Assembly: GCA_023205875.1 (NCBI GenBank)
Contig: CP060765.1
Location: 124,001 to 188,000 of the forward strand
DNA: 64,000 nucleotides
Direction of reading: 5' to 3'
Source: Chloropicon primus
Lineage: Eukaryota > Chlorophyta > Chloropicophyceae > Chloropicales > Chloropicaceae
Made by a program: the position numbers and the translations under genes. Within the stretch, counting starts at the first letter, position 1. Each line of letters starts with the position of its first letter. This document shows, one piece after another, positions 1 through 64,000 of the stretch. The notes under the pieces are model-generated. The model saw only the letters and a program-made list of their open reading frames with translations, did not search any database and was not told where the DNA came from.

Positions 1-1165
1 TGTCGTTCACTCCTTCCAGCATGACGTACTCGATCAGCACGTGCCTGCCATGGCTTCCCTTGGTCCGGCCCTTTGGAAACAGCTCCTCCAGCGTTTCCAC
101 AACTTCCTTGAGGGAATACTAACGGCGAGAGCAAGGAGAGGCTCGGTCAGTGGATCGTGAAGAAAGGCCTCGCGTCGAGAGAGAGCGAGAGCGAGAGCGA
201 GAGCGAAGACGCACCTTGTTGTTTGTAGGCACGATCGATGACCTCGACTCCTCCGTTGTGGCGTGCAAAGACAGGGCGAGCTGGGCATCGGTCTCTTGGG
301 CGAACCTCCTCATTTCCGGCACCAGGCCGACAGTGCTCACCGTGATCTTTCTCTGAGAGAACTGGGTGTAGCCCTTGGACTCCGTGGTCAGGATTTTGAT
401 CGCCTTGAGCACCGCGTCCAGGTTGTGGAACGGTTCGCCCATCCCCATGAACACGATGTTAGTGACGGGGAGGTGGGTCCCCCTCTGCATTCTCTTCGCT
501 TGGACCACTTGCTCGACGATCTCCCCGGCGGTGAGGTTCGCTTGCAGGCCCATGAGTCCAGTGTAACAGAACTTGCACCCCATGGCGCAACCGACTTGCG
601 AAGAAACACAAACGGTGACCCTCGGCTTGCTTCCCTCCTTGTCGACGGGAATCAGAACCGTCTCTATATTCAGCCCATCCGCTTCCCTCTGGAAGATCAG
701 CTTCGTGGTTCCGTCAGACGCTGACCTCGAGTCCGTGAGAGTCATCCCTGCCCCTGGCTCGACCCTCTTCTCACCCACTTTGCTGAGAAACCTTTGGGAG
801 AAGCCCATGTCCTCTCCGTTCCCCTGGCCCTCGTCCTCCCACTCGGACTTGAGGTAAGCATCGCCGTAGAGGTGCGTCCACACGTGCCTAGCTCGCTTCC
901 TGGGCTCCTCCAGCTCCTTCTCGCAGTAATCCCCAAGCTCCTCGAGCGTGAAGTCTTTCAGGTACGTCGTACTCGTCGTACTCGTCGTCGTTGGATCCTC
1001 GTCCAGCAACGCTCGTGCTGCAGTGCTGCCACGGACACGATGACCAGCACGGAAGGACAACCTCGTGGAGGATATTGGCCTCTGAGGGAGTCCAGACCCC
1101 TCGTCCCTCGTTCGCCCCGACGTACCTTTCCACGACAACGTTGAACCCCTCAATGCCCTCGTCAT
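1..1165 (-). CDS. rlmN: RlmN/Cfr-family radical SAM rRNA methyltransferase, probably plastid (3' part outside window)
   Basis: Predicted to methylate C2 of an adenine in 23S-type rRNA using radical SAM chemistry. The first exon (1165-215) carries an arginine/serine-rich N-terminus that could be a plastid transit peptide, then the radical SAM cluster motif CAMGCKFC (CxxxCxxC) and the family stretch FMGMGEPFHNLDAVLKA. A 96-bp intron (214-119, GTGCGT...TTAG) is rich in GAGAGC repeats. The second exon (from 118) resumes with YSLKEVVETLEEL and runs off the left edge. The start is the first ATG in frame (MTRALRGST); translation further upstream would need a TTG. A core of the leader-intron family lies about 60 bp upstream. 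Family assignment is strong; plastid location is inferred from the N-terminus. Confidence 0.9.
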
Positions 1166-1226
1166 CTCGACGCTAGGAATCAATCAATCTTTGCTCCCAG
1201 ACGTCGTCAATCCTTTGGCGATGCGA

Positions 1227-1250
1227 CTCGACCAAGGTACCAATGGAAAG
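1227..1250 (-). repeat. Leader core element upstream of the RlmN-like gene
   Basis: On the minus strand this reads CTTTCCATTGGTACC and then TTGGTCGAG, matching the core shared by many gene leaders here. It is followed by the conserved tail-like AAGGATTGACGACGTC. I see no good splice donor about 83 bp upstream, so it may be a degenerate unit or purely a promoter motif. Confidence 0.6.
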
Positions 1251-1383
1251 ATCGCGAGACGCACTTTCGCGTGGTACCCTTCCCTTCTCCTCTTCTTTGC
1301 CCCTCTCGCTTCCCTCCTGCGCCAAAGTCTTCGTCCTTTCTTGCTCGAGCAAGCGAGCGAGAAGGACAGACAAGTGGATAAGG

Positions 1384-1558
1384 ATGGCGTCGAGTGTGAG
1401 GCTGAGGTTTCGTTTCAGGTCGAGTGGATCACGTGGACGGGAAAGGGGAAGCGTTGAAGGGCGATGCGACTCGATACGTTGCTCATCGACGGCCAGCACG
1501 GGGACAAGCCTCGAGCAACTGGCGAGGATGACGACTCTTTCGGTCGATACGGTAAGCA

Positions 1559-1611
<53 letters not shown>

Positions 1612-2721
1612 ATCTCAACCTTGGAAGCAGCTTGAAGCTGAGTGTGTGTGAGAGAGAGAGAGAGGGGGGGGGTGGCAGTATCATTAACACCTGCTTCACC
1701 TGCTGCCTCACCTGCTGGTTCACTTGATTCGTCCCAGGGGGATCTCGAGACGGTGCGGAGGATGGTGGACACAGGATTGATCACGGATGCCACGACGAAC
1801 CCGTTGTTCGTGTCTCAGGCTGGTCAAAGTGGCAACCCTCTGTACCAGGAGATGGTGGATGAGGCGGTGAGGTACGCGGTGGAGGAGTGTTGGGATCCCG
1901 ACGACCCTCACGGCGGGAGGCTCGGCCTTGCAGTGGATCGGCTGGCTGTCAACCTGGGTGCTTCGATCGCGAGCATTGTTCCAGGGTACATCTCCACGGA
2001 AGTGAACATCAAGTACGCCTTTGATACGATGGCTATGCACACACAGGCGTGCAGGATACTGAGCATGTACAGCAACAAGGGCGTCCCGACGAGCCGGGTG
2101 TTGATTAAATTGCCGGGAACCTGGGAGGGCATCCAGGCCGCGCGCAAGCTCGAGGCCACTGGATTCAAGACGAACATCACCCTGGTTTTTGGGCTCGCCC
2201 AGGCCATTGCTGCGGCCCAGGCCGGGGCCCACCTGATCTCCCCGTTTCCCGGTCGGGTCCTCGAGTGGCACAAGGCCAACGACGGTTACCCGGAGAAAAT
2301 GCCGGTGGAGGACGACCCAGGGGTAGCAAGCGTGAAGCAGATGCATTGCTACTACAAGGCTTACGGGTACGAAACGATCTTGATGCCAGCGAGCTGGCGC
2401 TCGCCCACGGGGGAGGACCCCCTGGACGAGGTTCTCGCCCTCGCTGGAGTGGACAGGATGACGATTCCCCCGGCTCTCCTGGACGATTTGGCCGCGAGGG
2501 GCTCCATCCTGCCGAGGAGGCTGAGCCCCGAGCAGGGCAAGGCGGACTGCGAGATCGAAAAGTGGGACGAGCTGGGCGCGAACGAGTTCCGCTGGAAACT
2601 TTCCATGGACGGCGCCACGAACGACAAGCTCGCGGCTGGCATCCGGGCCTTCGCCAGCGACACCTACAAGCTCGAGGACATCCTGAGGAACCACAAGGAC
2701 ATGGACCTCGTCAACTTCTGA
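1384..2721 (+). CDS. Transaldolase
   Basis: Pentose-phosphate enzyme that transfers a dihydroxyacetone unit between sugar phosphates. Exons are 1384-1551 and 1738-2721 (about 383 residues). Joining them gives LEQLARMTTLSVDTGDLE and then DATTNPLFV, the classic N-terminal transaldolase pattern. The Schiff-base lysine is in VLIKLPGTWEG (about residue 180), followed by NITLVFGLAQAIAAA and LISPFPGRVLEW. The intron (1552-1737, GTAAGC...CCCAG) carries a long CA microsatellite. An in-frame ATG at 1243 would add about 47 basic and serine-rich residues, a possible plastid transit peptide. The start at 1384 is the conservative choice; cytosolic versus plastid location is open. Confidence 0.9.
1559..1608 (+). 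repeat. (CA)n microsatellite in transaldolase intron
   Basis: About 25 uninterrupted CA dinucleotides a few bases after the transaldolase splice donor, with a GA/G-rich tract further on (1648-1675). It is likely length-polymorphic between strains. Confidence 0.97.
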
Positions 2722-2846
2722 GGATTGGTGGCGATGATAACAATAAAACAAATGCAAACTTCAGACCCCATCCCTCACCCTCACCCTCGTTCTTGTCAAG
2801 TTAGGGCCTGTCCCTCACCCTCATCACCCTCATTGTCATTATTCTT

Positions 2847-2870
2847 ATCGAGTGAGGGCTCTTTGGAAGC
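2847..2870 (-). repeat. Isolated leader core element, opposite to flanking genes
   Basis: On the minus strand it reads GCTTCCAAAGAGCC and then CTCACTCGAT, followed by AAGAATAATGACAATGAGG, which matches the core plus tail of the leader family. Both flanking genes are on the plus strand, so it does not fit the usual orientation. No splice donor is visible at the expected distance. Confidence 0.6.
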
Positions 2871-2930
2871 AGCAAGAGAGCGCGAGAGCAAGGGGAAGAC
2901 ACAATGAGCCGTGACAGCAGCAAGACAGTC

Positions 2931-2996
2931 ATCCATCCATCCATCCATCCATCCATCCATCCATCCATCCATTCATTCATTCATTCATTCATTCAT
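2931..2996 (+). repeat. Tetranucleotide microsatellite (ATCC)n-(ATTC)n
   Basis: A run of ATCC units changes into a run of ATTC units without interruption, a compound microsatellite in the spacer before the reticulon gene. Confidence 0.95.
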
Positions 2997-3148
2997 CGAT
3001 GTTATTGGCTCCGCCTCTGGATCATGACTTGACGAGCAAACTCTTTTTACACCTCATTTTGCTCCTTTCACACCGCATTTTTACCGCCCCGTTGAGCGCT
3101 TCAAAACGACAGAAACGACGGCGACGACGAGGAGGAGCCAAGAACATC

Positions 3149-3180
<32 letters not shown>

Positions 3181-3203
3181 GACGAGGACGAGGACGGAGG
3201 ACA

Positions 3204-4496
3204 ATGTTGGACACCTTGAGATCGCCTCCCAGCGGCATTGCAACTTCCAGGGTCAAGTACGCGACGAACAGGAACAACAACAACGACGTTTACGAGAACG
3301 AGAATGAGAACGTGCTTTGTCATGCCAAGACCAAGGCGAATGCCATGACGATGAACTCGACTGTGCCGTGTGTTTCCCTCAGGAGCAGGTTCGCATCAGA
3401 GTTCAAGTCGCCGCCGAGGTCACCACTGGGAGAGATCAAGGTAAGAGAACTCGTTGGTGTCATTTTGATTCATTTCATTTTGATTCACACGAATGGAGTT
3501 GCCGTGATGATGATTTTTGATCCAAGTGCTGACTTTCTTTGGCTTCTCTCGTTGCAGTTGAATGATCAGGAGGGAAGAACATCGAGACGCGAGACGCCAA
3601 TGCGTGGAACGCCGAAGAAGAATGGCATTGGCTCGCCTTTCGTGGACGGGACGCCCTCGAAGGCGAAGGAGGGTGGTGATACTCTTGCCAAGGCTTTCGA
3701 GTACGCGAAGGATTGCGCGATGTGGAACACTCCTGCCAAGAGCTGCCTTGCCTTCACGTCGGGATTCCTCGTGCTCCTGACCTGGCACTACGCGCAGACG
3801 GGCATCATCAGCTTCAGGCCCTCCGTGTCCGCGGCGTACTGCGGCCTCTCCATGCTCGCCGTGAACTTCTTTGGAGGCATCTTCATCAGGGGATACGATC
3901 CTAAGCCCGTGATGACGAGGGGTCAGGTGAAATCCTTCACCAAGACGCTCGAGAGCGCCCTCCTCTCGCTCGTCCCACGAGTGAACAGGGCCTTCAGCGG
4001 GTCGAGCGCGACCGCGACCCTTCAGATCGCGTTCTCCATGTGGACCCTGATCACCCTGAGCAAGTTCATGTCCCTGTCCCTCATCTGCTTGGTCGGCCAC
4101 TGCGCGGCCTTCACCCTGCCCCTGCTGTACAAGAGCTTCGAGGAGGACATCAGGAGGAACTTGGTCATCGGAAAGAAGCTCGCTTTGGGCATGTGGAATG
4201 GCATCCACTTGGACAGGAAGTACAAGCTGACGACGGTCGGCGCCGCGTTGGGCTACCTCTGGTTCCTGGTGGACGTCCACACCAAGATGGTGTCCCTCTT
4301 CCTGGCCGTGATCGCCTTCAAGTGCTTCCTTCTCCCGGACGAGGTCGAGACCATCACCAGCGTCGCGGCCCCCATGACAACCCGAGTCTCCAGGAAGGCC
4401 AGGAGAATTTCCATGGGCGCGAGTCAGATCATGAGGGACACCATGAGCCTCGCCCAGCTGGTGAGCCCGTCCAAGCCGAGCACGCCAAGCAACTAG
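3204..4496 (+). CDS. Reticulon-domain ER membrane protein
   Basis: Reticulons shape tubular endoplasmic reticulum by inserting hydrophobic hairpins. Exons are 3204-3440 and 3558-4496 (about 391 residues). The 117-bp intron (GTAAGA...GTTGCAG) is a multiple of three with no stop, so retention would leave an open frame. After a basic, serine-rich N-terminus with SPPRSPLGE and TPMRGTPKK (possible phosphosites), the C-terminal half has paired hydrophobic stretches (around CLAFTSGFLVLLTW and LSLICLVGHCAAFTLPLLY) and the reticulon-like signature ending in FKCFLLPDEVE. The fold match is by pattern only, with no catalytic residues to check. Confidence 0.7.
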   Translation: MLDTLRSPPSGIATSRVKYATNRNNNNDVYENENENVLCHAKTKANAMTMNSTVPCVSLRSRFASEFKSPPRSPLGEIKVRELVGVILIHFILIHTNGVAVMMIFDPSADFLWLLSLQLNDQEGRTSRRETPMRGTPKKNGIGSPFVDGTPSKAKEGGDTLAKAFEYAKDCAMWNTPAKSCLAFTSGFLVLLTWHYAQTGIISFRPSVSAAYCGLSMLAVNFFGGIFIRGYDPKPVMTRGQVKSFTKTLESALLSLVPRVNRAFSGSSATATLQIAFSMWTLITLSKFMSLSLICLVGHCAAFTLPLLYKSFEEDIRRNLVIGKKLALGMWNGIHLDRKYKLTTVGAALGYLWFLVDVHTKMVSLFLAVIAFKCFLLPDEVETITSVAAPMTTRVSRKARRISMGASQIMRDTMSLAQLVSPSKPSTPSN

Positions 4497-5172
4497 CTTG
4501 CTGACTGGCTGGGTGCGGCAGCGCCCGAGGAAGCAGCAACAACAACACTAGTAGCGCGAGGAGTTGCCAAGACCGTTTCATTCCATTCCATTCACCTCAT
4601 TGTAATACCATTTTTGTACATTCATACACCCTCTCAAGACAAAGGAAAGCTGTGCCGAGTGACGGTGATGGGTTCGTTTCGTTTCGTTTCGCTTGGAAAG
4701 ACAATCCATCGTCCATCCTCATCAATCCTCTGTCTGCTCTGCTCTGTCTTTCTCCAGACTTTTCCTTCTCCTCCTCCCTTTTCTTATTCCAAACTGACAG
4801 CCAAACGAGACAGAAAGACAGAAAGACAGAAAGAGAGAGAGAGAGACAGGAAAAAAGAAACAAAAGAAACAAAAGAAACAAACACACACACACATCCTCC
4901 ACCATCATCATCACTCCTTTCCTCCTCCTCCTCCCCCTTGATCCCCCCCTCCCCTTTGGTCCTGTCCTCTCCAGAGTTTTCTTTTTTTATCTTATCCACT
5001 AAATCCACTGACGGCTGACGAGCAGAGCAGAGGGGCCAAACGCGGCGGAGCAGGAGGCGAGGAACACCAACACCAACACCAGAACCCGAGAGGAGTCAGG
5101 AGTCAGGAGTCAGGAGTCACTGCACTGACCTCCAGGAGGCAGGTCACCACCACCACGAGCACGAGGACGAGC
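4497..5172. other. Intergenic spacer, low complexity
   Basis: No gene seen. The sequence after the reticulon stop includes TTGTAATACC, which resembles the algal TGTAA-type polyadenylation signal. It continues with AGACAGAA/GAAACAAA purine runs, CTCCTC pyrimidine runs, and four tandem GGAGTCA-type heptamers at about 5090-5118 before the Tic110 start. Confidence 0.7.
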
Positions 5173-8100
5173 ATGAGCATGAGTGTGAGCACGAACACGA
5201 GCACGAGCCTGGTGCCGGGTGGCATGAGGAGAGGGTTGCCGCAGAGAGCGAGGAGGACGAGGACGAGGGTGGTGGCGGCGGCGCATGGGAGTGGAGGAGG
5301 GAGCATCTTCGGTCCCGTGAGGGAGATGGACGGGACGGAGAAGACGCTTGCTTCCATGTCTCACGTCACGAGGCAGGCCGGTGCCGCGATGCTCGTGGCG
5401 GTTGGACTGGGTGCGGGTTACGCTCTCGGAGGGAAGGTGATGAAGGACAAGGTGGACGTGAAGCCGATCGCGAGCGTTGCTGGTGCGGCTGTGCTCGGAG
5501 GAGCGGGAGCTCTCGGGGTGAAGAAGCTTCAGGAGAAGACGATGGACGCGGCGGCAGCGGAGCTTCATAACATCTGCGCTGCAGCGGGGGACGACCCGGC
5601 GACTGGACTGAACGCCGGGGCCATCCGTGAGCTCGCTCCGCGTTACGGGTTGAGCAACCTGTCGGACCAGCTTGGTCTGGAGATGAAGCGCATCTACGAG
5701 GCGTACCTCGCTTCGGTGATCCCTTCGTCGGACGAGCCTTTGAGGGGCGACGAGCCGAGCAAGATATCCGCGTTCAAGGACGCCCTCGGGATTGATGACG
5801 CCGCTGCGGCGGAGTGCCACCTTGAGCTCGGCAACCGGTTCAAGAGGCAGAGGCTGGAGTCCGGCTCCAAGGAGGGGGGCCTTCAGGAGCTCAGAGGGTT
5901 TCAGAAGCTCGTGTTCGTCTCCGAGCAAGTGTTCGGGGAGAAGAAGGCCAAGTTCCTCCTTCCCTGGAAGAGGGTCTTCAACCTGACCGACGCCCAGCTC
6001 AACCTCGCGAAGAGGGACAACGCGAGCTCCCTGTACGACGCGAAACTCGCGGGCGCGGGGTCCTCGGACGACCTCTTGAATGACTCGGTCCTCGCGGGCT
6101 TGAGGACCACCCAGCTCCAGCTCGGCCTGGGCGACGAGGTCGCCGCCAAGAGCATGGAGAAGGTCCTGAGGCAGGAGGTGGAGAAGAAGCTGGACGGGGC
6201 GGTCGAGGTTCTCAACCAGCGTGTCCGCGCCAGGGACCTCTCCAAGGTCGTCGCGTTCTTGGACGAAATCGTGGGGCTGAACAACAGGGTGCTGAGCTTT
6301 GCAGGAAACGAGGACCTGGCCCGCGGCCTCGGCCAAGTCTCGCTGTATGGCGGCAAGTACGCCGCGGACACGGAGAGGGCCAACCTGAAGGAGCTCTACA
6401 AAGTTTTCATCGAGGAGAAGCTGACCGCGGAGGGCTGCATCTCGGGCCAGACCGTGGAAAACGCTGATACCTTGAAGCTCATCTTCGGAATGGGCAACAA
6501 GGAGGCGGCAACGGTCAAGCATGCCATCTCCAGCAAGGCCTACAGGAGAATGCTCGCCGCTGCTTACAGGGACGGGACCCTGGAGGCTCAGGAGAGCAAG
6601 GCTTCCTGGCTGCAGCAGCTCTGCGAGAAGATCAGCTTCGACGCGGAGGAGGCCATGGAAGTGAACCTCGAGCAGTACAGGATGAAGTTGGAGTCCTTGA
6701 TTGAGAAGGGGGGCGAGATCACTGATGACGACGAGGCCGAGTTGAGCAAAATTCAAAAGCTTTTGTGCATCCAGGGACCTCAGATCAGCAAGATGAACGA
6801 GGAGGTCAAGGGAAAGGCCTTCAACGTTACCCTGAACGACATTCTCACGGTGACCGCGGACGCCTTTGGGTCATCCGAAATCATGAGGCTGAGGAAGTCC
6901 ATGAACAACCTCAGATTGGAGAAGGAGCTCGCGCTGGAGCTGGCCTCCAGGAAGGCAAGGCAGCAGATGATGGCGATGGTGCAGAGGGTGCGCAGCCAGC
7001 GAGATCAGGTGGCGGCGGCCCAGGAGCTCAAGAAGATCGTGTTCTACTCAAACTTTGTTCTCACCCCCCTTGTGGAGGAAATCGACCCGGAGATTGCCGA
7101 GGCGAACAAGAAGAGGGCAGAGCAGGCAGAGCTGATGGAGATCATGGCAAAGGCTCAGGAGGAGGCCAAAAAGGAGGAGGAGGCCGAGCAAAAAGCAGCA
7201 GAAGCGAAGGCGGAGGGCGGGGAAGAAGAGTCTGATTCATCGGTCGCCGAGGTGTCTTCGTCGTCCGAGGAGACCACCCCCTCGACCTTGAAGAAAGCCA
7301 AGTCGGGTGATTCCAAGCAGAGCGCGAAGGAAAGGGGTCAGAAGGTCATCACACTCAAGGAGGAGATGGACGTCCGCGACAGGACGGATCTGTACAGGCA
7401 GTACCTCCTGTACTGCATGCAGGGCGAAGTCAGAAAGCTTGGAATGGGCTCCAGCATCGTTCTGGAGAGAGACGAGAGCGAGTTTGCTCGTCTGATTCAG
7501 CTGGGGGATGTGCTGGGCCTGACCGAAGTAGACACCATGCAAGTGCACCAGTCTCTAGCCGAGCAGGCGTTCAAGAACCAGGCGCAGCAGATGGTCTCGG
7601 GATCCACCTTGACGGAGGAGAAGAAGGAGGCGCTCAAGGACCTCCAAACCAAGCTTGGGCTGAACGACACGGTTGCCGACAGCGTCATCAAGGGTCTTGT
7701 GGACAAGAATGTTGTTGGAAACCTGCAAGCGTTGCACGCGCAGGGGCTGCTCACGGTGTCCAAGCTGAGAGAAATGAAGGCGTCCGGGATCGACATCGAC
7801 TCGGTGATGAAGAAGGAAGCGAGGGAGACCCTCTATAAGAAGGAGGTCGAGAAGATGCTTTCCAACGGCCAGGGCGTCTTCGACGCTGAGGAAGTTCTCG
7901 TGTCCATCCCGAACGAGCTTGGCCTCGACCAGAAGACGGCCAAGCGGTTTGTCGATGCTTCTGTCAAGGGTAAGCTCAGGCTGCTCTTTGTGCAAGCGAT
8001 TTCCTTCTTGAGGCAAGGCAACGCGTCTGAGCTCACCTCGACGATGAACAACGTCATAGCCTGCTCCAAGGCCGTCCCTGAGGAGTCCGTATCGTGGAAG

Positions 8101-8286
8101 GACAAGGAGGAGCTCATGGACGTCTACGCGTACTTCTACAAGAACACCCAGGACGACGACAAGCTCAGCACCTTGCAGGGCATCCTCAGCCTCTCGGACG
8201 ATGAGGCGTCCTCCCTGAAGGAGCTCGTCGACAGCGGAAAGTTCACCTTTGAGCAGAAGAACGAGGAGAACATGACCATTTTCTGA
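5173..8286 (+). CDS. TIC110: Tic110, inner chloroplast envelope import protein
   Basis: Tic110 spans the inner chloroplast envelope and scaffolds stromal chaperones during protein import. The single-exon ORF of 1037 residues is about the family length. Residues 1-45 are rich in serine, threonine and arginine, like a transit peptide. A hydrophobic glycine/alanine stretch (about 65-115, AAMLVAVGLGAGYALGG and IASVAGAAVLGGAGALG) is the expected membrane anchor. The rest is the long helical stromal domain, with repeats such as LGLDQKTAKRFV and YRQYLLYCMQGEV. An acidic, lysine-rich low-complexity segment sits at about 650-720. This gene is strong evidence for a primary green-type plastid. I see no leader core upstream. 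Confidence 0.93.
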   Translation: MSMSVSTNTSTSLVPGGMRRGLPQRARRTRTRVVAAAHGSGGGSIFGPVREMDGTEKTLASMSHVTRQAGAAMLVAVGLGAGYALGGKVMKDKVDVKPIASVAGAAVLGGAGALGVKKLQEKTMDAAAAELHNICAAAGDDPATGLNAGAIRELAPRYGLSNLSDQLGLEMKRIYEAYLASVIPSSDEPLRGDEPSKISAFKDALGIDDAAAAECHLELGNRFKRQRLESGSKEGGLQELRGFQKLVFVSEQVFGEKKAKFLLPWKRVFNLTDAQLNLAKRDNASSLYDAKLAGAGSSDDLLNDSVLAGLRTTQLQLGLGDEVAAKSMEKVLRQEVEKKLDGAVEVLNQRVRARDLSKVVAFLDEIVGLNNRVLSFAGNEDLARGLGQVSLYGGKYAADTERANLKELYKVFIEEKLTAEGCISGQTVENADTLKLIFGMGNKEAATVKHAISSKAYRRMLAAAYRDGTLEAQESKASWLQQLCEKISFDAEEAMEVNLEQYRMKLESLIEKGGEITDDDEAELSKIQKLLCIQGPQISKMNEEVKGKAFNVTLNDILTVTADAFGSSEIMRLRKSMNNLRLEKELALELASRKARQQMMAMVQRVRSQRDQVAAAQELKKIVFYSNFVLTPLVEEIDPEIAEANKKRAEQAELMEIMAKAQEEAKKEEEAEQKAAEAKAEGGEEESDSSVAEVSSSSEETTPSTLKKAKSGDSKQSAKERGQKVITLKEEMDVRDRTDLYRQYLLYCMQGEVRKLGMGSSIVLERDESEFARLIQLGDVLGLTEVDTMQVHQSLAEQAFKNQAQQMVSGSTLTEEKKEALKDLQTKLGLNDTVADSVIKGLVDKNVVGNLQALHAQGLLTVSKLREMKASGIDIDSVMKKEARETLYKKEVEKMLSNGQGVFDAEEVLVSIPNELGLDQKTAKRFVDASVKGKLRLLFVQAISFLRQGNASELTSTMNNVIACSKAVPEESVSWKDKEELMDVYAYFYKNTQDDDKLSTLQGILSLSDDEASSLKELVDSGKFTFEQKNEENMTIF

Positions 8287-8381
8287 ACGAACAATGCAAA
8301 GGAAGAAAAAAAACATTGCAATACACACACAAACAACGAGTTTTTACAACAACTCCACCCAATCCTGGTTCTCTCCGCTGT

Positions 8382-9113
8382 TCACTCTGGACCTCGTTCG
8401 GCCTTTCGGGCCTCCTCGTTCTCCATTGCGATCCTGTCGAAGATGTCTTCCATCCTGGACTCCTCCTCCGTGAGGTAGTCCGACACGAAGACGATGCTCG
8501 GGGCCCTCCGGTACGGCAGCGACCGCGCGAGCCTCCTCCTTAGGAACCCCGCGCTCTTCCCCAGCGCCGCCTCCGCCCTGTCCTCGCACCCCTCCCCGGC
8601 GGACCACCGGATGTAAGCCGAGCTCCCATCAGGCGACACCCTTATGTCCTGAAAGTTTATCCCAAGCTCATCGAACAAAAGGTCGTACAACCTCCCATCC
8701 TTCTCGATAATATCAAACAAAGCCTGAAGGACACGAGCTCCCTTCTTCCTCTGCTGTATCGTCGTCGGATAAACCGCTTCCACCTTTTCCGTATACATCG
8801 CGTCACAATCCGAACGCAGCCTCCTTGACCCCTTCCCCCCACCATCCTCCCCCTCCATCCCCTCCTCCTCCTCCTCCTCCTCCTCCATCCCCCTCCCTCC
8901 CTCTCCCATCACCATCCTCTGCTGCCACCTCTCTGCTCCCATTCCAAACGGAATGCGAACAACCTCAAGCCGAGGCGGCGGACAAAACGATTCCAAACGA
9001 TTCATCGACTCGATCACTCCCTCCTCCATCGCGATGAGCCCTCCTCCTCGTCCTCCGCTGCGGCACAACCTCCTCACTCCTCCTCTCATCCACCGAGCCA
9101 ACGCCATGGCCAT
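8382..9113 (-). CDS. rbfA: Ribosome-binding factor A (RbfA), organellar
   Basis: RbfA helps mature the 3' region of the small-subunit rRNA. The 243-residue protein is longer than bacterial RbfA because of an N-terminal arginine/glycine-rich extension (likely organelle targeting) and an acidic run of glutamates (about residues 77-90). The RbfA fold begins near residue 115 (QQRKKGARVLQALFDIIEK) with ELGINFQDIRVSPDGSSAYI and later LARSLPYRRAPSIVFVSD, the family's KH-like core. Convergent with Tic110, with under 100 bp between the two stop codons. Confidence 0.85.
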   Translation of the reverse strand: MAMALARWMRGGVRRLCRSGGRGGGLIAMEEGVIESMNRLESFCPPPRLEVVRIPFGMGAERWQQRMVMGEGGRGMEEEEEEEEGMEGEDGGGKGSRRLRSDCDAMYTEKVEAVYPTTIQQRKKGARVLQALFDIIEKDGRLYDLLFDELGINFQDIRVSPDGSSAYIRWSAGEGCEDRAEAALGKSAGFLRRRLARSLPYRRAPSIVFVSDYLTEEESRMEDIFDRIAMENEEARKAERGPE

Positions 9114-9152
9114 CTTGGAATGAACGAACTTCGTGATGAGTGAAGCAAATGC

Positions 9153-9177
9153 CTCGTCCGAGGGATCGATTTAAAGC
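9153..9177 (-). repeat. Leader core element upstream of RbfA
   Basis: On the minus strand this reads GCTTTAAATCGATCCC and then TCGGACGAGG, a degenerate match to the leader core, about 40 bp before the RbfA start and in the same orientation. Confidence 0.5.
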
Positions 9178-9358
9178 TCGCGAGATGTAGCTTCGATTGC
9201 AACACCGTCCTCGCCTCTCGCCCTCCTCGTCGTCGTCGAAACAAGCCCGCGTCGCGCGTCGCGTCGTCAAGCTCCCTCCTCCGTCGCCTTCAACAAACGA
9301 CAGATCGATCGCGATCGATAAGAGGAGGGAGGGACTTTGGCTGCGTTCGTGATCGATC

Positions 9359-9695
9359 GTAGGCGACGAGGGCGGAGGTTGAGGAAGCGGAAAGGTGTAC
9401 CGATCGATCTGTCATGCTCCGCTGCTTCGATCGATCCTTCGCTTGAGACGAGTGGACGCATATTGAAGGTTTTTTTAGGATCATTTTGGAAGCAGCAGAG
9501 GAGGGTGAGAGTGAGGTGAGCTCTTCGCGTTGCGTTGCGTTGCCTTGGACGGGGAGGGAGGGCAAGGGGAGGGGAGGGGCAAAAACGGAACCGTCTCGTC
9601 TTTCTCTTTCGTTCGAGCCGTCTCTTGAAGCGAACGGTGGACGGTGGACTGATCAGATCGTATCCATTGTTTTGATTGTTTTTGGGGGCCACCAG
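9359..9695 (+). repeat. Paired leader intron units of the gene at 9699
   Basis: Two cores lie 182 bp apart: 9424-9448 (GCTTCGATCGATCC then TTCGCTTGAGA) and 9606-9630 (CTTTCGTTCGAGCC then GTCTCTTGAAG). The second sits inside a convincing intron, donor GAG|GTGAGC at 9516 and acceptor CCACCAG at 9695, immediately before the ATG at 9699. The first unit may begin at GTAGGC (9359). Confidence 0.65.
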
Positions 9696-9698
9696 GGG

Positions 9699-11579
9699 AT
9701 GGGGTTGGGGATGGAGAGGCGGAGGGCATTGGTGTTCGTGATCGACGAGAGGCTCCCTGCGGATGTCAAGGAAGAGGCACGGGGTCGGATCGAGGAGCTC
9801 AAGCGGAGGGAGTCTCGGCATGTGATACGGTGTTGGCCCGGCGACCAAGGGAAGGTGGCCGAGGACCTCGTCGGACCGAGGCCTGCGAAGGGGAACGGCA
9901 GTCGGACCGAGGGGGAAGGTCTGGATTCTATCGCGGGCCTGGCGCAAGGCATTCGCCCGAGGGGGGGAGGCCCGGTGAAAGGAGCAGGAAAGGGGTCTGT
10001 GGTGAAGCTCGAGGGGTGTGGCGACTGCTCGCCGTCTCCGGCCGCGCGCTCTGTTGAAGTGGACGAGCTGGACTTGGTCTGGTTTGCGCACAAGGTGTCG
10101 TGCAAGGCGCCCATACCGGTCGAGGATCTCCACGCGTACACCCTGCTGAAGGAAACACGGAAGAAGTTCCCAAACTCGGTGAGACACGTTGTGACGACGC
10201 AGGAGCCCACAGAGGAGGGCCTCGCGCACTGGACGAGTCTTCTAGACTTGTCGAGGGTTCGCTTGGACTGCAGCGAGGCTTTGGACGGCCTGTTCTCGGG
10301 GCTTGCATCCGAGATCCTGTGGCGGGGAAACGGCGTGTTTAACGGGAAGGGAGGCCACCGGACAGAGGCAAAGATTGATCTGGTCAGGGTGGCAGAGCAA
10401 AGGGACGACGGGGACTCGGGCCGGAGCGAGGAAGAGGCGGGGGGGGATCAGGGGCGGTCTGCGGCGGTGAGCACCTCGATGTCTTTCGATCTTGAGGTGG
10501 TTCCCCTCGGCTGCGTTCCCTTTCACCGGTTGACGTCTATGCTTGGGCACGTGAAGGTGGTGGCAGGAGACGAGGGCATCCAAGGCTGGTTTGAAAGGAT
10601 CGGGAGTCTGCGGGCGGCCTCGGCCCCCAGCGCAAGCGCAAAGCAGGGCGGGCCTACGATGTGCATCCTTATCAATCAATCGAGCTGCGGGTCGCCGCTG
10701 GTGCTGATTCCCGCGGAGGAGAAGGGGCCTGGGGTCTTCTCGCTCATCGAGCTTGCGCCTAACCGGGGGAATCCCCTGTTGCCTCACTCCCAGCTGCTTT
10801 CGCAGAATGCGGAGGGAACCGCGCCCGTCGATACGAGCGAGGAGACCGCTCGGGAGCAGGATCTGGTTGTGGATTGCATCATCAGGAGGGAGGGGGAGAA
10901 GTCCTCTGAGTTGCACAGGAGGTGGCCAGAATTCTTCGCCCTGGCGAAGGAGGCGGGGGACAGGAGGCAGGTGGATGGGGCATCTGCGAGTGGGGGGGCT
11001 CGCCCTCCAGGCAAGAAGAAAGAGAAAATCTCTGGGAAGATGCTGCTCTTCAATTCTTACAAAGAGAAGGTTGCCGCCATCGAAAAGTATTTCAATGACG
11101 ATGGAAGCATAAAGGACTCGTCCATGCCTGTGCTTTGCCCGGGGGGCGCGAATGAAAGGAAACAACCCTCCGAGCCTGATTGCTCGGCAACGCTTTCGCC
11201 GAGATCGAAGCTGAGATCCGGGTGGGTGTACGAGAGGCGCAGGCAGTTGCAACTCGTGGCCGCCGGCACCAGCAGCAGCAGGAGGTACGATGGCCACGGG
11301 GTGAATTATTTCGTCGAAGCGAAACAGAAGGGCGAGGGTGGCGGAGTGAGCGAAAGGACGTCATCCAGACTGAAAAGAAGGAGAAAGGAGAAGGCTGTCA
11401 CGACAAACTCGAACCCAGTCTCGAAAAGGACCTTGAGGAAACCTCTCCTGGCGACGACCAGAAAGAGTGACCACGAGGCGGCGAAACCCAAGCCGGCGAA
11501 GAAGGCGTCGGAAACAGCAGCGAAAAGTCTGAAGAAAGTGAAAGTGCGGAGAACGTTGGACTATGCCGCGGCGTTGTGA
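9699..11579 (+). CDS. Unrecognised protein, 626 residues
   Basis: I do not recognise the family. Translation starts right after a leader-intron acceptor (MGLGMERRRALVFVIDERL). The N-terminal 200 residues look folded (DELDLVWFAHKVSCKAP, KFPNSVRHVVTTQEPT). The middle (about 250-400) has another compact region with SFDLEVVPLGCVPFHRL and CILINQSSCGSPLVLIP. A further short conserved-looking block is MLLFNSYKEKVAAIEKYF. The last 130 residues are basic and lysine/serine-rich, ending KVRRTLDYAAAL, and look disordered and possibly nuclear. No catalytic motif or membrane segment is visible. It reads as a nuclear or DNA-associated protein, but that is inference from composition only. Confidence 0.7.
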   Translation: MGLGMERRRALVFVIDERLPADVKEEARGRIEELKRRESRHVIRCWPGDQGKVAEDLVGPRPAKGNGSRTEGEGLDSIAGLAQGIRPRGGGPVKGAGKGSVVKLEGCGDCSPSPAARSVEVDELDLVWFAHKVSCKAPIPVEDLHAYTLLKETRKKFPNSVRHVVTTQEPTEEGLAHWTSLLDLSRVRLDCSEALDGLFSGLASEILWRGNGVFNGKGGHRTEAKIDLVRVAEQRDDGDSGRSEEEAGGDQGRSAAVSTSMSFDLEVVPLGCVPFHRLTSMLGHVKVVAGDEGIQGWFERIGSLRAASAPSASAKQGGPTMCILINQSSCGSPLVLIPAEEKGPGVFSLIELAPNRGNPLLPHSQLLSQNAEGTAPVDTSEETAREQDLVVDCIIRREGEKSSELHRRWPEFFALAKEAGDRRQVDGASASGGARPPGKKKEKISGKMLLFNSYKEKVAAIEKYFNDDGSIKDSSMPVLCPGGANERKQPSEPDCSATLSPRSKLRSGWVYERRRQLQLVAAGTSSSRRYDGHGVNYFVEAKQKGEGGGVSERTSSRLKRRRKEKAVTTNSNPVSKRTLRKPLLATTRKSDHEAAKPKPAKKASETAAKSLKKVKVRRTLDYAAAL

Positions 11580-11654
11580 GTTCCAAAAAACATTTTTAAC
11601 TGGCACCCATGTAGCACACACGCTCGTTGTTATTGCTTCTTCTTCTCGGTTTCC

Positions 11655-12962
11655 TCACTTCCTCCAGTTGTCAGAAGTCTCCCTGTCGTAGTCCTTTGGG
11701 TCTTCCCACCACGTGCAAGTCTGGTAACCCGTTCGAAGGAACTTCAAGGCAGGAGTTTCGTCTGACTTGAGACCCATCTCCTCCATCATCGTTTCCTTGG
11801 CCTCGAAAAGCGTGTAACGGTCCTCGCTGCTTCTGATGGGCCTGTACTTCCTCCCGCCAAGCTTTTCCTCCAAGAGCACCTGCCAGTCCCCAGGGTACTC
11901 CCTGTAAATGGCGCCGCTGTAATTGACCAAGTACGGAGACTCCGTGATGGTCTTCGAGTAGTCCCTCTGACGTATGAAGTAGACTGGCTTGAAGGACGAC
12001 AAGAATTCCCAGTGCATCTCTTTCGGGGGGAAGGCGATCAGCCCCAGGTCGCCCCTCAGCGTCTCAAGCTCGAGGTTCATCAAGATCACCGCAGGCTCGT
12101 TCTCTACGGGTCTCTCCCAGGTGGTCGACTTCGCTCTCGTGTCATAATAGTAGCTCCTGCCGCTCTTCTCGTCCTTGTACTCCTCCCAGCCCAGCGGAAT
12201 AGAGCCCCCTTGCTCCTCGAGCAGCGCTTCCCTCTTCTTGTTCACAAAGTCTCTGAGGTCCAGGAGCTCGGAGCAGCTCGCGTTGATGACGATGTACGTG
12301 TTCGCCTCGTCGTCCAACTCCTTGCTTTTCTGTCCTCCCTGGCCGTCCAAGAACGAGAACGCGCTCTTTACGCCCTCGATGGCGTCGGAGATGACGTCCC
12401 CCCTCCCCGTGAGGGAACCCAAGGAGATGTTCTCGTACATATCGAGCGCCTGGCCAAAAATTTTCTCCGCCCTCCGGACCTCGTTCTCGTCCGGCAGGAT
12501 GATCTTCACCTTCCTCTCGTACTCTTGCAGCACGCGGCCCAGCGCGATCGCGAACTGGACGTTGGCATCGATGTAGACGTCCGAGGAGTTCTTGTAAGCG
12601 TCCGACTCAAGGACGGGTGGGAACTCCACCTCCATCCTCGTCAAGTTATCCTTCAAGCCCAGCAGCACCGACTTGGCCATGTTGTTCACGATATCCGTGT
12701 AGTTGTCCAAAGCGATTGTCGTCGTGGACGGCATCGGCGAGCTCTCGTTCGTCTTCTGGGAACACCTCAAGGGCGCCACAACCTTCCTGGACCTTGCTGC
12801 CTCGCCACCACCGAGCACGAGGAACTTGGAGGAAACATCGTCTCTTGAGGCGGACCTCTCTCCCCTTCTCGTCGAAAGCGAGGAAAGCGCCCTTCGTGAA
12901 GGAGCTCTCGCCCTTCCAACGGAGCCGCAGCTGCACACCGACTGCCCCCTCGTCGACATCAT
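11655..12962 (-). CDS. DUF1995 protein with an inserted WW domain, probably plastid
   Basis: DUF1995 is found in plastid proteins of algae and plants, including the photosystem II assembly factor LPA3. The 435-residue ORF starts with about 75 basic, serine-rich residues, a likely transit peptide. DUF1995 begins near residue 85 (DNYTDIVNNMAKSVLLGLKD, EVEFPPVLESDAYKNSSDVY) and continues to TYIVINASCSELLDL. It is then interrupted by a WW domain (about 255-290: PLGWEEYKDEKSGRSYYYD, ending STTWERP). DUF1995 resumes with ILMNLELETLRGDLGL, FKPVYFIRQRDYSKT and YREYPGDWQVLL. The nested WW is unusual because WW domains normally bind proline-rich ligands in cytosol or nucleus. Two leader units lie upstream. 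Confidence 0.8.
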   Translation of the reverse strand: MMSTRGQSVCSCGSVGRARAPSRRALSSLSTRRGERSASRDDVSSKFLVLGGGEAARSRKVVAPLRCSQKTNESSPMPSTTTIALDNYTDIVNNMAKSVLLGLKDNLTRMEVEFPPVLESDAYKNSSDVYIDANVQFAIALGRVLQEYERKVKIILPDENEVRRAEKIFGQALDMYENISLGSLTGRGDVISDAIEGVKSAFSFLDGQGGQKSKELDDEANTYIVINASCSELLDLRDFVNKKREALLEEQGGSIPLGWEEYKDEKSGRSYYYDTRAKSTTWERPVENEPAVILMNLELETLRGDLGLIAFPPKEMHWEFLSSFKPVYFIRQRDYSKTITESPYLVNYSGAIYREYPGDWQVLLEEKLGGRKYRPIRSSEDRYTLFEAKETMMEEMGLKSDETPALKFLRTGYQTCTWWEDPKDYDRETSDNWRK

Positions 12963-13073
12963 CCCTTTCTCTCTCTCTTCGCACGACGATGAGCTTCACC
13001 TCGAGTCAGTCACTACTGGAAGATGCCGATGCGTTTTAGAACGTCTGGCAAATCCTCGTCACGACGTCGATCC

Positions 13074-13371
13074 TTTCGAGCGAGGTACCGACGGAAAGAT
13101 CACAGGACCACGCTTCTGCTTGTTTCCCTCGTCTTGGACGCCCTCGCCGTCCTCGACGCTCGTCGCGACGCGTGTCACTCACCTCTACCGAAAAAATTAA
13201 CACAATAACAGGGAGAAACTTTCAGTCAGTCCGTCGTCAAATCTTCCACAGAACGTCATTCCTTTCAAGCGAGGAGTCTTTCGAAAGCTCGAAGGACATG
13301 AATTCTGACTGCAACCATCTCGACCGTTCCGAGTGTCGTCCTCGTCCTCAAAACGTCGTCCGAAGACTCAC
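13074..13371 (-). repeat. Paired leader intron units of the DUF1995 gene
   Basis: Minus-strand cores at 13287-13263 (CTTTCGAAAGACTCC then TCGCTTGAAAGG) and 13098-13074 (CTTTCCGTCGGTACC then TCGCTCGAAAGG) are 189 bp apart. Each has a GTGAGT donor exactly 84 bp upstream (donors at 13371 and 13182). The second donor is preceded by TAGAG, so the upstream unit's acceptor and the next donor are almost fused. A further acceptor would be needed before the start at 12962 (for example CTTCCAG near 13015). Confidence 0.75.
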
Positions 13372-13573
13372 CTCTCCTCTCCACCAAGAAACGAAGATCT
13401 CTGTCCACGAATGGATAGAATTCTAACATTTCCGCGGCCCGGCGGAAAATTCCCCCCAAAAAAAATCGAAATAGGTTTCAAGGAATCGGAATCGGCACCG
13501 AGGGGAAGAGAGGGGAGGCAAAGCAAGCGCCTTGGGGGTCGATCAAGACCGATACTTGGACGAAGGGGTTCAC

Positions 13574-13781
13574 CGCTCGAAAGGTTGTCTCTTGGGCGTT
13601 CCAAAGATACCAACTTTGCTGAGGTTTCGTCACGAGAAGTGGTCTTTAGTTGACGCACAAGGTGGAGGACAAGGAAACAGAGCTGTGGAGGCAGAGAGGG
13701 GCAAAGGTTTCTTCTTGAGGGTCCATCGGGGCCAAGTTTTCCGCGAGAGTCTGCACACTTTGACAGCTTGTCTCTTGGGAG
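13574..13781 (+). repeat. Paired degenerate leader units upstream of BBS2
   Basis: Two related blocks 184 bp apart share GTTGTCTCTTGGG / CTTGTCTCTTGGG, then TTCCAAAGATACC or CTCCAAAGATACC, then AACTTTG or GACTTTG and GAGGTTTCGTC. They align loosely with the leader core (TCGAAAG...CTCTTG). ATACCAAC and ATACCGAC resemble branch points; the real BBS2 coding intron has the matching AAAGATACTGACTTT. A purine-rich segment starting CACAAGG repeats at the same period (13656 and 13842). Confidence 0.55.
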
Positions 13782-14028
13782 CTCCAAAGATACCGACTTT
13801 GTTGAGGTTTCGTCGTCGAGACTCCAGTGGTACCACTCACACACAAGGCGCGGAGGTGGAGGACAGGAGCAGGTGTGGTGGTGGTGGCAAGTTTCCTGCG
13901 CCAGCGAGGGATGGAGAGGCAGGTGGTGAGGGGAAAGGAGCAGTTGCAATCGTTCTAGGCGCGATCTTCAGAAGAATTTTTGTTCCCTCTTTCTCTCCTA
14001 CGGAGGAGGTAGCGTCCGTCTTCCCACT

Positions 14029-16222
14029 ATGTACAAGTCAGCCTTTAAGCTTTACCTCAGCGACCCCGTTCACGCGGGACAGGCCACGATAGGCTGCTTC
14101 AACGGGAGCTCCCTGTCCCTCACGTGCGTGACGAATGCAGGAAAAGTCTTCGTGCACACGCCTCAGGCGACCAACATCGATGGGGACAACCAAGTCAAGT
14201 ACCTGAACGTCAACAAGCAGATCAGCTGCATAGCGTCGGGCACGATAGATCCTATGCTGAGGAGGGACGTCCTGCTTATCGGAACGCCGAACAACCTCCT
14301 GGCATACGATGTGGAGGAGAACAGGGATCTCTTCTTCAGGGATGTGCCCGATGGAGTCACGAGCTGCCTCGTTGGAAAGCTCGGCAGCCTGAGCACCAAC
14401 TTGGCACTTATCGGAGGAAACTGCTCGGTCCAGGGCTTTGACGCCAAGGGAAGCGAGGCGTACTGGACGGTCACTGGTGACGTGGTGTCGGCCATGGCCT
14501 TTGCCAACTTCACAAACAACCCGGGCAAGGAGCTTTTGGTAGGATCCAAGGACAATGAAATCAGAATCTTTCAGAACGAGCAGGTGATAGAGGAGATCCT
14601 AGAGATAGACGAGATCACGGGCTTGTGCCCGGTGTACAGCTCCAAGGTAACTGGCCCAGAGTCCTTCCACTTGGATTGCACCAAAGATACTGACTTTTTC
14701 TTCGTCCCCGTCCTTGTTTTTGTGCTGCTCTTTCAAGTTCGGCTACGCTCTGTCGAACGGGACCATAGGAATATACAACAGCTCGAGGAGGGTGTGGAGG
14801 GTCAAGAGCCGGCACACGCCCAAGTGCATCAACAGTTTTGACCTGAATGGCGATGGGGTCCCGGAGCTCCTGAGCGGCTGGTCGAATGGCAAGTTCGAGG
14901 TGAGGTCCGAGAAGTCGGGAGAGACGCTGTTCAAGGAAAACTTCAGTGCCCCGATATCCTCGGTGCTCTGCGCGGACTTCAGGAGCAACGGGAGGGAGGA
15001 GGTCATTTGCATCACCGAGGATGGCGAGGTGAAGGGGTACTTGCAGGCCGACTCCACCATCGGGAAAACGATCGAGGACTCGAAGAAGAGCGCGGAGAGC
15101 TTGAGCCAGCTGCAGCACCTGAGGACGGAGCTGCAGCAGGAGATCAAGATGTACCAAAACGCAAACTTCCAGGCGGAGTTCTCCAATCCCGGTCAGGCCA
15201 AAGTGGACACGAAGATCTCCGTGTACATCGAAAAGATGCAGGGGGACTACTCGCTGAGGCTCGTGATCAAGTCCGCGAAGACCACGGCGATCAAGGCGGT
15301 CGTCGTGGAAGCGGATGGCATCTTTGCCAACGAAGTGACGTTCTACCCTTTCCCCGAAGAGAAGGACACTGCATTTTTCCCGGTGACTCTGATCAGCCGC
15401 ATGGCTTGCGTGATCTCCATGAAAGTTTTGCTAGGCTTCCCGCTCAGCAACTTTTACCATGCCGTGAACGCCGAAATTCATTTGGGCAAGTTCACGTCGT
15501 TCGTCCCCGCGCCTTCGGACCTCCGCAGCAACTTTCCTGCGTCTTACGTCAAGTTCAAGGTGAAGGACACGATACAAAGATTCGTCTCTTGGGTCGACGC
15601 GGCGTTCCAGACCAACCTCACGAGCACGACGAACTACAACAAGGACACCTTTGAGATGGGCTTCGTGTCCTCGATCAACAAGATGCCTTTGGTCCTCACT
15701 TTCAATGCAAACGAGTCGATCATCGTCATCTCCACCGATGACATGAGCCTGGCCGGCGAGGTCGTGCAGGACTTTGCTTCCTTCTTGGGAATATCGGAGC
15801 TGGAGTCAGTGAACGACTTTCCAAAGGAGATGGAAGAGTTCCAAGGCGTGCTGCAAGATGTTGAGAGCTACAACGCGGTAAGGTTGACGATATCGGCGGA
15901 TGTGGCGGACAGAACTGGGGCCATCAAGGAGCTTGTGATCAAGGGGGAGGAAGCGAGAATCCTTCAGAACATGAGCGCGGTGAGGGAGAATTATCGCCAA
16001 CTGTTTCACTTGAACAAGGACATGGTCGCCGAGCACGAGAAGAAAGCTCTTAACCACAAGGCCCTCGTGGACTCCCTGAAGAAGGTGAACAACATGATCC
16101 AAAAAGCATCAAACCTTCGCGTGGGCAAGGCCAAGTCCGCGCTAGTCACCTCCTGCAGGGCAGCCATCAAGGCGAACAACATGAGAACGCTCTTCAAGCT
16201 GATCAAGCAAGGGACTGCCTAA
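14029..16222 (+). CDS. BBS2: BBS2, BBSome subunit
   Basis: BBS2 is part of the BBSome, the octameric coat that carries membrane proteins in and out of cilia. Exons are 14029-14646 and 14738-16222 (about 700 residues, close to the family's usual 715). The N-terminal half is the beta-propeller (YLSDPVHAGQATIGCFNG, LLIGTPNNLLAYDVEENRD, FGYALSNGTIGIY across the splice). A coiled stretch follows near residue 320-350, then the GAE-like and platform domains, and a helical C-terminus (AEHEKKALNHKALVDSLKK). The 91-bp intron has GTAACT...TTCAAG and an ATACTGAC branch-point candidate. A fragment of the 3' coding end is copied at 60.8 kb. Presence implies ciliated cells or a retained BBSome. Confidence 0.93.
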
Positions 16223-16479
16223 AGAGGAGAGGCAGAGGCAGAGGAAAGGCAGTGCAGTAACGTGGCGGGTGGCGGGGGCAAACCAACAAGCCATATAGAT
16301 GTAACATAACCACAGAGCAGCGCAGAGGGCAGGCCAAAGGAAGGAGGGGAACCATCCAGTACTGGTAATGTAATGTAGAACAACAAAATTCTTGATTAAA
16401 AAAGAAAAAAGGTTTTAGGGAATTATAAGGATCATCCTCTGAAATGACGATGATCGTAGACAACTTGGTCAGAAAAGGC

Positions 16480-18326
<1,847 letters not shown>

Positions 18327-19307
18327 GTTTTACTGACTGTGGTTGGGTCGAAGAGCTTAACTTGAACGCAAAGGTTGTCGCTTGTTTGACTTGTGTCCGC
18401 TTGTCGCCAAGTGGTTCGTGAAAGTGAGCGACTTTCGTCCCTGGCGTCCTCCGTCAAATTCTTCCCCAATTCTTCCAAAAATTCCACAACGTATGGGGCC
18501 AAACCAACACGGGATTACTACTCTCCCTTGACAAAAAACAAAAACAAAAACAAAAAAAGAAAATATCAAAAAAAGTCTCAGGTTTCGTACATTCCTGTAC
18601 CAATTCCACATTAACACGAACCACAGCACTTTGTAATCCGTTGTAACCTCCTTTCTCTCTAACGGGAAAGTGGGTGAGGCGAACGTGTGCATTTACTACA
18701 CGAAAGGCCAGGTTCCCAAAAAACAAGGTCAAGGCCTGGCGGCGAGCCATGCCCTCCAGTGCAATCACCATCCTTTGCCAAGGCAAGCTTGGAACAAGCA
18801 GGAGAGTCAGCAGCATGTTCGACGGTGGAGTCAAAGAACGAAGCAACACAGAGAGAACAACAGAGAGAACACAGAGCGGCTTGGCTCCACAGAGGAGCAC
18901 AGGTTGTCAACAGGTTTCTTTTGTTTTGGAGGGAGAAATCTTTTCCCCTCCAGTTTGAATTTTCCTCCCTTGGCCGCTCGTTTGAATTTGAATTTTTTAG
19001 AAAGAATACTGCTGCTGCTCTCGGCTCTCGGCTCTCGGCTCTCTCTCGCCTCGTGTCACACGAGTCTCGTGTGTGTGTGAAAGATTCGATGAGATTCTTT
19101 GTGAAGTCTGCTTATAACGTCCGTCTTCCCTGGCTTGATGAAAGAAAATCGGTGGGGTGGCCCTCAACTCCCTTCTCCTCTCTTTCCTCTGACATGAAGG
19201 AACCCCTCTCAAACCAGCACACGTGCAGGATGGTTTGACAACAATTATTTGTTTATTAAAAGCAAAAGCCTTTTCGCACTTTTCTTTTTATCCCTTTTTG
19301 GGTTCCT
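18327..19307. other. Intergenic region upstream of beta-tubulin
   Basis: No gene supported. It should hold the beta-tubulin promoter and 5' leader (minus strand) and the lycopene cyclase 3' end. I note an A-rich CAAAAACAAAAACAAAAA tract (about 18537-18556), an AGAGAACAACAGAGAGAAC repeat near 18851 and a CTCGGCTCTCGGCTCT run near 19020. Overlapping small reading frames in all directions show no recognisable protein pattern. Confidence 0.6.
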
Positions 19308-20987
19308 TCATGGAGCTGGCCCTTCTTCTTCTTCTTCTTCTTCCCCCTGCTGCAAGGGATTGTAAGCTTTCAGGAGGTAGGCTCCCGCGGGATGAAAGAG
19401 GTGGCCCACGAGCTTTGCTTTCATGTGCACCGGGGCGACAGCGAACATGGACAAGGCAAAGAACAGGAGCTGGTTCGAGTTGAGGCTCGAGGACAGGAAC
19501 CCCTTCCACAGGCCCTCGGGGAGGGAGAAGAACGCCAGGAAGAAGTCGTTGATGCTCTTGACGTCCATCAGGGCCAGGAGCTCCATGCCAAAGATGTGAA
19601 ACGCGGCGCACTTCCTCTTCTCGTCGGACCAAAGGCTGTTCCACGCCAGGGCGGACGCCTCCTCGGTCCAGCCCGAGCCGCTCCTCCTGTCGTAGATGCC
19701 CATGACGTCCCTCGCGAATTCGGGGGCCCCCTTCAGACTCCTCGCGACGGAGTACCCGCTCGCCGGGTGAATCATGTTCGCAGTGGCCCCGTACGCCAGA
19801 GTCCTCTGGCTGGAGTCCGGCAGCGGGCCGCCCACTGGGATGTAAGACCACTCCTCGTCCAGAACCGCCTTGACCTTCACCCCCAGGGCGTTCAGCCTCG
19901 TCTCCAGCCTCCTCTTGAGCACGCTGAAAGGCACCGCGTCCTTGGCCACCAGGCAGGTCTCCTGGAAGAACGCCTTGTTGCCCCCCAGGGGCATGGCGTA
20001 AAGGAAGGAGGGGACCTCCCTCCTCGTGCCCCAGGAGGACTCCTCCTGCAGGGCCCTCGTCATGCCGGGGTGGAGAGCCTTCCCCTGCCACACGCCCGAG
20101 TGGTGCCTCCTGAAGTCCATGAAGTGCATGGCGGAGGAGTCAAAGGGGTAAGAATCCACCTCGACCTCAAAGCCGTACGCGGTCTGGGCCCCCGCATCGG
20201 GTACGCCCTTCTCGTAGTCCAAAAACGCAGTGCTCGCGGCGCCGGACGCGAGGATGGCCACGTCGCAAACGAAGCTGGCCCCGCTCTTGCAGCGCACGGT
20301 GGTCAACCCCTGGCCCTCGCCGTGGTCGATGCCCCGGACTTGCCCCTCCTCGAAGACGACCCCGGCCTCCTGGCACCGGCTCAGGAGGTGGTCCTGCAGC
20401 TTGTCCAGGTCGACCTTGGCGTACCTTCGCCCCACGTTCACAAACCCCTTCTCGCCGTCCCCAAAGTGGGAGATGGCGTCGTCGAACACCTTCTCGACGC
20501 AGCCCTCCAGGCCCAGCTCCTCGAACTCGTCCATCCACACGCCGTACGTGTTCACGAAGGGAACGTCCGGGCCGATCAGGCCGACCTTGACGGCCCCGCC
20601 CCTCTTGGCGGACTCCTCCGCGAGCGAGGACGCGAGGGCCATCCCCGCGGGGCCGCACCCCACGACCAGCACGTCCACCCCCCCGTCGCCGCCGAAGCCC
20701 TTCAGAACCGAGCCAAGCTTCCGTATTTGAGTCCTCTTGCTCGTCTTGGCCGCCTGCTTCAGCAGCCACCTCCTCTCGGTGCCCCCGCTGCGAATGAAGT
20801 CGTTCACGCCCCTGTACTCCTCGGCGTCGCCCCGGCTCGTGCCAGCCACCTCGGGCGCGGGCGACCTCCCCCCCTTCTCCGCCACCGCGCGACCGCCGAC
20901 CCGACGGCACCCCCTGCCGTGCCGCCCCACCCCGCACCACCTCGACCGCGAAGGAGCCCCTCGCGCGCACCTCCTCCCCACAGCCAT
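19308..20987 (-). CDS. Lycopene cyclase, epsilon-type most likely (plastid)
   Basis: Cyclises the ends of lycopene; an epsilon-cyclase leads to alpha-carotene and lutein. The FAD-binding motif VLVVGCGPAGMALA lies near residue 115, followed by NTYGVWMDEFEELGLEGCV, TAYGFEVEVDSYPFDSS, FMDFRR, FLYAMPLGGNKAFFQETCL, EEWSYIPVGG and ANMIHPASGYSVARSL. The wording around TAYGFEVEV and the C-terminal membrane part (LLFFALSMFAVAP) is closer to plant LCYE than to LCYB. The real ATG is at 20987 (MAVGRRCARG), because translation further upstream would need a TTG. The N-terminal 90 residues are arginine-rich (transit peptide). The C-terminus ends in a glutamate run. Two leader cores lie upstream. Confidence 0.8.
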   Translation of the reverse strand: MAVGRRCARGAPSRSRWCGVGRHGRGCRRVGGRAVAEKGGRSPAPEVAGTSRGDAEEYRGVNDFIRSGGTERRWLLKQAAKTSKRTQIRKLGSVLKGFGGDGGVDVLVVGCGPAGMALASSLAEESAKRGGAVKVGLIGPDVPFVNTYGVWMDEFEELGLEGCVEKVFDDAISHFGDGEKGFVNVGRRYAKVDLDKLQDHLLSRCQEAGVVFEEGQVRGIDHGEGQGLTTVRCKSGASFVCDVAILASGAASTAFLDYEKGVPDAGAQTAYGFEVEVDSYPFDSSAMHFMDFRRHHSGVWQGKALHPGMTRALQEESSWGTRREVPSFLYAMPLGGNKAFFQETCLVAKDAVPFSVLKRRLETRLNALGVKVKAVLDEEWSYIPVGGPLPDSSQRTLAYGATANMIHPASGYSVARSLKGAPEFARDVMGIYDRRSGSGWTEEASALAWNSLWSDEKRKCAAFHIFGMELLALMDVKSINDFFLAFFSLPEGLWKGFLSSSLNSNQLLFFALSMFAVAPVHMKAKLVGHLFHPAGAYLLKAYNPLQQGEEEEEEEGPAP

Positions 20988-21079
20988 CGTCCACACCTCC
21001 ACCTCCTGCCCCGTGCCTCTCAATCCCAAACCTCCTCCACCGGTCTCGTCACACGAATCCTCACCAGTCGGTCAAAGAT

Positions 21080-21294
21080 TTCGACCGAGGACTCGACAGA
21101 AAGAAGACTACCTGACCTTTCCGCCTCCCAGTCGACCCCCTCGCCCCCTCGCGCCCTCCTCGCGCCCTCCTCGCCCTCCTCAAGCTCCCCTCTCCCTCTC
21201 AAACTCCCCTCTCCCTGGCGACTCCCTCCGACGTTTCCCGTCCTCAAATCCTCACCTGATCACCTCCACCCTCGAGCGAGGGCTCTATCGAAAG
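21080..21294 (-). repeat. Paired leader units of the lycopene cyclase gene
   Basis: Minus-strand cores at 21294-21271 (CTTTCGATAGAGCC then CTCGCTCGAG) and 21103-21080 (CTTTCTGTCGAGTCC then TCGGTCGA) lie 191 bp apart. A GTGAGG donor candidate lies at 21363, 69 bp before the first core. ATCAG|GTGAGG at 21256/21255 could join an acceptor to a donor. A GGGGCAG acceptor candidate is about 20 bp before the ATG. Confidence 0.65.
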
Positions 21295-21498
21295 CTGGCG
21301 AGATGATCCTTCTGAATCCTTCGCCTTCTTTCCGCTCCACGCGTCCCCTTTGTCCTTCCTCACCCTCCAAAAAACCCCCTCTCGCTCCTCGACCCTCCTC
21401 TCTAGGATTCTAGGATGATTCTGGATAAGGTTCTGGCTCCTTATTGGAGGATTGGATCTCGTTGGAGGACACACTTCTCGAGGAAGAACGCGACCAAG

Positions 21499-21885
21499 GT
21501 AGGACGAGGGACGGAGACAAGGCACGCGATGGGGTGATACATGAATGAACCACGTTTTTTCTCTTTCGAAAGACACCTCGTTCGAAAGATTTGAACCAGA
21601 AATGAGGTTTGTATTGACGATTTAGTCTCATCTTCTCACCTTTTGACTCCATGACGCAGGTAAGTATCGTCCAAGATAGGGGAGAGGGAAGCGGTGAGGG
21701 GAGGTGGAGGGGTGTTGTTTTAAATTATCATGCCACGTGCTTTCGAACGGCACCTCGCTTGAGCGATTGGGACCGCTGTCGAGGATGGCAGAAGACTGAG
21801 ATACCCATTTTTTCGTGTTTTTCTCGCGTGTTCTCCCACCATGGCTTGGTGCTTGGCTTGGTGCTGTGCTGCTGCTCGATGGCAG
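21499..21885 (+). repeat. Two abutting leader intron units of coproporphyrinogen oxidase
   Basis: Unit 1 runs from GTAGGA (21499) to CAG (21659) with a core at 21563 (CTTTCGAAAGACACC then TCGTTCGAAAG). Unit 2 begins at the next base with GTAAGT (21660) and ends at GATGGCAG (21885), with its core at 21740 (CTTTCGAACGGCACC then TCGCTTGAGCG), 80 bp after the donor. Cores are 177 bp apart. The junction CAG|GTAAGT leaves no exon between the two. Confidence 0.75.
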
Positions 21886-21892
21886 TGAGGCG

Positions 21893-23068
21893 ATGATGCA
21901 GACGGAGAGATTGGTGAGGAGGTCGACTTGTGCGAGGACCAAGGTCGGCAGGAAGGGCGCGGCGGTGAGGGCGAGCGCAGCGCGGGGGGGAGGTCGTCCC
22001 CACCAGCAGCAGAGCTCCTCCTCGAGGGCGGTGTCCAGGAAGGAGTCCGGTGCGGCGAGAAGAATGGCGGCCGCGCCCAGGGCAATCGCGAAGGAGGTCA
22101 TGCTCTCGAAGGCCCCGGAGAGGCTGTGCAGGGAAGGGGACACGGGGATGAGAGAGAAGTTCGAGAAGACCATCAGGAAGGCCCAGGACGAGATTTGCGC
22201 GGCGATCACGGCCGTGGACGGCAAGAGCTTTCACGAGGACACTTGGACCAGGCCCGGCGGCGGGGGAGGCATATCTCGCGTGCTCTCCGACGGGAAGGTC
22301 TGGGAGAAGGCCGGGGTGAACGTCTCTGTGGTGTACGGAAGCATGCCCCCGGAGGCGTACAGGGCCGCTACGGGGGTGGACAAGAAGGGGTCGACGGACC
22401 CGAACGACCGCGTCCCCTTTTTCGCCGCGGGAATCAGCTCCGTGATGCACCCCCGCAACCCCCACGCCCCGACCATGCACTTCAACTACCGTTACTTTGA
22501 GACGGACGCCTGGAACGGCGTGCCCTCCCAGTGGTGGTTTGGCGGCGGCACGGACATCACCCCCTCCTACGTGGACGAGGAGGACATGAAGCACTTTCAC
22601 GGGATGTACAAGGGGGTTTGCGACAAGCACGACCCGGAGTACTACGCCAAGTTCAAGAAGTGGTGCGATGAGTACTTCGTGATCAAGCACAGGGGCGAGA
22701 CCCGCGGCCTCGGAGGCATTTTCTTCGACGACCTGAATGACAAGGACCCAGACACCATATTTGAGTTCAGCAAGGAGTGCATGAACACCGTGGTCCCGTC
22801 CTACGTCCCAATCGTGGAGAGGCACGTGAACGACGACTTCAACGAGGAGCAGAAGGAGTGGCAGCAGATCAGGAGAGGGAGGTACGTTGAGTTCAACTTG
22901 GTGTACGACAGAGGAACCACCTTTGGTCTCAAGACGGGAGGCAGGATCGAGTCCATCTTGATGAGTCTGCCTATGACGGCGAGGTGGGAGTACGACCACG
23001 AGCCGGAGGAGGGGACGGAGGAAGCGAAGCTACTGCAATACACGCGCAACGCGGCGACCTGGGTTTAA
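21893..23068 (+). CDS. CPOX: Coproporphyrinogen III oxidase, oxygen-dependent (plastid)
   Basis: Converts coproporphyrinogen III to protoporphyrinogen IX in heme and chlorophyll synthesis. The ATG at 21893 ([10 protein letters not shown]) follows directly after the leader acceptor. The first 85 residues are basic, serine- and alanine-rich (transit peptide). The HemF core is very clear: [94 protein letters not shown], and ends TRNAATWV. Length about 391 residues is usual for plant forms. Pairs functionally with the lycopene cyclase next door only in the broad sense of plastid pigment synthesis. Confidence 0.95.
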
Positions 23069-23186
23069 GTTTGTTTCGCGAACGCCGAGGTACGAGGGGC
23101 AGCATGGGACTGATAAAGAACTCTTTGAAAGCAATTTTTTTTCCACACGCACAAAATAAACAGAAAGAAAAAAGGGGGGGAGGAAG

Positions 23187-25082
23187 TTACTTCGAGCCCC
23201 AGCCAAACATGGAAGTCACGCCACCCAAGAGGGACGATGCTGCCGTGGCCTCCTCCTCTGCCTTTCCAGCCTGGTCCGCCTCTGCTAGCGTCTTCTCCAC
23301 GGGAACCTCGGGGTACTTGATGTGGTCGATCGCGGTGTCGAGCAAGAAGGGCTGGCACGGCAGGCTCTTCAAGGAGGGGGGCAGCCTGCAGACCTGCCTC
23401 TTCCTGTTGCCCACAAACGACTTTGGCTTGCTAAGGTTGTCCAACAGCGTCTCCGTGGCATCGTCCTCCTTCGCCGCCTGCTCCGAAAACGATTCCCTCC
23501 TCGACACCGAGTTGCTGGCGCAGGCCCTTGCGTGCGTGATGCACCTGCCAATCCTACTGAGGCCGGAAATGTTCTCCGCCGCGGCCAGGATGGGTGCAAA
23601 CAGGTTTGAAACTTTCGCCCCCGAGTCCTCCACCCTGTCAGAGTGCTCTATGGCCCTGTTGTACAGCAAGAAGGCCTCCTTGTCCTGCTTCTTGGTGTTG
23701 TAGTGCTCTCCGAGGAAGAAGCACAGGATGGTCTTGATGGCGTTCATCGCAACGGAGCACTCGTCGTACAGCGCTTCGTCCTCCTCGCCCTGGCGAGAGG
23801 CCAGCTCCGACAAGTCAAACACGTCGAGCTTGAGGTGCTCATAAAGCCTGTACATTTCCTCCGGCGTCGTGTTGATTGCCCTCCGGCCCTCCTTATTTGA
23901 CGGGATGTAAGCCTCGTACTTGGACTGAATGAGCTCCACGTTCCTCTTGACGTGGCTCTCCAGCATGAGGCCAGACACCATCCTCTCAAACTGCTCCAGC
24001 ACTTTCTTCTGCTCCTTGGACTCTGCGGACATCGCGCTCGCTCCTCCCCCCGCCACTTCAGACTTCTCGCTATGGATGATTTGCTTTACCGTGTCGAACA
24101 TTGTGAACAGGGATCCGTAAGCCCCCAGCCTCTTCTCGAGCACCTCCCTCTCGCTCAAGCCGGCGCCCTTGCCACTGGTGCTGCTGTCCTCTTCCATCTT
24201 CTTTATCTGAGCCACGACGTCGCTTGTTGGGCTGACCAGCCTCTTTCCCGGAATCGCGACCGTCTTTCCGCGCCACGCGATTTCGCCCACCATCGCGCTC
24301 CCCTCGGCCCCGGACATCAGGCTGTCCAACTGCGCCTTGAGGTGCGCCGACATGCCTTCCGTGGAGTCCTTCAGCTGCTGCAAGTCCGACAGCTTGCTCG
24401 TGCCCTGCTCCTTCTGTTGCTGGTACTTGCAGAACAGAATGACGGGCTCGATTTCGCTCTGAAGCTCAATGAAGACGCTACTATCCCCCGCGCCCCCGTC
24501 TGCGCCCCCGTCCGCGCCCCCCCTCGTGAGCTTCTCGTACAGGGCCCTCGTCTGCAGAAACTGCTGAAGGGCGGCCTGCCACTTCTCCTCCACTTCCATG
24601 AGGTAAGTCCCCTTCATGAAGCTCGCGTACGCCTCGGACTCGAGCACAGTCCTCGAAGTCGCCCGAGCCGAGCACAACTTGGTGAAATCGTCCGCCCACT
24701 TGCTCGCCTTGCGAAGCTTCTTCGCCATATGCTGCTTCCTGTGACCCCTCCACTTCTTCGAGTTCTCCATCTCTTTCTTGATCTCCATCGCTTGGGCCCA
24801 CACCCTCTCCGCGCACATCAGCGGTATCAAGAAGTAACGCTCCTCCGTCACGTCGCACGCCTTCAGCTCCCTCTTCTCGTACTTTCCCTTCCCGTGAGTA
24901 TGCTTCAAGCTCTTGTACAGACGGAGCAACCTCCTCGTGCAATACTTGCTGTAACGCAGGTAGTCGCCATGCCTCATGCCTTGCTGGGTCTGCGTCTTCC
25001 TCAAGGAAGAGAACACGCTCAGATCGTACCGCTCCACCTCTCCCGCCTCCTCCATCCTCACCGCCTCGCCGTCCTCCGCCAT
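23187..25082 (-). CDS. SRP68: Signal recognition particle 68 kDa subunit (SRP68)
   Basis: SRP68 binds SRP RNA and SRP72 in the cytosolic particle that targets ribosomes to the ER. The 631-residue protein begins MAEDGEAVRMEEAGEV; the in-frame sequence upstream of this ATG (CVV) looks like leader. The N-terminal RNA-binding part has GMRHGDYLRYSKYCTRRL and RLYKSLKHTHG with a basic continuation, then the helical repeat region (ARATSRTVLESEAYASFMKG, KWQAALQQFLQTRALYEKL). The C-terminal part (YPEVPVEKTLAEADQAGK) fits the SRP72-binding tail. Length matches the family. Confidence 0.92.
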   Translation of the reverse strand: MAEDGEAVRMEEAGEVERYDLSVFSSLRKTQTQQGMRHGDYLRYSKYCTRRLLRLYKSLKHTHGKGKYEKRELKACDVTEERYFLIPLMCAERVWAQAMEIKKEMENSKKWRGHRKQHMAKKLRKASKWADDFTKLCSARATSRTVLESEAYASFMKGTYLMEVEEKWQAALQQFLQTRALYEKLTRGGADGGADGGAGDSSVFIELQSEIEPVILFCKYQQQKEQGTSKLSDLQQLKDSTEGMSAHLKAQLDSLMSGAEGSAMVGEIAWRGKTVAIPGKRLVSPTSDVVAQIKKMEEDSSTSGKGAGLSEREVLEKRLGAYGSLFTMFDTVKQIIHSEKSEVAGGGASAMSAESKEQKKVLEQFERMVSGLMLESHVKRNVELIQSKYEAYIPSNKEGRRAINTTPEEMYRLYEHLKLDVFDLSELASRQGEEDEALYDECSVAMNAIKTILCFFLGEHYNTKKQDKEAFLLYNRAIEHSDRVEDSGAKVSNLFAPILAAAENISGLSRIGRCITHARACASNSVSRRESFSEQAAKEDDATETLLDNLSKPKSFVGNRKRQVCRLPPSLKSLPCQPFLLDTAIDHIKYPEVPVEKTLAEADQAGKAEEEATAASSLLGGVTSMFGWGSK

Positions 25083-25175
25083 GACAACGCAACGCTCTCC
25101 CCTCTCCGCTTCCACCTCTCGGCGATCCCCTTCGATGGTTTCCGCCTCCAGTCGATCACTCCGGTTGTCAAAATG

Positions 25176-25199
25176 GGCAACCGAGGGGTCGATGGAAAG
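25176..25199 (-). repeat. Leader core element upstream of SRP68
   Basis: On the minus strand it reads CTTTCCATCGACCCC and then TCGGTTGCC, about 95 bp before the SRP68 start and in its orientation. The nearest donor candidate is GTGAGG at 25259, 60 bp upstream of the core. A GATTG pentanucleotide run (about 25510-25540) lies beyond the next gene boundary. Confidence 0.6.
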
Positions 25200-25594
25200 C
25201 TCTCGAGATTCTCGAGACCGTGGCCGCGCTCCCTTGGGCTCTTCACTCCCTCGCCTCACGCAAGGCTCGACGAGTCGTCGCTCCTCCAACCCAAGCCGTC
25301 GAAACCCTGAAACCCTTGAAAATGAGCTCGCTCCAGAGCCTGAGATCCTGGAGAGGGAGGAGCCTCCGCCTCCTTTGGAGGAGGAGGGAGGGAGGGAGGG
25401 AGGAGATTGGATGGTGGGGGAGGGCACCCCACGGTCCCTTGCTCTTTCCACAAGTGCCCTCACTTGGAAGAGATCGAGGAGGAGGGGGAGGGGGAGGATA
25501 ACAACGATGGATTGGATTGGATTGGATTGGATTGGATTAGATAATAGCTTTGGATAATACTATGTTGAGATTATTGAAGCTTCGACGGATGTCC

Positions 25595-27769
25595 TCAATG
25601 CTCGTCCTCGTCCAGCTCCTCGGCGATTTCCTTGACAAGCTCGTCCCTGTAGTCCTCGAAGTCCCCGTCGTAAGTCTCGAGCTCGCCATCGTCGACGATC
25701 CAGACTTCGCTCCTCTCCTCGTCCTCGCACACCCTGGACAGCAGTCTGGAGTCGTGAGAGATGATGACCACGCCGCCCTCGTACATCTCGATGGCGTCGG
25801 CCAAGGCATCCACACTCTGCATGTCCAAGTGGTTCGTGGGCTCGTCCAGAAGAAGGATGTGAGGGCGGGAGAGGGAGATGGCCGCGAAGACGACACGCGC
25901 CTTCTGACCTCCAGACAACTTCACGATGGGCTGCATGTGGTGGTGCCCGCTGAGGCCAAACCTGCCCAGCTTCGCTCTCATGTTCTCCACCCTGAGGCCG
26001 CTGTCTGGGAACTTCTCCAGCAGATAGTGTACAGGTGTGACGTCCAGGGTGAGAACGTCCACGAAGTGCTGGGCATACCTCCCAATTCTCAGCTTCTGAC
26101 TGCGCCTCGAATCCCCAGACGTGGGCTCGATATCCCCGGCCAGGAGGTTCATCAAGGTGGACTTTCCCGCACCATTGGGGCCCACGATGGCTATCCGCGA
26201 GCCCATGTCGATACCCAGGTTGAGGTTCTTCATCCCAAAGTCGTCCCTCCCCGGGTACTTGAAGTCCGCGTCCATGAGAGAGATCAGAGGCGGGTTCAGC
26301 TCCGTTGGCTCCGGGAACTCGAACTGGACCGTGTAGTCGTTCCACTTTCTTGGCGCGTCATTCACGTTGATGTCGTCGTCGTTGCCCTTGTTCTTCTTTC
26401 CCTTCTTCTTCTCCTTGTTCAACTGCTTCTGATTCTGCTTCACCTTGTCCTGCTTCGTCCTCGACCCGCTCGCTTTCGCCGCCTTCATTTGCTTCTCATA
26501 CTTGTCGAACGCCTTGTTCGCTTCCTTCCTCCTCTGCTCGTACATTTCCTCGAAGGTGGAATAGTTGCCCTTGTACTGGTGTAGCCTCTCGTCGTGAAGG
26601 TGGATGATGTCCGTAGTCACCGAGTCCAAGAAGTCCCTGTCGTGCGACACCACGATCAAGGTCTTCTTCCACCTCATCAGGTACTCCTCGAGCCAGATGG
26701 CTGCCCTGAGATCCAAGTGATTCGTGGGCTCGTCGAGCATCAGCAGCGTGGGCTGGATAAACAGGGCCCTGGCCAGGGATATCCTCATACGCCAACCACC
26801 ACTGAACGTGTTCGTTGCCCTCCCTTGCATCGCGGGGGTGAAGCCCAGACCGTGCAGAATCTTTGACGCCCTCGCGTCAGCAGAGGACGCGCCTATCGTG
26901 TTCAGCCTGTCGTACACCTCTGTGAGTCTCGACGCGATCTTCGAGTCCTCCCCGCTCTTGTCCTCCGTGCTCAGGTTTTCCATCTTCGCCGTGAGCTCCT
27001 TCTCCTCGTCCTTCAGACTCATCAGCTCGACGTCGGCCATGACCACGGACTCGAGGGCGGTGTGCTTGTCACCAACGACTTCCTGCTCCACGAGCAAGGC
27101 GTCGATTCCCTCGGGGACCGGAATCTGCCTCTTTCCAAGAAGCCTGAGCAAGGTCGACTTTCCCTTGCCGTTGGGGCCGACCAGGCCGTACTTCCTGCCG
27201 TGGGCTATCGTCACCGCAGTGTTCTCCAGAAGGATCTTTCCCTTTGCCCTGACCGTGAGAGAGTTCACCTTGATGTCCTTCACGGACGCAAGCACCTCCT
27301 CGGAGTACTGCGGGGCCTCAAAAGACACGTCGAAAGCCGAGTCGTCCTGCAGCATAGCCTGCCTCCTCGCTTCCTTGGAGGCCGCCATGGCTTCCGCCTC
27401 CTTTCGCTTCTTCCTCAGGGCGTCCTTCTCCGCCTGCTTCTTCAGCCTCTTCTCCTCCTCCGCGGTCAGCTTCTTCTCCTCCTCCTGGCCCCCCTCCTCC
27501 TCGTACCCGTACTCGTCCTCGTCCGAGGGAGGCAAGTCCATGAAACCATAGTAATCATCCTTCGCCGCCTTCTTCTTCGCCAACTCCTCCTGCTTCTTCT
27601 GCCTCAGCTGCTTCTTCGTCAGGCCTCCCTGCTCTCCTTTCCCTCCAGAGCTCGAGCTCGACTTCTCCTTGGACTTCTTCTTCTTCGTATCTCCTGTCTC
27701 CATGTCCTTCCCAAAGTCCAGCACGCTGAACTTGGACTTCGACTCCCCTCCGCCCTTCTTCTTCCCCAT
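25595..27769 (-). CDS. ABC-F family ATPase (ABCF1/plant GCN4-like)
   Basis: ABC-F proteins have two ATPase domains without membrane segments and act on ribosomes in translation. This 724-residue protein has a lysine-rich N-terminus (about 1-150) with coiled-coil segments, then ABC1 with Walker A GPNGKGKSTLLRLLG, signature FSGGWRMRISLARAL and Walker B LLMLDEPTNHLD. A basic linker (TKQDKVKQNQKQLNKEKK) separates it from ABC2 with GPNGAGKSTLMNLLAG, LSGGQKARVVFAA and LLLDEPTNHLD. The C-terminus is acidic. The GIDALLVEQEVVGD segment after Walker A is typical of the ABCF1/plant ABCF4 branch. GPNGKGKS is a known variant of Walker A in this branch. Confidence 0.93.
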   Translation of the reverse strand: MGKKKGGGESKSKFSVLDFGKDMETGDTKKKKSKEKSSSSSGGKGEQGGLTKKQLRQKKQEELAKKKAAKDDYYGFMDLPPSDEDEYGYEEEGGQEEEKKLTAEEEKRLKKQAEKDALRKKRKEAEAMAASKEARRQAMLQDDSAFDVSFEAPQYSEEVLASVKDIKVNSLTVRAKGKILLENTAVTIAHGRKYGLVGPNGKGKSTLLRLLGKRQIPVPEGIDALLVEQEVVGDKHTALESVVMADVELMSLKDEEKELTAKMENLSTEDKSGEDSKIASRLTEVYDRLNTIGASSADARASKILHGLGFTPAMQGRATNTFSGGWRMRISLARALFIQPTLLMLDEPTNHLDLRAAIWLEEYLMRWKKTLIVVSHDRDFLDSVTTDIIHLHDERLHQYKGNYSTFEEMYEQRRKEANKAFDKYEKQMKAAKASGSRTKQDKVKQNQKQLNKEKKKGKKNKGNDDDINVNDAPRKWNDYTVQFEFPEPTELNPPLISLMDADFKYPGRDDFGMKNLNLGIDMGSRIAIVGPNGAGKSTLMNLLAGDIEPTSGDSRRSQKLRIGRYAQHFVDVLTLDVTPVHYLLEKFPDSGLRVENMRAKLGRFGLSGHHHMQPIVKLSGGQKARVVFAAISLSRPHILLLDEPTNHLDMQSVDALADAIEMYEGGVVIISHDSRLLSRVCEDEERSEVWIVDDGELETYDGDFEDYRDELVKEIAEELDEDEH

Positions 27770-27897
27770 GACGACGAGACGAGACGAGCGTTACGAAATC
27801 AAGATAAACGCGTAACGCGCGCGCGCGAGCTCAAAACAACTCAAAACCTCCTCCTCCTCCTTGGTGAGAATAGGGATGCCTGATGAATGAATGAACC

Positions 27898-28075
27898 CTG
27901 TGCACGGATGAAGAAGATGAAGATGAAGCTGTTTCAGTCTCTCGCATCCTCATCACGAAAGCATTCTTTTCATGCGAGGGGTCGTTGGAAAGCTAAAAGA
28001 ACGTATCATGTGATCTACACCTCCAAAATATCTTCAACGATAATCTTTTGGTCACAAAAACGCCTCAGAACTTAC
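27898..28075 (-). repeat. Leader intron unit of the ABC-F gene
   Basis: Minus strand: donor GAG|GTAAGT at 28075, core at 27992-27968 (CTTTCCAACGACCCC then TCGCATGAAAAG) 83 bp later. The conserved tail follows (GAATGCTTTCGTGATGAGG and GAGACTGAAAC), and an acceptor TGCACAG ends at 27898, 33 bp after the branch-point-like CTGAAAC. A very complete example of the unit. Confidence 0.75.
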
Positions 28076-28354
28076 CTCACTCTCGGTCGCCAATCGCCTT
28101 CCTGGCTCTGAAGCGTCCTTTCGCCGCCAGACTTTCCCCTTCTTGTAGAGACGTTAATTCTCCACGATTGATGAATTTCGCTACTATACGTTCACCTTAA
28201 TGTTTTTGATCAACACGAAAGGTAATGTCTTTGGATGCATTTTCTTTGTGTTGTATAATTAACGTCATGTGGTGAATTCATGTTTTGAATGAAAAAATCC
28301 GTTGAGAAGCGACAGAAGAACTGGAGGGCAACGCGCGGGCGTCACGACGAAGAG

Positions 28355-28746
28355 GTGAGTTTTTGGGAACGATTGCGGGGAGAGGACGAGGGAACGGGGA
28401 GAGGGGAGGGTTCTAGATCGAATATTCGTCTCGAGATCTTTCGATAGACCCGCTTCTTGGGAAGAATGGTGGAGTGAGGAGAATTTGGAAGACTGAAACG
28501 TTTCGATGTTTTGCTTGGTGTTTTTTGCGTGATGAAGCAGGTAAGTTCGGGACGAGTTGGACGGTGTAGAAGGACGTTTGGTCGAGTTCCCGCGCGACAC
28601 GAACGAGATCTTCGTCTCGTTTTCTTTCCGTGGAGCTCTCTCTTGCGAAGAATGACGTCGTGACGAGCATGTGGTGAGGCTTTGAGACTGATGGGTTTGC
28701 TTTTGATTCTGTTTTTTGCTCTGAATGGCATCATGGCCCATGACAG
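28355..28746 (+). repeat. Two abutting leader intron units of the MPS1 gene
   Basis: Unit 1 (28355-28540): donor GAG|GTGAGT, core at 28438 (CTTTCGATAGACCCG then CTTCTTGGGAAG), tail GAATGGTGGAGTGAGGAG and GACTGAAACG, acceptor GAAGCAG. Unit 2 (28541-28746): donor GTAAGT immediately adjoining, core at 28624 (CTTTCCGTGGAGCTC then TCTCTTGCGAAG), acceptor CATGACAG, then the ATG at 28759. Donor-to-core distance is 83 bp in both units and the cores are 186 bp apart. Confidence 0.8.
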
Positions 28747-28758
28747 ACGACGCTGAGG

Positions 28759-31700
28759 ATGATGGAGAAGGAGAATGTCATTCCGCAGGCGTTCACCGCA
28801 ACCAGCGCGTCGAGCGTCCTCCGTCAGGTGCACCTCATTGACGGAAAGAAGGAGCAGCAAGCGCTGGTGAAAGCGACGAGCAACGCGGCGACCGGTCAAG
28901 AGGGTCTGGCTTGTGGTGGCATAGGCACGCCGGTGAGCGCGAGCAGGGTGAATGGCAAGCCTAGCGTTTCGACGAGAACGCCCCTCGGTGCTCTAGCGGC
29001 GTCCTCCGCGCCGGTGAGGACGCCCCTTTCGAGCATAAGGCAGCCGAACCAGGGCAGAGACTTGGGATCGATCGCGACGCCGTCGAGCGGGTCGAGGGCG
29101 CTCCGGGAGCGTTTCCTGCAGCAGAAACCGAGCCAGACGCCTACGATGGCGCAGCAGGCGCTGACCGCGGCAGCGGCCGCCGCCACGGCGTCGAGGAGGA
29201 ACACGTGGAACGGGGACGTCGATATTTATGCGGAGACCGTGTTGAGCAAGGCGGCGAGGAGCAAGGAGGCCGCGGGGGTTCTGGTGGAGAGGGTCCGGAG
29301 GGTGAAGGGCGACTGCACCTGTGCACAGGCGTGGTGGGACCTCCTCTCGGCAGAGGAAGAGGCGCTCCTGGCGAGTGATGCCACGGGAAAGAGCGCCCAG
29401 GGCCTCTACAAGCTCTACGAGTGGGCGACAAAACTCGTGCCTCGAAAGGGCAATAAGAACAACGAGAGCTACATCAGCCTTTGGCTCGGGTACATCAAGA
29501 GGCAGAAGAACGAAGAGGACGTCAGGGACACTTTCAAGACATTGAGGAACATGGGAATAGGGGAGACGAGCCAGAACTTGTACCAGCAGTGGGCACTCTT
29601 CGAAGTCGCGGCCGGAAACAGCGAAAAGGCCAAGGGCATTGTGAAGAAGGGGGTCAAGGCGGGAGCTATCGAGAAGAGCGACCTGGAAAGCTTCGTGTCC
29701 AAGTTGTCCCTGCAGGAGCCCCGCCAGCCCGCACAGCCGGTGGCGGCTCCCGCCGAGAGGCGCGCCGGCAGCGCTTTGGCAACGAGCGGCGTCGCTCCTA
29801 GCCACCACCACGGTGTCAACGCAGACCCGTTGGATTCGAAGCTGTCGCTGCGTCACAAGCTGGGACACTTGAGCCAGGGCGAGAAGGTTGCGGTAGCACC
29901 CCTTCACCAGGGCAGCAAAAGAGAGGAGGACGATAGTCTGAGCAGGACAGACCCCAGCGTTCTCTCTTCCAAGACGTTCTGCAGCAGCATTTACAGCAAC
30001 AGCTCAACGCTGCACACGACAGGGACCCCCTTCAGGGGCGAGCACCCCACTTCGTCGACCTTGACAACGAAGGCTTTGCACACGTACACGCCCACTGAGG
30101 CCTCCAAAATTCACAGCACGAATGCCAAAGGACCTGGGAAAGACTCAAAGTACACGGAGGCGACAGCCACAACAGGTGACTCGGAGGACCAGGCCACTCC
30201 AGGAAGCATGAAAGGCCCAAAGCGGCTGGGCTTGAAGCGTTTTGCTGGCCCGGCCAGAAGGATCAAGCCAGGAGAGGAGGATCCAAAGCCGCAACAAAGC
30301 GCTGCACTGAATTCGCTGAACAGCGAAAGGAGACAGGCGGCCCCACCCGCGTCCTCCACGGTCACTGAGAATTACACCGACCTTTCTGGGAAGCTATCGC
30401 CCATCGTTGAGGCCTCGTACAGCACGAGCTCTGCAAGCAGAAATAGCACGAGGTCTACATCTTCAGGTCCGACGGAGGAGGTCTCGAGGAAGGACCAGGG
30501 AGTCGAGAGGCCGGCACAGGCAGAGAAAAGGGTCGTTTCTCATGCCTCTGCATCTTCCCAGCCAAAGGCAGAGAACATCTCCAGGAGACAACCTGCTGGG
30601 AACAATGCTTCTGTCGCTCCTCGCAAAGCGGAAGCGAAGCCGGCAGCAAGTACCCAGCAAGTGAGAGAATCCAGCAACTCTGTAACGGTCCAGAACGTGA
30701 AGTACACCGTCCTGGAGTGCGTTGGCAAGGGAGGTAGCAGTAAAGTCTACAAGGTCATCTCGCCAGATCACAAGATCTTTGCCCTGAAGAGGATCAAGCT
30801 GGATGGTCGCGAGAAGGAGGCCGCTGCAGGCTTCATGGACGAGATCACTCTCCTGAATAGGTTCAAGGGACGCCACCAAATCGTTCAGCTTGTGGACAGC
30901 CAAATCTTTAGGGACTCGGGAATCATATACATGGTGCTCGAGTATGGCGAGGTTGACCTCGCAAGGCTGCTCCAGAGGAGAGAAAAGGTCAGATCAGCGG
31001 AGGGTCAGAATAAAATCGACCTTAACTTCATTCGCCTTCATTGGCAGCAGATGCTTGAGGCCGTCCACATCATTCACGAGGAGAGAATCGTGCACAGCGA
31101 CCTGAAGCCGGCGAACTTCTTGTTCGTGGAGGGAGCCCTGAAACTGATCGATTTTGGCATTGCAAAGGCGATACAGAATGATACCACTCACATCGCGAGG
31201 GAGAGCCAGGTTGGAACGTTGAACTACATGTCACCGGAAGCCATTCTCTCGGGCAGCAACGGAAACCGCTCCGGGAAGCAGACCAAGGTTGGAAGGGCAT
31301 CTGATGTTTGGTCCTTGGGCTGCATCTTGTACCAGATGGTTTACGGCCGCACGCCGTTTAGCCACCTTCAGTTCATTCAGAAGCTGCACGCGATCACGGA
31401 CCCCAACCACCAAATCGAGTTCCCATCGATCCAAAACCAGAGCTTGCTGGACGTCATGAAGAGGTGCCTCGACAGGAACCCAAAGACCAGAATTGGGATT
31501 CCGGAGCTGCTCGACCACTTGTTTTTGAACCCATCGCAAGAAACTGTGGCACCCCCAAACTTGTTGACGCCAGAGTTCTTAAATTCGATGTTGATGCAGC
31601 TGTCAAACGGGGGGCAGAGCTCTGCGGACATCTCGAAGCTGTCTCAAGAGCTCTGCAAGCAGCTTGCAGCGGGGACGGTGCCCGATTTGAAGAGCCTCAT

Positions 31701-32250
31701 TCCGAGCGCCCAAGCTCAGCCCCCCCAGGGTGGGCCACCAAAGGCTCCGCCACCGCCACCGCCGCCCCCAACGTCGTCTGCCCTTGTACCTCAGAACAAG
31801 ATGAAGATGATCATGGAGGACATCAAGAAGAAGAAGCAATTGAGACCGCAGTCGCAGAATCCCCAGGGTGGTGAAAAGCCCAGCCAGGGGAGCAGCCTGC
31901 AGCATGGCAGCGGTATCGCTGAAGCTGCAGCGGCGAGGGCCTTGGCCAGGGCAAAGCAGCGCCAAGAAGCAGTCATGGCCTTGGAAAAGAAGGAGGCCTT
32001 CATCAGCAACGACCTTCAGGACGCTTTGCAGAAGCAACATGCCGCTCTTAAGCCAGTTGGGACTGAGAAGCAGAATGGCAACCATGACCACGAAGAGGAG
32101 AGTGCTCCAGAGAGTCTTTCGGGCGTGTTTAGACACGAGTTGAACAAGAAATTCCAAAAGGCCGTGAACAACAACAATGACACGATCACAATGACAGGCG
32201 ACCTCACTGGGTCTGTCACCGAGGATACCATGGACATGTCCTGGAACTAA
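28759..32250 (+). CDS. MPS1/TTK-type spindle checkpoint kinase
   Basis: Dual-specificity kinase of the spindle assembly checkpoint, acting at kinetochores. The 1163-residue protein has a TPR-like helical region (about 174-300: AWWDLLSAEEEAL, LYKLYEWATKLVPRKGN, YISLWLGYIKRQKN), as in TTK and BUB1. A long serine/threonine/proline-rich linker (about 310-640) follows, then the kinase domain (about 645-930): VGKGGSSKVYKV, FALKRIKLDG (catalytic lysine), VHSDLKPANFL (HSD in place of HRD, normal for MPS1), LIDFGIAKAI and GTLNYMSPEA. The C-terminal 230 residues include a proline run (PPPPPPPPT) and a helical glutamine/alanine-rich segment. No introns in the coding region. Confidence 0.92.
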   Translation: MMEKENVIPQAFTATSASSVLRQVHLIDGKKEQQALVKATSNAATGQEGLACGGIGTPVSASRVNGKPSVSTRTPLGALAASSAPVRTPLSSIRQPNQGRDLGSIATPSSGSRALRERFLQQKPSQTPTMAQQALTAAAAAATASRRNTWNGDVDIYAETVLSKAARSKEAAGVLVERVRRVKGDCTCAQAWWDLLSAEEEALLASDATGKSAQGLYKLYEWATKLVPRKGNKNNESYISLWLGYIKRQKNEEDVRDTFKTLRNMGIGETSQNLYQQWALFEVAAGNSEKAKGIVKKGVKAGAIEKSDLESFVSKLSLQEPRQPAQPVAAPAERRAGSALATSGVAPSHHHGVNADPLDSKLSLRHKLGHLSQGEKVAVAPLHQGSKREEDDSLSRTDPSVLSSKTFCSSIYSNSSTLHTTGTPFRGEHPTSSTLTTKALHTYTPTEASKIHSTNAKGPGKDSKYTEATATTGDSEDQATPGSMKGPKRLGLKRFAGPARRIKPGEEDPKPQQSAALNSLNSERRQAAPPASSTVTENYTDLSGKLSPIVEASYSTSSASRNSTRSTSSGPTEEVSRKDQGVERPAQAEKRVVSHASASSQPKAENISRRQPAGNNASVAPRKAEAKPAASTQQVRESSNSVTVQNVKYTVLECVGKGGSSKVYKVISPDHKIFALKRIKLDGREKEAAAGFMDEITLLNRFKGRHQIVQLVDSQIFRDSGIIYMVLEYGEVDLARLLQRREKVRSAEGQNKIDLNFIRLHWQQMLEAVHIIHEERIVHSDLKPANFLFVEGALKLIDFGIAKAIQNDTTHIARESQVGTLNYMSPEAILSGSNGNRSGKQTKVGRASDVWSLGCILYQMVYGRTPFSHLQFIQKLHAITDPNHQIEFPSIQNQSLLDVMKRCLDRNPKTRIGIPELLDHLFLNPSQETVAPPNLLTPEFLNSMLMQLSNGGQSSADISKLSQELCKQLAAGTVPDLKSLIPSAQAQPPQGGPPKAPPPPPPPPTSSALVPQNKMKMIMEDIKKKKQLRPQSQNPQGGEKPSQGSSLQHGSGIAEAAAARALARAKQRQEAVMALEKKEAFISNDLQDALQKQHAALKPVGTEKQNGNHDHEEESAPESLSGVFRHELNKKFQKAVNNNNDTITMTGDLTGSVTEDTMDMSWN

Positions 32251-32717
32251 ACTTATACCCACTGTTGTACACTATAATACTTATCCTCAGCATGCCTCGA
32301 CAATTTCCGGATGAAGGAAAGCCTTGCTATTCTTGAGAGAGGGTGACAATGCTGCATCATGCAAGAGATCTCAGTACTGATGAACGGTTGGCAAAGGTGG
32401 GCACCTTTCACCACCACCATTTCTTGTCTCCATCACCATCCACACCATCCACTCCTCTCCTCATTCCTCTCCTGCTGTCCTGTCGATCAGGAAAAGGTTT
32501 TTGAGGATAAGCAGCGAGAGATGTCCCTTTGAGAGAAAGGTGGTCACCTTTGCCCAGCGACCATGCAGACCCAAGGAACACGCCAATGAGCTAAGGCAGC
32601 ACCAAGCCAAGGGACAAAGGGTTTCATCTTTTCGACGACGAGGTTTCATCGACCTGTTTCCGTTTCCAGCCAGGACGCCAAGGCCAGGAGGCCAAGGCCA
32701 GGAGCAGAGGACCCACG
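32251..32717. other. Intergenic spacer between MPS1 and the SulP gene
   Basis: No gene seen. The MPS1 end has ACTGTTGTACACTATAATACT. A CACCACCATT/CCATCACCATCC run follows (about 32410-32450). I see no convincing leader core; TTTGAGAGAAAGGTGGTCACC at about 32527 is not a good match. Confidence 0.6.
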
Positions 32718-34823
32718 ATGACCGACGCCAAGGACATTACCGTGATTGGGTTTGACGGTGTGGAAGGAGGAAGCAGCAGGAAGGGGAAGGCGAGGAGTGA
32801 TGATGGATTGGAGACCACGGCGTATGGAAGCTTCAGCGTGTCTTACAGGCCAGAGCCTTACAAGGAGACAAAAAATAGCCTCTTCTCGGAGGTGATAAGG
32901 ACAGGGGAAGGAGGACCTCTGGACTGGTCGAGCCTGAGCGCTGGAGAGAAAGCTCGTTTCGTGTTCCAAGAGTGGGTGCTCAAGTTCTTTCCATGCAAAC
33001 CGTTCAAGACAATGACGGATGCTTACGCGCACCAGGACAAGAGCTTCACAACAACCTTCAAGATGGACGTCATAGCAGGAATCACTGTGGGCATCATGGT
33101 CATTCCCCAGTCCATGGCGTATGCTATGATTGCAGGGCTCCCCGGAGAGTATGGGTTGTACTCTTCGTTCGTTCCCTTGATCACCTACGCCGCGACAGGA
33201 AGCTCCAGGCAGCTTGCAGTTGGCCCAGTGGCCATCATCTCTCTCCTCACTAAGGCATCGTTGTCGTACGTGGACAAGGACTCTCCTGAGTACACCTCGA
33301 CTTATATTGCTGCAGCAATAACCTTGGCATTCTTTTCTGGGCTCACGCAGATGGTTCTAGGCTGCCTCCGCTTGGGCTTCGTGGTCAACTTGATGAGCCA
33401 CTGCGTGATCTCTGGCTTCACTTCGGCGGCGGCTGTTCTGATAGGGATGTCGCAGCTCAAGCACGTGTTCGGCTTCAAGATCGAGCACACAGAAACGATC
33501 CAGGGAACGGTGAAGGACATCGTCAAGGGGATCGACAAAGGTCTGTTCAAAGTGGAGGCCTTTGTCATGAGCATTATTCTCCTCGGAAGTCTCACGGTGA
33601 TGAAGAAGCTGAGCAGGAGGTACAAGAAGCTCAAGATACTTCGAGCGTTGGCTCCGTTGATCGTAACGGTCTTCACGATTGCCCTGGTATACGTCACAAG
33701 GATTGACAAGTCCATGGACATCGATGTCGTGGGAACGATCCCAGAGGGCATGCCGCCCCTGTCGACAGAAAAGATCGACTTTAGTCAGGCAGGAACCCTT
33801 TTTCCAAAGTCGATCACGATAGGTTTGCTTGGTTTCGTGGAATCGATTGCGATCGCGGAATCCATCGCGACGAAGAATGGCTATGAGTTGAGTGTGAACC
33901 AGGAGCTCTTCGGGGTGGGCCTTGCAAATATGGTCGGGTCGTGCTTCTCCTCCTACGCGGTAACGGGCTCTTTCTCGCGCTCGGCCGTGAACAATGATTC
34001 CGGGGCCAAGAGCACTATCGCCTCGGTGGTCACTGCCACGATGGTCTTGCTTGCCTTGCTTCTGCTCTCGGGCCCGCTGTACTTTTTGCCAAAGTGCACC
34101 CTCGCAGCGATTGTGATCAGCTCCGTGATCAACCTCTTCGATGTGGAGGAGATGAAGTTCCTGTACAAGACGCACGGCAGAGACTTGTTCTTGTGGTTCG
34201 CGGCCCTAGTTGGAACGCTCGTGCTTGGGGTGGAACTCGGAATAGCGGTGTCCGTGGCAGCCTCGTTAGCTGTGATCATCTATGAAATCGCCCAGCCTCA
34301 CACGGCTGTGCTTGGCCAGATTCCAGGCACGTTCGTTTACAGGAGCATCCGCCAATACCCCGAAGCCAGAGTCCATGACCACATCAACATTCTCAGGATC
34401 GACGCCCCGCTCTACTTCCCAAACGTCGCGTTTGTGAAGGACAAGGTCAGGAGGGTGTGCCTTGGGGTTTCGGACAACGTTGAGGTGATGCCTGAGGAGA
34501 AGAGGCTCAATCCTCCCAAGTTCGTGATCATCGAGATGGGCCCCGTTCTCAACTGTGACTCGAGCGGAGCCCACGCCTTGAAGAACATCGTTGAGGGTTG
34601 CAAGAAGAACGATGTGCAGATCTGCCTCTCCAACCCAAACGGGAACGTCTTGAGGGTTCTCGAGAAGGCGGGGGTGATCAATGCGATGGGAAGGGATTGG
34701 CTTTTCCTCCGGGTTCACGAAGCCGTCCAAGCCTGCCTCCTGTCCATGGTCGAAGACGACCAGGACACCGGAGATGGCGAAGAGAAGCTCATGCGCAGGA
34801 AAATGTCCAAGGACATCGTCTAA
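32718..34823 (+). CDS. SulP/SLC26-family sulfate (anion) transporter
   Basis: Membrane transporter of the SLC26/SulP family, usually sulfate uptake in algae. The 701-residue protein has a cytosolic N-terminus of about 120 residues and then the diagnostic VIPQSMAYAMIAGLPGEYGL and AVGPVAIISLLTKA. A multi-span core follows (HCVISGFTSAAAVLIGMSQL, IGLLGFVESIAIAESIA, MVGSCFSSYAVTGSFSRSAV, FLPKCTLAAIVISSVINLF). The C-terminal STAS domain (about 545-670) has FVIIEMGPVLNCDSSGAHAL, with the conserved DSSG phospho-loop. Substrate is inferred from family; oxalate or other anions are possible. Confidence 0.92.
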   Translation: MTDAKDITVIGFDGVEGGSSRKGKARSDDGLETTAYGSFSVSYRPEPYKETKNSLFSEVIRTGEGGPLDWSSLSAGEKARFVFQEWVLKFFPCKPFKTMTDAYAHQDKSFTTTFKMDVIAGITVGIMVIPQSMAYAMIAGLPGEYGLYSSFVPLITYAATGSSRQLAVGPVAIISLLTKASLSYVDKDSPEYTSTYIAAAITLAFFSGLTQMVLGCLRLGFVVNLMSHCVISGFTSAAAVLIGMSQLKHVFGFKIEHTETIQGTVKDIVKGIDKGLFKVEAFVMSIILLGSLTVMKKLSRRYKKLKILRALAPLIVTVFTIALVYVTRIDKSMDIDVVGTIPEGMPPLSTEKIDFSQAGTLFPKSITIGLLGFVESIAIAESIATKNGYELSVNQELFGVGLANMVGSCFSSYAVTGSFSRSAVNNDSGAKSTIASVVTATMVLLALLLLSGPLYFLPKCTLAAIVISSVINLFDVEEMKFLYKTHGRDLFLWFAALVGTLVLGVELGIAVSVAASLAVIIYEIAQPHTAVLGQIPGTFVYRSIRQYPEARVHDHINILRIDAPLYFPNVAFVKDKVRRVCLGVSDNVEVMPEEKRLNPPKFVIIEMGPVLNCDSSGAHALKNIVEGCKKNDVQICLSNPNGNVLRVLEKAGVINAMGRDWLFLRVHEAVQACLLSMVEDDQDTGDGEEKLMRRKMSKDIV

Positions 34824-34933
34824 ATGTCGCGAGAGAAAGAAAGCCTTTGTTTGAAATAAAATCACCCACTACTAAAGTACACATAGTTGTTTCACACATG
34901 GGGGGGGGACGAGGTTGATCAATCTCTATCTCT

Positions 34934-36101
34934 TCAGAAGTCGTCCTCGTCGTCATCAACGTCGCCGTCGCCGTCACCACCGTTGGCGGTACTAGTGTCG
35001 CCAGAGCTTCCATCGCCACTCTCGTCCTCGTCCTTCTTCAGCAAATCTTTCAAGTCCTCAAGTGCCTTGTCAAGAGCTGCATCGGTGTCTTCGCCGTTCG
35101 CGCTTATCGACTCCTTCAGGACAGCGAGCTCCTCGCTCTCCAGCTGCTCCTTCACCTCGAGCTCTGTTATCTGAAGTTGCAAGGCCTGGTAACTGCCCTT
35201 CAGCTCCTCTACTCGCTTCTCCAAGTGAGCAATCTTAGCATTCTTTCCTCTCATTTCCTTCTCGAGCAAACGCTTTTCCTCAGCCAGAGCAGCTTTCTCC
35301 TTGGCATCGTTGCCGTGCTCCTTTGTCTCGTCACTGAGGTCGCTCTGCAGCCCTTCCAGCACCTCGATCTTTTTCTTCAGCTCACCGGCAAGGCCCTTGT
35401 TCTGATTGTCGAGTTGCTTGATTTTGATGTTCTCCTCCCCAAGCATCCGGCTCGCCTTCTCCAGCTGCATGTTTGCAAAACTGACTTGGTTGTACGCCTG
35501 CACAACCATCATGCACGAGGAGCAAAGACAGTGATGATGATGTCCAGGAGTGTCAGATGATGAACGTAAAGAGCCAATGGGGTGAGAGCAACAAGTGCGG
35601 GGTTTCAGATTTCACAGGGCGCCTACCTCCCGAAGTTCCTTCTCGAGGATCTCTATGCGGTTCTCAAGCTCCGTCACCTGGACGCCCTTCACGCGATACT
35701 CCTCTTGGTATATCTCGATCTTCTTTTGGAAGATCTGCTGCTCGTAGGTGTACATGGCCTGATGCAGGGACAAGACGAGGCGGGGACAATCACGGTCGTC
35801 AGCGAAAGCACCGAGGCGTGTTTGAGAGAGAGAGGCTTGGTTCTTTCGTCCCGCTGATTGAATCCTTCGTTCCACACACCCCACTTACCTGCTTAACGTC
35901 CTCCTGCCTCAGATTCGTCACGTAGCCCGACAGGCTGACGAGCATGAACGAGAAGATAAGTATGGCTACGCTGGCCACAAGAACCCACCGGTCTTGGCTT
36001 ATGAAGACCCTCTTGGTGGTGGCAACTTTCTCTTTCACCTTCTTGGCCTTCTTCGGCCCCAACAACGAAACCATGTCCCCGTTATGATCCTTGTCGCTCA
36101 T
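34934..36101 (-). CDS. Membrane-anchored coiled-coil protein
   Basis: I do not recognise the family. Three exons join in frame: 36101-35889, 35758-35627 and 35497-34934 (about 302 residues), with donors GTAAGT and GTAGGC and acceptors ATCAG and GTGCAG. The N-terminus (MSDKDHNGDMVSLLGPKKAKK) is cytosolic and basic, followed by one transmembrane segment (about 43-62, WVLVASVAILIFSFMLVSL). From about residue 72 to 250 it is an almost continuous coiled coil (IYQEEYRVKGVQVTELENRI, HLEKRVEELKGSYQALQLQ). The tail is a run of aspartates (GDGDVDDDEDDF). Topology suggests a type II membrane tether, perhaps Golgi or ER; this is inference. Confidence 0.75.
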
Positions 36102-36124
36102 CGTGCCAGGATCGTCGAGGTAAC

Positions 36125-36374
36125 CTGCACACAAACTAAAGTTTCAAGGCTGCCGAGCAAAGCCAAAGAGAGTTGCTAGATGGATGAAAGCATACGACGC
36201 GTATGAGTCATACAAAAACAAAAATTGTGTTCAGGGTCCAATCCTTCCACAAAGCTTCAATCTTTTCGTCCAAGGAAGGGATATTTGGAAAGAGGAAGAG
36301 ATTGATCACCGAAATCTGTCCTCCTCACGCACTTGTGCCTTCGTTCTCGTCGTCTAATGCTCGTCCGAACCTAC
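36125..36374 (-). repeat. Leader intron unit of the coiled-coil membrane protein gene
   Basis: Minus strand: donor AAAG|GTAGGT at 36374, core at 36292-36268 (CTTTCCAAATATCCC then TTCCTTGGACG) 82 bp later, tail AAGATTGAAGCTTTGTGGAAG. Acceptor TGTGTGCAG ends at 36125, 24 bp before the ATG at 36101. The unit is 250 bp long. Confidence 0.7.
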
Positions 36375-36442
36375 CTTTGATCGTCCCCCCCCCAGCGCAG
36401 CGCCCACCTTCGATTTCATTTCATTTGATGATCCATCGGGTA

Positions 36443-36483
36443 GGTTTTAGGTTTTAGGTTTTAGGTTTTAGGTTTTAGGTTTT
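36443..36483 (+). repeat. Telomere-like heptamer array (GGTTTTA)n
   Basis: About six tandem copies of GGTTTTA (equivalently TTTTAGG) stand alone in the spacer between two divergent genes. The unit resembles plant/algal telomere repeats (TTTAGGG, TTTTAGGG) but differs by one base. The rest of the 36375-37025 spacer shows no gene. Confidence 0.85.
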
Positions 36484-37025
36484 CTCGATCCAAATTCAGA
36501 ATCCATTCAGAGTCTCAAGTGTGTGGGTCCAAGAGGGAGCAAAGGCGCGACCTTTGGGCGGAGTCAGAGCAAGGTAGACCGCGGCAGAAGCAAAGTAGGG
36601 CGACACATTGAGGTAGAGGAACTCGCGAGCTTTCCGCACATACCTCACTTGCAGCATTTGGCCTCAGGGTGAGAGAGTACGGCGTCAGGAGGTGGCTGTG
36701 GCAAGAGGCAGCAGAGAGGGTTGGGAAGGTGCAGAGCAGTTAGGCAAGGCACACAGTGTGCGTGTGTTCGTCCGAGCGTCTGTTTGACGTCATCGAACAC
36801 GATTTCACATCCTGGGACAAGGCTGTACCGAGGCAGACACCCCAGACGCTTGGCTTGGCCAGTATGAAACAGGACACCTGAAGGATTGGGACAAAGCAGG
36901 CGTCTTTGGAAAGTAGACAAGGATCGCGAGCAGTCACGTACAACTGGTTCGAGCTGAGAACCTCGTGCGTTCCGTCTGAGGCTTTGACGGCAACAAGGGG
37001 GAGAGAGGAAGCGCGGACCACAATA

Positions 37026-40000
37026 ATGTCAGACTTGGGCAGCGGCATAGACGTCCAAGACCTTGTGAATGGGCAAGGGGAGTGGACAAACATTCAGGAG
37101 GTCCTTCGAAGCGCTGTGGTGGACGTGATACGTGCAGTGTCGAGGGTGGATGAGAAGTTCGTGAAGGAGCTCGACAGGCATGGGAAAGATATGCACGAGG
37201 TCCGGAACCACTTGGCGCGTGGGGACAAGGCGCACGAGAAGGTGTTGAAGTCCCTCGCGGAGCGGATATCCACCTTCGAGGAGTCCTTGGATCACTACGC
37301 CAAGGCAAATGACATGGAGGAGGTCAAGGATCAGCTCTTGGTCTTCGTCCATGCCAAGACGAAGGAGCTGGCCTCCAACTCTGTCGTGAGCTTTGAGCAG
37401 TTCGCGGACCTGAAGAAGGTTTTGGAGGGTCTCCCGTCGAAGAGCGACTTCGAGAAGGTCATCTCCCACCTCAGGCAAGTGGAGTCGCGCAACAAGAAGA
37501 TCGGGACGGAGATGGCAGAGATACGAGAGGAGGTCGGTCGGCTGGGAGAGACCATCAAGGAGAAGCCTGACAAGCCTCACTACGATACATTGACCAAGCG
37601 CTTGTTGTTTTTGGACAGAAAGGTGAAAGCGTATAGCGACAAGAGCGACAAGCACGGGAGAAGGATCTATGACATCGAGGAGTCCCTGCTCCAGCTGCCA
37701 AGCAAGGAGACGATAGAAGAGCTGGGGGATCACATTGTTGGTTTGGTTCAGGCGGCGAGGTTGGACCTCGGGGAGCAGATCAGCCACGCCACGGGGAAGG
37801 TGAATGAGTTCGAGTCGCTGGTCAACACCAAGGCCACCAAGAGCGACATGGCGACCGAGATGTATGCGGTCACCAGGAAGGTGGAGGACCTCTCGGCCGG
37901 CATCGCAAACAAGGCAACAAAGAGTGACTTGGACCTTTTCGTGCGGGACCTCTCCGTCCTCGAGACGTCCACGATGGAGATGAAGGGAAAGAACCTGAGC
38001 ATCCTGAAGAACCTGGACGACCTTGCCAAGGAGGTGAGCACCCGGGCAAGGCCCCGTGACTTGGAGGACCTCGAGCACAGGATGTCAAGCGCGATCGACT
38101 CGAGGGCCGAGGAGATGTCCGTCTCCGTGCAGGATGAGATCACAAGTCTGAAGCAGATCCAGTCGGACTTGAACGAGGCTAAAGCGGACAAGCAGGACAT
38201 GAAGAAGGTGGCCAAGCAAATGGCGGGCATGAACACCCGTTTCAGGGACTGGCACGATCTGATCCGGCAGGCGAACACGAGAGCGACTGAGATCGAAGGG
38301 AAGTTGGCCGAGTTTACCACGAAGCAGGAGCATCAAGTGCTGCAAAAGAATTTGACTTCGAACACGACCAAGGTCAAATTGCTCGGGGACGATTACGGCA
38401 ACCTGAAGAAGAAGCTCGTTGGTCTGAAGGAGGAACTGGGGACCTTGCCTGCGAAAAAGGACCTGGACGACCTGGAGGAGGCCCTCAAGTCCAAAATAGC
38501 TGAAGAGGGGAAACGGATCGAGGGCGAAACATCAAGGGTCAGCGATTCCCTCGCGCACTTCATCGAAGAGAAGCTGCCCAAGGACTTCGCGTCAAAGGGA
38601 GACCTAGACGTCTCCAAGGAGTATGCAGTGAGAGAAGCGAGATCGATGTTCTTGTCCGCCAATGAAAGCGTTAGCGAGATTGAGAAGAAACTTGCCATAC
38701 TGAACAGCGAGATCGTGGACCAATTGACGCGCAAGGCGACATCGCAGAAGGTCGACCAAGTCGAGAAGAACCTCCTCTCCAAGATTGCCTCTGCGGGGCA
38801 GGAGAGCTCAGAACAGTTCAGGCAGGGCCAGCTTCGTATGGACAGAATCGAGTCCCACCTGGAGGGGAAGTCAGACAAGGTTGATCACGACATGTTCACC
38901 AGGGATCTCTCGTCCTTGGAGCAGAACAGCCACCTCTTCTCCCAGCAAGCGAGCAGCAGGCTGGAGTCTCTCGACTCCAAGGTGGTGTCCCTCGCAGAAT
39001 CACTGAACGACCAAGTTGAAGTCTCCAAGAAGCTGCACATGGACTTCCTGCAGAAGCCTGATCGGGACGACATCAAGCTGCTGATTCTCGCGGAAGTTAA
39101 TGCGAAGACGAAGGGGATCGAGCAGGACAATCATTCTCAGATGAGGAAGCTTGCCGAGCTCTCCACTCGATTGGACAGCCACCACGTCCTGGCGAGTGAA
39201 GCGCAGACTTCGTGGCAGGACGGACATGATATCCTTCGAGCAGAGGTGCTCAAGGTGTGCGAGGATGTCAACAACAAGCACAAGGAGGCCGTTCGCAGCC
39301 TGAAGGACGACACCGTGAAGACGATGGAGACGGTCCTTGAGGGCCTGCACAAGCACCAGAAGGAGAGCAACGAGCAGATGCTCGAGTTCGAGCAGCAGAT
39401 GCGTCATCGGTTTGAAGGAGCGAGCTCCAAGCTGAACGAGCAACACAACCTCGAGGTCGCCACCCGGATAGAGAACGAGACATCGATAGCGGAGAACATC
39501 CGGAAGCTTCAAGTCCACCTGCTTCAGCTCGACGAGGCGCACGGCGCCTTCCAGAACACGCTGAAGCATTCTGTACACATGGGCGGAGACATTCAGGACA
39601 AGTTCGAGTTCTTCGCCAAGCAAGTGAACACGAAGCTTGGGGAGATCACCAACACGAGGACAACCTTGGAGAGGGACGTTAACTCCCAGGTCATCGCACT
39701 GCAAAAGAAGTTCACTGAGGTCAGCCGTGACATCGTCGAGGCGGTCGACGGCAGACTCTCCAGGTGCGTGTCGAGGAGCGAGATGGACGAGGAACTGGAC
39801 AAGTTGAAGAAGGTCGTGAGCTTGAAATCGAAAATGGCTCTCAACTGGAACACCAACAACAACATCCAGTCGGAGCTCACGCGGAAGGGAAGGCAAAACA
39901 TGCCGAGGCCTGAGCCTCCGAAGCAAGAGGACATCATCATGATGGCGCCCCGTAATCCGAACGAGGACAAGGGCCAAAGAATCGTGGGGCTGGAGAACAA

Positions 40001-40268
40001 AGTCATGGAGCTGCCACACAAACCCCAGGCCTCAGTCTTGAGTGACAAGAATGAAATGGGTGGCTTGGTTCGCATGTGGGGTGACGACTACGCCCATCGA
40101 GTGAGGGACTCCCACAGGAAGTCTGAAGGCGACAGCGACGCAAGAAACAACAGCAGCGGGATTGTTTCCCTCTTGGACAAGTCAGCCCAGCGCATCCTGA
40201 GCATACGGACACAGGGAGCCTCGAAACGGCAGAACAAAAGCGAGGAAAAACTCGACCAAGTCCTGTAA
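37026..40268 (+). CDS. Long coiled-coil protein, 1080 residues
   Basis: Family not recognised. The ATG at 37026 (MSDLGSGIDVQDLVNGQGEW) is the first in frame after upstream TTG. Almost the whole protein is helical with heptad patterns, broken by recurring modules such as KATKSDLDLFVRDLSVLE, KPDRDDIKLLILAEVNAK, KVDHDMFTRDLSSLEQN and RARPRDLEDLEHRM, suggesting an ancestral repeat of about 60-100 residues. The C-terminal 120 residues are polar and basic without heptads. No motor, membrane or enzymatic motif is present. A cytoskeletal, axonemal or basal-body role is plausible in a window with BBS2 but is inference. Confidence 0.75.
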   Translation: MSDLGSGIDVQDLVNGQGEWTNIQEVLRSAVVDVIRAVSRVDEKFVKELDRHGKDMHEVRNHLARGDKAHEKVLKSLAERISTFEESLDHYAKANDMEEVKDQLLVFVHAKTKELASNSVVSFEQFADLKKVLEGLPSKSDFEKVISHLRQVESRNKKIGTEMAEIREEVGRLGETIKEKPDKPHYDTLTKRLLFLDRKVKAYSDKSDKHGRRIYDIEESLLQLPSKETIEELGDHIVGLVQAARLDLGEQISHATGKVNEFESLVNTKATKSDMATEMYAVTRKVEDLSAGIANKATKSDLDLFVRDLSVLETSTMEMKGKNLSILKNLDDLAKEVSTRARPRDLEDLEHRMSSAIDSRAEEMSVSVQDEITSLKQIQSDLNEAKADKQDMKKVAKQMAGMNTRFRDWHDLIRQANTRATEIEGKLAEFTTKQEHQVLQKNLTSNTTKVKLLGDDYGNLKKKLVGLKEELGTLPAKKDLDDLEEALKSKIAEEGKRIEGETSRVSDSLAHFIEEKLPKDFASKGDLDVSKEYAVREARSMFLSANESVSEIEKKLAILNSEIVDQLTRKATSQKVDQVEKNLLSKIASAGQESSEQFRQGQLRMDRIESHLEGKSDKVDHDMFTRDLSSLEQNSHLFSQQASSRLESLDSKVVSLAESLNDQVEVSKKLHMDFLQKPDRDDIKLLILAEVNAKTKGIEQDNHSQMRKLAELSTRLDSHHVLASEAQTSWQDGHDILRAEVLKVCEDVNNKHKEAVRSLKDDTVKTMETVLEGLHKHQKESNEQMLEFEQQMRHRFEGASSKLNEQHNLEVATRIENETSIAENIRKLQVHLLQLDEAHGAFQNTLKHSVHMGGDIQDKFEFFAKQVNTKLGEITNTRTTLERDVNSQVIALQKKFTEVSRDIVEAVDGRLSRCVSRSEMDEELDKLKKVVSLKSKMALNWNTNNNIQSELTRKGRQNMPRPEPPKQEDIIMMAPRNPNEDKGQRIVGLENKVMELPHKPQASVLSDKNEMGGLVRMWGDDYAHRVRDSHRKSEGDSDARNNSSGIVSLLDKSAQRILSIRTQGASKRQNKSEEKLDQVL

Positions 40269-40597
40269 ACCTGATAATAAATATCACCTGCTTGGTCATG
40301 GAATAATAAGTTAGCCGAGCGACCTTTGATTGGGTTCTTCTTTGGAAAGAGGATGAGCAAGACAAGGAGGAAGGCCAAGCGAGCAAGAAAGAGACCATCA
40401 CACCATCCCTTGCCTCCATCACCACCACCATCATCATCGTCGTCATCATCATCAGGAGAGTCAGTTACTCCTCTGCCTCTGCCCGTGTAATTTGAATGAG
40501 ACTCCAAAAGGAGAGGCCGCGAGAGGTCAGGCAAAGTGGAGTGAACTCGGTCGGCTCAGTGAGGGCTTCTGCTTCTGCAGCGTGAGAGTGAGGAAAG
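40269..40597. other. Short spacer between two coiled-coil genes
   Basis: No gene seen. It contains a (CAC/CAT/CGT)-rich run at about 40420-40452 and a weak TTCTTTGGAAAGAGG block (40337-40351) that resembles the first half of a leader core without the second. Confidence 0.5.
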
Positions 40598-42321
40598 ATG
40601 GTGGAGGTTGACACCCCTTCCAAAGATCCAGAACCTTGCCAACCTTGCTTGAGTTGCTCCACAAAAAGTGACCAACTTTTGGAAAGAGATAAAGTGATAA
40701 GGAAGCTTAGAGAGTCCTTGGAAAGGGAAAGGAATGCTCGAGCACAAGCGGAGGCCAAGTACAAGAATGTTGCAGAGAAGGTGAGTGGCATGTTACATCA
40801 CAATGCATTGCATTGCATTGTTCGTTCATGACGGCGACGTGCATCCACGTCTGACTATTGTGTACCGGGCTTTGATAGAATGTTGGTGCAGAGAAGTTGG
40901 CAGCTGAAGCGAATGGCAAAGCAGTTGCTGCAGAGAAGAGAGTCCAGGACTTGGAGAAGAAGCTGGAAGCGACGGTGAAAGCGTGCCGCAGCGACAGGAG
41001 GAAAGCTATGGAGGAGCTTGAGGTGATCCAAGAGCGATGCAACCAAAGCCTTGAAGAGATGAAGGTGGACACTGCAAAGCAGTTGGAGTATGCCAAGAAG
41101 GAGTACGAGGATAACATCGAGAGCATAAGGAAGGAAGCGGAGGATAGGGTGAAAGAGATCGAAGAGAATGCGATTAATGATGCGAGGGGGACTGCTTTGG
41201 ACCATGTTCAGGAGGCGCAGGCTGAATCGGCGAAGGCTGAGGCCGAGGTGCAAGACCTTCGAAAGGAACTGGAGAAGGTCACCACGGAGCGGAGCGAGGT
41301 GGTGGACCAGCTGCGGCAGATCAATAAGAAGAACGAGCGTGAGAAGTACGTGCTGCACGAGAAGATTGAGTTCATGGAGCAGCAGTACCAGGAGAGGATG
41401 ACCCAGCAAGAGAGCGTGACGAGGACTGAGATGCAGGCCTTGCACGAGAGGCAGATCAAACAGGTGTTCAAGGAGCTGGAGTGGGAGAAGCAGAAGCTGA
41501 ACTTTTACAAGAAGAACGCGGAGAACGAGCTGCAGGACAATACTGAGCTCTTGCTGGAGATCGAGTCCATTCATGAGAGGTGCGCCGTGGAACAAGAGGA
41601 GATCTTTAACTCCATGAGCGAGTTCAAGAAGGAGATTCTGGAGAGGCAACAGCAAGTCGAGTTCGAGATGAGAGTTCTCCTTCGGGAAGAGATCTCGTTC
41701 TTGAGCAGCTTGCTGAGGCCAGCAAGCCCAGACGAGGACGCGCTAGTGAAGGCAAACGTTGTGCAGCTCCAAAAGAAGGTGCAGAAGTTGAAGGCGTCTT
41801 TCTCGTACTTGAAGTATAGATCGCTGATGGGGACGGAAGTCAAGAAGCAGCCCGCGAGTCCAGACGAGAACACGGAATCCTCGTTTGAGACCCCGATGAC
41901 CGGGGAGCAGGAGGTGGAGGACGCGCCAAGGACCCCAGGAACTCCTCGAAACGGCTTGATGAAAACGTCAGCAACCACGCCGGGCGAGGGAGCGTCCACA
42001 AAGGGTTCGAATCACGGGGCGTACACGAACAGTCCGTACCTGAAAGCATCTCAGAAGAAAGAAACTTTCGTTGTTTCCGATGCCAGGAGGTCACAAAGTG
42101 CTAGGCCGTCACGATACAATGTTGCAGACATCAGCACGCTGAAACCCTCCTCGGCATCCTTCACGCCCAACTTCAGCGACTTGAAGCCTCTGAAGAGCGT
42201 GAAGAATGTCAACATGGGAATGCTGGGGGGCTTGCAGAGGGGCAAGGCGGACTTCTTCAACCTGAAAGATTTCAAGACTCTTGAGAGGAAAAAGTCAGGC
42301 AGGTCGACCTTAGGATTTTAA
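40598..42321 (+). CDS. Coiled-coil protein with basic phospho-rich tail
   Basis: Family not recognised. Exons 40598-40780 and 40879-42321 join in frame (about 541 residues) across a 98-bp intron (GTGAGT...TGATAG). The N-terminus has two CxxC pairs (EPCQPCLSC) followed by a coiled coil from about residue 25 to 390 (KLRESLERERNARAQAEAK, KEYEDNIESIRKEAEDRV, EREKYVLHEKIEFMEQQY). The last 150 residues are disordered with many SP/TP sites (RPASPDED, PRTPGTPRNG, KQPASPDENTE) and end ERKKSGRSTLGF. Proline-directed kinase sites suggest cell-cycle control, but that is inference. Same orientation and similar style as the gene before it. Confidence 0.7.
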
Positions 42322-42444
42322 CAAGTTTGGAAGAGCAGAAAGCTGGAAAAAAAACTTCATTTTATGTAATTGTATGAATACATGATAACACCAAGCCAAA
42401 GATAGATATACGGTGATTCTTTGGCCCCCAGAAAAAAAATTAAA

Positions 42445-44079
42445 TTACGCCACAACCAGAAGCCTTTGCCCTTCCTCCACGCCAAGCTGCTGCAGGGTGT
42501 CCTCCGCGTGAAGCAGCTCTTCCGGCGCATCCTCCCTGTCGATGTAAATGCTTGCGCCAGAAACTTTGAAGAGCCTTTGGACGAGCACTTTGAACTTGTT
42601 CAGCATCAAATTCGATGGAAGCTTCTTCTTTATGGTGGTGACGGCCTCTTTGGTATCCAAGCTGGTGACCAAGGAGATTTCTACCGCCAGCAGAGTTTTC
42701 GCTATGGTTGTTCGGTCCCCGCTGCTGCCCGCGCCGCCTCCCTTCACCGTGTTCTTGTTTATATTCCTATACGAAGCCAAGAGCCTCTTGAACTGCGGGT
42801 GCGTGGCTTCGATATCCTTGATCTCCTTGCCGACGGACTCCGTTAATATTTCAGTGAGGTACCCAATCTCCGCATCGACCCTCTCTTTTGGCGTAATCAC
42901 GCTTCCGTTTAGCCTGGAGACCCTCGGAAGCCTCGCGATGACACCCAACCTCGAGGCGATCATGTCCAAGCCCTCCAGGAACTTGCAACTCGAAACGCGG
43001 ATCTCTTTCAAGCTCTCAAAGTGGTCAAAGGCATCGATGTCTTCCCAAGACTGCAGGACGTTCCCGCTCAGGAAAAGCGTTTCGAGCGCCACAAAGCCTG
43101 GCCTGTGAGCCTCGGAGTACTTGTCCACGTCCGTCAAAAGATTGCCGCTCATGTTCAATTTCTTCAGGCATGTCAGAGCGCTCAGCCTCTTGACTTCGGC
43201 CCAATCTGCAATGCGGTTGTCCTCGAGGTGAAGCACTTCGATCTTGCCCAAGCTAAGCTCAAGGTTGTCACAGCCCAAAGACACGATTCGGTTCCCGGCC
43301 AAGTGGAGCTCCTTGAGGCTCGGCATGCGCCCCGCGATACCCGCCACCGTGACCCACTCCGCGCAGCAGTTGTTCAGCACCAGCGCCGTCAAGTTTTGGA
43401 ATATGGCGCCCGCGGAGGAGAGTTCCGGCGCCGATGCTGCCCAGTTAATCTCGTTCCGGCTGATGTCGAGGAGCTCCAGCCTTGGGAGCTCCTGCGAGAG
43501 CTTCGCAACCTCAGACCAGCTGCTGAGCAGCGTGGAAGAGAGGTCCAGCTCGGATATCTTTGGAACCGATTCCGAGACCACACCCGTCGGTCCGATCCGG
43601 TTGAGGTCCGATCCATTGAGATACACCGCTTTGAGCTCCTCCAGCACGCTCTGCTGCCGAACGATCGAGTCTTGGCCCACCAGCGTCACGGGAAGCCGGT
43701 GGTTCGAACTGGTGTGGATGAACATATCACACTCAAGGTCTTCCGAGGAGACGCCGCCGCAGTATTTTTCCCTGATCGCCTCCACCAGCGTCACGCCCCT
43801 CTTCAGCCTCTTTTCCCTCACGAAGGAGGCCGACGCCGGGACCCACGTCTTCCTGCACGCGAAGTATTGCTTCCCCTCCACCTGGCCGTCATGCTTTCCC
43901 CTTTCCGCCTTGTCCCACTCGATGCCAAACCAAGTTCCCTTCTGCTCATCCACCTCGCCGATGTACCTCACCGTCGCCTTCTCCCACACCAGCTCCTTCC
44001 TTCCGTCCTCTTCCCTCACATCGCGACAGGACACCAACACTCGCTCCGACACCTCCACTCCCTTGTCCTCTTCCACCAT
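42445..44079 (-). CDS. TBCE: Tubulin-folding cofactor E (TBCE)
   Basis: TBCE binds alpha-tubulin during tubulin heterodimer assembly. The ATG at 44079 (MVEEDKGVEVSERV) is used; upstream in-frame sequence would need a GTG start. Order: CAP-Gly domain (about 10-95, ATVRYIGEVDEQKGTWFGIE, GKHDGQVEGKQYF), then leucine-rich repeats (about 150-420: SELDLSSTLLSSWSEVAKL, LEVLDISRNEINW-like repeats, VLHLEDNRIADWAEVKRL, KLNMSGNLL), then a ubiquitin-like C-terminus with LVQRLFKVSGASIYID and EEGQRLLVVA. The 544-residue length agrees with the family. Complements beta-tubulin in the same window. Confidence 0.93.
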   Translation of the reverse strand: MVEEDKGVEVSERVLVSCRDVREEDGRKELVWEKATVRYIGEVDEQKGTWFGIEWDKAERGKHDGQVEGKQYFACRKTWVPASASFVREKRLKRGVTLVEAIREKYCGGVSSEDLECDMFIHTSSNHRLPVTLVGQDSIVRQQSVLEELKAVYLNGSDLNRIGPTGVVSESVPKISELDLSSTLLSSWSEVAKLSQELPRLELLDISRNEINWAASAPELSSAGAIFQNLTALVLNNCCAEWVTVAGIAGRMPSLKELHLAGNRIVSLGCDNLELSLGKIEVLHLEDNRIADWAEVKRLSALTCLKKLNMSGNLLTDVDKYSEAHRPGFVALETLFLSGNVLQSWEDIDAFDHFESLKEIRVSSCKFLEGLDMIASRLGVIARLPRVSRLNGSVITPKERVDAEIGYLTEILTESVGKEIKDIEATHPQFKRLLASYRNINKNTVKGGGAGSSGDRTTIAKTLLAVEISLVTSLDTKEAVTTIKKKLPSNLMLNKFKVLVQRLFKVSGASIYIDREDAPEELLHAEDTLQQLGVEEGQRLLVVA

Positions 44080-44668
44080 CCTCAAAATGGACCCTTCCTC
44101 TTCGAAAGCTTCGCGAAACGCGACGCCGCTTTGCAGAGAGACGGAAGGCGACCCTCTCGATGCGATGGCCCTCCCTCCTTCCCTCAAACACTTCACGCCG
44201 CTCCCTCAAAGCCACGTCACTTCCACCTCTGGCCAGCCTCCTCCTCTGGCCACAATGGAAGAAAGAGTCGTCACGCGTCACTCCGACGCGCAAACGCTTC
44301 AAGTGAAGGGTCCACCGAAAGGTCGTAACATACGCTTTCGATCCGCGCTCCTCCCTCTCCCTCTCTCCCCCGCCCGTCGACCGCGTCGACCTCCAAAGTC
44401 GTTAGAGAGGCGCACCTCTCGATCCCCTCCCCCTCCAAAAAAAAATTCTGTCCAAGCTGCTGCTGACGATTCACTAGCTGAGCGCCAAGCTTCTGTTGCC
44501 AGTGATACATTAGCCAAGCTGGTGGATGGAGGAGATGAAGGAGATTGGATGGCTTGGCTTTCCCTCTCTCGTTGTCCTCTTTCATGGCCTGACGCTGCCT
44601 CAGCTTATTGGTGTTGCTTCATAGTAATCGGACGAGTATTATTGATATAATAATAGTTTTGGTTTGGA
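44080..44668. other. Spacer between TBCE and the phosphatase gene, with one leader core
   Basis: A minus-oriented leader core lies at 44321-44297 (CTTTCGGTGGACCC then TTCACTTGAAGCG), upstream of TBCE and in its orientation. No strong donor is visible at the usual 83 bp. The rest is pyrimidine-rich sequence with no recognisable gene. Confidence 0.55.
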
Positions 44669-46765
44669 TTAGCCGACCTGCTGCTGCTTGGTTAGGTTGA
44701 GCTGGATGTCCGTGGACTGCTTGAAGAGGCCCTTCTTGTTCTTCCAGGCCTTGTCCAGGTCCTTGAGGCCCAGGGACAACGGGTCACCGAGCGTGTTGCC
44801 CACAAAGGCGGTGTGGAACCAAAAGAAAAAGTGAAGGCCTTGCTCCTTGCCCGCCTTGGTGACGCTGATCTTGCTCGTGATCTCGCCGATGGTGGGCGCC
44901 CTCTGGCCCTCCTCGAGACCGAAGACCCTCAGCCTCACGTCCCCGTGGACCCGGCAGCCCCCATCCTGGGAGAGATCGATCTCGAACGACCCGTCCTCGC
45001 TCACACGGGTCTCGCTGGTCACCTTGAGAAAGTCTTGGCTCTTGGTGTCCACGACGCAGTACACAAACGTGGGGACCGAGGGCTTGTCGGACGCCTTTTC
45101 GTCGGGAGCCAAGTACGGATTCGTCTCGAAGCAGATGGGTGCCCTGAGGGACTGGAGCGTAACGTACGTGTCCGGCACGTAGGGCAGGGTCACCAGGGTC
45201 CTGTTCGGTTCCAGGTTCTTCCAACTCCAGTTGCTGTGGAGGTACGATTCGAAGTACTTGACGTACCTCTTCTGGGAAGGGGTTTCGATCCCTTGGAGTT
45301 TGCCCTTCTTGGTGAGGTCCGTCCGCTTCTTGGCAAATAGGCTCATCGCCTTGTCGCTGCTGGCTTGCTGCTTGGAATACAGGAGCCATGCCACGACAGC
45401 AGTGCCGGACCTCCCCTTGCCCCCCCTGCAGTGCACCGCAAGCACCGCCTTGCTCTTCCCCCCCTTGGCCCCCGTAACGCTCGGCGCGTTACTCTTCGCC
45501 GTCACGCTCTCCGCGGTCTTCCTTTTGAAAAAGTCCCGAGCGCTGTGGCACATGTCGATCAACTGGTTCAAGCTCGGCGGCGTGTGGTCCTGCACCGAGT
45601 ACCGAAGTATCTCGCCACCCGAGGCATGAAAGTAAGAGTCCGCGTAAGGCAGCTCAGGACAGAAGTTGTGGATCTGGTACATACCGCACAAGCCCTGGCC
45701 GTCTGGCCTCATCTCCGTGTGCTTGGTCCTGAAGAACCTCTCCACTTCCTCGATCGGGTTTCTGTAGAGCTTGAGGATGCTGTCCACGGCGGGAACCGAC
45801 ATGGCGATGACATCCTTGGTGATGTAGCAAAGGTCGAGGTCGAACCCTTCCCTCTGGTAACGCTTCTTGTTCGTCCCAACCCTGTTCCTGGCCGCAAGCT
45901 TGGCACTCGCAGTCGCACCGAGAGACCGCGTGATCACCCGAAGGGAGTGCGTCGCCAGCCTCGCCTTCTGGATCAGCCTGAGGTGGCTCGCCACCCGGAC
46001 GCTTCTGCCCGCGAGGAGCGCACCGGTGTAATCCAAGTCGGCAATCACCAGGGCAACGGAGCCGATGGTGATGGCGAAGTCAAACCAATTCAGCTTCTTC
46101 TTGAAGAAGATCTTTGGAGTGTCCGCCAAGATGCGCAGGGATATCTCGAAGGTCAGGATGATCACAATCAGCGCCGTGCAGATGTCAACTGCCTGGTGCA
46201 CGTTCAGCTTGTCCTTCTCGTTCGCTTTCGTGTCGCCCCTGTCCACGAACGCCTCTGTGATCAGCAGGGCCACGTCGAGGACAAGCAAGATGATTATGAA
46301 TGCCTGCACCTGTACGCTGTAAACGAACTCCCTGCACTTGGTTCTCATGGAAAACGATTCCGGTTGGGATGCCTCTCCAGATTCTTTTCCAGCGCCGTCA
46401 TCCTCGCTCGCTAGGACGTTCACCTTGACCACAGAGCCCCTCGCTTCCTCGTCGCTTGGGTCTGCGCCCGCGCAGGCCTCCGAGAAGATTGGGTTCAACT
46501 TTGGTGGAGAACTCTGCGTCCTCGCGGGCTGGCCCTCCGCTGGTCCGGTGCCACCCTCACCACCCTCGTCATCGTCGTGATCGTGCAAACCGCTGAACAA
46601 CGGATTGCTCTGCTGCCTCGATTGCTTTCGCACGGTCACGGAGGTCTCCGTCATGACCACCTCCTCCTGAGTCTTAGGGTTGGCTTCGTTCCTCATGGAC
46701 CTCTCCCAGCTTATTTCCGTCAAAGCTATGGCCGTCTCGTCGTCTTCACTTCCTCTGCTATCCAT
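44669..46765 (-). CDS. Voltage-sensor-linked PTEN-like phosphatase (VSP/TPTE type)
   Basis: Looks like a voltage-sensing phosphatase, in which a four-helix voltage sensor controls a PTEN-type phosphoinositide phosphatase. The 698-residue ORF has a disordered acidic N-terminus (1-145). Four hydrophobic segments follow: S1 AFIIILLVLDVALLITEAF, S2 ICTALIVIILTFEISLRIL, S3 WFDFAITIGSVALVIADL, and an arginine-rich S4 (about 250-275) RSVRVASHLRLIQKARLA. The phosphatase core follows with HCRGGKGRSG (catalytic Cys about 446; PTEN has HCKAGKGRTG). A C2-like domain follows (TFVYCVVDTKSQDFLKVTSE, HGDVRLRVFG, LHFFFWFHTAFVG). The KxxRY linker region (RVGTNKKRYQREGFDLDLCY) is also typical. Serine replaces the usual threonine in the P-loop. 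Confidence 0.88.
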   Translation of the reverse strand: MDSRGSEDDETAIALTEISWERSMRNEANPKTQEEVVMTETSVTVRKQSRQQSNPLFSGLHDHDDDEGGEGGTGPAEGQPARTQSSPPKLNPIFSEACAGADPSDEEARGSVVKVNVLASEDDGAGKESGEASQPESFSMRTKCREFVYSVQVQAFIIILLVLDVALLITEAFVDRGDTKANEKDKLNVHQAVDICTALIVIILTFEISLRILADTPKIFFKKKLNWFDFAITIGSVALVIADLDYTGALLAGRSVRVASHLRLIQKARLATHSLRVITRSLGATASAKLAARNRVGTNKKRYQREGFDLDLCYITKDVIAMSVPAVDSILKLYRNPIEEVERFFRTKHTEMRPDGQGLCGMYQIHNFCPELPYADSYFHASGGEILRYSVQDHTPPSLNQLIDMCHSARDFFKRKTAESVTAKSNAPSVTGAKGGKSKAVLAVHCRGGKGRSGTAVVAWLLYSKQQASSDKAMSLFAKKRTDLTKKGKLQGIETPSQKRYVKYFESYLHSNWSWKNLEPNRTLVTLPYVPDTYVTLQSLRAPICFETNPYLAPDEKASDKPSVPTFVYCVVDTKSQDFLKVTSETRVSEDGSFEIDLSQDGGCRVHGDVRLRVFGLEEGQRAPTIGEITSKISVTKAGKEQGLHFFFWFHTAFVGNTLGDPLSLGLKDLDKAWKNKKGLFKQSTDIQLNLTKQQQVG

Positions 46766-47095
46766 TTAACGTTACAAGAAGCACCACCAGCACCCTACGC
46801 AAGCCTCATACATAGCAACACGAGCAACAACAAGGCACACACCCTCTCCTGCTCCCCCCTCTCCCTCCTCGCTTGCCAAAGCGAATCGCCTCGAAGGAAA
46901 GAAAGGTATTTCTTGAGCTCAAGTTCGGGCGTTGACTCGATCCAAAACGGAAGCACGCTCGCTCGGCACAACAATCGCTCGCCCGATAACCCCTACCTCC
47001 TCGGAACAACTCGGTCAAGCCTCTCTCTCCCTTCAGCCCCTCTGCCTGTGGTAGGCTTCAACACTGGGAAGAAGCCAAAGGTTTCTCCAATCTTC

Positions 47096-47466
47096 GCACA
47101 CAAGCGTCACGTAACGAGGACAAAAGGGACGAGAGAACGACGGATCACGAAGCTTTCTCGATGATCAGCCTAAATTGGGCCACAACTCGTCAAGGATTCC
47201 ACCAAAGGACGCCTCCCTTCGCTCTTGAGTAGTTGGCTTTCGAGGTTGCCAAACCCTGTAATGCAGCTTTGTCGTCGAATGGCACACAAGCGTCACGTAA
47301 CGTGGACAAAAGGGACGAGAGAACGACGGATCACGAAGCTTTCTCGATGATCAGCCTAAAATTGGGCCACAACTCGTCAAGGATTCCACCAAAGGACGCC
47401 TCCCTTCGCTCTTTGATCGCCGGCTCTTCTCCAGAGCTTCTCAAACCCGTAAATCGCACGACGTGA
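47096..47466 (-). repeat. Near-identical 186-bp tandem duplication upstream of the phosphatase gene
   Basis: Two copies, 47096-47281 and 47282-47466, share about 125 bp that differ at only a couple of bases, including GCACACAAGCGTCACGTAAC and AAGGATTCCACCAAAGGACG; their last 60 bp are diverged. On the minus strand each has CTTTGGTGGAATCC then TTGACGAG, a degenerate leader core. The period equals that of the other paired leaders, so this may be the phosphatase gene's own leader pair, recently duplicated. Confidence 0.85.
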
Positions 47467-47516
47467 GTCAAATAATTTCAGATTCATAACGCCCAGAGGC
47501 GAGGGCGAAACGAGGG

Positions 47517-47870
47517 GTGAGTTCGGAACGACATAAGGGACGACGTAGGGGAGATAGGGTGGTGTAGGAAGGTGCCAAACGATTCCTTGTCTCTTGATCT
47601 TTCGTTTGACTGCTCTCTTGTGAAGAATGGCGCCGTGATGAGGATTTGAGAGACTGAAACGTTTGGCTCTCTCTTGCTTTTTGTCAAGGTGCGGAGGTGG
47701 TGAGTACGGGACTTGTGGAGGACGAGAAGGGGAGCGGGAGGCGAGGAGGAGGCCACCCAGAAAACCTTCGTCTCTTCTTCTTTCGAAAGAGCCCTCGCTC
47801 GAAGAACTCGGTGCCCTGCTTGAGCTAACGAGACTCGTTCTCTGCCTGTCTGTGTGTCTCGGTGCTGCAG
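47517..47870 (+). repeat. Two leader intron units of the LPCAT gene separated by a micro-exon
   Basis: Unit 1 (47517-47688): donor GTGAGTTCGG, core at 47599 (CTTTCGTTTGACTGC then TCTCTTGTGAAG), tail GAATGGCGCCGTGATGAGG and GAGACTGAAACG, acceptor TTGTCAAG. Unit 2 (47700-47870): donor GTGAGTACGG, core at 47780 (CTTTCGAAAGAGCC then CTCGCTCGAAG), acceptor GGTGCTGCAG. The 11-base stretch between them would be a micro-exon. Donor-to-core is 82 and 80 bp; cores are 181 bp apart. Confidence 0.78.
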
Positions 47871-47898
47871 AGGAGGGCTTCCTCGTGCAGCAGGCGCC

Positions 47899-49720
47899 AT
47901 GGCGCAGGGGTCTCGTGGGAAGGAGACGGTGGTTACGTTCGATGTCGGGGAGGAAAGTGGGAGCCCTGCCTTCGCTTCAAGCACAAGTGGGATGACGCTG
48001 TCCTCGAGGAGCGACGGGCTCACCCCGAAGGAGAAGCTCGCTGCAGCGAACGTCGCACAGTCTCGGGCGAACCCGTTTGTGAACAACACGCCGCCGTGGT
48101 CGAGGAAGATTGTCATCCAGACCGTGCTCGTGTCGATTTTCGTCCTCCCCCTGAGGCTCTTGCTGTTTTGCCCTTCCATTGTCATGGCGTGGATACTGGA
48201 TGCGATCGCGAACATCGGCCACTACGTGCACGATGAGCCTATGCCCCAGTGGCGCTGCCGCATAGTCAACTGGAGCTCCTACTTCTGGCGCGCTTGGCTC
48301 TTTTCCCTGAGCTTCCAGGAGATCAACGTGGTTGGCACCCCGGCGCCAAGGTCCGAGGCGCCCATCTGCGTGGTGAACCACGTCAGTTTCATTGACATCT
48401 TCATCATGTACGCCTGCAAGCGCTTCATGTTTGTGGCCAAGAAGGAGGTCACGAAAATTCCCTTCGGCCGGGACATCATCAGGGCTGGGCAGACGATTCT
48501 CGTGGACAGGACGAGCAAGAAGTCTTCGGAGAGCGCAAAGGAAGCCATCTGTGCGCGCGCCCGTCAAACGTCCAGCGAGTCGGCTCCCGGTGCTCCGGAG
48601 TGGCCCACCATCGTCATGTTCCCAGAGAGCACGTGCACGAACGGAACCGCCCTGATCACGTTCAAGCAAGGAGCCTTCATTGCCGGGGTGCCTGTTCAGC
48701 CCATAACCTTGAAGTACCACTGGAAGACTGCGGACCCTTGCAAGGTTTATGGCGGCGGGCCCGGGATAGGCATCATTCTGCTGAGAATGCTCACAAGTTG
48801 GCACAACTCCGTTGATGTCCACTTTATGGGTGAGTGAGGCTTTTGGACTGGCTCTCCTTTGGCTGGGACTTCGTTTCTCTGACTAACCCCCCCCCAACAC
48901 ACATCGCCTCGTTCTCCTTCTTGCAGATGTGTACCAGCCGGACGAGGAAGAGAAGCGGGACGCGCTCCTCTACTCGGAGCACGTCAGGGTGCTGATGGCG
49001 AGGGACTTGAGAATTCCTGTGACAAACCACTCTTATGCCGATGTGCAGCTTCTCCTGGCGGCGCAGAAGATGAACATCAGGGGAAACTCAAGGAAGAAGC
49101 TGAACCTCGAGATGAACACCTTGACGGATATCTTGGACGCGAATTGCTCCGTGGAGGAGTTCAAATTCTTCGTCAACGAGTTCCACAAGGCCGCCGGGAA
49201 GGATGGGGAGCTGACCCAAGACCAGCTGTTCGAGGTGCTCGGAATGGAAAGGAACCCTGTCACCGAGAGGGTCTTCCAGCTCATTGACATCAACTCGGAC
49301 GGGACGCTCCAATTCAAAGAATTCATGTCCGGCGTAGCGTTGCTGTACTTCAGCAAGGACCCTGAGATGCACAAGCAGACGCTCGCTGAGATCGTGAGCA
49401 GGGGTCAGTCCTCCGAGACAGGGAGGCTGTACTTTGATGAGGCCGACCTGATGTGCGTCGCAAACATGAAGAGCTTCGCCTTCAGCAGGAAGAAGAAGTT
49501 CCCGGTGAGCAAGATGAAGTCCATGATGGACATGTCCGAGGACCATCCGTCGGTCTTGAGCACGGTGTCCTTGGCCACCGAGGCATCAGATACGGAGGCT
49601 TCCCCAAGCTCGCCGCCGCCCCAGCTGTGGTGGACGCCTGACGAATTGTACCAGTACATCAAGAGGAATCCAAAGGACTTTGCCTGGCTCCAAAACCCTT
49701 CCCTGATCAAGAAAAAGTAA
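47899..49720 (+). CDS. LPCAT-type lysophospholipid acyltransferase with EF hand
   Basis: Acylates lysophosphatidylcholine or related lysolipids at the ER (LPCAT1/2 type). Exons 47899-48829 and 48927-49720 join within a codon (HFM-D-VYQ), giving 574 residues; the intron is GTGAGT...TTGCAG. A membrane segment (about 75-100, VLVSIFVLPLRLLLFCPSIV) precedes the acyltransferase domain with the catalytic NHVSFIDI (HX4D, about residue 160). The LPCAT block FPESTCTNGTALITFKQGAF follows, then VPVQPITLKY. The C-terminal part has a calcium-binding loop DINSDGTLQFKEF (about 430) and a second degenerate EF hand. The glycine of the usual EGT motif is serine here (PEST). Confidence 0.92.
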
Positions 49721-50000
49721 CGAGCCAGTAACGCCTGCTGGCCCTCGATCAAGGGGAAAAAGGCAAACCGCCGACTACAGGTGACAGAGGAGACAGAGGA
49801 GACAGAGGAGACAGAGGGAGAGGCAGAAAGCCAGGGGAGGAGGAAGGACGAGAGCATCGGGAGTGGGGCACTTGAATGATTCAAGTTGAACTCCCACTGC
49901 GGGAAGGACAGTTTCTACTTTTTTTGATTTCGATGGATGACGTTCTTCGTCGTCGAAGTATGAATGCTTGCCCTTATCCACAACAGCCGGGGCCGTCCAG

Positions 50001-50189
50001 GTGAGTGAGTGTGTCGAAAGGAGAGGGGTTCTCGGGCGGACAGAGGCGTGGTTCGGAAGAATCGTCGCAACAGGCGGAAGCTTCTCCTCTTCCTCTTTCG
50101 TTTGACCCCACCCTCTCCGAAAATGGTGAAGCACCGAGTTGAATGGATTGCCAAAAACCAAAGCCCTTCGTTTGTTTGTTTGTTGCAGG
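50001..50189 (+). repeat. Leader intron unit upstream of EF-P
   Basis: Donor CCAG|GTGAGT at 50001, core at 50095-50121 (CTTTCGTTTGACCCC then ACCCTCTCCGAA, 94 bp after the donor), acceptor TTTGTTGCAG ending at 50189. A later acceptor CGTTGCAG (50251) just before the ATG at 50261 is also possible. The preceding spacer (49721-50000) has a GACAGAGGA array at about 49784-49817 and no gene. Confidence 0.65.
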
Positions 50190-50260
50190 ATGGATGAATG
50201 GATTGCCTCTAACACGTTTGAGTTCGGTTCAGACTTTGGTTTTCGTTGCAGAGAGCGAGG

Positions 50261-50742
50261 ATGATAGCAGGGAGAGGGACACGGGGGTCGAGGAGCGTTG
50301 GACCGAGAGGATGCCACGCCCCTCGGTGGGTGAACCACAGGAGGCCCTGGGGTCCCTCGACTTCACCGGCTTGCAGACTCGCGAGGGAAGCCAGGAGGAA
50401 CGTGGCCGTGTGTGCCATCTCGGTGAACGAATTCAAGACGGGCTTGACCATCGAGATCGACAAGGCGCCGTGGCGCGTCGTGGAGTTCCTTCATGTCAAG
50501 CCAGGAAAGGGTGCGGCCTTCGTGAGGTCAAAGCTCAAGAACGTGATTACTGGCAACACCGTGGAGAAGACCTTCAGGGCCGGTGAGAAGGTAGAGCTCG
50601 CCCAGATGGAGAAGTCCACCAAACAGTTCACCTACATGGACGGAGACCAGTACGTTTTCATGGACATGACGTCCTACGAGGAGATTAGACTCGAAAAGGT
50701 AAGCGCCGTGTTGGGATTTCCGCTCGCCGCCGTCGTCGCTCG

Positions 50743-50776
<34 letters not shown>

Positions 50777-51165
50777 TTCCTTTCCGCAGACAAGCCAAGG
50801 TCACCGAGCCGAAGCTTCCGATGACTGAAGCCTTCTCTCTCCCTCCCTCTCTCTTCTCTCTCTGGCTGGCGCGCGCAAAACCGCAGGACGACACTTGGGC
50901 CAAGTTCTTGAAGGAGGGAATGGAAGCCGGGGTCCTGGAGTGGGAGGGGAAGGTCATCGGCGTGGAGCTTCCCAGGACCGTTTCCCTCCAGGTCACGCAG
51001 ACGGACACGGGGGACAAGGGCAACACCAAGTCGGGAGGTGGTGACAAGCCAGCGACCTTGGAGACGGGCCACGTCGTCACGGTGCCTCTCTTCGTGCAAG
51101 AGGGCGAGAACGTCATCGTAGACACCGTAACCGGAAAGTACATGAGCAGAGATAAGGACGCTTAA
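50261..51165 (+). CDS. efp: Elongation factor P, plastid-type
   Basis: EF-P rescues bacterial-type ribosomes stalled at polyproline. Exons 50261-50698 and 50887-51165 join in frame (238 residues). The first 50 residues are arginine/serine-rich (transit peptide); bacterial EF-P starts at the match [20 protein letters not shown]. Domain I has [17 protein letters not shown] (the tip lysine of PGKG is where bacteria modify EF-P), then [20 protein letters not shown]. The C-terminal domain ends [15 protein letters not shown]. The intron (188 bp) has TC and CA tracts and an internal CCGCAG that could be an alternative acceptor, but only the 50886 acceptor keeps the family sequence EKDDTWAKF. Confidence 0.93.
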
Positions 51166-51308
51166 ACACACAACCCTTTTGGGGCACCACCATTATAACT
51201 CTAATGCAAAACCACCGACGCCACCAAACTCTCCAAACTCTCCGCCAGCCAAGAGAAGCAGAAGGCAGAGCAAAATCGTAACGCCTGCCCCTGGTCGCAG
51301 AGAGAGAG

Positions 51309-52624
51309 ATGGTGGTGAAGGAGGAGCGTCAAGGGGGGTGCTCCGTGATTGTCGCGTCGAGCCATGGGGTGCAGTCGTACTCGGACGGCACCTTGGATAC
51401 CCCTTTGCTCGAGAGTCCGGAACACACGTCGACGTCGACGTCGAGCCACGAAGAGGAGCCGCCATGGCTGAAACGCTTTCGTGGCTTCCTGATTGTTTTC
51501 GGCGCCGCGACGTTCCTCTCGTCGTCGAGCTTCATCCCCGTCTTCAACAAGAGGCTCTTCGACAGCGGAAGGTTTCATTACCCGCTGTTCACGACGACGG
51601 TGTACCTCCTCGTGTGCGCCCTCGGAGGGCTCGCTTACTTTTCCAGCAAGTCAGCATGGCGGTGCCTTGGCGGCCGAGGTGCTGGGTCGAGGTGCCACTA
51701 CTTGACAGCAAAGTACTGGAAGGACATCGTCAAGGCAACTTGGCTGCTCGGGATAGCCTTTGGCTCGAAGCTTGGCTTGGCGAACATCGGGTTGGATCTG
51801 GTGCGGTGCGGTGCGGCGCGTGCGTGCGACAGCGATCCGCGATTGCTTGTGCTGACCTGGTTCTGTTTCTTCTCTCGTCTCCTTGGCCTCCTCAGGTGAG
51901 CACGGACTACCACGTTCTCTTTGCTTCCACCTCCTTGGTGTGGGTTGCGGTGATTGGCTACGCCTTTCTTGGGGAACAGCCGACGACGGAGGTGTGGTGC
52001 CTGACTCTGTTCATGACCGTCGGGAACATCATGCTGTCGCTTCAATTCACTTCGGAGAAGCAGGCAACCGTTCTGGGCCTCGTCACCAACCTCCTGGTTC
52101 CCGTGCTACAGGGCGTGTGCATCGTGCTCATGAGGCACGCCTCCCTGGTTCTCTTCCCTCAGTGGATGACCAAGGAGAGCTCCAACTCTGGCAGGCTCTC
52201 TGGCGGCGCCAACAGCTTGCGCGGCTTCGAGACACGGGACTTTTACTTCAACCTCGACACGCTTGTCGGCTACACATCCGTCAAGTGCTTCTTCAGCTTC
52301 CTGGCAGCATTGGCGGCAGCGTTGGCAAAGGAGGGCTACTTTGCCGACGTGCCGTTTTGGGACGCGCTTTCGATCGGCATCGCCCTCGACCTGGTGGTGG
52401 GCTCCGTGGTGACCTTTTTCCTCCAGGGCAGCCTCGTCCTCCTCAGCATGCTCTCCGTAGCTCTGACCACGGGAGTCCTCAGCGTTCTCAAGGTGATCCC
52501 CCAGACCTTTGCTGCCATCTGGTTCAGCTCGAGCGTCTTTGACCCCACAGCCCTGCACATCGCTGGAGTCTCAATCATCATCCTCTCAAGCCTCGCTTAC
52601 GCGTGGCTGCGGCTCAAGCACTAG
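51309..52624 (+). CDS. DMT-superfamily transporter, TPT/nucleotide-sugar-like
   Basis: Membrane carrier of the drug/metabolite transporter fold; substrate unknown. Exons 51309-51800 and 51896-52624 join in frame (406 residues; intron GTGCGG...CCTCAG). After a cytosolic N-terminus of about 60 residues there are roughly ten hydrophobic spans: FLIVFGAATFLSSSSFIPVF with VFNKRLFDSGRFHYPLFTTT (NK near the first span is typical of TPT/UDP-sugar carriers), ASTSLVWVAVIGYAFLGEQ, VTNLLVPVLQGVCIVLMRHA, and the last span GVSIIILSSLAYAWLRLKH. The C-terminal KH could act in ER retrieval or be incidental. Plastid or Golgi location cannot be told. Confidence 0.8.
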
Positions 52625-52687
52625 CCAGGGAGAAGGGACGCCACACAACAATTTTGTCAACAAAAAGTATGAGAGTAAGTATCTATC

Positions 52688-53002
52688 ACACACAAACAGT
52701 TTTGCCTCCAACAGTTTTGCCTCCAAAGAACTTAAAAGTTTTTGTCATGTCATCCTAAACACCTTTATGAAGTCCAAGCCTCCTTCCCTCTCCAAGCCAA
52801 AGCCTCCTCGAGAGAGGCGGGCGTTACCATTGAAGCCGGGACACACACACAGACACAAACAGTTTTGCCTCCAAAGAACATAAACGTTTTTGTCATGTCA
52901 TCCTAAACACCTTTATGAAGTCCAAGCCTCCTTCCCTCTCCAAGCCAAGCCGCCTCCTCGAGTCCTCGAGAGAGGCGGGCGTTACATTTCAAGCCGGGAG
53001 CT
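52688..53002 (+). repeat. 149-bp tandem repeat, two copies
   Basis: CAGTTTTGCCTCCAAAGAAC starts at 52712 and again at 52861, followed in both by GTTTTTGTCATGTCATCC, ACCTTTATGAAGTCCAAGCC and GAGAGAGGCGGGCGTTAC. The first copy has an extra CAACAGTTTTGCCTC duplication. It sits in the spacer before the bestrophin-like gene and does not contain the leader core. Confidence 0.9.
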
Positions 53003-53066
53003 AACGCCTCGGTTTTACTTTTTCCAAAAGCGCAGCAGGAGGAGAGAAAGGGAGAGGGAGAGCGTG

Positions 53067-55239
53067 ATGGCTGGCGAGATAGAGGAGCAGGAGGAGAGGC
53101 CCCACGTGGTTATGACGGACCTGAGCGCGTCTCGGGATCCGGAGAGCCAGGCGCCGCTGCGGGGTCGAGGAGCCGTAATGACGACGGCGAGTCAAAGGAG
53201 GCAGCAGCAGCAGCAGGGGAAGGGGAAAGGGAAGAAAGCGACGTCGACGTCCGTGTTTGACGCGTTCCAGAACCCCTTCGCTCTTCTGTCTAGGAAGACG
53301 ACGAGGAACATCACGTCGAGCCTCGGCCACGTCGACGGAAGGAGCCTGAGGAGGGACGACTCCTCGGACCTGAAGAGTCCGACCAACCTGGAGGAGTCCA
53401 ACTATCAGAGCCCAAGGACCGATTGGGACGGTTTGGAGTCGAGTCACCTGGCGAGCGCTGACATGAAGAGGACGACGAGCTTCTTGAACAACAACCCGAG
53501 GATACACCAGTCCATGGACGCGTTTCTTGTCGAGAACCAATCCTCAAGCGTGAAGATCGCGGCGCGGAGCGTGAGGCAGTTGTCCGACGGAAGCAGCACC
53601 GGCCTGGGCAAGGGCCAGATGAAGCCCAAGCACAAGAAAGTCATCAAGAAGTACATCGGCCTGGTGCCCACTGCCCCGGTGAGGGACCAGCCTGTGGGCT
53701 CCGGAACGGGCGATGGCGTCAACCTGAGGTTTCGCTACAAGCTCTCCAATCTGAAGAGGAAGGTCATCAACGAGAGGGACGGGAATTCGAAGATTGTTCG
53801 GTTCAACGAGTCCAGGATGGCCAAGTTCGGGTGGCTGGGAGTCATGCAAGGCACGGTCTTCTCGAAACCTTCGGCTCCATTCATCTGGTACCAGTCCTTG
53901 TCCCTGCTCTTCCTTTCGTGGCTATCGTTCGCCGTGTGCTATTTGTCGGCAATGTACGCCCCTTCCGTGGTGAGCTGGCAGGACTTTGAACACGACAATT
54001 TGGTCGAAGTTTGGGAGGTTCTGGACGAGTTCAAGGTCGTTGCTGACACCTCGCAAGTGCTGACGACTCTCGTCAGCTTCTTGCTCGGCTTGTATGTCAC
54101 AGTAAGTACACGAGTTCTTTCTAGTCGCGCGCGGCCTCTCTCTCATCTCTGACTGACTCTTGCTCTTTCGTCCCGTCGACAACAAGAAAACGGTGGATAT
54201 ATGGTGGAACATCAGGCACGAGCTGCTGCAGGGTGTGCTGAACACGATTGATTCCATGTGCGCGAGGCTCGCGGTGTACTTTCCCGGAAACACCAAGGAA
54301 GATGACGAGGCGAAAGAAATCATCCTGAGGTACGGAGTTTTGAGCGTGAAGCTTCTGTTCAAGGATGCCAAAGAGGTGGATTCCTGGAACATCGACGACC
54401 GGAAGAGGCTTGGCTGTGACAACTTGGGGGATCTGGTCGACGAGGGCTTGCTCCTGCCGCACGAGAAAGAGTTGCTCAAGGACTGCCCTTCCCGCGCTCA
54501 GGTCGTCTGGGTCTGGATTGCTTCCCTCTTCACCAAGTGGTGCCTGGACGGTCGTCTGCCAAGTCCACTGGAAAACCAGAACACCATCTTGGAGGAGTGC
54601 AACACCGCCAGGAACAACATCGCGATGATTCTGGCGCGGGTGAACACGCAGTACCCCATGTCCTACTCCCACCTGGTCATCAGCATGGTGAAAGTTCTGC
54701 TGATTATTCAAGCAGTCGTTGCCGGCTACATCTTCAGCCTGGCGGTGTACACCAGCTACTACTATTGGATGGCCACGCAGCTCGTCTACCTGATAGTTTG
54801 GACAATCTTTCACCAAGCCATGATCGACATCAAGGAGCATATCACGAACCCTTTCCGAGACAATCCAACAGACTTTTCGGAGATGATTCAGGCGGCCCGG
54901 GCGATCAACACCAACAGAGCCTTCTTCAACGCCGGCAAGCACCCTCCGTATGCCCACAAGACGAAGACAAACCCTGCGGCACTTCCTCCCCAGCTGATCG
55001 TGAGGCAGATCATCAGCTCCAGGCTGAAGAAGAGAACCGCGCAAACCAGTGGCCTCAGCCCAGTGGGCACTCCGGGCGGCATGAGGGTCAATCCGGAGAG
55101 GCACGCGGATCCGATGAGCCCGGGAAACAGCGGAAAATTCCTGGATGGACCGTCGCCGAGGCAGAGGACGTCAGCAGCCCCGTCCCCTCGAACAACCGAC
55201 GACCTTCTGAGAACTCCAAACAAGAACACGTACCTGTAA
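53067..55239 (+). CDS. Bestrophin-like anion channel with long disordered N-terminus
   Basis: Bestrophins are pentameric chloride/bicarbonate channels. Exons 53067-54101 and 54187-55239 join in frame (about 695 residues; intron GTAAGT...AACAAG). Residues 1-265 are polar and low-complexity. The channel part starts near 275 (WYQSLSLLFLSWLSFAVCYL) and has LVSFLLGLYVTKTVDIWWNI across the splice, matching bestrophin FVLGFYV...RWW. WVWIASLFTKWCLDGRLPSP, ARNNIAMILARVNTQYPMSY and the last span ending IKEHITNPFRDNPTDF follow. The family's NPFGEDDDDFE calcium-clasp region is weakened here. The C-terminus is disordered and ends GDLLRTPNKNTYL-like. Confidence 0.82.
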
Positions 55240-55323
55240 GGGGAAGGAAGGCTTTGGGGTTGAGAAAAAAAAAAAAAAAAGCAAAAGAGAAAGTGTATTG
55301 TTATACAGGTGGGCGTTATATGT

Positions 55324-56157
55324 TTACAAACCCATTTGCTTGTAAAAGTCACAGAAGCTGTTGTAGTACACTCCCGTCAGGGTGTACTCGTTTTCGTCCT
55401 CAGGGAGCCTCCCGAGGTCTCTCAAGGCCTCCCCCAACCTCTCCCCCAAGGAGAACGGCTTTTCGAGGAAGGTGAGCAGGTACTCGGAAAACACCTCCCG
55501 GTTCCCTTCATAGTCCACCCCGTCTCCAAACCAATCGACCAGGGCCGCCGGCGTGGGTGGGGTGCTGGGGCTTGGCTGCTCGCTCCTGTCCCTGGCCTTG
55601 GACAAGGTCCCGGAGAGCAGGATGTTTTCGAACTTGAGCGCGCTGTTCTGCTCAAGGAGCTCCAGCCTCTGCCGCTCGCAGGCGTCGATCATTGTGTTCA
55701 GGTACTCCACCTGGTCCAGGAGGACCTGGTTGTCTCTCGCGAGGCACTCGTTGTCCCTCGTCAGAATCTGCTTGGCGGCCAGAAGGGCCTCCGCCTGCTT
55801 CGTCACCAGGTTCTCCACCCCGAGGGTATCCCCGGCAGCGTCCTTGGCCGCGGGCACACCGCGAGGAGTTCCCTCCTCCTCCCCGTCCGACACGTACACC
55901 TCGAAGGTGTCCGTCTGCACGCACTTGTCGTCGTGAGGCTGCTGCTTGGCAAGGAAGGCGAGGCCACTCACGTCGCCCTTCTCCACCTCCACCTCTCCCT
56001 TCCTCGGCGTCATATTCCTCCTTATCTCCTTGAGCACCGTCGTTCTCTTGCTCTTCAGCTCGTTCTTGATGTCCTTCTCGAACATCGTCTCGAAGTCCAC
56101 CGTGGATTTGATCATCCCGGCTTTCGACTTCTTCCTGCTCTTCGTCGCCCTCGGCAT
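55324..56157 (-). CDS. Small coiled-coil protein, 277 residues
   Basis: Family not recognised. The start MPRATKSRKKSKAGMIKS is basic. Residues about 15-60 (TVDFETMFEKDIKNELKSKR) are helical, a polar linker carries CVQTDTFEVYVSDGEEEG (the CVQTD motif recurs in several coiled-coil cytoskeletal proteins), and a coiled coil spans about 120-190 (DQVEYLNTMIDACERQRLEL). The C-terminal 70 residues look folded (WFGDGVDYEGNREVFSEYLL, TGVYYNSFCDFYKQMGL). Two leader cores stand upstream. Convergent with the bestrophin-like gene, with about 85 bp between stops. A cytoskeletal or ciliary role is a guess. Confidence 0.65.
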   Translation of the reverse strand: MPRATKSRKKSKAGMIKSTVDFETMFEKDIKNELKSKRTTVLKEIRRNMTPRKGEVEVEKGDVSGLAFLAKQQPHDDKCVQTDTFEVYVSDGEEEGTPRGVPAAKDAAGDTLGVENLVTKQAEALLAAKQILTRDNECLARDNQVLLDQVEYLNTMIDACERQRLELLEQNSALKFENILLSGTLSKARDRSEQPSPSTPPTPAALVDWFGDGVDYEGNREVFSEYLLTFLEKPFSLGERLGEALRDLGRLPEDENEYTLTGVYYNSFCDFYKQMGL

Positions 56158-56248
56158 CCCTCCAAGCCAACCACGAGGCAGGCAGCACTCAAACGCCTAG
56201 GGGACCAAACCTCTTCCCCGAGTCCTCTCCTCACCAGGAGGCCTCTTC

Positions 56249-56462
56249 GTTCAAGCGACCACGCGTTCGAAAGAGGAGACAAAGAGGATTCCGAAAGTCT
56301 CCCTCTCTTCCTCCCTCCCGTCCCAACGCGCCCTCTCGTCGCCCTCGCCGGCTCTCTTCCTCCTCACACTCTCCTCCTCCCTCCTGGCGAGAAACTTTCT
56401 CTTCCGCGTCCTCCAATCCTCACCACGGCGCCGTTTCGTTCAAGCGACGGCTCTTTCGAAAG
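56249..56462 (-). repeat. Paired leader units of the 277-residue coiled-coil gene
   Basis: Minus-strand cores at 56462-56438 (CTTTCGAAAGAGCCG then TCGCTTGAACG) and 56273-56249 (CTTTCGAACGCGTGG then TCGCTTGAACG) are 189 bp apart. Both have a tail: GGCGCCGTGGTGAGGATTGG and GGCCTCCTGGTGAGGAG. A GTGAGG donor candidate is 94 bp upstream of the second core. The rest of the 56158-56952 spacer shows no gene. Confidence 0.7.
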
Positions 56463-56952
56463 AGCAAGACACGACGCTTCCGCCTGTTGTCCAACCCCTC
56501 GTCCCAACGCCCGTCGCCGCCCGTCGTCTGCCGCCAAGTCAAGGGGTCTCTCCTTTCTCTCGCCAAACGGAGCAAAATTCTGATCCTCTTTCCCTCCAGC
56601 CAAATTTGAATCCTGAGAAAAAATTGTGATCAACATTAACGCGCGAGCACGAGCGCCTGACGTCCATCCAAGCTTAGCATGCATGCCATGGGGCTGGCTT
56701 CACGGATCGGCAATCCGCGACGTGTTGTCTCCCTCCCGGCTTGAGCTTTTCATCACGAAACTCAAAAACTTTATTACCAAAAAAAAGGAAGGAAAGCAAA
56801 GCCTTGGAAAGACAAGACCCACCTCGAGAGAGTCCAGTCGCTCTATTCGTTTTTTCTTTTTCTTTTATATCAATAAAACCCAAGCAAGCAGCACACGAAA
56901 GAGAGAGGCTTTCGACGACACGCTTTCGGGTGGTGTGCCCAGGTCTCACAGG

Positions 56953-59778
56953 TTACAAATTCGGAAGCCACTCCACCGTCCCTTCCGAGTTCAGACCCTG
57001 GGAGGGGTTCAAGTCCACCTCAAAGTCCTGGTCGACCTCTGGAAAGGAGTTGGCCCTCATGTGCTTTGGTATGTTCGCAGACGAAGGGTTTCTTGGCTTT
57101 CTGCCCCACCGCTCATCGTCGGTGCCCCTCTGGGGAGGTGGCCTGGGCTTGGGTGGCATCCCGGATGGGGTATTCCCGTTCGAGGCCTTGAAAGGGCTGT
57201 AGCTCCCGACCAAGGAACCGATCAAATCGGTTTGGTACAAGCTCGACCCGTAAGTGTTGTTCGAGCTCGCCGTGTTCGCGCTGTTACCCTGCTGGTGGCC
57301 TCCCCCGGTATTGTAAGCGCCGCTCCTGGTGTACATGTGGTGCTCCCTCCTCTGCGCGGCGGGGTTGGCGCTTCCCTGAGGTCTGGAGTCGGATGAACCC
57401 CCGTACGCCGGGTGCGAGTGCCTCCCCCTGTGCGACGTCATCCTCTCGTTAGACGGGCCCAACCCAGTGGTCGTCCTGTATTTCGTGCCGTTGCTCCCAA
57501 CCGCGTGTGCCTCTTGGTTCCTCTCATCACCGCTGTACCCAGCATCGTTCCTCTCTCTCGAGCCTTTTCTGAAGTTGATGTAAGCATCTCTTCCCTTTGG
57601 CAAGCCGTTCTTGTCGAGGCTTCTTCTTCCTCCCCTCACCTGGTAGGGCTGGCTCGAGTGGCTCGCGTGCTGGTGCGACTTGCCTTGGGAGTTCCTCCTG
57701 GGGGGGTACCGGGCCGGCTTGGTGTCCTGCCTGGGTACGACGACGACCTCTCCCCGAGAGCTTCCGGAGCCCGTGTCGGACTTCTTCCGAGTCGAGCTTG
57801 GAGCCAGGGCCTCCATCACCTCCGCCTTGAAGGACCCCGTGGTTGACCTCTTCCTCAGCCTGCTCTGCTGGGCGACCACAGGCATGAAATCCTCGTCAGA
57901 GGCCGAGGAGTCGCAGATGTTTGGCCGGTCCACTTGTGATTCAGCCTGCCTCTCCCTTTCCACCTTGGCCCTCACCGCCGCAATGGTGGCAGCAGTGCTG
58001 ATCGATTCCCCTTGATTCCTCTTTAGCTTCTCCTCCCTCTTCTGCGCGCTAGCCCTCTGCTTCGCCGCTTTGGCCCTCGCTCTCGCTTGGTCAGCCTCCT
58101 TCTTGGCCTTCTTCTTCTGGGACAGCAGGCTCCTGGCCCGCCTCACCACCGCTGGGTCGGCATTGCAGACCTCGCCCAGAGCATGTTCTAGCTTGCCAAT
58201 GTCCCCAGAAGTGATTGCCTCCCGAAGCAGCGCGGTGTCGGCTGAATTCTCCCTCCTCAGCTCCTTGTTCCACATGCCGTACTTTGCTACCCTCCTTTTC
58301 AGCGCTTTCCTGTTCTTCCAAAGCATCCAGGACCCAAAGTAGAATACAATCATGAAGAGCAAAGTGATCGGAACGATGGGGTCGTCCCCCTTGTGATCAG
58401 GCGACAAGTCCGTCGTGTCCTTCTGGAAGTACACCCGGTCCTCCTCCCTCCTGCGAAAGTGTTCCTTTGGGTTTTCCTCCACCCTTTTCCAATTCTCAAG
58501 CTCCGCCTCTTCGTACGCGTTTGGGTTGTTGCAAGGGCTGCTGCTGTGAAGAGGGTTCTCCTCGATCGCATTGTAACCAAAACTCTTGGTGAGAATATTC
58601 GCGATTCTCTTCTCGTTCACGCTGAGAGCCGGCAGCTTCACCTTGGCCGACTCTTCCGGACCTTCGATCTGCATGCCGTTCTCATCCACGTCGACGCACT
58701 GGACAGTCTTGGCGACGTCCTCAGAAAAGTAGGACTGGCACGCACCCGTCTCGCTCCTTGAGAAGCAAGGCCTGCCCAGCGACTCTGGCATCCTCCCCGC
58801 GTCGACCGTGAGCATCGAGGAGGACAGGAACGCCGACAGCTGGTGCAAGATGACGTTGGTCGACTGCTGCAAGACCTGGTTGCCCTTGCACTTGTCGAAC
58901 TCAGCGCTTCTGATGTCCTCGTCCACGTTGAAGATGAACCCAGACCCCACGGCTTCCATGATTTTCCTCTGGAAGTCAAAGTCGTTCTCGCACCCCGTGC
59001 AATCCAAACCCGCGTCTTGCACAATCTCCCTCAAGTGAGCGCTCGTCGCCATGGGGATGGTCTCCTCCAATGCGCCCAGTATGTCCAGGTGCAGGATGTT
59101 CGTGTACTCGTTCTCGTTGCTGTTCAAGTTGTCCAGAAAGAAGAGCTCGATGGCGGTGTCGAGCGCAAAGTGACTCTTCAAGAGCTGCCCAATGTTGTGG
59201 TTCTTGTACCCCTCCTCCAGGCAAGAAGCAGCGAGGAGCACGAAGGCGTCCGCAAGCTGCTGCCTTTGGTGCTTCAGAAAGGCGTCCGGATGAACCAGGC
59301 TCGTGTGCCACTTGTTTTGAACGCTCTCCGAACCGAAAGGGAAGAGCTGCAACACGATGGACTGGTCCAAAGACTTCTCCGCTTCTGCGTAGTTTGCTCC
59401 CCCGAACAACCTCTGGGACGCGCTGTGCAGCTTGGCAGCGCCCAGGAGGTTGGGCCAGTCTCTGCTCTGCTTCTCAGCCCAGAGCCTGAGAGGGTACAGC
59501 TCCCCCTTGCTCTTCTCCAACTTCAAGCAGTAGTCCGTCTTTGTGCCCTCCCCGAGCTCGCACGCATCCTGCGCGGCCAAGAGGTACGCGATGCGGGACA
59601 GCGTCCCGAGCTTCCACTGGTCGTGGAGGCCGTCCTTGGGTCCCTTGGCTCTGGGTCTCCCCGTCACCTTCACCTCACCGGTGCTCCCTTCCTCTGCCAC
59701 GCAACAGGAAGACGCGTGGAGCAGCAGGAGGACCAGGCTCGACAACGCAATTGTCGTGGAAGCCGCCTTTCTTCTCAT
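56953..59778 (-). CDS. Large type I membrane protein, 941 residues, unknown function
   Basis: Family not recognised. A signal peptide (1-28, STTIALSSLVLLLLHASSCC) leads into a lumenal or extracellular domain of about 460 residues that is mostly helical (LGTLSRIAYLLAAQDACELG, NYAEAEKSLDQSIVLQLFPF, SHFALDTAIELFFLDNLNSN), with several cysteines including a CTGCENDFDF pair. The alternating helices recall TPR-like repeats. One transmembrane segment (about 475-495, IVPITLLFMIVFYFGSWMLW) is followed by a cytosolic part: a short helical region (NSADTALLREAITSGDIGKL, perhaps ankyrin- or TPR-like), a charged coiled coil, and 280 disordered residues rich in Ser, Gly, Arg and Asn. Could be a surface or ER receptor-like protein. 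Confidence 0.72.
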   Translation of the reverse strand: MRRKAASTTIALSSLVLLLLHASSCCVAEEGSTGEVKVTGRPRAKGPKDGLHDQWKLGTLSRIAYLLAAQDACELGEGTKTDYCLKLEKSKGELYPLRLWAEKQSRDWPNLLGAAKLHSASQRLFGGANYAEAEKSLDQSIVLQLFPFGSESVQNKWHTSLVHPDAFLKHQRQQLADAFVLLAASCLEEGYKNHNIGQLLKSHFALDTAIELFFLDNLNSNENEYTNILHLDILGALEETIPMATSAHLREIVQDAGLDCTGCENDFDFQRKIMEAVGSGFIFNVDEDIRSAEFDKCKGNQVLQQSTNVILHQLSAFLSSSMLTVDAGRMPESLGRPCFSRSETGACQSYFSEDVAKTVQCVDVDENGMQIEGPEESAKVKLPALSVNEKRIANILTKSFGYNAIEENPLHSSSPCNNPNAYEEAELENWKRVEENPKEHFRRREEDRVYFQKDTTDLSPDHKGDDPIVPITLLFMIVFYFGSWMLWKNRKALKRRVAKYGMWNKELRRENSADTALLREAITSGDIGKLEHALGEVCNADPAVVRRARSLLSQKKKAKKEADQARARAKAAKQRASAQKREEKLKRNQGESISTAATIAAVRAKVERERQAESQVDRPNICDSSASDEDFMPVVAQQSRLRKRSTTGSFKAEVMEALAPSSTRKKSDTGSGSSRGEVVVVPRQDTKPARYPPRRNSQGKSHQHASHSSQPYQVRGGRRSLDKNGLPKGRDAYINFRKGSRERNDAGYSGDERNQEAHAVGSNGTKYRTTTGLGPSNERMTSHRGRHSHPAYGGSSDSRPQGSANPAAQRREHHMYTRSGAYNTGGGHQQGNSANTASSNNTYGSSLYQTDLIGSLVGSYSPFKASNGNTPSGMPPKPRPPPQRGTDDERWGRKPRNPSSANIPKHMRANSFPEVDQDFEVDLNPSQGLNSEGTVEWLPNL

Positions 59779-60790
59779 CCTCCTCCTCTTAAGCGCTTCA
59801 ACCTTCCTCCCCGTCTGACTCGGCTGCCTCTGTTGGCACTACTCACACTGTTGCCACTCCCCTCTATCGGACTTGGGCTGCCTCGGTCGACCTCTGTCCC
59901 AAGCCTTCAAGCGTCTCTCCGTCACTCAATACCATCAAGGACAACTGACCTAGTCTGCACGACCCTTGCCTCCTCTCCACCATGTCCACAACCCTCAACC
60001 CTCCCGGCTCAAGGCACAAAACGCTTCAGACTTGCACCAAACCTTCTCCTGCTGGTGAAGGTCCAGAACGTCTCTCCGTCTCGCCAGGGAAGTCGGAGCG
60101 CACCCGTTGTTGCTCCGGGAAGGGAATCAAGTCCTCGTGAAGAGCAAGCCCACTGGGAGGTCACCACGTTTCCCCCCTGTCTCGTCCTCCTCTCGTCCTC
60201 AACTCCAGTCGTCCACACAACACCTGAGTAATGAGAAGTCCTTCTCGCCGACTATCAAGACAGGCCTGTCTCTCTCTCTCCCCTCCTCAGAGAACATTCC
60301 ACGAGTGAAGTCACACCCCAGAAACGCAACGGAGTAGTCCCGCCTTGGTGGGACCCTGGATGGGACCACGCTGTGTGACGTCTTGGATGGAACAGTGAGG
60401 AATATGAATCTTATTCTTATGGAATTACGAAATCCATGGGAACCTTCCTGCCATATTTTGTCCTTGAAAGGGAAGGATAGGATAGGATAGGATAGGAGAG
60501 GAGAGGAGAGCAACTTGTTCTGTTCTGTTTGTGGGAAAGTAACGTGATAGGGGAGAGCCAGAAAGATCCTCCTCCTCCTCCTCCTCCTCCTCCTCCTGTT
60601 GCTCCTTCTGCTCCTGCTCGTGATTCATGCGGAGAGGAGAGGAGAGAGAGAGAGATAGAGAGAGGAAGAATCGATGCCTTCCCTTGATCAACAGGAGGGA
60701 AGGGATCCACCACCACCACCATCACCACCATCGTCATCATCATCGTCACCATGGCCTGTACTCCTCCCTCCAGGACAACAACGCAGCCAA

Positions 60791-60915
60791 GGCCAACTGG
60801 TTTCACTTGAACAAGGAGGAGCGATCATGGTCGCCTGAACACGAGAAGAAAAGCCCTCGTGGACAACATGAAGAAGGTGAACAACATGATCCCAAAAGCA
60901 TCAAACCTTCGTGTC
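60791..60915 (+). pseudogene. Fragment copy of the BBS2 3' coding end
   Basis: The stretch matches BBS2 coding sequence at about 15995-16120: GGTTTCACTTGAACAAGG, ATGGTCGCC, ACACGAGAAGAAA, GCCCTCGTGGAC, GAAGAAGGTGAACAACATGA and AGCATCAAACCTTCG occur in the same order. Small insertions and deletions break the frame, and there is a local doubling of CATCAAACCTTCGTGTCATG (60900-60939). It has no start, intron or domain of its own, so it is a non-functional duplicate fragment of a host gene about 45 kb away. Confidence 0.9.
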
Positions 60916-61140
60916 ATGCATCAAACCTTCGTGTCATGCAGGACACGACACATCCTCCTCCTCCTCTCGAAGGCGAAAACTTCAAGAAGAATGAATGAAA
61001 AATATCCGTAGAGATAGAAAAAAGTGACACTGACGTGGCAGTCGGGGGCGGGGTTTCGACAGGGTTTAACTGCGACGGGGAGACGACCGGGGCAAGAGTT
61101 GTCGGAGTTGGGGACGGAGTACGAAGTGTCTGGTCGCGCT

Positions 61141-61164
61141 CTTTCGATTGAGCCGTCCCTCGAA
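61141..61164 (+). repeat. Leader core element upstream of the DnaJ-type zinc-finger gene
   Basis: Reads CTTTCGATTGAGCCG then TCCCTCGAAG, 135 bp before the ATG at 61299 and in its orientation. A single copy; no strong donor at the usual distance. Confidence 0.6.
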
Positions 61165-61298
61165 GGATTTGGTCAAGGGAAACGGGAGAACGAGTCGGTT
61201 GACGGATCGAGGCACCAGGGTGACGGCGAGGGTGGCTCGAGCCTAGGGTGCAGAGAGCGGCGGCGCGAGGTCGGTGAAGGTGTCACGCTTGGGTGATC

Positions 61299-62024
61299 AT
61301 GGGGGTGAGGTCGTGCGCGAGGACGCTGGTAGGCGGCTCTCCTCGTTCGAGGAGATTCGTGGACGCCAGGAGGCCCAAGAGGTGCGTCCAGAGGTTTGGG
61401 AAGAAGACGTCTGGAGGAGGGGATTTCGTTGGAGCGAGTGCGAGCCATTCGTTTGACGATGTGGACGTCAGCGGGAGCTTCGATTGGTTCGACGACGAGG
61501 ACGACGTCGGGATAACATCCGCGAGGGAGGAGAGCAGGAAGAGGAGGGAGGAGGAGAGGGGGGTTGGGAAGGGGAAGGCTTCTTCTTCGCCGGCGAGGGC
61601 GGGGAGGCCGGGGGTGGACCAGGAGCTCACGCTTTCCCTCCTCCTGCCCTTCGGGGAGGGGGCCCTCCCGCCCAAGGGAAAGACTCGCACGAAGAAGGAC
61701 GAGGAGTGCGACCCTTGGACTCAGAACTGCAGGACGGAGCTCCACGTTTGGGAGAGCAAGTGCACCGCGTGCTACGGCACGGGGAAGGTGGTCACGGGCT
61801 CCAGGGGCCCCAGATCCAGGCGGAGGGCGAGGAGGTACGGCGCCGGGAGCGGAAGCATGAGGATGACGGCGACTTGCGTCAAGTGCCTGGGAACCGGCTA
61901 CGTCCGCCACTCCAGCGCGAGAACCATTCCCAACCCTTTCCCCAACGGGAACCCAAACGCGGAGAACATCGCGGCCGCACGCAAGTCCATGACGTTCGAG
62001 TCTGGCGAGTTCGAGAGCGAGTGA
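61299..62024 (+). CDS. DnaJ-type zinc-finger domain protein, probably plastid
   Basis: 241 residues with a basic N-terminus (MGVRSCARTLVGGSPRSRRF) resembling a transit peptide. A mixed acidic/basic middle follows, and a C-terminal pair of zinc-binding repeats: CTACYGTGKV and CVKCLGTGYV, both CxxCxGxG. The DnaJ zinc domain has four such repeats; two are seen here, so it would be a half-domain, and no J domain is present. Small plastid proteins of this type (BSD2-like) assist assembly of photosynthetic complexes, which is a family-level suggestion only. An arginine/serine linker separates the two repeats. Start at the first ATG. Confidence 0.75.
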   Translation: MGVRSCARTLVGGSPRSRRFVDARRPKRCVQRFGKKTSGGGDFVGASASHSFDDVDVSGSFDWFDDEDDVGITSAREESRKRREEERGVGKGKASSSPARAGRPGVDQELTLSLLLPFGEGALPPKGKTRTKKDEECDPWTQNCRTELHVWESKCTACYGTGKVVTGSRGPRSRRRARRYGAGSGSMRMTATCVKCLGTGYVRHSSARTIPNPFPNGNPNAENIAAARKSMTFESGEFESE

Positions 62025-62466
62025 AGCGGGAGGGATCCGAGCCCGGGACCCTTTCCCTCGCGGCGTTCGCCGTCAAGACTCACGCGCCCGAGCAGGCTTG
62101 CTTCCGGTGTGGCGGAGGTCAGCACCTGGTGTTCCTCCGCTTCTGGCCAAAGGCAATGGGCACTGTTCACGCATCATTCTTTATTCTTTACCCCTAGGTT
62201 TCGCAATGTTGTACACTTTGTTTCATGTAAAACTTACCGCTCACAAAACCGTCGAGCAAGCGCGAAGCCCCCCCCCCCCATCTCTCCTCTCTCTCTCTCT
62301 CCCGCGGGAGTGAAAGTGAGCAAGCGAGGGCTCTTTGGAAAGAGGAAGAAACAATGAACAATGCATCCCTCCGTCCCTCCCAATCCCTCCCAATCTCCCA
62401 ATCCTCCCTCCCTCCTGGTCTCCTCCTCCTCCTCTTCTCCTCCAGCAGCAGCAGCAGCTTCGCTTG
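62025..62466. other. Spacer between the zinc-finger gene and the serine hydrolase
   Basis: No gene seen. TTTCATGTAAAAC (62220) resembles a TGTAA-type polyadenylation signal. A poly-C run and a CTCTCT tract lie at 62271-62300, followed by the reverse-oriented core at 62319 and CTCCTC/CAGCAG low complexity just before the next start. Confidence 0.6.
62319..62342 (-). repeat. Leader core element in reverse orientation
   Basis: On the minus strand it reads CTTTCCAAAGAGCC then CTCGCTTGC. It lies 125 bp before the serine hydrolase start but faces away from it, so it is one of three exceptions to the orientation rule. No donor is visible 83 bp upstream on the minus strand. Confidence 0.6.
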
Positions 62467-63876
62467 ATGAGGAGGACAGGAGGAGACGACGTGGACGCGA
62501 TGGACCGCGGCGCCAGCGAGGGGGAGAGAAGCGAAGGCAAGGGCGACGGTCCCTTGAACCGTGCCCTCAATCGTCTCAAGGACGACGCCGCCTTCGACGA
62601 CGTTCTCTCCAACCCCAAAGCGTTCCGGTTCCAATGCAGCCTCAAGACCTGCAACGAGGACGAGCACAATCCTCGTGGGATGATGCGTTACGTGTATCGG
62701 TCCGATGAGGAGTACTTCTATCCGGCGAGCACAATCAAGGTGTGCGTAGCCGTCGCGGCGCTTCACGTCCTCCGCCGCGTGGTTTTCTCTTCGCCAGGAG
62801 GTCTCCTCGGCCAGAGCTTCGGCATCACGACGCCACTCATCTTCCATTACCGAAGGAGGATGGAGGAAGGGAACTCGAGGGAGAAAGACATGGTCTGCAC
62901 GATAGGGACGGATTCGACGAACAAGTCACAATGTCGGATCACCCTGGGTCACTTGATTCGTAACGTCTTCCTCGTGTCGAGTAACGGCGCGTTTAACCTG
63001 CTGCTCGACTTTGTGGGAAGGAAGACTCTGCAAAAGTTTCTGTCAAGCAAGTTGGGCTTCCGCCACTTTAGGATCGAGCACTACCTACAGGACTCTGGCT
63101 TTGGTCCCCAGCCAGGTGTGGTGGACGGTCTGCTTGGGGTGGAGGCGACAATGGCGACTGGTCTCGTGGTTGGGCTGCGGTGCGGGGACGCCTTTTGCGA
63201 TGGGATCGACTGCAGAGGCAACGCTTCTTCGCAGTTGGAGGGGGTCGTGGCCCCTCTGTTCGAGGATTGCTTGGTAGGGACCAGGCATGTGAGCACGGCG
63301 GGGGATTGGGATCGCGCTGCGGGGGATCGGGACGACGGGGGGAGGATCGTTCACGACGGTCCCAAGGACTTTAGGGGGAAGAATCAAGCGAGCTTAACAG
63401 AACTGCAGGACTTTCTTTCGCTTGTGGTTCGGCCCGATTTGCACGGCGCAGGGTCAGCCTCGGGTGAGATGCTGTCCTTCCCGGACAGGCTTTGGCTGAT
63501 GGAAGCGATGGCGAAGGGGACGACGGATTCCTTCAACCCCGAGTACCTCGAAGGGGGCGACGGAGAATACTTTTACGAGTGGAACAAATTCTTCCTCCCC
63601 GGTGTGAAGAAGGCGAGGGACTCGAGGGCGTTCAGAATCTACAACAAACTCGGGCAGGCATACGGCTTCAGCCTCGACAACGCTTACGTGTTCGACGTGG
63701 AGACAGGGAAATCCTTCTTCCTCGCAGCGTGCATTTACACGAATGCGAACGGAGTGCTCAACGACGGCGAGGGAAACTACGAGTACGAGCAGATCGCCCA
63801 CCCTTTCCTGGCCAGCCTAGCCGAAGCTTGCTGCCTGGAGCTCGGATTTGTAAACCACGATTCGTCTACGCACTAG
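62467..63876 (+). CDS. Beta-lactamase-like serine hydrolase
   Basis: Penicillin-binding/class A beta-lactamase fold, 469 residues. The active-site SxxK is in YPASTIKVCVAVAAL (Ser about 88, Lys about 91). SSNGAFNLLLDFVG matches the SDN/SxN loop, and NKLGQAYGF could be the KTG equivalent (K-L-G). The ATG at 62467 (MRRTGGDDVDAMDRG) is the first in frame after a TTG; the next in-frame ATG is 33 bases later. Not obviously exported, as there is no clear signal peptide, although the start is uncertain. Such proteins in eukaryotes are often peptidases or esterases of bacterial ancestry. Codon use matches neighbours, so any transfer is old. Confidence 0.78.
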   Translation: MRRTGGDDVDAMDRGASEGERSEGKGDGPLNRALNRLKDDAAFDDVLSNPKAFRFQCSLKTCNEDEHNPRGMMRYVYRSDEEYFYPASTIKVCVAVAALHVLRRVVFSSPGGLLGQSFGITTPLIFHYRRRMEEGNSREKDMVCTIGTDSTNKSQCRITLGHLIRNVFLVSSNGAFNLLLDFVGRKTLQKFLSSKLGFRHFRIEHYLQDSGFGPQPGVVDGLLGVEATMATGLVVGLRCGDAFCDGIDCRGNASSQLEGVVAPLFEDCLVGTRHVSTAGDWDRAAGDRDDGGRIVHDGPKDFRGKNQASLTELQDFLSLVVRPDLHGAGSASGEMLSFPDRLWLMEAMAKGTTDSFNPEYLEGGDGEYFYEWNKFFLPGVKKARDSRAFRIYNKLGQAYGFSLDNAYVFDVETGKSFFLAACIYTNANGVLNDGEGNYEYEQIAHPFLASLAEACCLELGFVNHDSSTH

Positions 63877-63972
63877 ATCTCTCGTGGCATTGCATCACGT
63901 CCCATTCCATCACGCCCTCCATCGTCCATCCTCCTATCCATCCATCACCGCCTTTCTCCTCCTCCATCGTAA

Positions 63973-63995
63973 ATCAAGTGAGGGCTGATTGGAAA
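63973..63995 (-). repeat. Leader core element at the right edge, reverse orientation
   Basis: On the minus strand it reads CTTTCCAATCAGCC then CTCACTTGAT. It lies just past the serine hydrolase stop and faces back into it. What lies to the right is outside the window. Confidence 0.5.
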
Positions 63996-64000
63996 GAGCA

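Follow-up and report, generated by a model that had tools for sequence, protein, structure and literature searches.

A sense-oriented family of ~70-bp elements upstream of genes in the green alga Chloropicon primus

Elements and genes in the window

We analysed a 64,000-nucleotide stretch of the C. primus genome (contig CP060765.1 of assembly GCA_023205875.1, positions 124,001–188,000; hereafter the window), and joined it with one 200 kb stretch of chromosome 1 for the counts of gaps, orientations and promoter sides. A preliminary description of the window had reported about 25 copies of a short core motif and listed eight of them (9606, 13287, 21294, 21563, 28438, 47780, 56462 and 61141). The family is real, and larger than that description had it. 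A sequence profile with a cut-off of at least 9 bits found 28 elements in the window, including all eight listed cores, and 30 in the 200 kb of chromosome 1, with 0 in a reversed control. Below, each element from this profile search is named by its core position within the window, followed by its span and strand; gene names come from Pfam matches and splice sites are predictions. Gene starts were called by codon usage (greedy longest-ORF calling gave an antisense frame at the lycopene cyclase gene).

Near the left end, element 1250 (1200..1272, minus; 28 bits) carries no splice signals and lies upstream of a Radical-SAM gene (119–1165), and element 2870 (2820..2892, minus) faces no called gene start. 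Element 9176 (9126..9198, minus), upstream of the RbfA gene, stands 248 bp from the divergent 9424 (9402..9474, plus), the first member of a tandem pair completed 182 bp on by 9606 (9584..9656, plus). Both members of the next pair, 13287 (13237..13309, minus) and, 189 bp further, 13098 (13048..13120, minus), are intron-like, and the second lies upstream of a DUF1995 gene. The predicted leader intron around 13287 (13185..13371, minus) would run from GTGAGT to TAG, with its donor at -84, branch point at +57 and YAG at +103 relative to the core, and the intron predicted around 13098 (13016..13182, minus) would begin 2 nt from it. A weak element at 13597 (13575..13647, plus; 9.6 bits), divergent to 13287, faces a BBS2 gene.

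The lycopene cyclase gene lies downstream of a pair without splice signals, 21294 (21244..21316, minus) and 21103 (21053..21125, minus), spaced 191 bp. Divergent to 21294, and 269 bp from it, is 21563 (21541..21613, plus), upstream of coproporphyrinogen oxidase and paired at 177 bp with 21740 (21718..21790, plus), which has a putative GTAAGT donor at 21660 right behind a CAG. Element 25199 (25149..25221, minus) lies upstream of SRP68; the weak 25444 (25422..25494, plus; 12 bits) is antisense in a same-strand gap; and the intron-like 27992 (27942..28014, minus; predicted donor at 28075) lies upstream of an ABC ATPase gene. Next comes the pair of the intron-like 28438 (28416..28488, plus) and 28624 (28602..28674, plus), spaced 186 bp, the second upstream of a BUB1-like kinase gene. 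Around them we predict a 186-nt leader intron (28355..28540, plus), whose terminal CAG abuts the GTAAGT of a second one (28541..28746, plus), leaving a putative exon of zero length.

In the second half of the window, the profile placed 36292 (36242..36314, minus) 338 bp from the divergent 36630 (36608..36680, plus), and 44321 (44271..44343, minus) upstream of a CAP-Gly/LRR gene. The pair 47599 (47577..47649, plus) and 47780 (47758..47830, plus), spaced 181 bp, is intron-like in both members: the first has a predicted donor at 47517 and no YAG in the range searched, and the second, upstream of an acyltransferase gene, has a predicted intron at 47700–47870. Element 50095 (50073..50145, plus), upstream of an EF-P-domain gene, has a candidate donor at 50005 and no branch point at +44..75. 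Splice signals are absent from the pair 56462 (56412..56484, minus; 58.8 bits, the top window score) and 56273 (56223..56295, minus), spaced 189 bp, and from 61141 (61119..61191, plus). Finally, 62342 (62292..62364, minus) is antisense to the gene at 62467, and 63996 (63946..64000, minus), at the window edge, points towards the final called gene from its 3' end. By the codon-usage calls, 24 of the 28 elements precede the next coding segment and share its orientation, the exceptions being 2870, 25444, 62342 and 63996.

Most gene names in the preliminary description were borne out by Pfam (Radical SAM, RbfA, DUF1995, lycopene cyclase, coproporphyrinogen oxidase, SRP68, ABC ATPase, CAP-Gly/LRR, acyltransferase and EF-P domain). 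At the gene it had called MPS1 the result differs: Pfam finds Mad3_BUB1_I and a kinase domain there, making it BUB1-like.

Sequence, placement and spacing

At E<0.01 the profile gave 55 rows in the combined 264 kb (one of them a palindromic double) and 0 in the reversed control. The motif CTTTCGAWNGA matched 11 times in the window, with some palindromic sites entered on both strands, against 0.56 expected in shuffles. A strict element pattern occurred 64 times in the C. primus genome and 0 times in its control; it had 3 exact matches in a prokaryote set of 257 billion bases and 0 in viral contigs. The element spans about 70 bp and is strand-specific; visual inspection of its column table gives a consensus of approximately GAA.CGTCTC....TCTTTCGAWNGANCCCTCGCTYGAA...TTTGRCG...GTGAGGAT. 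Its core, CTTTCGAAAG, is palindromic and its flanks are rich in purines. The core is also CpG-rich (observed/expected 1.45–1.60 at -20..+40); this prompted the idea of CpG methylation of linkers, which we set aside, the genome having given one PF00145 match, untyped.

For 40 loci and a further eight the core columns are biased, as these loci had been picked by CTTTCGAWNGA, and the unbiased measure is a masked test in which the 11 core columns were hidden and the profile was trained on 63 loci that were not part of the DNA searched. Across its 44 spanning matches, which include two spurious-looking ones (12850 and C1 129869), the commonest base reached.91 at C0,.89 at T1,.95 at T2,.95 at T3 and.93 at C4, against only.55 at column 7 and.39 at column 8, indicating uneven constraint. 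Randomly paired copies have a median identity of 0.63 in the element and of 0.62 and 0.55 in the two flanks.

The placement of the family relative to called genes, its sequence and its orientation are established. The preliminary description had proposed a sense-oriented family in the leaders of unrelated genes, to be given up if the core proved equally frequent inside genes and on both strands. A genome-wide family of this kind is supported and withstands that test: none of the 55 rows in the 264 kb lies inside predicted coding sequence, 52 are sense to the next gene, and 46 are both sense and within 400 bp of a coding segment, as are 9.5% of random positions. Of the gaps between genes, 29 of 40 divergent ones hold an element, as do 9 of 41 long same-strand ones, two of these nine with antisense copies only; none of the 40 convergent and none of the 19 short same-strand gaps does. 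Sense elements are commoner on promoter sides of the divergent kind (36/80) than of the tandem kind (7/41; p=0.0026), and 78 of the 121 promoter sides examined have no detectable element. Both sides of a divergent promoter carry one in 7 of 40 cases against 8.1 expected; the two sides are thus independent, giving no sign of a shared bidirectional function. GC skew changes sign about 120–150 bp upstream of the core, a pattern to which divergent-promoter symmetry also contributes.

Spacing within pairs is equally well established. Among same-strand neighbours less than 700 bp apart in the window and the 200 kb of chromosome 1, 21 of 22 are spaced 171–191 bp, typically about 182 bp, and opposite-side copies at divergent promoters lie roughly 245–450 bp apart. 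Pairs that lack splice signals show this spacing too. Genome-wide, CTTTCG pairs are in excess at 168–198 bp, with 524 rows there and 176, 213 and 206 in three comparison ranges; the count takes in non-element CTTTCG words and scores palindromic pairs on both strands. The reversed control also rises at 168–198 bp (278 versus 176–200 at other ranges). The 171–191 bp interval is close to one nucleosome repeat, although C. primus's own repeat length may differ. Element identity is higher within tandem pairs (0.71) than between random pairs (0.63), with two pairs at 0.87 and 0.91, so the spacing may in part have been inherited through tandem duplication. Where both members could be classed by splice signals, 12 of 16 pairs were of a single type. 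A 10-bp AT-dinucleotide periodicity is ambiguous: power at 10.2 bp over -73..73 was 0.092 against a median of 0.033, with the highest value, 0.168, at 21.5 bp, and the top period over -95..-25 was 10.25 bp, both figures being without a shuffle control.

Predicted leader introns

The preliminary description had placed the core, wherever its surroundings could be read, inside a GT...AG unit, followed in the best examples by a branch-point-like GACTGAAAC. The second point was confirmed, CTTTCGN{40,65}GACTGAAAC matching 33 times genome-wide against 3 in the control, with 22 of the 33 matches spanning exactly 62 nt. The GT...AG unit holds for an intron-like subset and fails as a general rule. In the window, a GTRAGT/GTAAG donor lies 62–97 nt upstream of the core in 9 of 28 elements, eight of which also have a branch-point-like site; among the eight cores originally listed, both signals are present only at 13287, 28438 and 47780. 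For wider classing we used 120 of 131 elements, both here and in the comparison of copies without splice signals, dropping those that lay too close to an end or were almost the same as another element. After removal of 20 loci that had been selected by GACTGAAAC, the remaining 100 comprised 15 with donor and branch point, 6 with a donor only, 5 with a branch point only and 74 with neither. The two signals co-occur strongly, a branch point being present in 15 of 21 elements with a donor and 5 of 79 without (p=2e-9). In the intron-like subset the donor precedes the core by about 83 nt and the branch point follows it by about 54 nt, both at nearly fixed places. Of the 28 predicted introns for which a YAG was found, 19 are 165–206 nt long. 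Paired ones can stand back to back, with a predicted exon of 0 to some 12 nucleotides between them.

That the element as a whole is an intron family, as the preliminary description had framed it, is not supported: 74 of 100 copies have neither donor nor branch point, copies are only ~63% identical, constraint along the element is uneven even in masked columns, and pairs without splice signals keep their spacing. Copies without splice signals hold GAAAC where the branch point would be, with 7 cases at +50..59; another 11, at +20..29, belong to the element itself, and the remaining bins have 0–2. The two types therefore look homologous beyond the core. The idea that introns avoid a decoy donor, GTGAG at +36..45, was not significant (p=0.25).

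Origin and possible function of the element

The nearest known systems are introners, in Micromonas and across eukaryotes, and two motifs of plants. In Micromonas, IE-A elements are repeat introns of a picoplanktonic green alga (average intron in CCMP1545, 180 nt) that are conserved over their full length and in great majority spliced (6,112 versus 463 remnants); the IE-C class has a GACTGA-type branch point; and motif-C, of about 50 nt, persists without splice sites near UTRs and is described as never occurring in coding sequence (PMC3879977, PMC4815162). Like motif-C as described there, the Chloropicon element occurs without splice signals and outside called coding sequence. Unlike IE-A, its copies mostly lack splice signals, are ~63% identical and all lie outside called coding sequence, a distinction drawn from the published description and not from sequence. 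Introners across eukaryotes form families of related introns with a reported link to nucleosome linkers and insert like transposable elements in genes (PMC9860276, whose main text mentions neither UTR nor Chloropicon). By contrast with such families, Chloropicon copies are not near-identical over a whole intron (the exceptions, at 0.87 and 0.91, are two tandem pairs and concern the element only), nor are they inserted at many genic places (0/55 in coding sequence, 0/19 in short same-strand gaps).

In plants, the 9-bp intron-mediated-enhancement motif TTNGATYTG is found early in the transcribed sequence, in either introns or exons; it was tested in many copies, and in Arabidopsis its action does not need splicing (PMC6760150). 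The Chloropicon element is confined to what is probably the leader region and occurs with and without splice signals, which would be compatible with action independent of splicing; unlike TTNGATYTG, it is ~70 bp long, occurs once or twice, and has fixed spacing. A downstream GATC motif of vascular plants tunes thousands of genes, position-dependently, within 500 bp downstream of the start (PMC11525189); this YVGATCBR motif is short, whereas the Chloropicon element is long, asymmetric and of single orientation. The element does not match either plant motif, GATC standing at -3 in only 23 of 131 copies. The parts of the literature covered here contain nothing nearer than these systems.

We give a probability of about 0.5 to an oriented, promoter-proximal leader element that acts on DNA or chromatin and to which, in some genes, leader introns are locked. 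In its favour are the sense orientation, the absence from predicted coding sequence, the preference for divergent gaps and promoter sides, the pair spacing, the core constraint in the masked test and the want of clear RNA pairing. The mechanism we infer, from transcription of the region and splicing to action at the DNA level and the nucleosome link, would be as follows. The element, which sits in the leader region of many genes and chiefly at divergent promoters, would most likely hold chromatin or polymerase in place a short way past the start site. Where a gene has a second copy, it stands about one nucleosome repeat (171–191 bp) on, and a minority of genes would have a leader intron built round the element, its donor and branch point locked to the core. 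Several points weigh against this reading. Strict orientation is equally expected of an RNA-level signal, and the fixed splice-site distances in the intron-like subset are more than a purely DNA-level role needs. Most promoter sides examined (78 of 121) show no element, the two sides of divergent promoters carry it independently, and tandem duplication may explain part of the spacing; the AT periodicity is ambiguous, and the genome-wide pair count has the limits given above.

A smaller but real possibility is an old introner-like intron that spread through leaders and lost its splice sites in most copies, leaving a conserved middle motif as in Micromonas motif-C. Predicted introns of 165–206 nt with near-fixed donor and branch point, GAAAC retained at the branch-point place of splice-signal-free copies, and the single-type majority of tandem pairs (12/16) are consistent with it, as are the unspliced remnants near coding sequence described in Micromonas (PMC3879977). 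Against it, there is no near-identity between copies, whether in the element (random-pair median 0.63) or in its flanks (0.62 and 0.55); neutral decay should erode every column equally, whereas core columns were kept in the masked test; functionless remnants are not expected to remain sense and evenly spaced; and copies are absent from coding sequence and short same-strand gaps.

An RNA-level leader element in the nascent or mature transcript (a hairpin, splicing enhancer, or translation or stability signal) appears unlikely. It would account for the strict sense orientation and the fixed splice-site distances; CTTTCGA can pair with TYGAAAG (in a mean of 78% of cells), variation at columns 20 and 24 is G-U-compatible, and four of five arm tests lean its way (z -1.1 to -1.8). 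However, no arm test passes z = -2 and the fifth stands at +0.5, coupled columns fall off the stem diagonals, folding z is about 0 (first 60 of 111 elements), and Rfam at gathering thresholds has no match in the window. The specific hairpin suggested by CTTTCGA/TYGAAAG and GTCTC/GAGAC complementarity was rejected, having no covarying stems, no folding excess and a best arm z of -1.8. Very improbable is a conventional transcription-factor site, shared by widely expressed genes and lying downstream of starts by chance. The unrelated downstream genes, the palindromic CTTTCGAAAG and the position-dependent downstream sites reported in plants (PMC11525189) would fit it, whereas oriented constraint over ~70 bp, copies ~182 bp apart and splice sites at set distances exceed a usual site, and GATC at the matching place (-3) occurs in just 23 of 131 copies. 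Chance or low-complexity similarity among GA/CT-rich leaders, to which the purine-rich flanks could point, has practically no probability left and is refuted by the reversed controls, with 0 matches at the cut-offs used and a strict pattern at 64 versus 0 in the genome.

Within the preferred reading of an oriented leader element acting on DNA or chromatin, we tentatively propose a more specific form, itself rather doubtful. The element may be a DNA-encoded, oriented chromatin 'ruler'. At thousands of start sites, mostly of divergent promoters, it would mark where the first two nucleosomes downstream, or the borders of these, come to lie; leader introns of one nucleosome-repeat length would have been built on it and multiplied by whole-unit tandem duplication, yielding adjoining introns separated by an exon of 0 to some 12 bases. 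If true, one genome-wide cis element would link promoter architecture, nucleosome-length spacing and the birth of leader introns in a compact, simple alga. It would then become testable whether leader introns arise on older chromatin signals or such signals are leftovers of introns, and whether downstream promoter elements of the land-plant type have a deep counterpart in the green lineage.

An oriented element family in the C. primus genome

The preliminary description had claimed a family of intron-like GT...AG leader units sharing a core, and the existence of the family is borne out: the window contains 11 matches to CTTTCGAWNGA where shuffled sequence gives 0.56, and profile controls were empty. 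Across the C. primus assembly (17,584,162 bases, 20 contigs), this pattern matched 702 + 702 times by strand and its reverse 44 + 47 times, a number of palindromic sites being scored on both strands, and a longer strict pattern matched 64 times against 0 in its control. The strict pattern gave 3 matches in a prokaryote set of 257 billion bases and 0 in IMG/VR. An iterated profile run over the window plus a 200-kb stretch of chromosome 1 (264 kb together) produced 55 rows at E<0.01, one of them a palindromic double of the copy with its core at 21563, and none in reversed sequence. With a larger profile at >= 9 bits, we found 28 elements in the window, 30 in the 200 kb and none in the control. 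Density is uneven (28 per 64 kb versus 30 per 200 kb), with parts of chromosomes 1 (C1) and 2 (C2) poorer still, and because it differs between regions any figure for the whole genome (roughly 2,000-4,000 elements) is only an extrapolation. The element was not found described in the literature searched, and the words 'promoter' and 'UTR' occur zero times in the main texts of the two Chloropicon genome papers (one of them PMC12301720). The element is real and under-described.

The core is scarce in the left half of chromosome 1 (C1:1-937475), with 7 CTTTCGAWNGA rows in 937 kb versus 65 in the other 918 kb, some palindromes counted twice. No copy of the strict pattern occurs anywhere in C2 (1.77 Mb) or in the first 1.47 Mb of C1, although this part of C1 includes a stretch with known elements. 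By analogy, the core-poor C1/C2 DNA is possibly an outlier region resembling those of Mamiellophyceae. A single match to the cytosine-5 methylase family PF00145 was found genome-wide, at C1:613202-614275, within the core-poor arm. Four element-bearing fragments (L006, L050, L053 and L063, at C1 690 kb, 1.33, 1.36 and 1.54 Mb) have near-identical leaders with one element copy in common, L006 differing at a few places; their sequence suggests a recently multiplied gene family.

Position and spacing relative to genes

Gene calls by codon usage covered 74% of the 264 kb; the first Chloropicon genome paper gives a coding share of 73.8%. None of the 55 profile rows fell inside a called coding segment, 52 faced the next coding segment on their own strand, and 46 both faced a coding segment and lay within 400 bp of it, a measure on which random positions reach 9.5%. 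Elements occurred in 29 of 40 divergent gaps and in 9 of 41 long same-strand gaps (antisense only in 2 of the 9), and in 0/19 short same-strand and 0/40 convergent gaps. Counted by promoter side, 36/80 divergent versus 7/41 tandem sides carried an element (p=0.0026), and 78/121 sides had none. At divergent promoters, occupancy of one side is independent of the other, both being occupied in 7 of 40 cases with 8.1 expected. Of 20 proteins of the window that were scanned, 17 have an element upstream, and the 12 of these with a Pfam match belong to unrelated families. The gene at window 28759-32250, previously named MPS1, is instead BUB1-like, because it carries Mad3_BUB1_I and kinase domains. A protein with a Beta-lactamase2-family domain is encoded at window 62467-63876, in an algal nuclear genome.

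Same-strand neighbours less than 700 bp apart (n=22) lay at 171-191 bp in 21 cases and at 230 bp in one; the same interval held for 10/11 in the window plus 200 kb, a subset used since distance there is not bounded by fragment length. Genome-wide, CTTTCG pairs at 168-198 bp gave 524 rows, compared with 176, 213 and 206 at 111-141, 231-261 and 348-378 bp, in counts that include non-element words and take palindromic pairs on both strands. The reversed control was also raised at 168-198 bp (278 versus 200, 200 and 176 at other ranges), probably because GCTTTC belongs to the same element. Promoter sides in the 264 kb carried one copy in 32 cases, two in 11 and three in none, and opposite-facing neighbours there were separated by 245-446 bp, counting the 8 pairs closer than 1 kb, of which one includes the weak exception 25444. 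Tandem pairs were somewhat more alike than random elements (identity 0.71 versus 0.63 in the element, 0.65 versus 0.62 in the upstream flank and 0.62 versus 0.55 downstream), so most of the spacing is not due to recent duplication, though two pairs, at 0.87 and 0.91, seem to be of recent origin.

Element anatomy and the intron-like subset

In a column table of 115 elements, information spans about -25 to +50 with CTTTCG anchored at 0: GAA at -18..-16, CGTCTC at -11..-6, CTTTCGAWNGA from 0, then CCTCGCTYGAA, TTTGRCG at about +27..33 and GTGAGGAT at about +39..46. A purine-rich stretch occupies about -110 to -30. To guard against selection bias, we searched the 264 kb with a profile in which columns 0-10 were masked and whose 63 training loci all lay outside this DNA. 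In the 44 hits spanning the mask, columns 0-4 were C.91, T.89, T.95, T.95 and C.93, whereas the commonest base at columns 7 and 8 reached only.55 and.39. Constraint is therefore real and uneven along the element, a pattern more in keeping with selection on a functional sequence than with copies decaying evenly.

GTRAGT/GTAAG donors cluster at -85 to -80 of the core and branch-point-like sites at +54. Among 100 elements not selected by branch point, 15 had both signals, 6 a donor only and 5 a branch point only, and 74 lacked both (odds ratio 37, p=2e-9), so that the earlier reading of the family as introns applies to no more than a minority. T content past the branch point was 44%, versus 21% in other elements, and GTGAGTN{68,95}CTTTCG matched 276 times genome-wide versus 43 in the control. 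Predicted introns measure 165-206 nt, with YAG found in 19/28. Some predicted leader introns stand back to back, separated by exons of 0 nt (28540/28541, a CAG/GTAAGT junction), 2 nt (13184-13183) and 10 nt (fragment L047); in fragment L038, which ends before the second element, a second donor follows 12 nt on. We infer splicing for all of these. An apparent coding intron of the BBS2 gene (window 14647-14737, GTAACT...CAAG, by eye) gave no profile hit at the cut-off, unlike the leader introns. In copies without splice signals, GAAAC occurred 7 times at +50..59 and 11 times at +20..29, inside the element, with 0-2 in other bins; because it is still enriched at +50..59, both types of copy look homologous through the branch-point region.

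Competing accounts of the element

RNA structure is not clearly supported as the basis of the element: coupled columns lack a stem arrangement, folding z was about 0 in 60 elements folded, and pairing between the two arms of an element scarcely exceeds that of shuffled arms (z -1.8 to +0.5). The most serious alternative is an old family of introner-like introns of which the internal motif has persisted. It has a close precedent in Micromonas, where 463 unspliced remnants, most of them no more than a 50-nt motif, are reported close to UTRs or within introns (PMC3879977); the two cases differ in how well the copies are conserved and in what share of them is spliced. In function the parallel is with downstream elements of plants whose action does not depend on splicing (PMC6760150, PMC11525189), although in sequence the C. 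primus element does not match these, with GATC at the corresponding place in only 23/131.

Four features argue for an element that works on DNA or chromatin, immediately inside the start of the transcript: its orientation, its confinement to leaders, its bias towards divergent promoters, and a near-nucleosome spacing that copies show whether or not they have splice signals. From the geometry, cores may lie near the centre of the first nucleosome, in which case divergent cores 245-446 bp apart would leave space for a nucleosome-free gap; alternatively, they may mark a nucleosome border. The best account is thus an oriented, promoter-proximal leader element, linked by inference to chromatin, with predicted leader introns built round it in some genes.
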